DNA of 64,000 nt from Closterium sp. NIES-65 (lineage: Eukaryota > Streptophyta > Zygnematophyceae > Desmidiales > Closteriaceae). The stretch lies in NCBI GenBank assembly GCA_948144175.1, contig CANXME010000875.1, positions 1,021,501 through 1,085,500 on the forward strand, in the 5' to 3' direction. Below the pieces are notes generated by a model. That model was not told the DNA's origin. It did not search any database and saw only the letters and a list, made by a program, of their open reading frames with translations. This document shows positions 1-64,000 of the stretch, in pieces (within the stretch, counting starts at the first letter, position 1; each line of letters begins with the position of its first letter). The position numbers and the translations under genes are program-made.

Positions 1-2537
1 ATTGCAAAGGCCGAGGAGCTCGAGGAGCTGAATCCCGACGTCCGTGTCCAGCCCCTGAAGCCGACAACCGTTTCGATGCTGCTCATCCGCATCAAAGCGC
101 TCCAAACGGCCTGCAAGGTCGAGGGGACGCTCTTCGCGGTGAAGGAGCTCCACATCATGTACGACATCTCCGAGGTCCGCTCGGAGGTGCGCGCGATGGT
201 CAGAGAGAAGTGGCACAGGGACGACAGGTAAGTCGGCAAGTCGTCCCGCGCCTGTTTCCCGGTTCGCCCAGCTAACCCAGTCCTCGTGGAAACTGATGTG
301 CAGGGATTGCGTCGACCGGCACCGCGGAACGCTCGGCGACACGTACACCACCGACCAGATCCGCCACCTCATGTTCAAGGTCTTGCCGACCTGGGCAGCT
401 CGGGCGTACGAACCCAAAGCGGCCACCCCCTCCCAGACACTGTGGAAGTTTCTGCTGATGAAGACGATGACCCTCTTGGGTCACCACACCCTTCTCCGCG
501 GAGCCAGTCTCCGAGCGATCGAGCTCCCCGACCTGTTTTTGTACAGAATGGGGAGCGCGTCGCCCGAGCACTCCACTCGACGGCCGGTTGTCATGGTTGT
601 CGCGTCACGAAACTCCAAGACGAACAAGGATGCTCGTCTGCATCACAGCTACGCGGCGAGACACCTGGACCAAGAGATGTGCGCCGTCGGTCACACACTG
701 TTGTGGCTGCACTTCGTGTACGACCAGCTCAGCCGATCGCCCACTTCTCGATGTGTGCCGCCCCTCGACTTCATGACTCCGTACAGCTGGTATCACAAGC
801 ACCTCTTTCATGCTCGGAACGACAAGGAACAAAAAGAGCTGCCGGCGTCATCTCATTCTCGGATCACGAAAGAGATGTGGCGGACGAACAACATCTTCAT
901 CACGCGCAACACCCACGCCGCCCGGGCGGGTGGGGCACAGGAGCTGGCCGACGACGGCGTTCCGCGATCTGACATCGCCGACTTGGGCCACTGGGCGCTC
1001 GACAAGCTCGCGAAGAGCTACATCACGACCATCCCGAAGGCGGCGGTGTTGAGAAAGGCCGGCTACACGGGCAAGCGCGGCGACTACCACCTCGGCCGGA
1101 GCATGGTGAAGCCCGACGACAAGGTGGTGGCCCTCATCGCCCAGCACATCTTTCCGTGGGCTGAAGCGGAACTGGCCAAGGTGAGCATTTCGGACGGCAA
1201 TAACGCCGACAACCCGCCGACCATTTCCACGACGACATTATACCGACGGCTGATTGTGTTTGTGTTCGACTCGCAGGCGGTAAAATGCGCATCCGCGAGA
1301 GAGCCCAACACGGCCGGGGTGCACTTCCTGCAATCGCTCATCGAGTTCGGCCGCCGAATCGTCGCCGAGGATCTTGCGTGCATGCTGATGCGCGAACCGT
1401 GGCACCCGTACGTCCAGAGTTCCAAGCTCTGCCGCGACCCCGACTTCCAAAAATGGGCCAAGGACGTCAACCGGGTGGACCTCGAAACCATCGCGACGCG
1501 CAGTACTCCGAGCGAGAACCCCCAAGAGGTACGGCGTGCGCGTTCCGGCGACCTGCAAAACAAGTCGTCCTGCAACATTGGCTCACCTTTTGCCGACCAT
1601 CCCCCTTGGATCGCAGGAATTCAGCGCGCGAATCGACGCCGAATATCAGGTCGACCAGCTCACCATGATGCTGCACCGCCAGAGGGAGGATGCCGCGATC
1701 GAGAAGCTTGAGATGCAGAAGAAGTTGGAGGAGAAGGACGCGGAGATCGCGAAGTTGATGCAGGCTCTCAAGCTGGCCGAGGCACGGCCGACGCCGTCTG
1801 CGCCCGACTCGTCAAGGCCGATGACGGCCGCCGAGAAGGCAGCGTCCGTCAAGATCGAGAAGGAACAGGAGGATGACCTGACGTACGAGGTCAACGTCGT
1901 GCATCCCTGGCGCACATCCAAGACGGTCGAGGCTGCATGGCGCTGGTGGAACAACCCGTCCAACTTCGACTCGCGTCCGTTGCGCGAACGTTTCGACGAG
2001 CACAGATTCCTCGTCAGACACACGCGCATGATCTGCAAGGTCGAAAAGGGCGCCAAACCCGCCGCGTCGGCGAAGTCGGCGAAGAGCTCTAGTCCCACGA
2101 CCGAGGTGGGTGAGACGGGGAAAAACGATGCGCTGCAGCACTGCACTCGCCGGATGAGGCGGATCATGGAAGCGGTGCACGACTTGCGGCGGAGCGACGA
2201 CGCCGCTGACACCGCCGCCGTCATCAAGCTACTCGACCACCTGGGGCGAGCGGGGCTTTCCACTTTCAGCGGCGCGCTCTTGGTCCTCCGTGCAACCCCG
2301 CCCATCAAGGTCCCCACCACAGCCGACGGAAAGTCGGTCGGCATCAAGGGTCTGGACAAGCCGCTGGCGAGGAAGCTCGCCGTTGCGTGGGGCGTGGTCA
2401 CGGCGGGCTACATGGACGCTGACTGGGGAAAGACGCTCTTCGGCGACTTGTGGGATGAGCAGGCCAATAAGGCCGGCTTGGAGGCCGAGGCGACGGTGGG
2501 AGCCATCGGCGCAGGGAAGCGCAAGAGGGCGGGCTGA
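1..2537 (+). CDS. Crypton-type tyrosine recombinase, 5' end outside window
   Basis: Four exons fit: <1-227, 304-1180, 1277-1528 and 1617-2537, with introns of 76, 96 and 88 nt, GT-AG ends and an unbroken frame. Exon 2 carries the signature of tyrosine recombinases in the Ndc10/Crypton style: a first-arginine motif LLRGASLRAIEL, a Lys-rich strand SRNSKTNKDAR, the H-x-x-R box RNTHAARAGG, then LGHWALDKLAKSYITTIP with the likely nucleophile Tyr. Exon 4 opens with a coiled coil (about residues EFSARIDAEY to LKLAE) and has a Trp-rich stretch (VVHPWRTSKTVEAAWRWW) that recalls the GCR1_C DNA-binding domain. Cryptons are DNA transposons moved by such an enzyme through a recombination intermediate without terminal inverted repeats. 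No break is visible, so the enzyme may be whole. A domesticated copy is the alternative. The family call is from motif memory, not a search. Confidence 0.78.
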
Positions 2538-2912
2538 GGGTACTGCGTCTGGGTCCGACTTGTGCTGCTGGCTGAGCGTGGTGTGACTGAGGCCGGGCTG
2601 AGGGCGGGCTGAGGGTGGGCTGGGGATGTGCTGAGCGTGTCCGACCTGTTCTAGTGACTCTATATGGTTTTCTTTTACTGGCAACTTTGTTCCGACTTGT
2701 AAATTAGTTGAAGTTTGTCCGTTGTTCATGCATCAAACCGACTCCACACCACAAAACCTACGTCACAACGTTTCTGAAAAACTACCGACGAACAAGTTCA
2801 GCATCACTAAGCCGGAGAGGCACAACAAAACAACAAAACAGCGGTCAACAAGCCTGCAGCGTTTGCACCCACGCCGACCATGCTACGAGCAGGCGGGCCA
2901 GCCTTCGTCGAC
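2538..2912. other. Convergent intergenic gap
   Basis: This 375-bp gap separates the two stop codons of the convergent pair. The first 100 bp repeat short GGGCTGAGGG-like words; the rest is AT-richer and would hold both 3' ends. I see no gene in it. Confidence 0.6.
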
Positions 2913-5900
2913 CTAGGCGTCGGCAACCTGCTTCCCTTTGTGCTGCTGCCCCCTCGCCCCCCTGTCCCGAATGATAACCTTCATCTGGGGGTCGATAGGC
3001 AAATCGACGCCGCGAGCCTTGAGCTTCGGGCCTCCGACATTGCAGTCCCCCCAGAAGGCGAGGTTCTCTATCATGACACGGGCGATCAGCTCGTCGTGCT
3101 CGCGCTCCTCTCCGACCTCAGGCAGCGACCTCAGCACAGCCGCCTGCAGGTCCTTCGTCACCGTTTCGGCGACCTCCCCTACGACGACCTCCCGGGAGGC
3201 CGCCCGCTTAAGCACCGCCTCGATGACGGTCCGACACCGACTCGCGAACTCGTTGGACGCTCCGCGCACGGTCGCTGCCGCCCCCCCTTCGCCGGCCGCT
3301 ACTTCCGCCGTGGCATTGGTCTCCGAAAAACACCACACCGCGGCCGCAGTACCGGCGAGGATCTCGGACAACCGCTCCGACCCGACGCCCGGAATGGGCA
3401 ACACTTTCGCGGCCACCGGTGCGAAGGCGGCACACATCGAAACGCGTGCGATCATGTCGCTCGCCACCTTCTTCTTCGCGGCCTTCTTGGGCTCGGTCGA
3501 CTCCGGAAGGTCGCCGAACCACACCGCCGGGCAAAGAGCCAACATGAGAGCTGCGCGGTCGGCTCCGGTTATCCTGTTGTATTCCGCGACCACCTGTTGG
3601 AACCTGCGAAACACAGCAGGAATACCCACCGTCACCGACCGGCCCACGCGTACCGACCGAAACGAGCACCAAATTGAGCATTCGCCAAGCTTACCTGTCG
3701 CGGAAGACGTTCGCCCCTCGGCTCCACATGACCATCCACATGCCCCCCGGAATCAATCGCGCCACATTCCAGTCCGCCTTATACTGCGCCATCACTTCCT
3801 CCTTGACCCCACCGAACTCGTCGAGAACCACGTCGCTGACGAAGCCGTCGAACGACGAAACGGCGACAGCGATGCAGTAGGCGGCCTCGGACTTGTCCAT
3901 CGACCGGCAGATGTAACGGCTCTTTTTCCCTAACTTCATCTCCGAGACGGCCAGCCCAGTTGAAGGGTCAACGCGGACGCCTGAACCCTTCCGACCCTGC
4001 GCGGCCGCTTTGGACGTCCCCTTGGAAGAGCCGACCTTCGGCGGGCCGCCCTTCGCCTTGTCCTTGCCCTTGCGCCTCTGCTTCCCATCGCCGACCTCAC
4101 CGGTTGTGGCCGGGGGAGATTTGGCGCCAGCCGCGCTATGGTCCTCCGCAGGAGCAGTCGAGGCGGCTGGTGCACCCTGTTGCGCTCCCACGGTGGGAGC
4201 TGCTGCTTGTAGTTTCTCCCGCATGACCTCGATTTCCGGGTCCGGCATCACGATGCTGGCGAGGATCTCTTCGTCCACCCCGCCGGCCTCTTCCGCCGCT
4301 CTCCACACAGCCGCCTCCACCGTTGACCCACTCGGCCCTGCAGTCGCCGCCGCGACGTTCGGTGCCTCTGCTCCTTGGTCGACCACCTGGTTGCTGTGAG
4401 TCGGAGGAATTACCGGGGTTTTGTGACCCTGATCCTCGAGCCATTTCAGATACTCGTCGTACGATGGCTTTTGAGTGATTAGGGCCTCGACCGCCCGAGA
4501 CTCAACAGCCGTTGGGATCGGGATGGGTTCCGCGGCGACCATGGCCCCATGAACGGGTAAGCTGGCCGCACCGGCAGCCTGCTGGACATGCTGTCCGACC
4601 ACCGCTGCTGGGCGCAACAGCTCGTCGACCAGCGCCGTGACACCACCCGGTCGCGCGTCACGTGCAGTGGCAGGACTCGTCGCGGTGTGCGGATGCTGGC
4701 CCGCCGCGGCCTGCTGGACATGCTGTCCGACCACGGATGCTGGGCGCAAGAGCTCGTCGACCAGCGCCGTGGCGCCAGCCGAACGCGCGTCCCGTGCAGT
4801 CGCCGAACTCGTCGCGGTGGGGGTATGCTGGCCCGTACCTGGCGGCCCGCCCTGCTGTCCGACCACCGCTGCTGGGCGCAAGAGCTCGTCGACCAGCGCC
4901 GTGACGCCAGCCGGACGCGCGTCTTGTGCGGTCAGCGTGCTCGTCGACGGGTGAAGATGCTGGCCCGCACCGGCCGGCCCGCCCTGCTGTCCGACCACCG
5001 CTGCGGGGCGCAGGAGGTCGTCGGGCAGCTGCGCTGTGACGCCGGTCGGTCGCGCAGTCGGCGTACTCGTCGAGGGTTGAACATGCTGGACCGCAACGGG
5101 CTCCCTGCGCGCCTGGCCGACCACCGCTGCGACGTGCATGTCGTCTGCCGTCTGGGCCGTGCCACCGCTCGGTCGAGCGCCTTGTGCAGTCGCCGGACCC
5201 ATGAGCTCGTCGGCCAGACTCACGTGCTCGCAGCTCGGTGGCGCGTCGTGTGCGCTCGGCGGATCGGTCGGGGCCTGTGGCTGCTTGTCCCCCACGGGCT
5301 GCCCACCGGTCTTCCCGACCACCGACTGAGGATCCTCGAGCGCGACGTCGACCTGTCGAAAATGTTCGCTCGGTCGCGCGCCAAGTCCATCTTTCAGCAA
5401 GTCGTGGACGCCGGGGATACGAACATACGGAGGGGCAGGAGGATCCACGCCCACACCGCGTTTCACCGCAGGTCCTCTGCTTCGCTTAGAGCCGCTGGTC
5501 TGGTCGCCGGTCAGGGATTTTTCGTCGGCGACCCTTTTCCCCGACTGCCTTGGGGCCGGCCCACTCTCCTCGGCGGTTGCGCGACCGCCGTGCATCACCG
5601 ACGCGAAAGCAGTTGGGAGGAGGCTAAACCCGGCGGTGCCAATGCCCTGTTGGGTCGCGGAGGTGACCGCCTTCACCAGGTCGTCCCTAAGCTCTTGGAC
5701 GACCTTCGCAGTCACGGCAGCGGCGATCCGCTGCGCCTCGCTCTCCATGGCGGCCTTCACCTCGGCAGACACGACTGTTTTGATGTTCTGGCCGAGAGAA
5801 TCTGCCACACCTCGAAGCAGCAGGAGGTCGTCCTCCCGTCGCCTACCCTGTGCAGCAGTAGCCGTCAAGTGCAGGGCCTGCACGGTGGGCAGCCACTGCG

Positions 5901-7837
5901 TGTTCATGAATTCGAGGGTGGAGCCGCGATAGCTCACCGCCTCCTGCACGACCGCCCTCACAGCGTCCACCGCCAGCTGGATGCTCCTCCCCGACGTCTG
6001 CTCGAGATGGGTCACGCCCTCGGCGACTGTAGTGAGCTTGTTCACGGCCGAGGTGACCACGCCGTAAATCGTGTCATTCCGGGCCGTTTGGAACTCCAGC
6101 CTCTTTTCCGCCACCAGCTTCTCCTCCCTCAGCTTCTTGATCTCCCTCTCCGCCGCCTTCAGACGCTCGATAGCCGCCTTTGACGCCATCCTAGGCGGGG
6201 TCGAGCCACTGCTGCCCCGGGCCTTCTTGCCCAACTTGGGTCCGCTGCCGCCGCCCATATCCGCAACCTTCTCACCGGCGAACTGCACTGCCTCCTCTTC
6301 GCCGGTGACAACCACGTCGTCCTCCTCACGCTCCACGTCCTCCTCCTCTTCTTCCGAGCCACCGTCGTGCTCCCCGCCCCCCTCAACGTCCTCCCTCTCG
6401 TGCTCCTCCTCCCCACCCATAGCGATGCCGGTTTCGACGCCACGGGCCACGGTCGACGCCGCCTCCCCTCTGTTCGACGCGGCCTTCTCCGCGTGGTGCA
6501 GCAGCTCCAGTCGGAGCGCCTTCAAGCCGACCATCTTCGGGTTCTCGAAGATGAGCGGATCGTAGCTGCGAAACACGTCGTCGAGATGCTCCAAAGACCA
6601 CGCGAACGCGTTGACCGCCAACAGCCCCGAGCCGGCGACCTCCTCCTTGAGGATGTCGGGCAATTTCTGCATCAACATCCGAAGCACATGGCGACGACGA
6701 AAAGGGTGAGTCGACGCCTCGACGACGATAGCCCAGGCGACAAGGCGACATGGACGTTGGAAACTCACATCACGGATGGGGGCGGCAAGACTCTCCAGAC
6801 GTTCGGAGAGGATTTCGGCGGAAGGAGGCGCAGCCGTCCACTGCCTTCCCTCACGGTTCAACTCCGCCTTCGCGCACTCGGCGAAAAACCTGCGCTACGA
6901 GAAGGGAAAGAGCCATCAGACAAGGCGGCATGAACGCCGTTAAAGAGCGGCGCGACTAGCCGTCGACGTTGTCCCACCTCATAACGTTGGCCGCCTCCTC
7001 CTCGTGCCGCTTGGAGGAGGTCTTGGGGTCGAGGTGGCGGTAGAACGTCCCGATCTCCTCCTCGTCGGGCAAAAGCAGGTCGCCAGGGCGCACAACAAGC
7101 AGGACGCTGCAGTGCCTGCCGGGAAGAGGTCCGCCCCTGCCCACACAAGCACGACGGAGACATTCAGGGTTCTGTACAGGAACAACAAGCAACTCGGTCG
7201 GCGTGGATCAAACCTCGCGGGCGCGGAACACTCACCCGGTGCACAGGGGGATGGCGAGGGCTTCGAAGCCGAAGGCCGACCCGAAAACCAGATAGTCCGC
7301 CTTCGACGCCGTCCTGGCGGCGCGAAGACTCGCACCGCGGATCAGGATCATGCTGTCGCCTTTTCCCAGACGATCGAGCTCGTACCTGGGACAAGCGGGG
7401 GCGAAAAGGCGGGAGCGAAACACTTGCGCGGTGAGCTACAATCCATGCCGGACGAAGGTAAAGCACGACGGCGATGTCGCCGGAAGCATGACGGACGTCA
7501 CCGACGTAGGGCCAATGGTCGACTAGTTGATAAGACGACGCAGCTAAAACGTCCATCGCGGATGGACATCGTCGACCACACGGGAAATCGACAAGGCCAA
7601 CGTCGACCTAGAAAGGACGCCGACGAAAACGCGCTGAACCCTAAACAACTGACAGCGCGACCTAGGGATGCGCGCTCACGCGAGGCCGAGGTCGAAGCAA
7701 GGTTCTGTGAACTCGGCCTTCTCGTCGCGAAGGGCTTCGTAGTCCTTCATCTCAAGCGTCACCCCGTACCCACCGACGCCCACTGGCACGTGGAGGGGGA
7801 ATTCAGTCGCAGGTAGTGCTATCCTACTGGTCGCCAT
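2913..7837 (-). CDS. Large unknown partner gene of the Crypton recombinase
   Basis: I do not recognise this protein. Well supported exons, in reading order, are 7837-7680 (start ATG), 7385-7236, 7136-6978, 6889-6769, 6666-3695 and 3603-2913 (stop). The last four junctions are in phase with GT-AG introns of 88, 102 and 91 nt at the 3' end; the joins between 7680 and 7385 are not resolved. The 102-nt intron (6768-6667) is also open in frame. The long exon encodes an acidic, Glu-rich stretch, a helical region beginning near IERLKAAEREIKKLREEK, then about five diverged copies of a 40-45 residue Ala/Gln/Pro-rich repeat around TALVDELLRPAAVVGQ. A conserved-looking C-terminal domain starts near LGKKSRYICRSMDK and ends in the last exon. 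It runs tail to tail with the recombinase and has the same intron style and high GC, so it probably belongs to the same element; a plain host gene is possible. Confidence 0.62.
4560..5330 (-). repeat. Coding repeats inside the partner gene
   Basis: About five diverged copies of a roughly 130-bp unit encode repeats centred on DELLRPAAVVGQ. They stay in frame, so the array varies protein length without breaking it. Their Gln/Pro/Ala/His make-up suggests a disordered linker. Confidence 0.7.
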
Positions 7838-8608
7838 GCTAACACCACGGTCGGTATCACGGAAGGTTTGGGGAGGAGCGCGGAGAGCTGACAGGGAGGC
7901 AGAGGAAATCGGAAAGCGAAGGTGGAAAGGAGAAATGAGGGATGGAGTGGGACCCCCCATCAAGAAATGGGTCGGTCGCCTAGTATGCAGCTCGGCGGAC
8001 GAGGCAGGTCGTCGTGGCCGAGGGCGAGCCTCTGGCTTCGGCCCGTACCGGGCATGCCCTCGAGGGCGGGGTTCGGAGGGGCGGAGGTGGGTGGTTTGTG
8101 TGGGCCGTGCGTGGGGGTGGTCGGGGTGGCGAGGGCGAGCCACGTGTCCCCTCCCGAGGGGCCAGCGATGTTGACGAGGGTGGGGTCGGGCCCTTTGAAT
8201 TTCGCAACCAACCCGCCTGCCCGGCGAGGGCAGCCCGAGAGGGTTACTAGGGCCTCGCGGGCAACGCGAAGCGAATGTCCGCCTCCGTGAAGGGGTAACT
8301 AGGCCCCTCGTCGCTCACGCGCGAGTTCGCCACCCGTCGGCTGCAACGTGGGGTTCTGTAGGAATTCGGGGTGGGGGGGCCGGGGCGGGGGTCGTGGGCA
8401 GAGCCCCGCCCCGCGCCAGCCTGGCGGGGGACTCACGCGAGGGAGTTGGCCGCCCTGACGCTCGGTCGACCGTCACCCCCCTGCGTCGTCCCAGGCAAAA
8501 GGGGTGCTTCACCCTCAATTCCGATGAGCGATTCAGCACATCGCGAACATTGCTCATCCTCACTATAGCAACCAGGAGAACATTTACAATAAGTTACTAT
8601 AGCGGATC
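7838..8608. other. GC-rich leader upstream of the partner gene
   Basis: This is the likely promoter side of the minus-strand partner gene. It stays very GC-rich to about 8560 and then drops sharply to AT-rich sequence, which may mark the edge of the Crypton-like unit. No convincing open frame, TATA box or terminal repeat was found. Confidence 0.4.
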
Positions 8609-8690
8609 AATGATCACATTCCATGCTCTCAATAGGAGAAAATACAAGCGCTTGTATTTTCTCCTATTGAAAGCATGGAATGTGATCATT
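8609..8690. repeat. 82-bp near-perfect palindrome
   Basis: Two 41-base arms meet with no spacer between 8649 and 8650 (centre ACAAGCGCTTGT). I find a single mismatched pair, C against T in the GCTCTC / GCTTTC part of the arms. The pairing stops abruptly at both ends. As RNA it would form one long hairpin, as DNA a cruciform. It sits just where GC-rich sequence gives way to AT-rich sequence. Confidence 0.93.
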
Positions 8691-10199
8691 AAAACAGTTT
8701 AAACTGGAAATCACATATTACAGCCTGCCAATTGGGTGCCAATATCCAATCGTGACACTCATGAATTAGGTTTCTGCTAACACTTGTCATGGTTCCTCAT
8801 GTCTTATATTTGAACTCAACATTACAACGATGACAGCCATCGTCACAAGACCTAGCCTGCCTTACCAATTTATAAAAAGAAGAAAAAACCTAACATCCTA
8901 GATAAATACCCCCGCACAACAAATCCACACAATATTTGTAACATCCCGATACGAGTAGCTTATTTCGGACCGGAAGCGGGCTCTGCACCGAGCACCAACA
9001 CACACAGCAGAAATAAGTTAGAAAAATGACTCCTGTGACATGAACCTACCAATCATGTATGCCGTTTATAAGCTCCGCCCTGCACCGCAGGAAGCACCTC
9101 CAGAAACCGTGATAAACTCGGCGATAGATTGGCGATTCAACTTCTCGAAAAATAAAACTGTTACATGGCCAATAATATTCACGGACGCTTGACGATAGTC
9201 TCGGAAATCGATGATGTAGAGCCTTGTGATGAGCCCTAGCATTCTGCAAAGAAAGAGGTGCTCAAAAGGTCGCATTAGCCAATGCTTACGTACCTGGAAC
9301 AGAAACTCACAAGAATGGACCGGCATGCGTAGGGTGTGAGAAGGTAGCGTAATAACGGGTTTCATGCAGCCATCACAGCACTAATTGTCCACCACCCCGG
9401 ACTTTCGATATCCTGCTAAAGAGAAGGTGTAAGAACAGGAAATAGGGACATATGTTAGAAACGGGGCCAATTGGGAGGAACGGATAGACACCAGAAGCCA
9501 CAGCACCGTGCTAGATAAGCAAGTGAAGAGAATGGAGAATGAGATCGTGCAAGAGAAAAACAACGCATATTGAGCTATGGGTGGATTTTGACTAGCTGAG
9601 GGAGGGAAAAGCATCTCGCACACCAAATGTTGGCGACTGGGTTTGCGAGATCGTCAAAATCTCGTGTGGGTTGGAATGTACCACTGCTAGAGGGTTCAGA
9701 CAGGCCACAACGAAGCTAGGCGAAAAACGGAAACCCTAATCGGTCTGAGTTTCTGTTCGCGAGGATGTCTAAACCAATCCGCGCTGTCACATCCATTTGT
9801 GACACCACACCTTCAGAGTGACACTGTTTCTGACGAGTCAGCAACATCTTATCTGGTTCATGACTCGCTATAGGTGCGTTTGCTATAACGCCAGGGAATT
9901 TCTGCAGATGCGATTTTAGATCCCAGGTTCAAGCAAATTCTGTGGGCTTGGTGTTGCGCAAGGAAACCACCCGACATCCAGCAGAACCGAAATGGATTCG
10001 CTGTGTGAATCGAAATTGGCACGTGCGGGGCTGGTTCGATTCGAACTGCTAGACGTCGTGGGATACAATGGGGAAGGGGGGACATAGTTTTTGAAAAGTG
10101 ATCCATGTTTCAGCAATGCGTACCCTCCTCAACAATGTTTCAAGTAACCCTAGTCATTGCTTGTTCAATAGTCTGTGCGCAAAGATTGGGAAAACCCAG
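8691..10199. other. AT-richer region without a recognised gene
   Basis: I see only short, unremarkable open frames on both strands here, no repeat array and no motif I can name. It may be the spacer between the Crypton-like unit and the receptor kinase. Confidence 0.5.
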
Positions 10200-10914
10200 T
10201 TTTGGGCATGGGCTGTGGTGTCACACATTTTGTAGAGGTGCCTCGCACGACGTCGCCCACCTCCACCGTTGAGGTGAGCGTGACGCCACCACGTGACAGC
10301 TTTCAGGCTCGCTTCCCTCCATCCCCCGACGGGTTTGTCTATTTTCAAAATTCTCCCGTCGGTTTCCCCAGCGTGTGCTCGGCTTGTCCGCATTTGCATC
10401 TGAAAAACGGAGAGACGGACGGAGCGGTGTAGTGGGCTCGTTAGGGTTGTGTTGCGAGTGATGTGGGTGAATCTCGTTGCATGACTCTCATTCGTTACAT
10501 CTGCCTCTCGCATCCCTTCCTTCTCTGGATTTTTTCCTCCCTCCGTCCCCCGCCCCCTCCCCTTTCCCTCCCTTTTTCACCTGTCCCCCGTCGTCCCCCT
10601 TCCTGTGAGTTTATTGCCGCTTCACCTGTTCCCCTCGTCTTCTCAACCTCTTTATTATCTCTTCCCCTTATCCAACTCTCCCGGCCCGTCCACCCCTCTT
10701 TCCTGCTGCCCCCACCCGTCTGCCACCTACCACCCGTCTGCTGCCCCTCCCGTTTGCTGGTCCCTCACTTGGGTGCACCCGGCCATTTGCGCCGCCCAGT
10801 GCCCGTGCTGCAGGACTGCCAGCAGGCGTGGGGGATGGGTGGCAGGCGGGAGCCATGTGTGCTTGCCATTCTGTGTCTCATAACCCCTCCCTTCTGCCTT
10901 CGTCCCTCCCCCAG
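10200..10914 (+). other. 5' region of the receptor kinase, shared with the inverted copy
   Basis: The stretch around the word TGCATGACTCTCATTCGTTA (about 10480) recurs on the minus strand near 32150, and the pyrimidine-rich tract after it also matches. It should hold the promoter, the 5' untranslated region and the first coding exon with the signal peptide. I could not fix the start codon. A segment near 10808 is repeated near 10920, so the exon edge itself is partly duplicated. Confidence 0.5.
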
Positions 10915-13900
10915 TGCCGGTGCTGCAGGACTGCCAGCAGGCGTGGGGGAGGACGTTCTATGGGTGGGAGGTGGGAGCCATGTGTGGGCCGTATGGGCCG
11001 GAGCCACATGCACAGAACATTACATGCAACGCGCAAGGCATGATCGAATCAATGTAAGTGACGCATGGGGCATGGGAGGGAGGGAAGCATGGGGCATGGA
11101 GGGAACTATTGAGGCGCCTCAAAAGTCGTCACAGAACAGAACATCACGTGCAACGCGCAAGGTATGATCGACCCAATGCATGCAACACATGAGGCACATG
11201 GGAGAGAAGCATGGGGCATGGATGGAAGCATGGGGCATGGGAGGGAAGCATGGGGCATGGAGGGAAGCATAGCGAAGCCATTGGGTTAGAGGCACTCCGA
11301 CTGAACCCAAACCCATCAGCACTGTCGGACCATGACTGGGCGATATTTCCACACCAGTCCAAACCTAGGCCCGACCTGTTCACCAACAAAGTAGTGGAAA
11401 ATTTGTGGATGATAAATGTAGCAACTCCTTCTTGAACAAGCTGCTTTCCCAGTACCTTACCTTGGTTGCCACAGGTGAGGATGTCGCACGTGTCCATAGG
11501 TTGTCAGGCATCTGTAGGTCTGCGATAGGCTGGCCAGGTGTAGCCTGTGACAAATCTTCAGTGCAGTCACTCATCGGTTTTTGTTTTCATTAGCATGTTG
11601 TGTGACAGACCTGTGTGGATCTTTTTTTTATGACGGGTCTGCAGGATGCGGCTCGTCACAGGCCGTGCACCAAGACGGGATTGTCACGGGCCAGGCTGCA
11701 ACACGGGTTCGACCTGACCCCAGCCTTTTGCCCGAAATGCTTTGGGGCAGCTTGTGAAAGTAGAAAGTGCTAAGCATGTTCTCTTCAGGATGAGGGGAAT
11801 ACTATAAATTCACCTTTCCTCGTGATATTGTTTACCTGCTAAAGAAAGGGGCGCTGTTTAAATCCCTCTAAGTGTCCATTTTTCTTCCGTGCACCTCCTC
11901 CCCATGCCAATGCCAATTATATCTGCAAATCTCAGGGTCCTGACATCCATGAGTATTAGTGGACCCCTTCCAGAGTCGTTGGGGAGTCTCACCAGTCTGT
12001 CTCGCCTGTACGTGAGCACTATTGAGCCTAGCATGGGTAGCTGAATGGAAGGGTGCATGCATGGAGCAACAGCGTTTGCACATACAGCACGTGCCTTGGT
12101 GGTTTGCTGTGGCAGTAGCAAACACACGAACAGTTGGTGCAACGTTTCTTACATTCATTTGTCTCCTTGGGCTTCTCCATCCCTCCCAAAAAAAAAAAGA
12201 TCAGCCCCCACCGTCTCTTCGTTCTACACACTGATCTGATGTGTAGTCCAGTCCATTCCAATACTCGTCGCACCTGAGCTTGGTTCAGTTGTTTGCCGTA
12301 GCCTGCAATCACTGCGTCTACTGGTGGAGCCTGCGATCTGGTTAGGTTTGAGATTGCCAGCTCAAGAACAGCAAGAGATCTGGTTTTCCAAGAGTAACAA
12401 TAGCAGTTTGTGTTATTCACGAGCTTGTTTGTTTGTTACAGTGTGGCTAGTGGCGAGCTGGTAGCAAGCTGGCTCGTCAAGCCTCTGGTTGCCCTGCATT
12501 CGTTGACGGATTGGAGACAGGGGGAGAGCACACACACACTCCACTGACATCTGTATGGATGCACGTCAGATCAGATAGAAGGTTCGAAACAATATTTTCT
12601 GGCTGGCCACCCTATCATGGTCCATTAGTCCCTAACCTTGCCATTCATGCGAGCCCCCCATCTTGCCATTCATGCGAGCCCCCCATCTTGCCATTCATGC
12701 GAGCCCCCCACCTTGACATCCATGCGAGCCCTTTCACAACCACCAGGTCTCTGTCCCAAAATTCGTTGACGGGGTCCATTCCTTCGACGTTTGTCAACTT
12801 GACCAACCTCCAACAACTGTCATTCGCAACAACTGATTATTGCAAATGGTTGTCCAACTTTTTTTTCCTCCCTCTCAGAAACTGCTGTTCTCTGCACGAA
12901 TTGGGTCTTGCAAGAAACTAATGGTTCTGCAAAAGATTCTATTAGTTACCAGAGCTCGAAACTGTTAGCCGTAAGAAGCATTATCTGCAAGAACCAACAC
13001 TGCAGCAGCTTTTAGCTGCATTATATGTGAGATGCAACAACAATAAGCTGAAACAGTTACTACTTGGCAAAATTGCACGTATTTTTGTGAGTCGCAAGAA
13101 TCACCGAAGAATTGCTTGCTGCTGACTGATGATCGTCTGATCATAGTAGGCCTGAACAGTGGTCGGCTCGCAAGGAGTAAAAAAACTCCACAGGTGGCCC
13201 CGTGGCTCGGGATAACCTGTGGAGTGCGAGTGCGAGTGAAGTGCGAGTCAGGTCGGACTCATGGCCACCTGTGCGAGTCAGGTCGGACTCGGCGCACTTC
13301 ATACAACCAGATTCCGTTCGTGTGATTCATCGCCAAACGCACAGAATTCAATTCCTTAACCCCCCCTATTAACCCCACCCTCCCTCCCCTTTCCACTTTC
13401 CCCTATTCCTCTTCACCCTTTCCCACTCCTGTCGCGTTATCAGAAGCCTTGGGTCCAATCCACTCATGAAAGGCCCCTTTCCAGAGTATATTGGCAACCT
13501 GGAAATGCTTGAGACACTGTAAGTGACTGGCTTCCAAGCATGTGACGGACAGCAAATGGCATAATGGGTTTTCTCATCAGGCAAATGAATGTGATGGAAG
13601 TCTATTATATTTGTCCAGCTGTAGCCTGTCCACTGTCAATCCGCCCTGCAAGGGGCGCTGGGCCAGCTGTAGCCGTGCAAAGGGTACCAGTCCAACTATC
13701 AATCTGCCTTGGAAAGGCCACTGAACTCGAAGAGGGCGGGGGGTGAGGGGCGAAAACGACAGGAATAATGGCAGGTAAAGGATGGCAATGAGTCGGTGAT
13801 CAGGGGATGAAGTGGAAAAGAAGGCCGGTTTTGGTAGGTGCTGGCAGTTATGGTACGCATTGGCAGCAGCTATTGATAGATACTGCTAGGGACAAATGAA

Positions 13901-16900
13901 GAAGAGAGTGGTAGGTAGGCAAGCTTGATACGTATGGTTAGAAATGATTTTCAGGAGTCTGAGCTTTGAATCCTCAGACAGTAACCTTGGTGAGGATTCT
14001 CATTTGCTTTAGCACCTTCGGATGCTGGCTTGGCACCTTCGGATGCTGGCTTGGCACCTTTGGATGCTGGCTTGGCACCTTCGGATGCTGGCTTGGCACC
14101 TTCGGATGCTGGCTTGGCACCTTCGGATGCTGGCTTGGCACCTTCGGATGCTGGCTTGGCACCTTTGGATGCTGGCTTGGCACCTTCGGATGCTGGCTTG
14201 GCACCTTCGGATGCTGGCTTGACATCTCGATGCTCACTGGGTCTCAATTGTTGCTCTTCATAATCCGATTTAAAATGTGCTGCTAATTTTCTCATTTTCA
14301 GTGAAGGTATTTCTGTAGTCCATTTGCAAGTAAACACACCGTTGTTCCATTCGCATTCATCATAGGTCAGTCTTGCTTTATTTATTTTCATCTCGTTTTC
14401 CCCTTCTACCCTGCCCACTGCCAGGAGTTTAGACGGCACGGGGCTAACCGGGTCGTTTCCATCCACCATTGGCACACTCACCAACCTGATGTCTCTGTAA
14501 TAATGGAAAAAAGCCAAAAATTGCATTCCCTTTTTGGATTGTCGCAACAGTTCTTACACTATATATATATGTATATATATATTTTATTGGATCGACTTGA
14601 TCACTCATGCAGCAATTGGTTTCACTCTAGAAGGGAATCTAATCCCAGCCTCCATGGTTCGTTGCTCATTTGAGCCTGTTCTATTCATTCCCTTGGTTCC
14701 TTCAGGGATGTTCTGTTCAATAGAATGAATGGCAGCATTCCAGATTCAATCGGCCAGCTCACAAAATTGAGCGCATTGTAAGTGCATTTCATTTCCATCA
14801 CGAATGAAAAATGTAGTCACAAGGCATGACTCATGAGCAACAGTTTGACCCTGGTTAGGCCCGTTATGGATGGGACTGGGCTTGGTCCACAATGTGTTGA
14901 TCCCCCATGATGGACTCGCCTGTTTGTCGAGACGCAAACTCTCACGGCCTGACGAGACTTGGCCACTTGAGCCGCACAAGTCCCTTTCGAGGCCACTTGT
15001 CTGAGTTCCCACTTCAGTTGCTCTCAACTTAATAGGCATCCTCCCACCCACCCACCGCTGGGTCGAGCCTGTGTGCCTTCCACAGATATTAGTGGTGGCA
15101 TGTTTTCGCTGGTTGGAAAGTTATAGATGCTAATCAAATCGATAGAAGAGGTCCTCCGACATTACTTACCTGAATAGGTTTGACCCGACAGGTTAACTCA
15201 CTCGAATAGGTTTCCAGCGCTAGCCCGAGTTCTTTCTCTACTTCTGCCAAATGTGAGGGGCCTGACTACATTTGCTTTGTTATATTGCATGGCAACTTTT
15301 ATTGTGAATATTCTCGTATGGTCGAGGCCTAAAATACACATGGTTCCAGAACATCTTTAACATGTTAGGCTTGTGCTTGTAAGAGAATGTAGTGCCACCG
15401 TGTTCACCTTACCACCAGGATGACATGACTCCTGGCCCTCACTGCTGTAGTGGTCGACCTGCAAGCTTGACCCGAGCGAGAGTTGGGCGGGCGCAAGAGG
15501 GTGCTGGCACGGCAGGGAGTATTGGATGATGGCAGCACGCTACAGACAGCACTGACAACCGCCCCAGTACTGATCCTGCCCGATCCAGATAAGGAGTACG
15601 ATCATGGCCGCACTGCTCCAGCACGGATCAGTGCTGGGGTTGTTGAAGGATGGTGGTGGGGCGCTGGAACCTCGCTGGTCAGTGTGATGGAGTCCACCAG
15701 AACTGCCCTCTCTCCCTCTTTCCCTCCCTCCCTGACTACATCCCCTCTCCATCTCTGCCTACCCCTCCCCTCCACCTCGCAGCTACATTCAGGGGAACAA
15801 CTTCTCTGGCCACCTCCCTCCCTCCATGGGAAACCTCACCAAGCTCTTTGGCCTGTATGGCGGAGTGTGGTGTATGGCGCAGTGTGATGTATGGCGTAGT
15901 GTGCTGTATGGCGCAGTGTGATGTATGGCGCAGTGTGATGTATGGCGCAGTGTGATGTATGGCGCAGTGTGATGTATGGCGTAGTGTGATGTATGGCGCA
16001 GTGTGATGTATGGCGCAGTGTGATGTATGGCGCAGTGTGATGTATGGCGCAGTGTGATGTATGGCGCAGTGTGATGTATGGCGCAGTGTGATGTATGGCG
16101 CAGTGTGATGTATGGCGCAGTGTGATGTATGGCGCAGTGTGATGTATGGCGTAGTGTGCTGTATGGCGCAGTGTGATGTATGGCGCAGTGTGATGTATGG
16201 CGCAGTGTGATGTATGGCGCAGTGTGATGTATGGCGCAGTGTGATGTATGGCGCAGTGTGATGTATGGCGTGATGCCACCCACAAAGAATGCGCCATTAT
16301 CTACCATGACCAGAATGTTGCATGGTGTGCTCTCATATTATACTTCAACACACTTTTTTTTGCAAGCACTGTTCTTCTGCAATAGCACATCGTAACTTGA
16401 AATGTATTGCCATGGTTCGATGAGCATCTGTCTCGTCGTTCTGTTCGTCTGCAGGATTCTTAATGGCACGTCACTGACATGCCCGCCAAACAATGCCAAC
16501 TGTGAGGTTGAGCAGCACCCTGACAGCGCCTTCTGCAAGACATGCCCCGCTTTCTGCTCCTCCTGTGTCGCAGCACCTGCAGGTATGGCAGCACCTGCAG
16601 GTATGGCAGCACCTGCAGGTATGGCAGCACCTGCAGGTATGGCAGCACCTGCAGGTATGGCAGCACCTGCAGGTATGGCAGCACCTCCTTGTATGACCTC
16701 TTTTTTATATCCTGCCCTGGAAGATTCGAGTGTCTTGTGGTTCGCATCATGCACAAACGCGCAGTAGTTCAATCAAGACGGCCAACCACTCATGCGTGCT
16801 GTGCTGTGCGGCTTGATGCTGTAATTGTGTGTGCGTGCATCATCTGCCTTCTACCTCCCCCCTCCACATGAGCACCTGCAGCACCCCCCTCAGCTGACAC

Positions 16901-17219
16901 CCCAGCGCCCCCCACCACAACAGCTCCAGCGCCTCCCTCAGCCTCCACACCTCCAGCACCACCCATTAACACTGCACCCGCGCCTTCTCCATCGCAAGGG
17001 GGTCTGTCCACAGCTGCCATTGCCGGCATCGCTGTTGCTGCTGTGGCTGCCCTCCTGCTGGCAGTGCTGCTCGGTGCACTGCTGTGGCGGAGGCACAGCC
17101 AGGGAAAGGCATTCCCGAGGGCTGCCCCTGCAAGCAAGGAGGACTGCCAGGGTGTGACTTTCTCTCTAGCCCCTTCATCTCCTCTCTCCTCATTCAACCC
17201 TTCCCTCCCACCTCCGTAA

Positions 17220-17294
<75 letters not shown>

Positions 17295-20200
17295 CCCCCC
17301 CCCCCCCCCCCCTACTGCACCTTTTCTAATCATCCCGTCTTCCACTGATCCTGAACTGTCTATCCTTGTCTCTGCATCTACCTATTCACCCATCATATGT
17401 CTCATAGAATCCGTCCATGTATTCCCTCCGACTCCCATCCATTCGTTCTCAAACAAGCACGATATTCTATCCTTCCATCGTCTTCCCCCATTGTGGATCT
17501 GTCTAAAGGCTCCTTGCCTGAATCACTTTCCGCCTTTTTTTTGGTGAGCTATACCGAAGCCAAATTATGGTCTTCGTAATCCCATGACCACAACTCACAC
17601 GTATACTCTTGCCATGCCATCCATCTAGTCCGTCTAACTCTACTCCAATGCACATGCCTCATGACCCCCTTCCACGTTGTCGCACACCCCCCACTAAAAC
17701 ACTCTCCAGCCATGGTCGCAGACAGCACAGAAGCAGCAGCGTCAGCAGCGGCGGCAGCAGCAGCAGCAGTAGGGAGTGAGAAGGAAGGGGTGGTGGTGGA
17801 GGTGGGGGCGGCGCGGGCGGATGTGTGTCGGGAATATTCCCTAGAGGACATGGCAGCAGCCACGGGGGAGTGGGCGGAGCGCAACAGGATTGGCAGCGGC
17901 AGCTTTGGCGACGTGTACAGAGGTGTGAACCCGCATGGTGGGAGCGAGGTGTGGGCGGTGAAGCGCGCTCGAGTGCTCACCAACGACTTCCAAAGAGAGG
18001 TGGCACTCGTGTGACTCTCGTGTGACTCTCGTGTGCCTCTCGTGTGCCTCTCGTGTGACTCTCGTGTGCCTCTCGTGTGCCTCTCGTGTGACTCTCGTGT
18101 GCCTCTCGTGTGACTCTCGTGTGACTCTCGTGTGCCTCTCGTGTGACTCTCGTGTGACTCTTGTGTGACTCTCGTGTGCCTCTCGTGTGCCTCTCGTGTG
18201 CCTCTCGTGTGCCTCTCGTGTGCCTCTCGTGTGCCTCTCATGTGCCTCTCGTGTGCTTCCCGTGTGCTGCCTGTGTGCTTCCTGAGTGCTCACCAACGAC
18301 TTCCAGCGAGAGGTCACCCCTGAGCTTACTTGTGCTCCCCGTGTGCTCGTTGCAATTTCTCGTGCCACACCATTGTTTTCGGATAATAACGCCATCTACT
18401 TCCACTTGCACTTTTTGATTTGTTCCCGTCTCCCTTTGCAGGTGAGGGAGATGGCATCGAAGCACCACCCGAACCTGGTGCGGCTGCTGGGCTACTGCAT
18501 CGCATTTGACGCGGCAACACGCACCATGGAGCAAATACTCGTGTACGAGTTCATGCCCAACCACGACCTCGATGCCTGGGTCGCACCCGGTGCCGCCACG
18601 CCTCTCTCCCTGCGCCAGCGAATGGACATTCTGATCGTTGTGGCCAAGGGGCTGCAGTACCTGCATGACTTTGGCATCGTGCATCGCGACATCAAGCCCG
18701 CCAACATCCTCCTCAGCGCCACCATGCAGGCATGCTTGCAGCAATCCCTGCTTGCTCCTCGCTCTCATGCTATCAACCTCCCTCGCACTTCGTTCCACCC
18801 TGCCTTATTCCTCAGTCATTCATTCTTGAATAAGCCACTGCTGCTCCTGCCGTTGTGCTGTGAGTGAGGGCTCCTGTGCAACCATTCATCATTGAATTGG
18901 CCACTGCTGCTCCTGCAGGCCAAGATTGCGGATTTCGGGCTGGTGAAGCTGAGTGGTGGCACGGCTGCGGGCACAACAGTGGCAGCCACTCGAGTGATGG
19001 GCACACCGGGCTTTGTGGACCCCGCCTACTGCAAGTCCCACAAGGCCACCCCCATGGCCGATGTGTACAGGTGAGGAGAGGCACCCCCTATGGCTCATGC
19101 ACTGGGTGCAAAAAGATAACTGATGTGCGTCGGTGCAGACGAGGACATTGCAGATTGTAGAGCACGTGAGAGGGCAGTGAAACGTGACTAGGAGACCAAG
19201 TGCAAAGCGGATTGTCCGTGCCTTGTCATCGTCTTCACTGCTACGATTCTTCCAAAGTCTGATGTTGTTTGCTTTGTGATGGCAGCTTTGGGGTGGTGAT
19301 GCTGGCGGTGATCACGGGACGCAAGGCAGTGCAAGAGGTAGAGGGCGGCCATGTGAACCTCAAGCAATGGGTGAGGCATGAGGGGAGCAATGGGTGAGGC
19401 ATGAGGGGAGTAATGGGTGAGGCATGAGGGGAGTAATGGGTGAGGCATGAGGGGAGCAATGGGTGAGGCATGAGGGGAGTAATGGGTGAGGCATGAGGGG
19501 AGCAATGGGTGAGGCATGAGGGGAGTAATGGGTGAGGCATGAGGGGAGTAATGGGTGAGGCATGAGGGGAGCAATGGGTGAGGCATGAGGGGAGCAATGG
19601 GTGAGGCATGAGGGGAGCAATGGGTGAGGCATGAGGGGAGTAATGGGTGAGGCATGAGGGGAGCAATGGGTGAGGCATGAGGGGAGCAATGGGTGAGGCA
19701 TGAGGGGAGCAATGGGTGAGGCATGAGGGGAGCAATGGGTGAGGCATGAGGGGAGTAATGGGTGAGGCATGAGGGGAGCAATGGGTGAGGCATGAGGGGA
19801 GCAATGGGTGAGGCATGAGGGGAGTAATGGGTGAGGCATGAGGGGAGCAATGGGTGAGGCATGAGGGGAGCAATGGGTGAGGCATGAGGGGAGCAATGGG
19901 TGAGGCATGAGGGGAGTAATGGGTGAGGCATGAGGGGAGCAATGGGTGAGGCATGAGGGGAGCAATGGGTGAGGCATGAGGGGAGCAATGGGTGAGGCAT
20001 GAGGGGAGTAATGGGTGAGGCATGAGGGGAGCAATGGGTGAGGCATGAGGGGAGCAATGGGTGAGGCATGAGGGGAGCAATGGGTGAGGCATGAGGGGAG
20101 TAATGGGTGAGGCATGAGGGGAGCAATGGGTGAGGCATGAGGGGAGCAATGGGTGAGGCATGAGGGGAGCAATGGGTGAGGCATGAGGGGAGTAATGGGT

Positions 20201-20787
20201 GAGGCATGAGGGGAGCAATGGGTGAGGCATGAGGGGAGCAATGGGTGAGGCATGAGGGGAGCAATGGGTGAGGCATGAGGGGAGTAATGGGTGAGGCATG
20301 AGGGGAGCAATGGGTGAGGCATGAGGGGAGCAATGGGTGAGGCATGAGGGGGGCAATGATCGAGCTGAGTGCTGATGCTCTTCATAAGGCTGCCTGATAT
20401 GATCAAGCTACCACGAACCCTCCACAGCATTGGAGCTGCATCTACAAAGTCTCCCTCCTCCTATGCGTGTAGGTGGAGCCACTGGTGGCATCCAATTCAG
20501 TCACGGCCTTCAGAGACCCTTTCTTGGACGCCCCGGATGACATTCTGCTGCGCCTGGCCCGCCTGGCTCTCTCGTGCACCGCCATGCCCACGGCCTCGCG
20601 CCCGTCTATGGGCAAGGTGCTGGGGGAGCTGGTGGCGATGAGGGGGGAGATAGTGGGCGAGGAGGTGGACAAGGTGGCGTCGCGCATCGACAGCGAGATT
20701 GACACGTCCACCGATCTCGACTTCAACGCTTCAATTGCCCGTGCCCACGAGATTGCCACGCAGAGCGGTTCCTCTGATACTGTGTGA
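10915..20787 (+). CDS. LRR receptor-like serine/threonine kinase (5' end unresolved)
   Basis: A membrane receptor kinase. Exons that keep one open frame: 10915-11053 (Cys/Trp N-cap), LRR exons 11936-12007, 12747-12818, 13444-13518, 14706-14777 and 15783-15854 (72 nt each, one of 75), 16455-16582 (Cys cluster), 16882-17151 (Pro-rich stalk plus one membrane helix, followed by LLWRRHSQGK), 17710-17999, 18442-18729, 18919-19070, 19286-19370 and 20473-20787. The kinase shows the Gly loop GSGSFGDVYRG, the Lys of WAVKRA, VHRDIKPANILL, ADFGLVKL and GTPGFVDPAY, so it should be catalytically able. The LRRs would read an extracellular ligand and the kinase would signal inside. All junctions are GT-AG except a GC-AG intron at 18730-18918. 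Several introns start with minisatellites that repeat the donor site. The upstream signal-peptide exon was not found. Family is secure; ligand is unknown. Confidence 0.88.
11060..11275. repeat. Degenerate GCATGGGGCATGG repeats in intron 1
   Basis: Short units around GAAGCATGGGGCATGG recur irregularly. A second copy of the exon-end sequence (ATCACGTGCAACGCGCAAGG, about 11143) lies inside, so the exon edge was duplicated along with the repeat. The inverted copy has a matching array at 31490-31660. Confidence 0.7.
12628..12725. repeat. 25-bp minisatellite before an LRR exon
   Basis: Three to four copies of a 25-bp unit containing CCATTCATGCGAGCCCCCCA end about 20 bp upstream of the LRR exon at 12747. 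One fainter unit survives in the inverted copy. Confidence 0.8.
13951..14547 (-). CDS. Orphan 198-codon ORF antisense to an LRR intron
   Basis: An ATG-to-stop frame lies on the minus strand inside the intron between the LRR exons at 13444 and 14706. The first 110 residues are of normal complexity, rich in charged and aromatic residues (for example YDECEWNNGVFTCKW). The rest is ten copies of a 7-residue repeat (AKPASEG or AKPASKG) written by the 21-bp minisatellite. I do not recognise it and see no catalytic motif. It could be a nested gene, a piece of a captured gene, or chance; the repeat alone would not give the non-repeat half. Evidence for expression is lacking. Confidence 0.3.
   Translation of the reverse strand: MRQSKKGMQFLAFFHYYRDIRLVSVPMVDGNDPVSPVPSKLLAVGRVEGENEMKINKARLTYDECEWNNGVFTCKWTTEIPSLKMRKLAAHFKSDYEEQQLRPSEHRDVKPASEGAKPASEGAKPASKGAKPASEGAKPASEGAKPASEGAKPASEGAKPASKGAKPASEGAKPASEGAKANENPHQGYCLRIQSSDS
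14011..14222. repeat. 21-bp minisatellite, ten copies
   Basis: Ten near-identical 21-bp units carrying CACCTTCGGATGCTGGCTTG, with two T variants. The length is a multiple of three, so all reading frames stay open through it. Confidence 0.95.
15855..16270. repeat. 17-bp minisatellite starting at a 5' splice site
   Basis: About 24 copies of gtatggcgcagtgtgat. The first unit begins at the donor that ends the LRR exon 15783-15854, so every copy supplies another GTATGG donor. A few units carry single-base variants (gtagtg, gtgct). Confidence 0.93.
16583..16690. repeat. 18-bp minisatellite with donor and acceptor in each unit
   Basis: Five exact copies of gtatggcagcacctgcag and a sixth variant copy follow directly on the exon 16455-16582. 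Each unit opens with a GTATGG donor and closes with a CTGCAG acceptor-like end; the exon itself ends with part of the unit. In frame each unit encodes a six-residue Met-Ala-Ala-Pro-Ala-Gly cassette. Confidence 0.95.
17221..17312. repeat. (CT)n tract followed by poly-C
   Basis: About 70 bp of CT dinucleotides run into about 20 C residues, within the intron after the membrane-helix exon. It is a long polypyrimidine tract on the coding strand, some 400 nt before the next acceptor. Confidence 0.95.
18000..18275. repeat. 11-bp minisatellite at the kinase exon donor
   Basis: About two dozen copies of gtgtgcctctc or gtgtgactctc start within the donor of exon 17710-17999. Just after the array (about 18283-18315) the exon end itself (GTGCTCACCAACGACTTCCA) is repeated with its GAG-GT junction, so exon edge, array and exon edge form a direct-repeat sandwich. 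Confidence 0.92.
18730..18918 (+). other. GC-AG intron in the kinase domain
   Basis: The frame from VHRDIKPANILLSATMQ into AKIADFGLVKL is restored only if the intron runs from GCATGC at 18730 to CTGCAG at 18918. No GT is placed to give the same join. This makes it a rare GC-AG intron between the catalytic loop and the DFG motif. Confidence 0.75.
19371..20352. repeat. 23-bp minisatellite spanning an exon-intron junction, about 43 copies
   Basis: The 23-bp unit consists of a GTGAGG donor, CATGAGGGGAG and the last exon bases CAATGG or a TAATGG variant. The array starts at the exon 19286-19370 donor, so each unit rebuilds both sides of the junction. In the second half the variants follow a C,C,C,T order that makes a 92-bp higher-order repeat. 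Confidence 0.95.
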
Positions 20788-21480
20788 GCTATGGTTTGAC
20801 ACTGCACACGTCAAGTATTCCTAGGTGTGTCTCGATTACAATTGGCAACAATCAGAATCTTTGGACGTGTCAATGGGGGGGCTGGTTGCTGTTTTCCATT
20901 GACTAAGAAACAATGTCATTTTCTAGCTTTCCAAGTTCTTGCAATCAGATGCCTTGGACAGAAGCTGCTCTGCATAAGTCACGACGAGAGATTTCTACGC
21001 ATTCAATTGATGGGTTGGGTAGCTTCATTATCTATGCCAGGAGGTAAATTCAAAACGAGTCTTCATGCTCCATTGTACTTCAATAATGCATTGCTGACAA
21101 AAGACCAAGTTCTGCTCACGTGGGAGCAATACAACAGATGGCTGCTGTTCTTTGTTTGAAGAATAAAGCAGAGACCAAGATGTATTTGCCATGGACATAG
21201 AGTTATACAAACACAGATCTACCATGGAAGATCTCTTCCATCACATTGTACTCAAAGCTAACCAGTTTACCATACAAGCCTACGGCAGTTTTCCCAAATT
21301 ATAGAGCGAGTTGATGTCACCTACGAAAAAGGCCGTCCACTAATGACACCTCCTCACATAAACTCTCGTATTTTACCATTTCCTCGCTCGATTTGGCCAT
21401 TGTTTCATTGACAGTATAGCAAGATAGAAAAAGGACCAAGCTGCAGCGCTTTCAGGGAGATGGGTTGGGAATGGGGGAAA
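20788..21480 (+). other. 3' flank of the receptor kinase with a possible poly(A) signal
   Basis: No further coding exon is seen after the stop. An AATAAA hexamer lies at 21162-21167, about 375 nt downstream, and could be the 3' end signal. The rest is AT-rich and unremarkable. Confidence 0.4.
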
Positions 21481-22202
21481 AGGGATGCAAGTCAAGTGGG
21501 TGCTTAAGTGCGTGCTGCTGCTTTGCTGCATGCAGCCGGTCCTCCTCTGGCATGCAGTGTGGGAGAGCAGGAGAGGATAAGGGAAAGGATACGCATGAGG
21601 AAGAGAGGTGTAAGTCAGGAGCATGCCGAAGCGCCTCCTCTTGGCCCCAGACCATCCTCCTGTGGGGCACGACTTTGTGAGAGGGATGACCGAGGGGCAT
21701 GATGGTTTGAGGTGTTTTGGAAGGCACAGCGGTAAGTGCAGGAGATTTCAGAGAAATTACTAACTATATCATTCTTCCACATACCATTCACACACAAACC
21801 CCCAATTGCCCCCTTACGCCCATTCCCACCTGTCATCCTCACTCACTTGCTATCCTCCCTTCCCAAAAATCATCCCCACCCATCCCCAGTAATTCCCAAT
21901 CCTCCCCATTCCCACGTACCGTGCATCACCTTCTGTTGCAGCTTCAGCAGCTGCTCGTCCGGGTCCTTGACCTCGCCCTCACGATCCCGCACCTGATAGG
22001 GGGGGAGGGGAAAGATGTGACACGGTGCGAGGCCATGGCATGTGGTGGATGTGTTGGGTGCTCGCTGTAAGCGTGTGTTGGGTGCATGGGCATGGTTAAG
22101 GTTCCTTGGTGCTTCACTGCTACGTCCAGATCATTGAATCTCGCCCTCACGCTCGTGCATCTGGTGGGGGGGAACATGGTGACTGCATAGCTATGGCACG
22201 TG

Positions 22203-22272
22203 GCGCATGGCTATGGCATGGGCGCATGGCTATGGCATGGGCGCATGGCTATGGCATGGGCGCATGGCTACG
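22203..22272. repeat. 20-bp minisatellite
   Basis: About three and a half copies of a 20-bp unit containing GCGCATGGCTATGGCATGG. Confidence 0.85.
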
Positions 22273-22432
22273 TCTGATGCATAATTATGGCATGTGGAGT
22301 ATCATGGTGCACAAGACATGAGCATGGTGCGTGCACATGTCATAAGGCAAGCTCGTGGGACGTTACAGGGAAGGGGAGGGGAGCCTGTTTTTGAGAATTC
22401 TCAAAAAACACGCTCTACAGGGAAGGGAAGGG

Positions 22433-22532
22433 GGGCCTGTCCACAAGGGGAGCCTGTCCACAAGGGGAGCCTGTCCACAAGGGGAGCCTGTCCACAAGGG
22501 GGGCCTGTCCACAAGGGGGGCCTGTCCACATG
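22433..22532. repeat. 17-bp minisatellite flanked by short palindromes
   Basis: About six copies of ggagcctgtccacaagg. On each side stands a palindrome of the form TTTTGAG-NNNN-CTCAAAA (about 22391 and 22535), each next to the same GGGAAGGGAAGGGGGGCCTG word, so the whole block is partly repeated. Confidence 0.85.
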
Positions 22533-23888
22533 TGTTTTGAGTCGACTCAAAACACACCACGTCACAGGGAAGGGAAGGGGGGCCTGTCCACACCACAGCA
22601 AGTTGTACGGAGGAAAGGCGATGGTTCTCCTACCAAAGGCTCAGCAGGTGCTTTTGGGGGAAGTGCACACACGATTGGGAATGGGGGGGAGAGGGGAAAG
22701 AGGAGGGGGAGGAGGTGAGGGAGGATTTGGAGAGGAAGAGGGGAGATGCTTGGGGATGCAAGTACACAGGTGCTACATACTGTTTACCTATGTCTGCCCA
22801 TGCGCTCTTCTCTCTACTCACTCTACAATACCCTGTACCAGTAGCAATAGGATGTGCCTTCGTGACATCGCCGATCCATGCAGGTGGTCAGTCTCTGCTC
22901 TCTCCCTCCTCTCTGCTCTCAAGCTACTATGCCCTATCCATGTAACGGTGACACACAAATGTGTTTTGTTGGTGTTGCCCAGCTGCCGCTCCATGCTGAG
23001 AGCAATGCCTTCCTCTCCACATCCTTGCTCCGCCCCAATGATGCCCACATCTCGTGATTTTGTACTGCAGAAGTAGAGAAGTGGAGAGCATTGGGGAGGA
23101 GAGAGGATACCTGAGATGGGAGAAGGAACTGAAAAGACTCCAATAAGGGAGGTGGAAGTGCACCACAGTTCTATCGACTGCGATGTAGAGAGGAAAGACA
23201 AGTGAGGAGCAGGAGAAGGAGCAAGGGGGGGAGGTTTTAAAATCTCTTTTTGTTCGAATTGCTGCAGTGCAGAAGAGTGTAAGACGGTTTGGATTGGTAA
23301 GAACAGGCCATACTGCATGCAGGCATTTAGCACACACACGGAGACACTGGATATGGAGTGAGAAGGCATATCCTACTTCCACCAGCAAAAGAACCTGATC
23401 GCACCATGCCTCTCATCATCCCTCAAAATCGAACTCCCTCTCCCTACTCCAGCTCGCCCGCCCATACCCACGCACGAACAAGGCTTATCCCCAACTCATC
23501 CGCACACACTCTCATACCACACAACCATACCCCATCCCCACCTCACCTCAACCCCCTCCCAACCCTCCCCTTTCACCCCACCACACCCCCACCTCACCCC
23601 CATCTCACCCCCATCTCACCCCTGACCTCACCCTGACCACACTCCCACCTTACTAGATGCCTCTCGCAGTGCGCTGCCTCAGTCTCAAGGGCGCCCTGCT
23701 CCCACTGCACGGCCTGAACCCTCTCCTGCACTGCTCCCCCCTGCCCCTCGCCCCCACCCACTCCCTCTCCGCATGCAGCTGCTCCCCCTCTTGCAACTTT
23801 GAGTCGACGCTCGACACAAACACACATAGAAACGACACAGCGACACCGACACTCATGGAGTAGCGAGTGTTGGCGCAACATGCACTCA

Positions 23889-23977
23889 CACACACACACG
23901 CAAGCACACGCGCGCGCGCACATGCACGCACGCACACACGCACGCGCGCGCGCGCGCGCACACACACACACACACAA
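23889..23977. repeat. Alternating CA/CG microsatellite
   Basis: Some 90 bp of nearly pure purine-pyrimidine alternation, including runs of CGCGCG. Such tracts readily take the Z form. Confidence 0.95.
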
Positions 23978-24030
23978 CAGGCCACATGCAGTGACGAATA
24001 TCAAAAAATTGTTTTAAGCCGCCTCAAAGA

Positions 24031-24455
24031 TGCATGCGAGCAGTGAGTACAGTTAAAGAGCAGCCTTAAAGGGCGAGTCCAGTTAAAGAGCAGCCTTAAA
24101 GGGCGAGTCCAGTTAAAGAGCAGCCCTAAAGGGCGAGTCTACTTAAAGAGCAGCCTTAAAGGGCGAGTCCAGTTAAAGAGCAGCCTTAAAGGGCGAGTCC
24201 AGTTAAAGAGCAGCCTTAAAGGGCGAGTCCAGTTAAAGAGCAGCCTTAAAGGGTGAGTCCAGTTAAAGAGCAGCCTTAAAGGGCGAGTCCAGTTAAAGAG
24301 CAGCCTTAAAGGGCGAGTCCAGTTAAAGAGCAGCATTAAAGGGCGAGTCCAGTTAAAGAGCAGCCTTAAAGTGCGAGTCCAGTTGAAGAGCAGCCTTAAA
24401 GGGCGAGTCCAGTTGAAGAGCAGCCTTATAGGGCGAGTCCAGTTAAAGGGTGAGT
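24031..24455. repeat. 30-bp minisatellite, about 14 copies
   Basis: Units of 30 bp around CCAGTTAAAGAGCAGCCTTA. The period is a multiple of three and the minus strand reads an open NWTRPLRLLF repeat, which I take as a by-product and not a protein. Confidence 0.95.
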
Positions 24456-24660
24456 CCAGTCTGGAAGGCCCATTGGGAGAAGTGGGAGCGGTGGACGTGG
24501 TGCATGAAGGCGGAGAGACGGAGCCATTGTGGTGCGAGGCGAGTAAAGCCAGCGGTAGGTAGTGGTTGCCGTGCCGGGCATCCACAGATTCTCAACTCCC
24601 CACCCCTGCATCGCTTCGGCTTGCCAGTTCGCGTCTTGTCATCCGGCAGGGTGTTGTTCT

Positions 24661-24722
24661 AGGTTGTGTGGTGTGGTGTGGTATGGTGTGGTATAGTGTG
24701 GTGTGGTGCAGTGTGGTGTGGT
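24661..24722. repeat. GTGTG-rich pentamer tract
   Basis: About 60 bp of gtgtg/gtatg pentamers. Confidence 0.8.
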
Positions 24723-26176
24723 GGGAACACAAAGGAGAGGGAGACGGAGAATCAAGAATAAGCAACTGCCAGTTACCCACAGATCCTCCACTTCCCGCCC
24801 CTCTGTATTACCTCCAATTGCAGCCCCCCCCCTTGAGATATGAGAATCTGCAGGGCATGATGGGACAAGGGCGAGGGAGGGACACTCGATAGGGGACAAG
24901 GTGTGGGAGGGATGATGCATGAGGTCGCACACCCATGCATGCACACGAAATGATCCACCCATCTGAGTCAACAGACACACATGCCAGCATGCATGCAGCG
25001 CACGGATCAAACGAGCTGTGACTGCTGGCTGAGGACACTGCTCACACACACGCACGCACACCCACACACGCATGCCAACATACAGCACAAACGGATTGAC
25101 ACCACACACAGGTGCAGCACTCACACTATGGGCTCTGATGGAATGGGCACTCCTGCAATGGGCTCTCACGGACGGTCACTCACGCGTGGGCACTCACGCA
25201 TAGGCACTCACGCAAGGGCACATACTGATGCGCACTCACTGGTTGAGCGCGCTGCGCACCACTTGTGCCCCATTATACACCACCTGATTCAATTGGTGGA
25301 TGACACCTAGGCACCTAGGCTCTGCAACTGTTGGGGGAGATGTGTGTGTGAGGGGGTAAGGATGACAGAATGAGAGGGGGAACACGAGGGAGTGGGAGGA
25401 AGTAAGAGGCGGGGAGAAAGGAGGGAAAGGGAAGGCGGGAGGAGGGGGAAGGAAAGACAGAAGAGGAAAGAAGGGATGACGAAGAAGATAAGAGAGGGGG
25501 AGAATGAGGGGGCAAGGCTTGAGAGGGTACATAGCACGTGATATCATTGACTGAGGCAGTACAAGGAGCGACTATCACATTACAGCTAGCACAGAACTGA
25601 ATGCTGCATCTCAGAGCAGCAATAACATGTGCATCACCCACATTGGCATCCACCGCCTTGGGATGAACGTGGGGACCTACCCAGCTTCTCAAGACAAATG
25701 CTCAAATAACCTCCTCTGCCAAGCCGTGGTGCCTCAGTAGGTCTCGGACCTCGAGCACTGTGGTCACAACGGCCTGCCGTATAGAGCAGAAGAGTAGGAG
25801 GGCAGGAGAGCAGGAGGGCAGGAGAGCAGGAGGGAAAGAAATCAGAAGAGCAGGCGAGCAGGAGAGCATGAGAGCAGGCGAACACGAGTAGAGGATGAGA
25901 GGAGGAATAAAATACCATGGATTGAGAAAACAAGTTTGAGGAGTGAATGAGACATCCTCCTAACGCTACCTTTGTTGAGAGCCCAGGTAGTACCAGCTAG
26001 TCAAGAGTGAAACTGGCGTTTCGCATTTCAATGAGATCTTGGAATCTGAGAGCTCTCAAGTATGGTGGTTTAGGGAGGGAGGAGACAGGTAGTTGTTTAA
26101 TCATTTGCAATAACCATTTGTTGCAACTAACAGTTATTGGAGGTTGGTCAAGTTGACAAAGGTCGAAGGAATCGAC

Positions 26177-26605
26177 CTAAGTTGCCAAAAACGCTAGAGA
26201 CCCTTTGCGTTTAGCGGATATACGCTGGCGTTTATACACTAAACGCTAAACACCAGCAAATACGCTACACGCTGGCAAATAGTTTTTTGGGGCAGCTTGA
26301 CCTAAAAAAAACGTGGAATAACACCCTAGATTCCCCCCTATAATAGCCCTGGCGGTAGGAGAGTATTATGTAGTAATGTGTGTAGGAGTTGCAATCTGAT
26401 TATGGGGTAAAAATATCACCTCTGAAACATAACACCCTAGATTCCCCCCTATAATAGCCCTGGCGGTTGTTTTTGCCCTGCCCAGGGACGTTTTTTCCCT
26501 GCCCGAAAAAGCGTACGTCCAAATCGCCCCGTAAGCGGATAGCTTATATACGCTAGCGTATATACGATACGCGTATATACGCTATAAGAGTATTTGGCAA
26601 CTTAG
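26177..26605. mobile_element. Non-autonomous hAT-type MITE
   Basis: Terminal inverted repeats CTAAGTTGCCAAA and its reverse complement enclose 429 bp with no coding capacity. The flanks GAATCGAC (26169-26176) and GAATGGAC (26606-26613) form an 8-bp target duplication with one mismatch. The inside has a direct repeat of about 40 bp (near 26310 and 26430) and TATACGC-rich subterminal motifs. Its first eight bases equal those of the hAT at 58974. It interrupts an LRR exon of the inverted receptor copy. Confidence 0.85.
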
Positions 26606-28263
26606 GAATGGACCTGTCAACGAATTTCGGGACAGAGAGGTGGTTGTGAAAGGGCTTGCATGGATGTCAAGGTGGGGACTGATGATAGGGTGGCCAGCCG
26701 TTAGACTTTGCTTAGAAGCTTTTATCTGATCTAACGTGCATGCATATGATGGCAGTAGAGTGTGTGTGCTCTCCTGTGACCAGAAGCTTGACGAGCCAGC
26801 TTGTTGCCAACTCGCCACAAGCCAGACTGTAACAAACAAACAAGCTCGTGTATAGCACAAACTGCTATTGTTACCCTCAGAGAGCCAGATCTCTTGATGT
26901 TCTTTTGCTGGCAAACGCAAACCTAACCAGATTGCAGGCTCCAGTAGGCAACCTGGTTGCAGGATGGATACGGTAGACAAACTGAACCAAGCCTAGTTGC
27001 GATGCGACAAGAATTGGAGTGGATTGCATTGGACCACACATCAAATCAGTGAGTAGAAGGAAGAGACGGTGGGGGGGGGGGCTGATTTTTTTTTTTGGGT
27101 TTTGGAAGGGATGAAGAAGCCCAAGGAGACAAAGGAATGTCACCAACGCTGCACCAACAGTTTCTGTGTTTGCTGTTGCAACAGCAAACCGCCAAGGCAA
27201 GCGCTGTAAGTAATTGTGCTAGCACTGTTACTCCATGCATGCAGTCTTCCATTCAGCTACCCATGCTAGGCTCGATAGTATTCACGTACAGGCGAGTCAG
27301 GCTGGTGAGACTCCCCAACGACTCTGGAAGGGGTCCCCTAATAGTCATGTACGTCAGCACCCTGACATTGCAAATGTGGGTTGGCAATACGCGCGGGGAA
27401 GAATGGGTACATAAGGGGAATTTCACAGCGGCTCTTGCTTTTGCAGGCGGTCAATTTGACCAGAGAAGATGGACTTTATATGTTTCACTGATTCTCAATG
27501 TGAAAAACCACGCTTTCTACATTCACACGCTGCCACAACGCATTTCAAGCAACAGGCTCGGGTGGGTCCGTGTTGAAGCACGGTTGAGGTCAGTGTTGAA
27601 GCACGGCCTATGCCAAGCCCCATCCCGCAGCCCGTCACGTTTGAAGCCAGCTCTGTCCAGATCTGTGGCACAAACTGCCAACGAATCGAAAACTGATGTG
27701 CGACTGGAGTAAACCGTGTGTTGCAGGCTAATCATGGGCCGGCCACCGGCCTGTCGCAGGCCTATAACAGCCTGTGATAGCGGGTCCCAGCGGCTGGTCA
27801 AAGGTTGAAGTCCCCGGAGTGGAGCACAGCAACCGATGCAAAGCGATTGCGTGTGAGCTTGGTACTGAGGAAAAAACTTCGGTGACCAGTCCTAGGTTGG
27901 GGCTGGAGTGAGAAAAACTAGTCAAAGTCCAGCCCCCGGAGGGATGGTTGGTCGGTGCCAAGGATCAAAAATACGACCGAAATATTGATTTTAGGGCCGT
28001 ATTATACGGTATCGTATTATACGGTCGTTTAAAACGGTTTAGTACGGTTAAATGTTATTTTTAAATTTCGATTAAAAATACGATCGTTTTTTTCGACCGA
28101 ATTTTTAGAACGGAGAAAGTGTACACCGAATTTCAACAATCATCCCCGTCAAGTTCGTTTTGGGGGATTTCGTGAGAAGTCTTGTGAGTCTCGCTCGAAT
28201 TTGGCCCGAGTCGCGCATGTCAGGAAAACGGCGTGGCGCGACATTTTGACATCTGACGAACGG

Positions 28264-28270
28264 TATAAAA
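28264..28270 (+). promoter_or_regulatory. TATA box of the hAT transposase
   Basis: TATAAAA within CGGTATAAAAGCGC, about 400 bp upstream of the transposase ATG and inside the element. Confidence 0.5.
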
Positions 28271-28664
28271 GCGCTTGCCCGTTTCGCTGAGTCGTTTGAG
28301 TAGTTCGCCGAATCGCGACGACACCAAATTTCCGAGGCGCGGAAATGTACACCATTGGCGAACCCCTTGAACCTTGGTACCCGTTTCGCGGAGTCGTTAG
28401 CACAACTCGCGCGCTGGGTTTATTTTTCGCCCCCAATCCTGACGCCTCGCACAATTGCGCGCGACACAATTCCAGCCAATAGTAATACGCCAATCCATCT
28501 CCCATCTCACGTCATCCATTCTTCAAACATCCCTCGACAAAGTAGTACAAAGAGATACATATTGGAGGAGGAAAATCCCATTCGACACATCCTCTCTCTG
28601 GCTGCCGTATCTCAGAACAACAATCTCTGACCCACGCTTTCTCAGCATAGTCTAGTGGAACGCC

Positions 28665-31067
28665 ATGGTGCGCCCCGCTTCTCAGTTTTGGGAGCACGTC
28701 ATTAAGATTAAGGATGACGAAGGCAACGTAGTCGGTGCTACCTGCATTCATTGCAATAATCCTGTGATGGCTAATGCGACTAGGATAGGCGAGCACATGT
28801 TCGGCACTAACAAGAGGGACAAGAACGTTGCGATGTGCAAGTCGGACTACGCTAAGCAGCTGCGGGCGACAGCCGATCAGGAGCGCTCGACCACAGAAAA
28901 TGCTACGGGAGGATCAACCCGTGCCTCCACGTCCTCGGTGGAGGCGCCGCCCGTGCGTCGCTCCCGGCAGCGAGATATCCGTGATATGACGGACCAAGTT
29001 GCGCATAATCGCCTTGATTACCTGTGGGCTGCTGCAGTTGCAGAGAACGACCTCGCCTTCAACGTCAGCAAGTCGAAATCGATCCAGGCGTTCGTTGACG
29101 CGGTGATCATGTACGCGAAACCGTACACCCTCCCAACCCCGTACAAGGTATCCGGCCCATTGCTGGACAAGCTGAAGGCGGACTCCGAGGACCTGCTGCG
29201 GCCGGTGAAGGAGAGCTGGAAGACCAGCGGGTGCTCGCTCTCCGTCGATGGATGGACGGACATCAAATCCCGCGGTTTTGTGTGTGTCATCGCGCAAAAT
29301 GACACCGCACCCGTCATCGTCGACATCGTTGACTCGAAGACCGTAAAAAAAACCGGGGACTACTTGGCAACGCTTATTCAGGGAGCGATCACCATTGTGG
29401 GGCCGAAGCATGTCGTCCAAGTCGTGATGGATAACGCTTCGAACAACAAAAACGCCGCCAGCAAGCTAAGCGCGGATTATCCCCATATCTTCTTCACCAA
29501 CTGCGCCGCCCACTGCCTCGACCTCATGCTGCACGACATCGGCAAGATCCCTGCGGTGAAACTCGTCCTTTCCCAAGTGCATCAGGTCGTGATGATGATC
29601 AAAGGCTCCGCCTCGGCCGTGGTCTTGTTCCGTGAGCTTTTTACCAAGCTCTCGTTGGTGCGGCCTGGTGCAACGAGATTTGGCACCCAGGTCATCATGC
29701 TCGGCAGGTTCCTTGAGGTGAAGCGCGCGTTGAGAGCGATGGTAATCAGCGAGGAATGGGAGGATGTAGCGGTGGCACGGACGGAGGAGGGGATGGAGGT
29801 TAGGAAGCTGCTTTTGGACGACGTTTTTTGGGACTGTGGGTCGGCCGTGCATCGCCTCATGACTCCCATCTACGAGGTTCTCCGCGCCGTCGACACACGG
29901 GCTCAAGTCATGGGGCAGCTGTACTGCCTCATGCTTGAAGCCACGGTGAAGACTAATGCGGCGGCTGAGACGGCTGGTGAGTGAGAGGGCTGAAAGTATT
30001 ACGCGATGGGTATTGATTGTTAATCTCTCCACCCACCCGCTCATGCTTCCTATCTAATTAGTGCTCTTTATTCACTGTGAGCAGCCGCACACTTCATCAA
30101 GCGGACGGGTCTACTGTTGCCTAAGGACAGGAGCACTTTCCTCACCTCCATCAAGGCGATCATTGCCAGGAGGTGGGACGCACAACTGCACAACCCCCTG
30201 CATGCCATCGGTTGGCTCCTCAACCCCCGTAACCAGTACATTGGGGAGGTAAGGAATGACAAGGAGATTAGGAAGGAGGTGGATGAGGTAATCCAGGCCC
30301 GGGGCGGAGATGTGCAGCAGCGCATAACGCTAGCTGCACAGGTGGCTCAGTTTCACCGAGGGGAGGGCAGGTTGGGCTCTGACGATGCCCGTTGGGCAGC
30401 AACTACCTTGGTGGAGGCGGGGCGCATGACGGAGGCGGAATGGTGGTTCCTATTTGGTGGGGAGGTGCAGGCGCTCCAAGACCTGGCTGTGACGTCTTTG
30501 TCACAGCCAGTCACCTCCTCCGAAGTGGAGAGGTACTGGTCGGCGCTGGCACGTGTGCAGAGGCGCGACCGGAACCGCCTCACGGCGAAGAAGATGACTG
30601 ACGTCACCTTCGTCGCCTTCACCCGGCGGGCCCGTGATGCCTTTGATCGAAAGGCAGCCCTGCGTTCCAAGCTCTATCAGGACCTGGGCAACGGCACCCT
30701 TAGGGAAGGGGCTGCCATCATCCCGGCCGAAGTGGAGGTGGAGGAAGGGGATGCGGAGGAGGAGGCACCCGTGGAGGAGGAATGCACCATTGATTGGTCG
30801 GAATTTGGGAGCATCGGCAAGAAGAGGAAAGGGAAGGCGGGTAAGTCATCTAAAGGGAAGAAGAGGGGGAAGGGCAACGGTGCATGCAAGGGAAAGGGGA
30901 AAGGAAAAGCAGGGGATGCGGAGGAGGAAGAGGAGGCGGAAGAGAGCGGTGGGGAGGAGGAAGAGCCTGCCCTAAATCCCAAGGGGCGATATGCCTGGGA
31001 TTGCAGCGACGGTTCAAGTGGGGAGGAGGAGGAGGAGGAAGAGGATGACGAGGAGTATGACGGTTAG
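28665..31067 (+). CDS. hAT transposase with BED-type zinc finger
   Basis: Two exons, 28665-29976 and 30085-31067, join across a GTGAGT...CAG intron of 108 nt to give 764 codons without a stop. Order of parts: a BED-like finger (CIHC with downstream His and Cys, first 60 residues), a catalytic RNase H-like core with the DUF659-type DGWTDIKSRG motif and MDNASNN, a helical insertion, then the C-terminal dimerisation region (WWFLFGG, SSEVERYWSALARVQ) and a very acidic, Lys/Glu-rich tail. The enzyme cuts and pastes the element at its terminal repeats. Length is normal for the superfamily. The acidic tail of about 150 residues is unusually long. Confidence 0.9.
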
Positions 31068-31489
31068 AGTGGGGAGGGAGGAGGAAGAGGATGACGAGGT
31101 GGTGGAGTAGAAGAATAGAAGGCAGCAGGGTGAGTATAGTGGGGTGGGGATGGACTTAGGAGGAGATATAGGCTAAAGGCCGGTACTTGCCTAGGTATGC
31201 ATAGGGGTAGCGGCAGAATTAGTGGACCTTAGCATGCCTGTTTCTCCTTATTGTAGGTTGTTATCGGTTTCCTAGTCTTTGTTGTAGCCATTTCAGTAGA
31301 TTCTGGAAAAAATCCGACTCAAAAAGGGCCAACAAAAAAACGACAATTTTTTTTGGAAAACCGAACGTATTATACCATCGAAAAAAACGCCCCGTATAAT
31401 ATGATAGCCGTATTTTTTATCCTTGGTCGGTGCTGAAGGGTCTGGGTCCAGTTCGAGTGCCTAACCCAATGCATACCCCATGCTTCGCT

Positions 31490-31660
31490 CGCATGCCCCA
31501 TGCTTCCCACCCATCCCATACCCTACTATACTTCACTCCATACCCCATGCTTCGCTCCCATACCCCATGCTTCACTTCCATACCCCATGCTTCGCTCCCA
31601 TACCCCATGCTTCGCTCCCATACCCCATGCTTCGTTCCCATACCCCATGCTTTGCTCCCG
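31490..31660. repeat. 20-bp minisatellite in the inverted copy
   Basis: About eight copies of a 20-bp unit containing CATACCCCATGCTTCGCTCC. It is the counterpart of the 11060-11275 array in the plus-strand gene but was amplified separately. Confidence 0.9.
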
Positions 31661-32733
31661 TGCGTCACCTACATTGCATCGATCATGCCTTGCGCGTTGC
31701 ACGTGATGTTCTGTGCATGTGGCGTCGGCCCATACGGCCCACACATGGCTCCTGCCTGCCACCCCTCGAACGTCCTCCCCCACGCCTCCTGCAGCACTGG
31801 CACTGGGCGCCGCAAGTTCGAAAGGCGCACCCAAGTGAGGGCGCAGCAGACGGGTGAGGGCAGGAGCCAGGCAGGGGCAGCAGAGAGGGTGGCAGGCAGC
31901 AGAGAGGGTGGTGGGCAGCAGAGAGGGTGGTGGGCAGCAGAGAGGGAGGTGGGCAGCAGAGAGGGGTGGACGGAGAGTTCGATAAGGATAAAATATCGTG
32001 GAGAAGACGAGGGGAGGGGAATGGGTGGAGCAACAATAAACCCATGAGCAGGAAGGGGTTGAAAACGGGAGGGAAGGGGGCAAGGGAGGGGGGAGGGGGG
32101 AGAAAAACCAGAGAAAGAGAGGGAAGCGAGAGACAGGATGTAACGAATGAGAGTCATGCAATGAGATGCACCCACGTCCCTCGCAACACAACCCTAGCCC
32201 ACTACACCGCCCCTGACTGTCGCTCCGCTTTTCAGATGCAAATGCGCTCCACGCCACAATAAGCCGAGCACACACTGGAAATGCAAACGGGAGGAAATCG
32301 ACAGCCCGTAGGGGGACGGAGGGAAGCGAGCCTGAAGCTGTGCCGTGGCGTTGCGGAGGTGGGCGACATGGTGCGAGGCACGGCGAAATGGTTGTAACAT
32401 AGTGCGACACCATGATGGTGACAGGAGGGACGAGAGACTGAAACGGAGGCGAAATAACGGACCTTGGGAGGGATCTATGACGGACTGGAGAGTCAGCAAA
32501 ACACATGAGGAGGCACAGCGTGAGCGCGCCGCCGCTTAGTTAACGTCTGAAGCAGCCCATCAGTAGGCCCCGTCGAACAGCCGCGACGCACCAACTGCGC
32601 CTTCGCAACCCTAACGCAAACCTTGCACAAACGAAAAATGCTTCGATCAGGGCGAGTCATTGTTTCTGTTTCACGGAAATTACATCAGTACAACTAAGTC
32701 AGGACGCTTCGGATGACAAACATCCAAACCAAG

Positions 32734-35460
32734 TGTTGTGAATGGCACGCTCTTCACGTGCCACGCTACTGTGCCACTCCAACCCCTTCCCCTCAAAACA
32801 CCCTCGACACATTTTCCCAAGAACCCATCCAAACCACTCAACTCTTCCAAAGCCTATTCCAACCACTCAAGTTACAAACTCCTTTTTCCAACTCATCCTC
32901 TCCAACTCAAGCCTATCAACCACCTCTTTAACTACTCCCAACCACCATAGACTTTCCTAGTCCAACTCAACCAATATTCAAACCAACTTCCCATACTCAT
33001 CCTCAAGTCCCACCATAAGGCATATGACTCCTCATGATTTTCCATGTGCTTTCCTTTCCTACTCATCAAAGTTTACCCAAGTCATCTACCTCCTCCAATT
33101 ATCCTCCTCCCATGTGCCTTCAAGCACATGCTTCCACTTCCTAGTCATCAACCTCCACATGCCTCTCATTTATTCCTTCCTTCCTTCCTTTCCCAAGTCA
33201 CCAAAGTTGCCACCTCATCCCTAAGGACTTCATGATTATCCCATCACCTCCTATTACAAGGCAACAAAGCTCATCATCTCCTCCACTCATCCTTATCCAA
33301 CTCACTAAGCTCTCTTCCAACTCAACAAGGCTTACATCTCCAACTCATCAAGTGCTCAACCACCATCACATGCTCCAATACTATTCATCTACATCAAGCA
33401 TCTCTACAAATTCTCAAGAAGGTTCTTCAATGACAACAATGCATTCCAAGCTTCTTCACCAAGCTCATTTCCAAGCTTCTCCTTCAAGCTCCTCTTCTAC
33501 TACAAAGGCTCCTCACTAGCAACCAAGTTCTATGTCTCCAAAAGTTGATACTCTCATGCAACTCTCTTCCAAGGCTACCATTGATGGTTACTCTCTCTAT
33601 GCATGCCTATGTATTCCTCATGGATCTATAAGGCTTGTACTATACCTCTTTCAATATAAGTTTATGCTCAAAAAGTGTCTCTCATTAGTCTACAAAGTTA
33701 AGCATCAAGTGAAGAGTAGTCACCTCATACTCTACTTGAGTATAAGGTTCATTACTTCCTACAAGCTTGAGGAAGGATCATCACCCAACACCAAGCTTGA
33801 TGTTCTTCTTCAAGTAAAGCTCTCAAGACCAAGCCATTCCTACAAGTCACCTCTACAACTATCCCTAGTAAGATTCATTAAAGTAAGTGCTTATCACCTC
33901 TCTTATTCTCTCAACAAGCTCATACTCTCTTTCTCCTTTTTTGAGTTCTTATCTCATCAAGCATTCCACCTTACACAAGTTTCTCTTTACAGTCACAAGT
34001 TCTAAGTATCATCTTCTCTTCTATCAAGCTCATCCTCATTTGCTACAATTCCACTGTTCACTCTTGTCTTATTCTATTGTGCAATCATACTCTTTTATCC
34101 TTATCTCAATTTATCTACTGGTATCAGAGCATTTACTTCCTCGCTTTCGCTAAAAATCCCCTCAAGAAAGAACCTTCTCTCTTGTCATTCTCCATGACTC
34201 CCACCCCTAAGGGCTCTAAGCCAAAGAGTGCCACTTCGCAAGGAGAATCAAGCTCCTCCGAAGTAAGCGGCAACACAGGAGGAAAAGACACCTCATCATC
34301 TCCTACTCTCCCCTCTCCTATTTACACCCAAATGTCTACCCCCTCTTCTCTAACCCCCAAGCTAGAAGTGCCACGGTTCAATGGAAAGGACTTCCAAGCG
34401 TGGAAAATTCGTTTCCAATTGGCCTCCACTCTCCTAGAGTGGTGGCCCGTTTACTCCGGTTCTCTCTCTCCTCCTTCCTCCGAAGCCCCTCCCACAGAGC
34501 AAACCGCGTGGATCAAGAATAATGCCGAAGCCTACCTCTACCTCCTCAACTCCGTCCAAGATCAATATGCCAAGTCATTACTCACGTGCGCGAGTCATCC
34601 CGATAGTGCCAAGCGCGCATGGGAGAGGCTCACACGACTTCATCAACCTCGCACCGAGAGCACCAAGGCGGAAATGTGGGGCAAGATCTCCAACTTGCGG
34701 ATGGAGCAAAAGGAGACGATTCCCGAGTACTTGGAGCGCGCGGAGATTCTACTCAACGATGCCGACGTCATTGAAGTCACCGTTCCCGAGGAGCTCTTCA
34801 TCTCCATTCTCCTCGCGGGGCTTTCATCGGAATGGATTCAAATGCGGAGCACAATACAAGCTTTTCCCGAGAAGCAACGCGCGACTTCATCTTCAACACC
34901 CTAATCAACGAGCATCAAACACGCGAGCTTGCTAAGTCAAAGGAGGAGAACAACAAACCGGCATGGTCGGCCGCCGTTTCTACTCAAGGTCACGGCAACA
35001 CCACCACCAACAACAACTACTTCAACAACAACAAAGGTAAGAACCAACGACAAGCAAGTAAGTCCTCTAACCCATCTCTCCTTGGTCGCTACCCGTCAAC
35101 AAGTTCCTCATCCAATCAACCCTTCTCATCTAATCCCTCTCAAACCGCTAAGCCCCAATCGGGGAAGTTCAATTTTACTTGTCATTTTTGTCACCAATGG
35201 GGGCATCCATGGTTTAAGTGCCCTCGTAAACCTCCCAATTGGACCCCTCCGCCTCATCTTCTTACCGCTAAGGGCCGAGCCGCCCTATCATATGCAGTGA
35301 GCTCTCAAAATGAGCCTCAACAATTCCCTTTAGCTCAACCTCAATCCTCCCAATTCTACCCAAGTCAATCTTATACCTTTCCCTATTACCCCATGCAACC
35401 AATGCCTATGTTTTACACTTCTCCACTACAAGGCTTTGCGCCTTCATTGCCATATCCAGG
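32734..35460 (+). mobile_element. Ty1/Copia LTR retrotransposon, 5' fragment (fossil)
   Basis: A long pyrimidine-rich LTR (about 32734-34117) is followed by a tRNA-Met-type primer site TGGTATCAGAGC at 34119 and a gag region. Gag shows the UBN2-like stretch FNGKDFQAWKIRF and a zinc knuckle of the CHFCHQWGHPWFKC type. Protease, integrase, reverse transcriptase and the 3' LTR are absent: the element stops where the next unit begins. Its frame is broken about once. No second LTR is left to estimate age. Confidence 0.8.
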
Positions 35461-35657
35461 AGTTGACCTTAAAAAACGCGAAGCGCGTGCTATGCAGAAT
35501 TCCTTCCGACGCTTATGTGAAAACAACGCCGTGCGAGAGCGGTAGCGGTGCCTACACCACTCACAGGCGTACAGGGCCGATTGCCGGGGCATTTGAAACC
35601 CCAGGAGAAGGATTGCATGAGGATACCGAGGTTGTTGTTGGTACCGAGGTTGCATGA
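35413..35657 (-). CDS. Possible C2HC zinc-finger fragment
   Basis: A short minus-strand frame contains YACEWCRHRYRSRTALF, then SHKRRKEFC, which fits C-x2-C-x12-H-x6-C spacing. It overlaps the Copia fragment border near 35460, so it is either a remnant exon of the next unit or chance. No start or splice border is convincing. Confidence 0.25.
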
Positions 35658-36212
35658 GGATACCGAGGTTGCCCTTGGCGAGACAGTACCATGTTCTTCT
35701 AACGCGTGATGTACCAGATTTATAATTCGTCATATGAACTACGTAGGCATGGCTCTGGTACGACAAGTACGTGAAGAGCAAAGTGTAGGGCTCCTTCAGA
35801 GGATATCAAAACGAATCCCGATTTGTGACAAGCTCGCGTGGCATTGGTCGCCGGAGTTTCCAACCAGGACGGGGGGCCAAACTCCCTAGGATGCCGTCAG
35901 GCCTTTGACTACGATTGGCCGGTAACGAGATGAGGCGGATCTCCCCAACGCATGCCAGTTAATAGAAGCATGACAATGACACGGATAGCCTGGCCAAAGA
36001 CGCTGACTTGGATAGGGGTGAGAGCGAGGGTTGCGAAACAGACCAACCGCGATACGTTACCGTGCTCATGCGTTTTCGAGCATTTCGCCATTTCGTCGAA
36101 AATCCAAGCCGCTATTATCCAAATGCAAGAGCTGCTATGTCAATGCCAAGTCCAGGCAATGTCTCTCATTTTGTCAGACTTTCGCAAAATTGGAGTGTCG
36201 CTTATTCTGGAC

Positions 36213-37521
36213 ATGGCGTCCGAGATTCCCAAAGGTGCTGGTACGGGAGGCCGTGGTTGGCGCAGCGCAAGGGATGAAAGTCGCCGATATGAATCAACAA
36301 GATACGCCGGGCCCAGGTGGCTAAGGGAGCGCAACTATCACACCCGCCTGCCTTCAGTGGCTGTCCTTGTTCGCGACTTCCCGGAGGTTGCGGCAGTGCT
36401 GATGCAACACGAATTCACGCGCATCATCGATAATGGTGACGATCCATCACCGCGTAAGCTGACGAGCAGCGTCAAACATCTGGTACCGTCCCGTCATACC
36501 CGTGCTGCTACTCAGAGGGGTGGAGCCGTAGATGCGCTGCGAGCTGCACGAGGCGGCGGACACGGTGTTTCGCTGTCCTTCATCGACAACGCATGCATTC
36601 TGGCCGTGTTGCGCGATGCTCGTGACGCCGCAGCCGTCCACTCGCTGGCTGATGCGTTCTTGCGCGTGGTTCGAGGTGGACACCGGAAGGTTAATTACAA
36701 CGCGACTTGCCTGCACGATCTTGAATCGGCACGGCCGATAGTGCATGATAATCAAACCTACCTCATGCACTTCACAATGAGCGAAGGGTGGGTGGTGAGT
36801 ATCTCACCTCGTCATTCTACAGTATATGTGTCGAGCGCCTCTGACACATCCTTATGTGTACTTGTGCAGCTCGAGAATGGCCGCTACAACTTCTATCGCG
36901 CAGAGGATGCGAGGCGCGTCTACTGTCAATTAAAGATAAAACAGCCAAAGCTCTACCAATACCGTCAATTTTCACATGTTGGCGGCTCGGACGGCATTGG
37001 CGCAGGCATTTTGGCGCACGCACTGGGCATGCTTGCCTGGTGGGAGATTCCAGCAGTAGATAGGTTGTTTTGGGATGGGAACATGGGGAAGAACATGTGC
37101 GTGTATCCATGGGACATTCCATCAGGCGTAACAGAGCTGCCATTGTATCGGCTAGTGTGTCAGGACTACGACCTTAATCGCCCTGATGATGATCTGCCAG
37201 ACTTTACCTCTGAGCTAGACAGGGAAAGCTCAGAGTTGTGTGTTTCATGTGCTAGCTTATTACTTCGGATTCCAGTGTTTGTTTGTTTGCGCATGTAAAA
37301 ACGGTTTTATTACTCAGCCGTACGGCAGGCATGGAATGCGAACACTCTACCCTTGGCCGCCGGCAAAGAACGGGACAATCACAGGCACGACATTCTTCAC
37401 TTATCCTCACTCTTTGGTCTACCGCGCCTTGCCGGTAGGCCATGCCGGATTGGCTGCTTACACGGCGTTCAAGCCGTATGGCATGATCGGACCCCATCTG
37501 ACGCGTCAAAATGTATGTTGA
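36213..37521 (+). CDS. Unknown gene with short introns, first of a pair
   Basis: I do not recognise it. Exon 36213-36794 (start MASEIPKGAGTGG) joins 36870 onward by a clean GTGAGT...TGTGCAG intron in frame. A further exon (about 37311-37521, TLYPWPPAKNGTITGTTFF and a stop) follows another short intron whose donor I could not fix. The protein is basic at the N-terminus and rich in aromatic residues later (GRYNFYRAEDARRVY, AWWEIPAVDRLFWDGN). No membrane helix or known catalytic motif is seen. The same style of short introns and an equal lack of homologues mark the next gene, so the two may belong to one element or locus. Confidence 0.45.
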
Positions 37522-37867
37522 GCACACGCGTGGGGACGACGCGCATTTCTTTCCCGCGCAATCTCCTATCCAACCGGCAATCATAGCTGGGTGACATCGT
37601 TGTGTCTGCACGGGGTTTATTTTGCTTGGCTGTCAAAGATATTCTCACCTGGCGTCCATGATGAATGACGTAGACAGCATCCGGCTTCCCCATTGGCGCG
37701 ATAGGATATTTTGCAGAGATGATGCTGACAGCTAGATGCGGGATGTCAGGCCGCAACATTATCCGAAAGACGCCCCGGTGAAGGATGTATTATTATATTA
37801 GGGAACCATTGTATTACACTTTCATAAGTTACGGTACCACTACTACTCGGACCCACCACAGTTCATC
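37522..37867. other. Spacer between two unknown genes
   Basis: AT-rich, no coding signal. It should hold the 3' end of the first and the promoter of the second gene of the pair. Confidence 0.45.
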
Positions 37868-39841
37868 ATGGACCCTGCACCGTCTCCGTACTCACCTCTC
37901 AGGCGCTCTGGCAGGAGCAATGCCGGCGTGCGGAACTCCACTGACGACATGGTGTACTATGGCCGTGGAACGCAATCCCCCCCGCGCTGACGGACGTCCG
38001 GGTCGCGCTCCATCTGCCTCTGAAGACACGATGCCTGTCAACAAGTCGCGTGCGGAAACAGAGACCGAGTACCTCCAGTGGGCGGACCGCCAGGACGACC
38101 GCCTGGATGTGGATGATGATGACGACATGGAGGATACCTGGATGCCAGAAGATGAACCTGTTGATGAGGAGGTGGAAGGTAAACAATTTATTGGCTTCCC
38201 TGCTTGTGCGTGCGTGTTACCGTTTTGTGCCAGGTCAGTATCCTTTGCGCTGATTCGGCTGTGGTCGTTTACCCTATCGCGCTGCAGCTGATGGGCGCGA
38301 GCACCGCTCGCTGTCAGAGGTGATGGCGTCCTCAAGCCAGGCAACTGCAGGCGAGCAACGTCCGCGTGGGCGAGGGCAGACTACCAACCGTCACACTGCT
38401 AGCACCACCAACGCGCCAACGACGGCTGATGTCTCGATCGATGCTGCGATCGCCGCCCGGATCGCGGAGCAGGAACGTCGTATTCACGAGCTGAACCAGA
38501 CCATTGCCGGGCTCGAGAGGAATCCCGGGCCGGTCAAGTACCCTTCCCGTCCACGTGTCACGCCTCGGGCCGTTCGCGCACGTGAAGCGCCATTGGACGA
38601 GCCCGCACCAGTGCGCCAGCGCACAGCTGCGGCCCGCGCCGCCGGGCGGAAAGCAAAGGTAACTGGCGAGGCAAGGGCGCCGATGGTGGAGGCAGCTCTC
38701 GCCAGGGAGATTTGACTTGCCAACACGGGGGGTCGAGCCACTCCTGGTCTGGTCAACTGGGCCGACCGACTTCAGGAGTGCCACGTGTTTTTCCCGAACA
38801 TGGACGACGGGTGGAAGGTTAGTGCGTGTGCAATACGGGGTTCCTCTATTCTAAAAAGGGTGCGCCTCTGTGGATGGCAGCTATGTTCTGATATCTATGC
38901 TCCTGCTCGTTCTCGCTTGCCCTTGTATCCCAGGATGCGGTCGAGGACCTGATTAAGATTCTGACATACGACACGTCAGTCGCCCAGCTCACGTTTTGGA
39001 TGCCGCCCGCGCTACTTGAGCGTCTCTTGGCGCGCGCGCTGCAGATCACTAGCCAGGCTCACCGCACCATGCTCCATATGCTGCTGGCGCACGACGAGAA
39101 GCGTGCCGGGTGGATTACGCGCCGAATGCAAGTATGGCGCAACACTAAATGGGAGCAGGGACGAGCTTACGTGTACATCCTGCATGGAGTACCGTATAAC
39201 GCTGGCTCCAACCCCCGCATCTCCCTGCCAGCAACCCCAAGCGCAACCGAGGTGCCTCGCATCACGCGCAAGCAGTTCATAGAGCACCACCCTACTGGTG
39301 AGCGATGGTCCAGTTGATTGCATTAGCCGTATTCCAGGCATGCCTTTTTCTAACCGCCGTGATTTGTGTGTGTTTCCTGATTCAGGCAATGAGACGTTCG
39401 AGCTACACCCCTGGCATTGTAACGCGGCTGGCATACCGTTTGCTACGGAAAAGTTTGAACGCTCGATTTTTGCTTCGTTTCGGCGCCTGGTTCCGCCGCC
39501 GCTGATCCTGCGCACCTATCACGTCGCATTTTGGCTGTTCGGGGTATGTGCTCGCTGAGAGCACTAATCAGATGGTGTTATACCAAGCGTGTGTGCTATG
39601 TTTATGCGTGCTGGTTTGTGCAGGTTGAGTTTCCGCTTGTCAGCGGCGGGACTATGAAGCGCAGCGCACCCCAGAACGAGGAGGGTGTGCGCTGGTATCA
39701 TGAGCGAGTCAAGCGCTGGATGCACAGCGTGATACTAGGCCGCACCACCGAGCATGGCCCGTTTTGGGATTCCGAGCGGCGCAGTTGGAGCTTTCGCCGC
39801 GACAGCGTCCTTTGCATTCTCGAGGACGGGATGGAGCACCT
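37868..39841 (+). CDS. Unknown gene with short introns, second of a pair, split by a Copia element
   Basis: I do not recognise it. From MDPAPSPYSPLRRSGRSN it runs through an acidic stretch (DVDDDDDMEDTW), a short coiled coil (IAEQERRIHELNQTIAGLE), a basic Arg/Ala region, then a folded-looking part (VAQLTFWMPPALLERLLARA, later LILRTYHVAFWLFG) over at least five exons with introns of about 80-110 nt. The last codons lie beyond the inserted Copia, at 47383-47452. The frame has about two interruptions, so this copy is probably decaying. The exon edges near 38180, 38820, 39300 and 39540 have normal GT and AG borders. Confidence 0.42.
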
Positions 39842-40039
39842 TGTCAGAACATTATAGCTTATACATCTGTGTAGGCTGTAGTGGGGTTAGTATTTGTACC
39901 CAGCTGTTTCATAGTTCAATCATTCTCTCGTTCTAATCTTCACATGGTATAGAGCTGGTTCCCTCGTGGGAACTGTTCCTAGGGCCCACCGATCTTTTTT
40001 TTTCCTGCCCGGAGCGCGCTTGGCCCCTGCGCGAGTCGC

Positions 40040-40985
40040 GCCCTGTGTCGTTCCCCCTCTTAGGGCCCCTAACGGCCCCTCTTACGGCCCCTAACGGCCC
40101 CGTCGCGCCGCCCTTGCGGCCCCGTGGCGCCGCCCCTGCGGCCCCGTCGCGCCGCCCTTTAAGCGGCCCCGTCGCCGCCCTTAGGTGGCCCTGTCGCCGC
40201 CCTTTCAGTGGCCCCGTCGCAGCCCCTAACTGCGGCCCCGTTGCCACCCTTCAGCGGCCCCGTTGCCGCCCTTCCGCGGCCCCGTCGCCGCCTTTCAGCG
40301 GCCCCGTCGCCGCCCACCCCTTCCGCGGCCCTATCGCCGCCCTTTCAGCGGCCCTGTCGCCGCCCTTCCGCGGCCCCGTCGCCGCCCTTTCAGCGGTCCC
40401 GTCGCCGCCCTTCAGCGGCCCCGTCGCCGCCTTTCAGCGGCCCCGTCGCCGCCCTTCCACGGCCCTGTCGCCGCCCTTTCAGCGGCCCCGTCGCCGCCCC
40501 TACCTGCGGCCCCGTCGCTGCCCTTCAGCGGCCTCGTCGCCGCCCTTCCGCGGACCTGTCGCCGCCCTTTCAGCGGCCCTGTTCCCGCCCTTCCGCGGCC
40601 CCGTCAACGCCCTTTCAGCGGCCCCGTCGCCGCCCTACAGCGGCCCCGTCGCCGCCTTTCAGCGGCCCCGTCGCCGCCCTTCTGCGGCTCTGTTGCCGCC
40701 CTTTCATCGGCCCCGTCGCTGCCCCTACCTGCGGCCTGACGCCGCCCTTCAGCGGCCCCGTCGCCGCCCTTCCACGGCCCCGTCGCCGCCCTTTCAGCGG
40801 CCCCGTCGCCGCCCTTCAGCGGCCCCGCCGAGCCGCCTTTGCTGCCGAGCTGCCAAGCCGCTGCGCCGCCGAGCCACCGAGCCGCTGATCCGCCGAGCCG
40901 CCTGTGCTGCCGAGCTGCCAAGCCGCCTTTGCCGACGAGCCGCCTTTGCCGCCGAGCCGCCGAGCCGCACTACAGCCGAGGCGCC
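40040..40985. repeat. GC-rich repeat leader of the Copia element
   Basis: About 40 variable copies of a 20-25 bp word, GGCCCCGTCGCCGCCCTT with CAGC/CGC variants, fill the space between the primer site and gag. A similar but distinct GC-rich leader is found in the small relative at 59653. Confidence 0.9.
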
Positions 40986-41874
40986 GCCACCTGTCGGCCA
41001 GCCCGGGTCCGCCTCACTTACCTAGTAAGAGCAGCGCCTCTGCCACTGCACTGCCCTGCCCCTCTGTACTCACTGCCTGTCTACTGCTGTCATGGCCTCC
41101 CCTAGTGTTCTCACCTTAGACGCTAAGGGTTGGGCAGTTGACTTTGAGGTCAGGGTAGATGATCTGCAGCTTTTCCTACTGTGCGATAGGGCAGACGGTC
41201 TCTCCCTGTTTGACCTCACTTCTTGTGCCTCTCCTGCCCCTGCTGCTGATGCTGACGCCACTGTTCGCTCACAGTGGGCCACGCGTGATGCTGCTGCTCG
41301 CCTTGCTGTGCGCCGCCACTTACCGACCACTGAGCGTGCACACTTTAGCCAGTACAAGAGTGCTCAGACCTTGTACAACGCTGTAGTTGCACGCTACTCT
41401 TCCCTTGCCACTGCTGCACTGAGCCGCCTCATGCTACCGTACCTCTTCCCTTACCTTTCTGCCTTTCCCACAGTCGCTGACCTCATTACGCACCTTCGCA
41501 CTAGTGACACTCGCTACCGCGCTGCGCTTCCTGCTGAGTTCTGCGCTAAGAACCCCCCCCCCCATGTACATCACCCTCTACTACATAGTCACTCGGCTCC
41601 CTGACTCTCTCCGCGTAGTCAGGGACCACTTCCTCTCAGTTTGCCCCACCACCCTCACCGTTGACCTCCTCGAGAAGGCCCTCCTAGAAGCAGAGAAGAG
41701 AATAGTCGCTATAGGAGCCTCTCGTGGTGACCCTCGCACCCCCGTCTTTGAGGTGTGTTCTCCCTTCCCCTCTTGCCCTCTGTTGCCTCTACTTCTGCAG
41801 CCGACCTCGTTCGTTTCGAGTCGGTCGGCGCTGCGTCTGCCCCGAGCGGGAGACGCCGCACCGGCAAGGGCGAG

Positions 41875-42110
41875 GGGGGCAAGGGCGCGGGAGGGGCTGG
41901 TGGGGGCGGTGGAGGTGGTGGTGGAGGCAATGGAGGGAGTGGGGGTGGTGGTGGGAGTGGTGCCGGGGGTGGCGGCGGCGGCGGCAGCAGTGGAGGCGGC
42001 GGAGGCGGCGGTGGTGGCGGAGGGAGCGGAGGCGGCGGGGGTGGCGGAGGAGGCGGAGGTGGAGGAGGCGGCGGAGGCGGCGGCGGCGGAGGTGGCGGTG
42101 GTGGAGCGGG
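41875..42110. repeat. Gly-codon repeat tract in the Copia element
   Basis: About 230 bp of GGC/GGT/GGA triplets encode nearly pure glycine. It is G-rich on the plus strand and may fold into G-quadruplexes. Confidence 0.9.
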
Positions 42111-45100
42111 TCGCGACTCTGCGCAGAGGAGTGGGGCAGGTAATGGTCCGCGCCAGAAGCAGCGGAGTGGTGTGACCCTGTCCCCTCAGCAGCTTCGTGA
42201 GTGGTACACTGCGCCCCAACGCAGCGCGGGGGGGGTTTTGGTCCCTGCACTTACGTCCTCCGTACCGGTGACCGAGCTGGTGAGCAGTGCGAGGGCCCGC
42301 ACTCCACCAAGCGCTGCTTCAGTCGCCTAACAAACACGTGGCGTCGCCAGTTCCCTGAGGCGTCAGAGATCCCTCGCTGGGGAGATCTGTCTAGGGCGGG
42401 GGTTGCCGTCTTTGATCTTGACTATGATGCTATCCTTGCTGCCATGTATTCTATGACTATTAGTGTTGAGGGTGACTAATACCTGTGTGTACCGCCTGAC
42501 CCGGGAATTGAGGCCACTGCTCTAGGTGCTGGTGAGGCTGCTGCTCTAGGTGCTAGTGCGTCTGCTGCCCCAGGTGCCAGTGCGTCTGCTGCACCACCAG
42601 GTGCCAGTGCGTCTGCTGCCCCAGGTGCTGGTGAGTCTGCTCTCTCAGGTACTACGTCGGCTCAGGCCTTCCACACCTTCACCCTTGACTCGGGTGCGTC
42701 CCGCTCCTTCTTTCGAGACCGCACCACTCTTACGCCGCTCAGTCGGCCGGTTGCAGTCTCCCTGGCGGACCCCTCTGGGGGTCCTGTCCTTGCTAGCTTC
42801 TCCACTGTCTTACCGTGCTTGGCAACCCCCTCTAGCACCGTGTCAGGTCTCTACCTCCCCTCGTTCTCTACGAACTTGGTGAGTGGAGCGGACCTACAGG
42901 ATAGGGGGGTTGACCAGTTCACTCTTGCGAGTCAGCGAGTGACCCACTGCACGTGTGCTCGGACAGGCCGACACTTGGCCACGTTCACTCGTCGGCCAGG
43001 GTCGAGCGTGTACACCCTTACCACTGAGTCTCCTCCGGCTACTTAGTCTGGCCAGGTAGCTGCGTGGAGTCAGGTGTTTGCTGCAGCGTCCGGGTCTGGT
43101 CCTGAGTCTGCTCCCTGCTCGTGTCGTCTCCTGTCCCACCAGACTCTCCTCTGGCACCACCGCCTTGGTCACCCCTCCCTGCCTCGTCTCCGAGGCACGG
43201 CCTCCCGTGTCCTTGTCTCTGGTCTCCCTCGGTCTCTCCCTCCCCTACCTCCGGGGCCTGGCCCTACCTTCGTCCCCTACGTCGAGGGGCGACAGCGCGC
43301 CGCCCCTCCCTCCTCCGAGTTTCCTCCGACAGAGGCTCCGCTAAAGACCCTCCACATGGACGTGTGGGGCCCCGCCCGCGTCCGTGGACAGGGGCACGAG
43401 CGTTACTTCCTGTTGTTGGTTGACGACTACTCGCGTTACACCACAGTCTTTCCCTTGCGCAGCAAGGGTGGCGTCATTGAGGTGTTGATCGACTGGATCC
43501 GCGCAGCTCGTCTCTAGCCGAGAGAGAGTTTCGGCTCGGACTTTCCTGTTCTGCGTCTGCACTTTGACAGAGGCGGGGAGTTTTCCTCTGCCCGTCTGGG
43601 AGCCTTCTGTCGTGCACAGGGCATTCGCCAGACCTTCACGCTTCCGGCCTCTCCACAACAAAATGGGATTGCTGAGCCCCGCATTGGCATGGTCATGGAC
43701 GTCGCTCGTACGTCCATGATGCATGCGGCTGCCCCCCATTTTCTTTAGCTGTTTGCGGTTTAGTACGCCGCGCATCAGCTCAACCTTCAGCCCCGGGTCT
43801 CCTTGCCAGAGACCTCCCCCGCCTTGCGGTGGATCGGGAAGGTTGGCGATGCGTCTGCGTTTCGGGTCTGGGGATCTCGGACGTTTGTCCGCGACTTGTC
43901 TGCGGACAAGCTGTCCCCCCGTGCTGTTCCCTGCGTCTTCCTTGGCTTCCCCCCTGACGCGCCTGGGTGGCAGTTTTACCACCCCACCTCGCGCCGTGTT
44001 CTGTCCTCCCAGGACGTCAGCTTTGACGAGTCGGTGCCTTACTACCGTCTCTTCCCCTACTGCACTGCGCCCCTCCCCCCGCCGCCGCTCTTCCTTGCAC
44101 CAGGTCCTCCCCTGGTAGACCCCCTCCTCCCTCAGGGTCCTGCCCCGTCAGGTGTGTCCCAGGTAGACGCAGTCGAGCCTATCGAGGTAGCTGTTGACTC
44201 TGGTGCTGCTAGAGGTGGTGAGCCTGCGGGTGCCGGGTTTGGGGGTGCTGAGACAGGGGGTGCTGAGCCTGGGGGTGCTGGGTCTGGGGGTGCTGGGTCT
44301 GGGGGTGCGGAGTCAGGGGGTACTGAGACTGGGGGTGCTGAGTCTGGGGGTGCTAAGCATGGGGGTGCTGGGTCTGGGGGTGCGGAGCGTGGGGGTGCGG
44401 AGCCTGGAGGTGCGGAGCCTGGGGGTGCCGAGCCTGGGGGCGCTGGGTCTGCTCATCTGGCCGCCGGCGGTGCTTCGTCGAGGCGGGAGCCATTCTCTCC
44501 ACAGGAGCTGCGCGAGTGGTTTGCTCGCCGCTGGAGACGAGCTGCAGAGATTGGGGGTGCTGCTGGGGCTACTGGAGTTGGTCCTGCTGGAGCTACTGGC
44601 GGTACTAGTGCTGCTGGAGCTGGATCTGCTGGGGGTGTTGGCGCTGGTGTTTCTACTGGCGCTGGTGCGTCTGGGGGTGCTGCTGAGGCTGCTGAAGCTG
44701 TTGGGGGTGTTGGCGCTGGTATTTGTGCTGGCGCTGGTGCGTCTGAGGGTGCTGGAGTTGGCGCTGTTGGAGCTGGAGGTGGTGCTGGCGCTGGTGCTGC
44801 CGCTGGGGGTACTTGTGCAGTCCTTGCTGGTTCTGGAGGTGCTGCGCAGCCGAGGCCGTACTTCGTTCCGCTCCTTGAGCAGGTTCTTGGTCTCCCACCC
44901 TCTACTGGTCCTGCTCCTCCCTTAGAGTGTCCACAGCCTGTCCAGTCGCGGTCACAGTTACAGCCCGCCTCCCCCCTACCTGCTCCTTCTCCCTACACTG
45001 GTCCTACTGGAGGCCTTGCTGAGCGTCGTAAGCCTGCGTCTCGTCCTGGGTCGCCTGTTCGTGCTGCTCGCACTAGTGGTCGTGCTCCGCGTCCTCGTCC

Positions 45101-47382
45101 TCCTGCGGTCCCAGGCACACACTAGATGGCACTACGCCCTTCCATTGCTCCTCTGCGTGTCCCGTTGCCGTCTCCTCCAGAGTCCTCTCTTCCTGGCCAC
45201 TGTTGTCACTGACCCTTCCTTTGAATCCACTGCTGCGTCTGCCTTAGTTGCTGAGCTTGTCGAGTTTACTGCTCGCTGTCGTCTAGACTACGCCGCTAGT
45301 CTTGTTGCTGAGTCTGAGTCTGTCTGTCCTCCGTTCGTTGGGGGTGAGTGTGCTCTTAGCACGGACGTCCTTGAGGACAGGCAAGAGGAGTTCCAGTCTT
45401 TTGCTGCTGCTTTGCCTCATCTCGTGTCCACGCTGATTGCCCCTGAGGGAGACCCGGATGCACCAGACATCCCGACTCCTCGATCGTACGCTGGGGCGAT
45501 CGAGGGTCCCTACTCCTCTCAGTGGCAGTCAGCCATGGACGTAGAGATGGCTTCCTGGAAGTCCACAGGCACCTACGTCGACGAGGTTCCTCCACCTGGG
45601 GCGAACATTGTCAGTGGCATGTGGATTTTCAGGGTGAAGCGGCCTCCGGGTTCTCCGCCTGTCTTCAAGGAGTGTTACGTGGCTCGAGGCTTCAGTTAGC
45701 GGCAGGGAGTTGACTACTTCCAGACCTTCTCTCCCACCCCGAAGATGACCACTCTTCGGGTGCTGCTGCACATAGCCGCTCAGCGCGAATACGAGCTTCA
45801 CTCTCTTGACTTCAGCACAGCTTTCCTGCAGGGCAGCGTGCACAAGGAGATCTGGCTACGCCGCCCACCTGGCTTCAGTGGGTCGTTTCCCCCTGGTACC
45901 CAGTGGAGCCTCCGTCGGCGAGTCTACGGTCTCCGCCAGGCACCCCGTGAGTGGCAAGACACACTGAGGACTACACTTGCGGCTCTTGGGTTTGCTCCTT
46001 CTACAGGCGACCCGTCGCTGTTTCTGCGCACCGACACCTCTTTGCCGCTGTTCTACATCCTCGTGTACGTCGACGACTTGGTCTTTGCCACAGCTGACAC
46101 TAATGGACTCGCCCACATGAAGTCCGAGCTGCAGAAGAGACACACGTGCACAGACCTGGGTGAACTGTGCAGCTACCTTGGCTTGCAGATCACCCGGGAC
46201 AGAGCACAGCGCACCATTACCCTGACTTAGTCACACATAGTGCAGCAGGTCCTTCAGCGCTTCGGCTTCACGTACTCCTCGCCTCAGGCCACTCCTCTGT
46301 CTACTAGCCACTCGCTCTCAGCTCCGCCTTCGGATGAGTCCGTAGAGCCGAGTGGCCCGTACCCAGAACTTGTTGGCTGCCTCATGTACCTGATGACCTG
46401 CACACGACCTGACCTTGCATACCCTCTTAGCATCTTGGCACGCTATGTTGCTCCTGGGAGACACTGACCAGAGCACATGGGTGCAGCGAAGAGGGTGTTG
46501 CGCTACGTGTGCAGTACGTCGGGCATGGGCTAGTGCTTGGAGGGCGACGTCGAGTGGTCCTCACTGGGCACGCAGACGCTTCTTGGGCTGACGAGCAGGC
46601 TCTGCACTGGTCGTCACATGGTTACACCTTCAGCCTTGGCTCCAGCTCTGTTTCGTGGCGGTCTACTCGCTCGTCCTCTGTTCTTAGCTCCAGCTGTGAG
46701 GCTGAGATCTATGCAGGGGCCATGGCTGCACAGGAGCTACGCTGGCTCACCTACTTGCTGGCTGACCTAGGAGAGCCGCCTCGTTCTCCTCCAGTTTTGT
46801 ACGTAGACAACAAGGCCATGTTGGCCTTGTGTCGGGAGCACAGACTGGAGCACAGAACGAAGCACATTGCTCTCCGCTACTTCCTGGCTCGTGAGCTGCA
46901 GCAGCGTGGTGAGCTCCGCCTCACCTACGTGGCCTCTGAGGCCAACACTGCTGATATCTTCACCAAGGCCCTTCCGCCTTGTGATCATCAGCGCTTCTGT
47001 ACTTTGCTAGGTCTTGTGCCTACCTGGCCTCACTTGCTTACTTCTTGATCTTGTTTGTACTGTACTCTTTCTATACCTGCATTTGCTTGTTTACCTTTAT
47101 ATATATATGATCTTGCATGTGAACTCGCCTTGTGGCCTTGCTCTTGTGCTCGGACTGTGTGGTGACTTTGTGATCCACCCTGAGCTTGCTTTGCTTCGCT
47201 TGACTGGTCTTGTGACCACTTGTTCTCCCCCACTTTGCCTATGGGGGTGTGTCAGAACATTATAGCTTATACATCCGTGTAGGCTGTAGTGGGGTAGCCC
47301 ATAAGGGGTACAACCCAATTAGGGTTAGTACTTGTACCCAACTGTTTCATAGTTCAATCATTCTCTCGTTCTAATCTTCACA

Positions 47383-47452
47383 AACCTGTCGCCCACGCTG
47401 CCCGCGGTCGCCCCGAGTTCAATCCCGCCTGTAACCCTGCGTGCGGGGATAG
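47383..47452 (+). CDS. 3' end of the second unknown gene, beyond the Copia insertion
   Basis: The sequence after the Copia 3' LTR continues the last exon of the unknown gene that stops at 39841, ending in a TAG at 47450-47452 (SSIPPVTLRAGIA). It is too short to interpret on its own. Confidence 0.5.
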
Positions 47453-49407
47453 CATAGGCTGCAGTGGCAGGTGGGATTTTGGATTTCGCTTTGTCCTGCC
47501 ACGGGTCGCACGTGTCGCAGTCAGGTGTAGCCGCCATGTCGCTGCAATGTTTGCACTGGCCCATGGGACACGGACGCCAGAGTATGTGTGTTGTGAATGT
47601 GTGTGACTCGGTCGTCTAATGTGTGTTGTCGCTTTTGTGTTTTGATGGCTGCATGTAATAGAGTAGTCCCTATAAATATATTTTTTGTGCAATTTGAATC
47701 CGGGTTCCATTTAAACATGGGAACAAATCGTTGTGCTATAACGCACCCGTGCCACAATTTTAACGGTAGCATGCGGTTCGTGCGGGCGACGCTCCCATTT
47801 TCGGAATGGCGCGAAAACCCGCGTGTTACCCGGTGACACGTTACTGTTACACCCATGCTGGATCCCCTCTATGTAGTCATGTTGCCGTTTGTAGCACATA
47901 CACCTACAGTGACATCAATCGCGTCCCTATTATGTTTATAATAATTACTTCTTGTTCTATCGAGTGTACGCAACAGTGGTTGTCCTAGACGCGGAACGTC
48001 CAGAACAGGGGATCGACATTGTCTTGAGATTGCTAGAACAATCTCTAGGGTTTGTCCCAGTGGGTGGTTTGCGCAGTCTCCCGACACTCCCGCCGTCTAT
48101 CATTGCATTGTCAATAATAATGTTAGCTGTATGTTGTCACGCGATACTTTTGACAGTCCATGTGCAATGTATTGACACTGTTTTCGCACCAATTTCTTTG
48201 TGACGACGTTTCAGGTAGCTAAAATGTTCCATGTACTGTGTTGGACCAGGGCTGTCGATTCAAGGGCATTTGCCCTTAATGCCCTGAACATTCCGGGCGA
48301 ACTCACAGCCAGCTTCGGCATTTCAAAGGGTTGGTTTCGAGGGAAGCCCGTTTTTCTTACGGGCTGGTTTTGAGAAATAGGGGGTCCTAGCCCGGATCCG
48401 TTAAGGGCTGATTCGGGGCCTTTCCCTGATTTCCCGGATCAGGAGTAGATTAGCCCTGCGAGTTGCCCAAGTTGCCACTCTTATCCTCCCACTCTCATCC
48501 TCCGTGTATCTCCCACAAGCTATCTACTTAGGCACGAAATGACTTTCTTGTGTTGATGTTATGGCTGTAGTTGCAAAATATTTTCAAGTCAATTCGTCTC
48601 CTCACAGTTCCAAGTACTCACTGGACTCGCGACACTGACACCCTACGAGGCCAAGAGGAAATTGCCCCATCAGTTCACACTAGTAGTACTACATGAAAAA
48701 CGACCACCTCGGAAGTGCTTTGTGATTGTACACACGAGTTTAAGCGACTTCTTTGCTGACGATGTTTTGCCCTACGACCCCTCTCCTCCCCCCCCCCCCC
48801 CCCCCCACCCCACTTCCCCCCTCGTTGTAGGTATGCAGATGAGTCGTTAGCATACTCCTTCTCGCTGCTAAGTAATAGGTTGAAGCCCGGATGTCAAGTT
48901 TTGTGCCATTACGGCTCACGTACATTTTTGTAGGAAGCCCGGATGTCAAGTTTTGAATTTGACCTGCGCCCGTGATCGTTAAGGGCTAAAAAACGGTCAC
49001 CTTTGCGAAAATCAGGGCCAAACTTCGAACAGCTCATAACTCAAAGTGTTGGTCCCAGGGACTTCGACAGGCCTGTGTTGGACCAGCCCGGAAGCAGAGC
49101 AGCGTGCCATCCTTCATCGCGCTGCCCGCGCTGCCACTCTCCTGCTTCTGTCACGGCGTCTTATGGGCAATTTAAGCGACTAGCACGTGTAGTCGCTCGA
49201 TTCGCGGGTCGATCTTGCTGTGGAAGAAAGCTCCAAGCGTAGCAATTTTGAGTCGCGTGTTATCTGGCGACCTTGTGTGCGACACCCAGTCACGCTAGTC
49301 CATCTCTTCGCGATGAAGCTTATGATCGAAGCTCAACGTCACCTTGCCACGAGAATACATTTACAAGAGTTCAGGTTTGACCATCGTAGCTGTTCCTGTT
49401 CGCCATC
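47453..49407. other. Intergenic region before the transporter gene
   Basis: No gene is supported. It contains a C20 run (48787-48806), two copies of GAAGCCCGGATGTCAAGTTT (about 48882 and 48935) and TGTTGGACCAG twice (48239 and 49078). The last few hundred bases should be the promoter and 5' untranslated region of the transporter. Confidence 0.5.
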
Positions 49408-52400
49408 ATGTCGACCAATGAGATCCAAGCGCTTCTCTCGCCGCGATTCGCCACAAGCGATGCCATCCATGCCGGAACGATCACGGCCGTCTCGCCAAAA
49501 GGGGAATCGAGTCGGCTTATAGCGAATAATGGCGAAGACGTTATCGTGCCAGCGGACCTGGAAGATGACATTGCTGAGTCAGCATCGGCGTCTGGTGGCC
49601 GCGGCGCGTCGCCATGGTGCGCGCCGTGGCTGTGGACGGCGGTTAAGGTGGTGGGGCTCGTGGTGCTCTGGCACACCTTCAGCACGGCGCTCTCCCTGTA
49701 AGCACGGCGCTCTCCCTGTAAGCACGGCGCTCTCCCTGTAAGCACGGCGCTCTCCCTGTAAGCACGGCGCTCTCCCTGTAAGCACGGCGCTCTCCCTGTA
49801 AGCACGGCGCTCTCCCTGTAAGCACGGCGCTCTCCCTGTAAGCACGGCGCTCTCCCTGTAAGCACGGCGCTCTCCCTGTAAGCACGGCGCTCTCCCTGTA
49901 AGCACGGCGCTCTCCCTGTAAGCACGGCACTCTCCCTGTAAGCACGGCGCTCTCCCTGTAAGCATGCCGCGTTCCTTGTAAGCATGCCTCTTTCCCTGTG
50001 TAGCCACCCCTCCCTGTAGCTACCACTCTCCCAGTACGTGATCAAGTCTCTCACAGGGCTGGCCATCCTCCGGGCCGTTGCATTGCAGTAACGAACAAGC
50101 GGCACGCGGAGGCCTTACTTCCATCAAATCGTGTTGTTTTTAGACAACGAAACGAGCCCCATGGGCTGGCCAACCACTGGGCCCGTTCGCCCGTATTTCC
50201 CTTGGCAAGAAACCCGTTTTTGCCCCCTGCTGTACCCGTGCACTCCCGCTATGCATCGCACTCTCATGCCATGCATGTACACACGGGGGGGGCGGTGGTG
50301 GGTGGGTGGACGGGTGGGTGTGGGTGGGTGGGTGGGTGGGTGGGTGGGTGGGTGGACGGGTGGGTGTGGGTGGGTGGGTGGGTGGACGGGTGGGTGGACG
50401 GGTGGGTGTGGATGGGTGGGTGGGTGGGTGGGTGGGTGGGTGGACGGGTGGGTGTGGGTGGGTGGGTGGGTGGACAGGTGGGTGTGGGTGGGTGGGTGGG
50501 TGGGTGGGTGGGTGGGCGGGTGGGCGGGCGGGCGGGTGGGCACTTGGCAGGTACATCAAGGCGTTGATCGGCAAGACGCACGGGCGCTTCCCGGTGCCGC
50601 TAATGATGACCACCGTGCACTTCCTGGTGCAGGGCGGCATCGCCTCGCTGCTGCTGCCACTCGTGGCTGCCCGCCTCGCCTGGCGCAACTACTTCGTGCG
50701 AGGTACGCCGTGTGGGTGGGAGGGAGTGGGCATGGGCACGCTCGGGAGCTCATGCATGCACGTCCTGCAACGTGACCATTGAGGCTAGTTCAGGCGACTG
50801 TCTAATGGATGCTTACTTGTTTAAACGTGTGTCGGCCTGTGCCCCGTGTGCTGTTGTGCTGTGCCCCGTGTGCTGTTGTGCTGTGCCCCGTGTGCTGTTG
50901 TGCTGTGCCCCGTGTGCTGTTGTGCTGTGCCCCGTGTGCTGTTGTGCTGTGCCCAGTGTGCTGTTGTGCTGCGCCCCGTATCCTGTTGTGCTGTGCCCCG
51001 TGTGCTGTTGTGCTGTGCCCCGTGTGCTGTTGTGCTGCGCCCCGTGTGCTGTGCCCCGTGTGCTGCTTCACCCCATGCGCTGCTGTGCCGTGCCACGTGC
51101 GTGCATGCAGTGGTGCCCACGAGAGTCGCCACATCGCTGGACATTGCCCTCTCCAACCTCTACCTCGCGCTCGTCACCCTCACCTTCTACACCATGGTTC
51201 GCATTCCTTCCCGCCCTTCGTCATCACTGTGCGATATCTTATCTGCTTCATTCACTGCAGTCTTGGTCAAAATGATCCACTTACGTGGGTGCGCTCAAAA
51301 GTGGGTGCGCTCAAAAGTGGGGGCAATGTCTTATCCGTTTCAGAAAGAGTCGAGTGTGGCACTCAAATTTGGGTGCGCTCTCCACACACACACAGCACGT
51401 TGCGATGCATAGAGTAGAATAATTGACTCGCGCATCAACAGTGGCATAAAACCTCTCTCCTGCGCCATATCCCCTCCCCTGCCTGCGCATGTCCCAGTGC
51501 AAATCCAGCGCGGGTGTCTTCCTCCTCCTCTTCGCCTTCCTCTTCCGGTGAGCCACGCCACCGTGATTGCCATGCCATCCTCACCGTGACTGCCATGCCA
51601 TCCTCACCGTGACTGCCATGCCATCCTCACCGTGACTGCCATGCCATCCTCACCGTGAGTGCCATGCCATCCTCACCGTGACTGCCATGCCATCCTCACC
51701 GTGACTGCCATGCCATCCTCACCGTGACTGCCATGCCATCCTCACCGTGACTGCCATGCCATCCTCACCATGACTGCCATGCCATCCTCACCGTGACTGC
51801 CATGCCATCCTTACCGTGACTGCCATGCCATCCTCACCATGACTGCCATGCCATCCTCACCGTGACTGCCATGCCATCCTCACCCTGACTGCCATGCCAT
51901 CCTCACCGTGACTGCCATGCCATCCTCACCCTGTCTGCCATGCCATCCTCACCGTGACTGCCATGCCATCCTCACCGTGACTGCCATGCCATCCTCACCG
52001 TGACTGCCATGCCATCCTCACCGTGACTGCCATGCCATCCTCACCGTAACTGCCATGCCATCCTCACCGTGACTGCCATGCCATCCTCACTGTGACTGCC
52101 ATGCCATCCTCACCGTGACTGCCATGCCATCCTTGTTAGAGACTAAGGACGGAGTCTACGAAGATTAGGTGCCGAAATTTCTCAAAATCGTTGGCTTAGA
52201 ATTCTGGACAGAATTTTCGAGTTCACAAGAAACGCCGTCGACAAGAAACGCACTGCTGAAACTTCACCAATTTCACATATGTTATAGCTCTAGTCCATGG
52301 CTACAATTCCCAATTTGAATCGTATAGAAAGGTGAAATAAATCTTGACTTATCAATTTCGGCGCACAGGGGGGTATGCTGCCATAAGAACTTAACTCAAT

Positions 52401-52898
52401 CACAAAGTTCACACAAGTTCACACAAGAGAATTAGAGTAGCACTAAACCAGGTGGAAGGGATGAGGAGGATGAGAGGGAAGGTCCCAAGAGAGTCCCCAA
52501 CCAAGGAAACCCCATGCCACACAATTCCCTTCCCCATAGGCAACCCAACTTTGACCTTTGTCACTATCCCAACCTCCACTATCCACCTCAACCCAACTTG
52601 GCCACACTTGCCAACCTGGTTTGGTTTCTCCCAACCATTTGGCAGCATCTACAGTGATGGGTTCGAATTTCCCAACCCCCACAAGTCTGTACCCCATATT
52701 GAGTCAATGCCACAACTTTCCAAAGTAGCTGCAACCAAAATATATAAGCATACGAACTCCAATGTTCGTAACTATCTTGGTTGTGCTCCGATCGCGACGA
52801 TTCTTGGTTCGTCGGAAAGCTCTTGAGTAGAGGAATCACTTCAGATATCTGCTCAAGCCAAATAACATACACACACACAGACACATATACACACAGAT

Positions 52899-52929
<31 letters not shown>

Positions 52930-55900
52930 CACACACACAAAATCCAAACCACATAAGACACAAATTTCTTGCACACGCTCACACCACGCATGCAACGCAC
53001 AAACACATGATGGGAGGCAGACAGACGTGAATGCACATAGTTGCATCACACAACAAACTCCCCCTCTGGCTGCCAACCATCATCCCACATGCCATAACTC
53101 AAGCATGCACCCTCAATGCACACTCATTCCCGCAAGCTTCATGCCCTTCCAATGCTCAGTTTCTGCCAGGCGCTTGGTGAGAATGTCAGCCGCCTGCTGC
53201 TGGGTCTTCACAATCTCCAGCCGCACCTCCTTGTCCAGGAGCCTCCTTGTCCAATGCCACTTTGGCCTGATGTGCTTTGTCAAGTCATGAAGACAGGCAT
53301 TCTTCGCAAGCTTCACCGCCGACTCATTGTCACAGAAAATCACAGTCGGCTCCCTTTGACACACTCGGATTTCCTCCAACAAACGCCTTAGCCACACCAC
53401 CTCCTTTGCCCCATGATGCAGGGCCTTGTACTCTGTCTCACACGAGGACAACCCCACCTCGTTCTGCTTCTTGCTGCGCCAGCTCACTGCACCACCTCCA
53501 AAGAGGCACACATAGCCTCCAATGCTAGTGCCATCCGTCTTCACTAAGTTGAAGCTAGCGTCGGTGTAGCAAGTCAAGCGCATCTCCCCCTTGCTCAAAT
53601 TAGCTGCACCCCTCTGTAGCCTCTGTCGCACAGCACTGTACTCCAAGCCCACTGATGATGTAGCGCTCACATAGCGGACCAACCTCTTGGCCGCTTCCAG
53701 CTGCTCATGACTTGGGCATGAAACCACACTCGCAAGCCTGGATGTAGCAAAGGCAATGTCAGGCCGCGTGTGGTTAGCCGCATAGTTGAGTGCCCCCACC
53801 ATGGAGTGAAACAACTTCCTGTCACTCTCCCCCACCACCTCCTCATCAGCACAGGGCTCCACAGTGAACCCCGAAGGCAGCGGGGTGGCTGGCTTTCCTG
53901 CATCTTGCAGCCCATACTTCTCAGCCAGCCCCTCACAATACTTCCTCTGGTGCAACCTCAACACTCCCTTGTCAAGGTCCCTCTCCACATGCATCCCAAG
54001 GTAGTACTTCACATCTCCCATCTTGGAGCACTTGAACTGCATTTCCAGCATCTCCTCCATACGTTCAATCATCGCAGATGACTCAGAGAAGAGCAGGATG
54101 TCGTCCACGTACACCAGGAGCATGAGGAACTGCTCCTTCTCTTGCAGCAGGAACAGGCTGTGATCACACTCGCTCTTCTTAAACCCCTCGGCCAGCAGTG
54201 TCTCCTCCAGCTTGTGGTACCATGCGTGAGGAGCCTGCTTCAGGCCATAGATGGCCTTCTTGAGCCTGCACACCCTGCCGCTCCCATCATCCAACCCCTC
54301 AAGCTGCAGCATGTACAGCTCCTCCAGAATGATTCCATTGAGGAAGGCAGTGATTATGTCCATCTGCTTGATCTTCCAGCCACGGTTTGCAGCCATTGCC
54401 AACATTGTCCTCAGTGTAGTGCCTTTCCCCACAGGAGCAAAGATATCATCAAAATCCTTCCCCTTTGTCTATTGGAACCCCTTAGCCACAAGCCTTGACT
54501 TGTAGCGGGTCAGCTCCCCATCAGGTCCGTACTTGTGCCTGAAAATCAGCTTGGAAGAAATGGCCTTCTTCCCTGGAGGCAGCTCACACAGCTCCCACGT
54601 CTCGTTCTCCAGAAGAGAGTCATACTCCTCCTTCACACTCTGCTTCCACTTCTCAGCATCGGGCCCACTCAAGGCCTCGGTAAGTGTCTTGGGCTCAGGG
54701 ACGGCTGCCCAGTAACAGTGCGCTATCTCCTCCTCATCACACTGCTCAGCCACACTCCCAGCCCTTACCACACTTGGCTTCCCAAAGCTCGGATAGGTCA
54801 GCTGGTTAGGAGGGCGCACATCCCTCCTTGGACGGTCAGCCGGACGTACGGCACCTTGTGGAGCATCTTGCTGCTGCTGCTCCTCCACCTTAGGTTCTCC
54901 CCCATCCTCAGTCACCCCAGAAATCTCCTCCTCTGAGACAGTGACCTGCACTTGCCTCGAAGGCCGCTGCACCTCATCAGCCTCAATGATCAGCGGTGTA
55001 GTGGGAAGCTTCTGCTGCTGCTGCTTCCACTCCTTGTAGTACAAGGACTCAAGGAACTTCACATCCCTCGACACAGTCAGCTGCTGGCTGGTCAAGTCCC
55101 AAATCAGCCAGCCCTTGTGATCCTTAGCAAGCCCCAAGTGCACACCCCATCTCCCAGAAGCTTCCAGTTTTCCCCTCTTCTCCTTAGGCACATGAAACAC
55201 CACCATGCAGCCGTAGGCTCTCAGCATGTTGACTGCTGGTGCACTCCCATACCACTTGGTATAGGGGACCCATTGCTTGTCCCCCACTGTCGCCAGCACC
55301 CGGTTCTTCACAACAGCGACCTGCCGCAGTGCTGTCACCCAAAACGGATCCGGCAGCCCTGCACACCCAAGGAGAGTGCTAGCACCTTCCTGCAGGGTCC
55401 GGTTGAACCGCTCAGCCACGCCGTTCTGCTGAGGGTTGTAGGGCACCGTGAGCTGATGCTGGATCCCCTTCTTCTTTAGCACCGCCTCAAAATCAGCGCC
55501 AATAAACTCTCCCCCATTGTCGGTGCGGATCACCTTGACCTTGTGTCCGCTCTCCCTTTGTGCTCTCGGCATCCACTCCTTAAGAACAGTCGCTGCCACC
55601 TCCCCTTTAGTCTTGAGAGGGTAGACCCACACCGCACGTGTGTGGTCGTCCACAATGGTCAAGAAGTAGCGGCTGCCCGAGAGAGAAAGGGCCCTTGTGG
55701 GGCCCACCACATCCATGTGCACAAGCGCGAGTGGAACCTTGGCTGGTCCCGTGCTGCTGCTGAAAGGGAACTTGGTGAACTTTGTCTCAAGGCATGTAGG
55801 GCAGCTCCCAATCTCCTTCGCTGCCCCCTTCACCTCCAATCCCTTCAAGCTCCCATCCTTCACCAACTTCTGCAGCATAGGAATGTTGATGTGGCACAGC

Positions 55901-58900
55901 CTCTCATGCCACGTCTCCCAATCGGCCTCACCACTCTCAGACGAAGCCTTTGCCCATGCAGCCGTTGCATCCACACCAGCAAGCACCTCACCATGTGATT
56001 GCTGTGGCTGCTGCACCTTCTTGACTGCATCCAGGGCCCCAGCAGTTGGTGCAGTCTCCTCTCCTCCCGCAGTTGCTTTAGCCGCTGCCACTGCCGTTGC
56101 CTTTGCCGTTGCTGGAGGTTTCCCATTCCAAGGGATGATGGGCAGCTGCCACAGGTCCTTGATGCAGCTGCTCTTCTCCTCCAAATCCCACAACAGCAAC
56201 TTCCCAAGCTTTGCATGGCAGCTGGTTGGGCCGAACGTAACTTTGGCCTTGCTTTTCTGCAGCCGGCGCACAGAGAGGAGGTTAGCGGATAAACCTTCAA
56301 CCAACAGCACATTTCCCAGCCCCACAAGCGCCCCATTAGCTCCCATAACCTTGGCATTCCCAACACCAATCACAGGGAGCAAGGCACCTGAAGCGGCAGC
56401 CACAAACTTTATCTTCCCAGGGGGCTTCACCTCATCAAGCAAATCTGCCCGTGGAGTCATGTGACTCGTGCAACCTGAATCGATCACCCTATGAGTAAGG
56501 GGGTGCATCACAACCTTCCCAACTGAACCCACATCACCCCCACTCCCTTGCACATCCTCAACTATGAGGAACATCCCAGGGTCGCCTTTACCTTGTGCAC
56601 CATCACCTTGTGCACCTGAACCTTGCACAGCACCACCTCGTGCACGTTCACCACTTGGCGGCTTCATGCCTGGAGGCGCCCATCCTTCAGGCCGGCTGAA
56701 ACACTTGAACCACGGGTGTCCAGCCTTCTTGCAGTCGCAGCACGCACCCTCCATTCGGGTGCTCCCCCTGCCACCAGAGCTCTAATGCCCCTCGTTGTAG
56801 TCACCTCGGCCTCTTCCTCTACCAAAGCCTCTCCCACGGCCTCGGCCTCTCCCTCCCCCTCTCCCCCTGCTGCCTCCTGCAGCTCCATACCCCTCAGCAG
56901 TTTTGTTGGCAGCACCACCTCCCGTGTGGCGCCTGCGGAAGTCCTCCTGCAGGATCTGCTGCCGTAGCCACTCAGGCGTCCACTTGTCCTGCTGAGCGTT
57001 GAGGGTGGGGATAAGGTTGTCCCACGAGTTGTCGAGCACGGAGATGATTTTGGTGCACTGCTGCATTTCCGACACCTTGCTGCCCGCCGCTGCCATCCTC
57101 GCATAGGTGTCATTGATCTTGTCAAGGGCCGGCTTCACATCATCTCCCGACCGCATGGAGAGGACAGCCAGCTCCTTCTCCAATACGATCACCATCGGCA
57201 GTGTGTTGGGTTGAACCACGTCGGGTAGCAGCTTCCACGCCTTCGGTCCCGAGTCATCGAGCTCCACCAAATCCTTGATGTGCTGGAACATGTCGTTGTT
57301 GACCGACTGTAGAATCAAGTCGTACAGCACCGCGCTCTGCTCAATCCACCGATCGCGGGCATCTCCTTCCTCGGGCATCTTCTCCTCTCCCATAGCAATT
57401 TTCTGTAGCTTGTAGCGCTTGAAGGCGCTCCGCATCCGCCCGCTCCATTCCTCATAGTTGGAGCCATCCAAAGCTTCGATCTTGGATGGTGGCGGTTCAC
57501 TCCTCTTCTCAGCTACATCTCCACTCCCTTGATTCATCTCCTCTGCTCCCAATCAGAGGTCTCAGCTCCCTCTTTTGCTGGTCACAATGTAGATCCACAC
57601 AATCTTCACAAGTGTCGGCGCCAACGAAATTTCGGCAGACTTTCCCCTTAGCGGAAGTCACATCCAACCTCCAGAACTCCACTTAGGCACGCCCACAGGC
57701 CATGGTGGGTCTAGGAGGGTCTTCACACTTCAGTAGACTCTCCACAAAGTCCTTAATCAGCTCTGATATCACTTGTTAGAGACTAAGGACGGAGTCTACG
57801 AAGATTAGGTGCCGAAATTTCTCAAAATCGTTGGCTTAGAATTCTGGACAGAATTTTCGAGTTCACAAGAAACGTCGTCGACGAAAACCCACTGTTGAAA
57901 CTTCACTAATTTCACATATGTTGTAGCTCTAGTCCGTGGCTACAATTCCCAAATTGAATCGTATAGAAAGGTGAAATAAATCTTGACTTATCAATTTCGG
58001 CGCACAGGGGGGTATGCTGCCATAAGAACTTAACTCAATCACAAAGTTCACACAAGTTCACACAAGAGAATTAGAGTAGCACTAAACCAGGTGGAAGGGA
58101 TGAGGAGGATGAGAGGGAAGGTCCCAAGAGAGTCCCCAACCAAGGAAACCCCATGCCACACAATTCCCTTCCCCATAGGCAACCCAACTTTGACCTTTGT
58201 CACTATCCCAACCTCCACTATCCACCTCAACCCAACTTGGCCACACTTGCCAACCTGGTTTGGTTTATCCCAACCATTTGGCAGCATCTACAGTGATGGG
58301 TTCGAATTTCCCAACCTCCACAAGTCTGTACCCCATATTGAGTCAATGCCATAACTTTCCAAAGTAGCTGCAACCAAAATATATAAGCATACGAACTCCA
58401 ATGTTCGTAACTTTCTTGGTTGTGCTCCGATCGCGACGATTCTTGGTTCGTCGGAAAGCTCTTGAGTAGAGGAATCACTTCATATATCTGCTCAAGCCAA
58501 ATAACATACACACACACACACACATACACACACACACACACACACAGAGCAAATCCAAACCACACAAGACACAAATTTCTTGCACACGCTCACACCACGC
58601 ATGCAACGCACAAACACATGATGGGAGGCAGACAGACGTGAATGCACATGGTTGCATCACACAACAATCCTCACCGTGACTGCCATGCCATCCTCACCGT
58701 GACTGCCATGCCATCCTCACCGTGACTGCCATGCCATCCTCACCCTGACTGCCATGCCATCCTCACCGTGACTGCCATGCCATCCTCACCGTGACTGCCA
58801 TGCCATCCTCACCGTGACTGCCATGCCATCCTCACCGTGACTGCCATGCCATCCTCACCGTGACTGCCATGCCATCCTCACCGTGACTGCCATGCCATCC

Positions 58901-61900
58901 GCACCGTGACTGCCATGCCATCCTCACCGTGACTGCCATGCCATCCTCACCGTGACTGCCATGCTATCCTCACCTAAGTTGGTCATTTACGCCACTTGAG
59001 GCCACGTACACGTAACGTACGCATACGTTAACGTTTACGTGTACGTACGTGTACGTACGCCGGGCAGGTCAGAAAAAAAAAATCCGCTAGGAATTTCTTT
59101 GAAAACGGTTTCCGAAAAAAAAACTAAAAAGGGAAAAACGCTTTCGGCGACCTGTGCTTTGTTAGCGTGGTAGTAAAGCGGCGCGGCGATTCTCTTAGTA
59201 GTAGTGTAAGAAATAAGAAGGTTGCTAGTTAGGGTGGCTATGGTGTGGCGACTACCCTGCGTACTACGTCGACGATGTTGCTACGGCTTAGGGTACTACG
59301 ATAGGTAAGTTTGACGAGAGAGTGAGGAAGGAGGTGGGAGTAGATCCGAATGCGAGTCAAAATTTTCGCGATAGAACATTGCGAACATTTTTACTCGCAC
59401 TTGCTTCGCTTGCAAAGTAAGCGACTGTCTCTCGCTCGGCAATTTCGTCACCGCCGAGCTTCACTGGTTTCGACGAATCCCAACATCGAGTCAAACAAAT
59501 TCGCCGAGTCAATTCGTCTATCTACTCTATCTACTTAACCAACACACTCCAACAGATTATACCAGTACTATGGAGTCTCCTACGCAGACCGCTTCCGAGC
59601 ATCCCGTGTGGCGATGCTTCATTGTTCCCGAGGGCGGAACATCTGATTCTACTGTCAGAATGTTATCTTATGCTCTAGCCTGTAGTGGGGTGCCCTATAG
59701 CGAGTACAACCCTTCTAGGGTTTGCTATTTGTATCCTCATTCTTGCTCGTGCAGCCCTCTTCTCTCCTCTAAACTTCCACATGCTATCAGAGCAGGTCGA
59801 TCCCCTTGGATCGATCTTGTGGGTGGGCTTACCACCTCCTTGCTTCCGCTGCAACTACTACCACTACTCTCTGAGCCGCACGCCCCGTGGCGTTTGGCAG
59901 TTTTTCTTCCCGCCGTGCGCCCCGAGGCGCGCGGCGGTTTTCTGCTCGCCGTGCGCCCCGAGGCGCGCGGCGGTTCTCTGCCCGCTGTGCGCCCCGAGGC
60001 GCGCGGCGGGCTTCTACCCCGTCGTTCGGCGCGTCGCCCTCTAGAGGCGCCGCGACGGACGACGGGGACCCGCGCATCGCCCCCCGTCGCCCGTCGTGGC
60101 CTGCGCGCGGCCCGTACAGTCAGCGCGCGGCCCGTACGGGCTGCGCCAGGCCCGCGCGCGGCCCGTACGGGCTGCGTCAGGCTCGTGCGCTGCCCGTACG
60201 GGCTGCGCCAGGCTCGCGCGCGACCCGTACGGGCGGCGCCAGGCCCGCGCGCGGCCCGTACGGACGGCGCCAGGCCCGCGCCCGGCTCGGGCCGCCTGCG
60301 CGCGGCTCGGGCGTCTGTACCAGGCCCGTGGTGGGCCCGTTCCTCGCTGCCCCTGCCCTCCTTGCTGTCCCCCAGTGCTTCTACTGGCGCCCCACCCCTC
60401 CTACTCCCCATTCTCCTGAATTAGGGTTTGGGGGTGAGGGGTATGGGGGTGACTTCACTTTGTACCGTTCCCTGCTCCTCCTCCTCCTCCTCCGTCTCCT
60501 TGTGCTGCAGCTGCCGCTGAGGGGGGGTGGACGTGTTGGAGCCGGTGGAGTGGTACTAAGGGGGGGTGAAGGGGGGGTGGAGCTAGCGGTGTAGCAGCAG
60601 GTGTGTGCCAGGGGGAGTGGGATTTGGGGGAAGCTGAATGGAGGTTGCCGTCGTGTCGCCAGCAGCACCTGTAGTCCGGGGAGTTCCTCCGGTAGCCCAG
60701 TCGTAGCCAGCTGTGCCAGCCGCCCGTGGGTCCGTTGCTCGTCTGCCGCTACTTTAGCCCGGGGCCAGTTACTCCAGTATTCCGGAGCGTAGTTCCGGTA
60801 GCCGCTGTGCCAGTGTGCCTCCTGTTGCCCGTGTGTATGCAGCTTCATCCGTCGCCTCCTATCTCCTCTCCTCTCACTCTCTCTCCTCCTCTTCACTTGC
60901 CCGCTGTGACTACCACTAGCTTTGCTCATAATTGTGAACTTTAAACTATTGCTTCTTGAACTTGTGCTCAGAATGTGTGGTGACATTGTGATCCACCCTG
61001 AGCTTGTACTACTTTGCGTGCTCTGCTGATTACACCCCACTTTGGCTATGGGGGTGTGTCAGAATGTTATCTTATGCTCTAGCATGTAGTGGGGTGCCCT
61101 ATAGCGAGTACAACCCTTCTAGGGTTTGCTATTTGTATCCTCATTCTTGCTAGTGCAGCCCTCTTCTCTCTTCTAACTTTCACATCTACGCTAGCTAAGA
61201 AATGCAAGCGATGTGGGAAGTCGTGGAAACGGAATGTGGCGCGGGCTCAGGCCCACATTCTCGGAATTCCCGGGAGCAGAATCACGCCATGCGCCTCAGC
61301 TACACCTGAGGATAAGGAAAAAATTCGATCTGCGATGGATGATAAGAAGAGGGAATCTGATTCTCGCGAGAAAGCTCAACAGAAAATGTCCGATGCATTC
61401 TCGCCATCGTCTACTACGAACACCAAGTCGACGAGCATGGCGGCGAGTGGCTCCAACTTAGCGGAAAGTAGCACAATGGCGCGCAAGAGACAGGCAACGC
61501 AGCGTACTCTTATGGATACTCGCCCCAAACCCGTCGACGCGGCGAGTGCGCAACTAGCCATCGCAACGTTTTTCCACGTGTGTCGTATCGCGCCAAATGT
61601 TGCGGAGCACGATGCTTTCAAGACGATGCTGAAAAAGGTTGCTGCTGCTGGTACAGGATTTACACCTCCAGGACGATGGCTCATAATGGGAAAATTGTTG
61701 GAGGAGTGCAAAGCGAACACCGACGCTGCGTTGAAGGAGGTGAAGGATTCATGGAAGGATGTCGGGGTATGCATCGCGTGTGACGGTTGGACCGACAGCG
61801 AAGGACGTCCGCAGCTGAACTTCTTAGTTGTTAATACGATTGCATCTGTTTTTCTTTTTGGGGTGGATTGCGGCACGGAGAAGAAGGGAGCAGAATTCAT

Positions 61901-63968
61901 TGCTGGCCACTTGAAGACGGCAATGGTCATGGTAGGAACGGAGAACGTTGTCGGCCTGCTGATGGACGGTGCGTTCGCGAATGTCAATGCTACCAGCATC
62001 ATCGCCCGCGAGTACCCAAAAGTTCAGTGGATTCGTTGCGGTGCACATTCTCTTAATCTAATGATGAAGGACATTGGCCAACTCGATTGGGCCAAGGATA
62101 CCATTGACCGCGCGCAACAGCTAATTACGACGCTGAAGAACGCGCACTGGATTACGGGGGTTCTTCGGAAGGAGAAGGCGCTACAAATCCTAAAACCTGC
62201 GGGCACCCGTTTTGGAACAAACTACATCGCCCTCGAACGCCTACAGGCAGTGCGCAAAACTCTCGATAAGCTGGTGTCGAGTGAGGACTGAGAGGAGTAC
62301 GTCAAGGGGAAGCCGAAAATGAAGGACGCATGGGATACTATTATCGACAAGGAGTTCTGGACGAGCGTTGGGACGGTGCTGGATGTGCTTCGTCCGGTCT
62401 ACAAGCTGTTGCGGAATGTTGACGGCAATCAGGAGGTGATGGGCAAGATCTATGACAAAATGTTTGTTTTGGAGGACGCGGTGAAGGAGGCGTGTAAGGA
62501 GCTGACCGAGGAGGAGAAAGAGGATGTGACCGACATTCTGCGGAATCGGTGGAACAACGACATCAGCTGCGCGCTTCACGTGGTCGGACGGATTCTGTAC
62601 CCGCCAAACCAATACGAGTCAATATTCGGAACGGACGTGGAGTGTACCAAGATCTTCAAGCAATTCATTCGCAATTACTACAAGGGTGAATTTGTGAAAG
62701 TGGGAGGGGTGACGGCGCCACTCGCAACCATCGTCGAAAAAGAGGTCTTGACGTACATCAAGGGGAAGGGAGACATTGGGGAGCAGAAAGCGCGTGATGA
62801 GCATGAACTCATCAAAGCTGGGCTTTTGGATTCGGCGCATTGGTGGGAATTCAATGGCACGGACGTGCCACACCTCTCCAAGCTTGCAAAAAGAGTTCTC
62901 AAGCAATGCGTCTCGGCCTCCCCGTGCGAGACGAACTGGGCCGTTTGGGAGTCAATCCATACAGCTCGTCGTAATCGCCTTGGAGCGAAACGCCTTGCCG
63001 ACCTGGTATACGTGAGCCACAACTATCACACAGTGAAGAAGTTGAATGAAGATCTTGCTAAGAAGCTGGTGGTGAGTGGGCTTCCTGTGGTGCAAGTTAA
63101 GGAGGAACCTAATGTCAGCTACGGGCATCTCGATGACGACGACATCCTCGATGAGGCATATCTTGATGGCCAGGAAGCGGAAGAGCCTATGGAGTGAGGA
63201 TGATATGATATTCTGCACGACTCGTGCATGCATGGTGGTTATTTAATTATTTGGGAAATTACGAGGCTGTAATGGAATGTTTACACTATATGACGGAAAT
63301 CATGATCACGAGGGAGTAATACAGAAAAAATATACATATTCGGGCAGCCCAGAAAACTTTTAACCTGCCCGTACATTAGGCCTCCAACCCAACAGCCGCG
63401 TAAACGTGCGTACCCGTACACGTACGTACGTAAACGTAAACGTAAATGACCAACTTAGATCCTCACCATGACTGCCATGCCATCCTCACCGTGACTGCCA
63501 GGCCATCCACCATACATGACTGCTAACTATTGCTGTGCCCACACAGTTGACGCACTTCTCTTCGCCACCCTCCTTACCACCAGCAGTTCAGTTCTCCCGG
63601 CTGCGGCCGTCATCACCGTTGCCTGTAACAATTTTCAGTAATGATTTTACTCCCCTCATTTTCATCACTAGCCCACCTCTTCCCCCCTTCCCCTCCTACT
63701 CTCCCCCACGCCTCCACCCCCCCGTGCCCGCTGAAAGGCTGGAGACGCCAAGCTTCAAGCTGCTGGGCATCATACTCATCATCTCTGTCGGCGTGCTCTG
63801 CATAGGTGGGGGGGGGGGGAGGACGAGCGAGGGGGGACGGGAGGGGGTGAGTTTGAGGCGTCTCAAAAGCCGCTTCATGAGGCGCCTCAAAAGCTGAAAG
63901 GCTGGAGACGCCAAGCTGCAAGCTGCTGGGCATCATAGTCATCATCTCTGTCGGCGTGCTCTGCATAG
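49408..63968 (+). CDS. SLC35C2/TPT-type nucleotide-sugar or triose-phosphate transporter, 3' end outside window
   Basis: Exons 49408-49697, 50551-50702, 51111-51196, 51498-51547 and 63738-63805 (with a duplicate at 63901-63968) keep a single frame. The product matches the plant and animal SLC35C2-like family as I remember it: WHTFSTALSL, KTHGRFPVPLMMTTVHF, RNYFVRVVPT, TSLDIALSNL, CKSSAGVFLLLFAFLFR, LETPSFKLLGIILIISVGV. The family are multi-pass Golgi or ER membrane carriers of the drug/metabolite transporter clan. The first exon holds a soluble N-terminus of about 70 residues and the first helix. Only the first half of the protein is in the window. Intron 1 starts with a donor-repeating minisatellite and ends with a GGGTGG tract; intron 4 is about 12.2 kb because of two transposon insertions. 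Substrate cannot be told from sequence. Confidence 0.88.
49698..49980. repeat. 20-bp minisatellite repeating the transporter exon 1 donor
   Basis: About 14 copies of gtaagcacggcgctctccct. The array starts exactly at the exon 1 donor, and the exon ends with the same AGCACGGCGCTCTCCCT, so each unit repeats exon edge plus a GTAAGC donor. The last units are diverged. Confidence 0.96.
50288..50545 (+). repeat. GGGTGG tract before exon 2
   Basis: About 250 bp made of GGGTGGGTGG words with regular GGACGGGTGGG interruptions, ending five bases before the exon 2 acceptor AG at 50549-50550. The G-rich strand is the transcript strand, so the pre-mRNA could form G-quadruplexes next to the acceptor. Confidence 0.93.
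50838..51065. repeat. 22-bp minisatellite in intron 2
   Basis: About ten copies of a 22-bp unit around GTGCTGTTGTGCTGTGCCCC, ending some 45 bp before the exon 3 acceptor. Confidence 0.93.
51548..52133. repeat. 23-bp minisatellite in intron 4, first block
   Basis: About 25 units of 23 bp carrying GACTGCCATGCCATCCTCAC start close to the exon 4 donor GTGAGC. The array continues at 58667-58973 and 63459-63510, being split by two insertions. Confidence 0.95.
52134..58666 (-). mobile_element. Ty1/Copia LTR retrotransposon, nearly whole (fossil)
   Basis: LTRs 52134-53055 and 57774-58666 (ends TG...CA) with a 5-bp target duplication ATCCT on both sides. Differences between LTRs are about 2% by eye outside a CA microsatellite, so the insertion is fairly young. 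On the minus strand, after a primer site ending GATATCAGAGC, come gag (57552-56782), a long frame with zinc knuckle CCDCKKAGHPWFKC, protease VIDSGCTSHMTP, integrase (VDDHTRAVW, DNGGEFIG, NPQQNGVAERFNR) at 56754-54469, and reverse transcriptase plus RNase H (YVDDILLF, SCETEYKALHHGAKE) at 54432-53113. All parts are present; about two breaks separate them. It entered the 23-bp minisatellite of the transporter intron. Confidence 0.95.
58667..58973. repeat. 23-bp minisatellite in intron 4, second block
   Basis: About 13 further units of the same 23-bp repeat lie between the Copia element and the hAT. Confidence 0.95.
59570..63197 (+). CDS. hAT transposase, interrupted
   Basis: The coding region starts at ATG 59570 (MESPTQTASEH), is split at 59652/61185 by the nested LTR element, and runs to the stop at 63197. 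After the insertion come a BED-type finger (KKCKRCGKSWKRN with a later His and Cys), the core motif CDGWTDSEGRPQLNF, LLMDGAFANVNA, and the C-terminal dimerisation region (AHWWEFNGTDVPHLSKLAKR, SPCETNWAVWESIHTARR). One in-frame TGA lies at 62289-62291. It is a different subfamily from the transposase at 28665: overall plan alike, little direct identity. Confidence 0.85.
59653..61184 (+). mobile_element. Small non-autonomous Copia relative (fossil)
   Basis: LTRs 59653-59781 and 61057-61184 (about 129 bp) and a 5-bp duplication TCTAC on both sides. A primer site TGCTATCAGAGC follows the first LTR. The inside has no recognisable protein, only a GC-rich repeat and a tail (GTGATCCACCCTGAGCTTG) that it shares with the large Copia at 39842, as it does the LTR pattern GGCTGTAGTGGGG/CCTGTAGTGGGG. 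So it is an internally reduced member of that family, carried by an autonomous copy. It is nested in the hAT transposase gene. Confidence 0.9.
59920..60320. repeat. GC-rich repeats in the small Copia relative
   Basis: Three units around GCGCCCCGAGGCGCGCGGCG, then about nine around GCGCGGCCCGTACGGGCTGC. The GTACGGGC part is itself palindromic (GCCCGTACGGGC). Confidence 0.92.
63459..63510. repeat. 23-bp minisatellite in intron 4, last block
   Basis: Two more units of the 23-bp repeat follow the hAT, showing that one array was cut into three by two insertions. Confidence 0.9.
63901..63968 (+). CDS. Duplicate of transporter exon 5
   Basis: This 68-nt segment repeats exon 63738-63805 almost exactly, including the CTGAAAG acceptor side and the GTGGG donor side. 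It stays open: Phe in SFKLLGII becomes Cys and Leu becomes Val (GIIVIISVGV). As 68 is not a multiple of three, use of both copies would shift the frame, so they can only serve as alternatives. Confidence 0.75.
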
Positions 63969-64000
63969 GTGGGGGAGGGAGTGGGGAGGAGGGGGGACGA

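What the first reader, a model, noticed from the sequence alone, without database searches (positions are those of the whole stretch)
15855..52133. Minisatellites that begin at, and multiply, 5' splice sites
In two unrelated host genes, at least six introns open with a tandem array whose unit holds the donor site: 15855 (17 bp, GTATGG), 16583 (18 bp, GTATGG), 18000 (11 bp), 19371 (23 bp, GTGAGG), 49698 (20 bp, GTAAGC) and 51548 (23 bp). At 16583, 19371 and 49698 the unit also contains the last exon bases, so the whole exon-intron junction is copied 6 to 43 times. Chance placement of arrays exactly at donors this often is unlikely. Possible causes are repair slippage at transcription/splicing-linked breaks, or selection for donor redundancy.
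Basis: partly seen in the sequence, partly recalled or inferred. Interest (0 to 1): 0.88.

Follow-up and report, generated by a model that had tools for sequence, protein, structure and literature searches.

The report
Donor-site minisatellites in Closterium introns
In this green alga some introns begin with a run of short DNA repeats that copies the exon-intron boundary itself, in one case about 890 times, which makes it a natural test of how the splicing machinery chooses one cut site among near-identical neighbours.

Summary
Correction: the donor hexamer is part of the repeated unit at four donors (15855, 16583, 19371, 49698). At 18000 and 51548 the array starts 6 and 11 bp after the donor and does not copy it. 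Copy number is unstable: a second, 96-99% identical copy of the region has 888 units (20.4 kb) at 19371 where the window has 43. Receptor-kinase paralogs carry arrays with different units at the same donors, so arrays arose repeatedly there and are younger than those introns. Genome-wide, three spaced CAG|GTGAGT occur 27,259 times against 40 for the reversed control; giant arrays inflate this, and per site the excess is roughly 4-9 fold on few loci. In 9 of 16 assessable loci drawn from that search, a coding exon appears to end at the first donor. Later donors would give a stop or frameshift in 5 of 6 window arrays, which argues against selection for backup donors. Closest precedent: amphioxus 'mirages'. 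Best reading: recurrent junction-spanning tandem duplication plus slippage, first donor used. Why donors are favoured is open.

The parts
10915..20787 (+). Gene 1: LRR receptor-like kinase, 13 exons modelled (10915-11053, 11936-12007, 12747-12818, 13444-13518, 14706-14777, 15783-15854, 16455-16582, 16882-17151, 17710-17999, 18442-18729, 18919-19070, 19286-19370, 20473-20787); the 5' end was not modelled
   Evidence: open 675-aa spliced protein; junctions against Closterium proteins; Pfam kinase 1.8e-38, LRR
15854..16270 (+). 17-bp array x24.5 (GTATGGCGCAGTGTGAT), starts at donor 15855; donor GTATGG copied, 1 exon base shared
16570..16686 (+). 18-bp array x6.5 (GCAGCACCTGCAG|GTATG) across donor 16583; 13 exon bases in the unit; in frame (GMAAPA)
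18006..18267 (+). 11-bp array x23.8 (CTCGTGTGCCT), starts 6 bp after donor 18000; donor GTGGCA not repeated
18286..18314 (+). Copy of the exon end 17973-18001 (GTGCTCACCAACGACTTCCA..GAGAG|GT) downstream of the 11-bp array
19363..20358 (+). 23-bp array x43.3 (AGCAATGG|GTGAGGCATGAGGGG) across donor 19371; 8 exon bases in the unit; 888.3 copies in the second genome copy
49408..51547 (+). Gene 2 (transporter-like), first exons 49408-49697, 50551-50702, 51111-51196, 51498-51547; continues to 63739 and beyond the window
   Evidence: frame; tblastn with a recalled plant transporter fragment hits exons 2, 3 and later exons; no Pfam family at E<=1
49681..49999 (+). 20-bp array x15.9 (AGCACGGCGCTCTCCCT|GTA) across donor 49698; 17 exon bases in the unit
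51559..52133 (+). 23-bp array x25 (CACCGTGACTGCCATGCCATCCT) starting 11 bp after donor 51548; donor GTGAGC not repeated
58667..58974 (+). Continuation of the 51559 array (x13.4) beyond a minus-strand Copia-like element; a further scrap at 63459-63508
31472..31659 (-). 20-bp array x9.1 about 17 bp after the putative donor of a minus-strand exon homologous to gene 1's first modelled exon (GCAAT|GTAGGT)

Best explanation
These are junction minisatellites. Short tandem duplications that cover or abut the 5' splice site arise recurrently. They then grow and shrink by slippage or unequal exchange into arrays of a few to hundreds of donor-bearing units. Splicing most likely uses the first, most upstream donor, which alone keeps the frame in 5 of 6 window arrays, so the extra copies ride along as intron. 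Shown: arrays at donors, copied junctions, copy-number instability, repeated independent arrays at the same donor, arrays younger than their introns at two kinase donors. Inferred: use of the first donor, slippage as the growth process, and that the excess at donors combines a mutational bias with tolerance of duplications that leave the first donor intact.
For: Units carry 8-18 exon bases at 16583, 19371, 49698 and in a third gene outside the window, and 10-16 at 5 of 9 genome-wide loci. Copy numbers under one TRF setting differ between the two copies of the region: 24.5/23.5, 6.5/7.5, 23.8/16.8, 43.3/888.3, 14.2/10.2. At the same kinase donors paralogs have different units: 23 bp (window) versus 21 bp x15 (L059, L105), and 18 bp x2.3-27.3 versus 22-24 bp. 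At the 19371-equivalent donor 20 paralog stretches have the intron start without an array. Genome-wide triples of CAGGTGAGT: 27,259 versus 40 reversed. A coding exon appears to end at the first donor in 9 of 16 assessable loci. First-donor use is inferred from the frame.
Against: No RNA: donor use is unseen. Arrays also lie mid-intron and next to acceptors, so donors are favoured, not exclusive. Arrays at 18000 and 51548 do not contain the donor. The 27,259 count is inflated by giant arrays; by loci in the listed part (C1 to within C179) it is 22 against 2, while single sites are 41,077 against 4,573: with array copies left in, 11:1 against 9:1 is almost no excess per site, and the 4-9 fold appears only when array copies are set aside. 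The kinesin control is weak.
Confidence: 0.6

Rival explanations
1. Tolerance alone. Tandem duplications arise anywhere in genes; those in exons or at branch point and acceptor are purged, those that leave the first donor intact survive, so surviving arrays pile up from the exon wall onward without any mutational bias.
For: Mid-intron arrays are common (14 of 20 neither near a donor nor near an acceptor in the kinesin sample; 5 of 11 away from donors in the window genes). Later copies are harmless if the first donor is used.
Against: Uniform placement predicts about 6-9% of arrays at donors; the window has 6 of 11. Units that include 8-18 exon bases are not explained by an intronic array growing up to an exon wall. 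Paralogs have independent arrays at the same donor.
Confidence: 0.25
2. Selection for donor redundancy: repeated donors back up a weak splice site or recruit U1 more efficiently.
For: Donor-bearing units are abundant genome-wide. At 16583 later donors keep the frame and would only lengthen an Ala/Pro linker.
Against: In 5 of 6 arrays a later donor gives a stop or frameshift. At 18000 and 51548 the donor is not duplicated. Strong consensus donors (CAG|GTGAGT) carry arrays too.
Confidence: 0.08
3. The arrays mark recent intron birth by tandem duplication of AG|GT (Rogers model; the amphioxus mirage model).
For: At 16583 the acceptor flank (AGCACCTGCAG|CACC) repeats the unit. Exon-end copies lie downstream at 18286, 11135 and in L055.
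Against: The 19071- and 19371-equivalent introns exist in paralogs that lack the arrays, so those introns came first.
Confidence: 0.1
4. Assembly artefact: array lengths or the second copy reflect misassembly.
For: Array length in repeats is easily misassembled; the (GT)221 run beyond the window abuts an N gap. No reads were seen.
Against: Arrays lie in the same place in two collinear copies with different unit variants and in many paralogs. Small arrays need no long assembly.
Confidence: 0.04

Closest known systems
Amphioxus 'mirages' (Adh3, globin, TnC, PGBD5); PMC3087553 and PMC3902484, passages read
   Same: Tandem repeats that span an exon-intron boundary, copies with AG/GT signals, haplotype differences in the globin repeats, reported not to disturb splicing; Adh3 units 10-72 bp.
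   Different: There a handful of genes in a chordate, globin units 150-160 bp and also 3' boundaries. Here a streptophyte alga, an array of 888 units, 27,259 genome-wide matches to a donor-triple pattern, and independent arrays at the same donor in paralogs.
Intron gain by tandem genomic duplication (Rogers model, cited in PMC3087553 passages; potato RdRp, PMC4974935, search listing only)
   Same: Duplication of a segment containing AG|GT that supplies splice sites.
   Different: For the 19071- and 19371-type donors the intron predates the array.
Introner elements (fungal ILEs, PMC4457414, search listing only)
   Same: Repeated DNA associated with introns in many genes.
   Different: Units differ from locus to locus: 17 distinct spacers in 22 listed loci. 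No shared mobile sequence seen.

Membership tests
Amphioxus-type mirages | Tandem repeat unit spans an exon-intron boundary | tested here: met
   8-18 exon bases in the unit at 16583, 19371, 49698 and in gene 3. Not met at 18000, 51548; 1 base at 15855.
Amphioxus-type mirages | Copy-number variation between haplotypes or copies | tested here: met
   all six window arrays differ between the two copies, 43.3 versus 888.3 in the extreme. Whether the second copy is an allele or a segmental duplicate is unknown.
Amphioxus-type mirages | Repeats do not disturb regular splicing (RT-PCR) | not testable with these tools
   No RNA data held.
Amphioxus-type mirages | Both 5' and 3' intron boundaries affected | tested here: inconclusive
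   Arrays beside acceptors exist (the 12637 and 50297 arrays; L070, L081); none was shown to contain the acceptor junction.
Amphioxus-type mirages | Found in cephalochordates (homology of the phenomenon) | tested here: not met
   The 120 listed of 1927 homologs of gene 1 are named Closterium: works like mirages, not the same lineage.
Intron gain by tandem duplication | Relatives lack the intron at that position | tested here: not met
   Paralogs have the 19371-equivalent intron without an array; not tested for the other array donors.
Introner elements | The same sequence inserted in many introns | tested here: not met
   17 distinct spacers in 22 listed loci; four different units at two kinase donors.

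The most novel reading that the evidence does not exclude
Closterium has a mutational process aimed at 5' splice sites (for example breaks or template switching at sites of U1 binding, R-loops or co-transcriptional splicing) that keeps duplicating exon-intron junctions genome-wide and expands some introns by tens of kilobases.
Probability: 0.3. Interest if true: 0.9.

Novelty: new variant of a known kind. Interest (0 to 1): 0.72.

Why it matters
An intron that opens with tens to hundreds of near-identical donors is a natural test of how the spliceosome chooses a 5' splice site: by position, by exon definition, or by decay of wrong products. If donors really are hot spots for tandem duplication, the cause could link splicing or transcription to DNA damage and give a source of intron growth and new splice sites in the algal group close to land plants. 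The listings of my paper searches showed no report of this in Closterium or another alga; I saw titles and abstract starts, and the library holds open-licence papers only.

Tried and rejected
Tried without result: gene 2 and gene 3 fragments have no Pfam family. The primary amphioxus Adh paper and the human tandem-array paper are not held. A replicate genome-wide test with CAGGTAAGT never got an answer in ten tries. A chaperonin family search (PF00118) was asked three times and never answered. An acceptor-motif control was planned and not run.

Considered and rejected: a mobile element spreading the arrays (units differ); one ancestral array inherited by the kinase family (different units at the same donor, arrays absent in many copies); the 680-fold count as an effect size. 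Giant arrays dominate that count: genome-wide 27,259 triples stand against 41,077 single sites, yet among the roughly 100 single sites listed first (C1-C27) only 11 lie in such arrays, two of them.

Weak points told: the -25..+15 interval was set after seeing the window. In the kinesin count one exon of L065 was added by hand after its array was seen, duplicate loci were represented once by my choice, one array was dropped as exonic or at an edge, and two of the five near-donor arrays are G-rich low-complexity DNA. In one search the 15 near-donor rows are 9 independent arrays by my judgement, and the table's offset for L059 is off because the script took the second copy as the exon end (the array begins 3 bp before the true exon end). 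Several of the 28 kinase stretches are near-identical to one another. In one search exon ends were read by eye in 17 loci, one per distinct spacer: 9 judged plain (L120, L122, L124, L126, L128, L130, L132, L133, L134; Pfam support for two peptides, L126 and L132, below the curated cut-offs, and none for the other seven), 1 with the exon end about 70 bp upstream (L121), 1 doubtful (L135, no Pfam match), 5 without a visible exon end at the array (L125, L127, L129, L131, L136), 1 not assessable (L123). In L120 the next copy after the exon's donor is 45 bp further on, and in L130, L132 and L133 the first donor is a variant of the pattern.
Full report
What the sequence is. The window lies at C874:1021501-1085500 of an 874-Mb genome in 2400 contigs. 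The 120 listed of 1927 homologs of gene 1's protein are named Closterium, best 78% to Closterium sp. NIES-53, so the host is a Closterium, a zygnematophycean alga. Gene 1 is an LRR receptor-like kinase with 13 modelled exons and one open 675-aa frame. Gene 2 has four exons before donor 51548. Gene 2 has no Pfam family at E<=1 and continues past the window.

The observation. All six arrays exist. The gene 1 donors are supported by alignment to Closterium proteins at 15855, 16583, 18000 and 19371. The donor hexamer is repeated at 15855, 16583, 19371 and 49698 but not at 18000 or 51548, where the array begins 6 and 11 bp into the intron. Exon bases inside the unit number 1, 13, 0, 8, 17 and 0. 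Of 11 intronic arrays in the two genes, 6 start within -25..+15 of one of 16 donors; under uniform placement P=2.2e-5, with the interval set after seeing the data. The five others lie mid-intron or near an acceptor.

Instability. A second collinear copy of the region (contig C1780, 96-99% identical over the long aligned pieces) carries the same arrays with other copy numbers: 24.5 against 23.5, 6.5 against 7.5, 23.8 against 16.8, 43.3 against 888.3, 14.2 against 10.2 (16 against 11 units laid out), and 25.0+13.4 against 18.0+26.4 where a retrotransposon splits the 51548 array. The 888-unit array is 20.4 kb long. Closterium vegetative cells are haploid, and duplicated genes are widespread in one species complex (PMC10407611, passages read), so the second copy may be an allele or a duplicate.

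Recurrence in paralogs. I fetched parts of 28 kinase paralogs, several of them near-identical to one another. At the donor equivalent to 19071, where the window has no array, 7 of the first 14 carry an 18-bp unit CACAG|GTGAGCAGATTGG in 2.3-3.3 copies. In the second batch three more have 2.3-2.7 copies, L116 has 27.3, and the C430 pair has a different 22-24-bp unit. At the donor equivalent to 19371, L059 and L105 have a 21-bp unit x15 unlike the window's 23-bp unit, and L055 has an 88-bp duplication of exon end plus donor. Twenty others show that donor without an array; L107 and L116 are cut off there and L112-L114 are unresolved. So arrays arose repeatedly at the same donors and are younger than those introns. 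In the set of genes 1-3 and the first 14 paralogs, 68 donors had 15 arrays starting at -30..+40 (9 independent by my judgement) and 4 at +41..+170; 57 acceptors had 2 near. The donors equivalent to 18000 and 18730 had none in the paralogs where they were seen.

An outside family. Kinesin exons served as a control. In 72 exons and 20 arrays, 5 started near a donor, 1 ended near an acceptor and 14 lay elsewhere; null 8.9%, P=0.028. Two of the five are G-rich low-complexity DNA and one depends on an exon that I added by hand; without the two G-rich arrays P is about 0.2 (hand calculation). The clear case is L065: a kinesin exon ends at CTG|GTGAGCG, where a 21-bp array begins. A third gene 11.5 kb beyond the window has a 28-bp x4.5 array with 18 exon bases in the unit, its exon read from the open frame alone. 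Gene 2 has a (GT)n run from the first base after another exon.

Genome-wide. The pattern of three CAGGTGAGT spaced by 5-30 bases occurs 14,472+12,787 times; the same pattern reversed 32+8 times, the latter at 11 loci. Single sites number 41,077 and 4,573. Much of the 27,259 must come from very large arrays, because the first 100 or so single sites listed hold only two such arrays. In the listed rows, C1 to within C179, there are 22 donor-array loci with 17 distinct spacers against 2 control loci. Against all single sites (9:1) that 11:1 is hardly an excess; against sites outside arrays (about 3:1 after subtracting the triples), or against the two arrays per 100 listed sites, it is roughly 4-9 fold, on few loci. 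I then read the DNA upstream of one locus per distinct spacer, 17 of 17. One was not assessable. In 9 of the other 16 a coding exon appears to end at the first donor (by eye); two of these peptides match Pfam families, Exostosin_GT47 1.3e-4 and Adaptin_N 2.8e-5, below the curated cut-offs, and the other seven match none convincingly. In 5 of the 9 the unit includes 10-16 exon bases.

How it most likely works. A tandem duplication that covers the junction leaves the upstream donor intact. Using that donor gives the normal protein. Using the next gives a stop or a frameshift at five of the six window donors; only the 18-bp array at 16583 stays in frame, adding GMAAPA to an Ala/Pro linker. So extra copies should behave as intron and be free to grow by slippage or unequal exchange. 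This explains persistence; it does not by itself explain the excess at donors, for which a mutational bias is the leading but unproven idea. Copies of exon ends further into introns (18286, 11135, L055, and by reading L120, L128, L133) suggest that junction duplication happens at several scales.

What is known. Amphioxus 'mirages' are tandem repeats over exon-intron boundaries reported not to disturb splicing (PMC3087553, PMC3902484; passages read). The Closterium arrays work like them, with one array far longer and a genome-wide signal. They are not introners, and at two kinase donors not intron births. I rate them a new variant of a known kind.

Noticed in passing
52134-58666 and 58975-63458: A minus-strand Copia-like element (by my reading of its ORFs) sits inside the 51548 array, and a second insertion carrying a transposase-like ORF (61083-63197) splits it again, so gene 2's fourth intron is about 12 kb. 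The Copia-like element splits the array in the second copy too.
   Followed up: partly
18286-18314, 11130-11180, and 63739 versus 63902: Copies of exon ends (or of a whole small exon of gene 2) lie further into the intron, on a larger scale than the arrays; paralog L055 and loci L120, L128, L133 look alike.
   Followed up: partly
11107, 22380, 22536, 63840-63900 and L136: Short palindromes of the form TTTTGAG..CTCAAAA recur near duplicated segments.
   Followed up: no
18730: Gene 1 has a GC-AG intron (CAG|GCATGC); several paralogs also show GC at this donor.
   Followed up: no
contig C1780, 2307111-2307365 (between window-equivalent 19071 and 19285): A 28-bp x9.1 array in the middle of an intron in the second copy only: an array born or lost since the copies split, not at a donor.
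   Followed up: no
L016 (C874:1085001-1095000), window-equivalent 65558-66000: A pure (GT)221 run begins at the first base after a gene 2 exon and runs into an assembly gap of N; the second copy has a degenerate GT/GC run there.
   Followed up: partly
13951-14553: A minus-strand ORF with a 21-bp coding repeat (KPASEGA) lies inside a gene 1 intron.
   Followed up: no
31472-31866: A minus-strand fragment of a gene 1 paralog has a 20-bp array about 17 bp after its putative donor, like the degenerate repeats at gene 1's donor 11054.
   Followed up: partly
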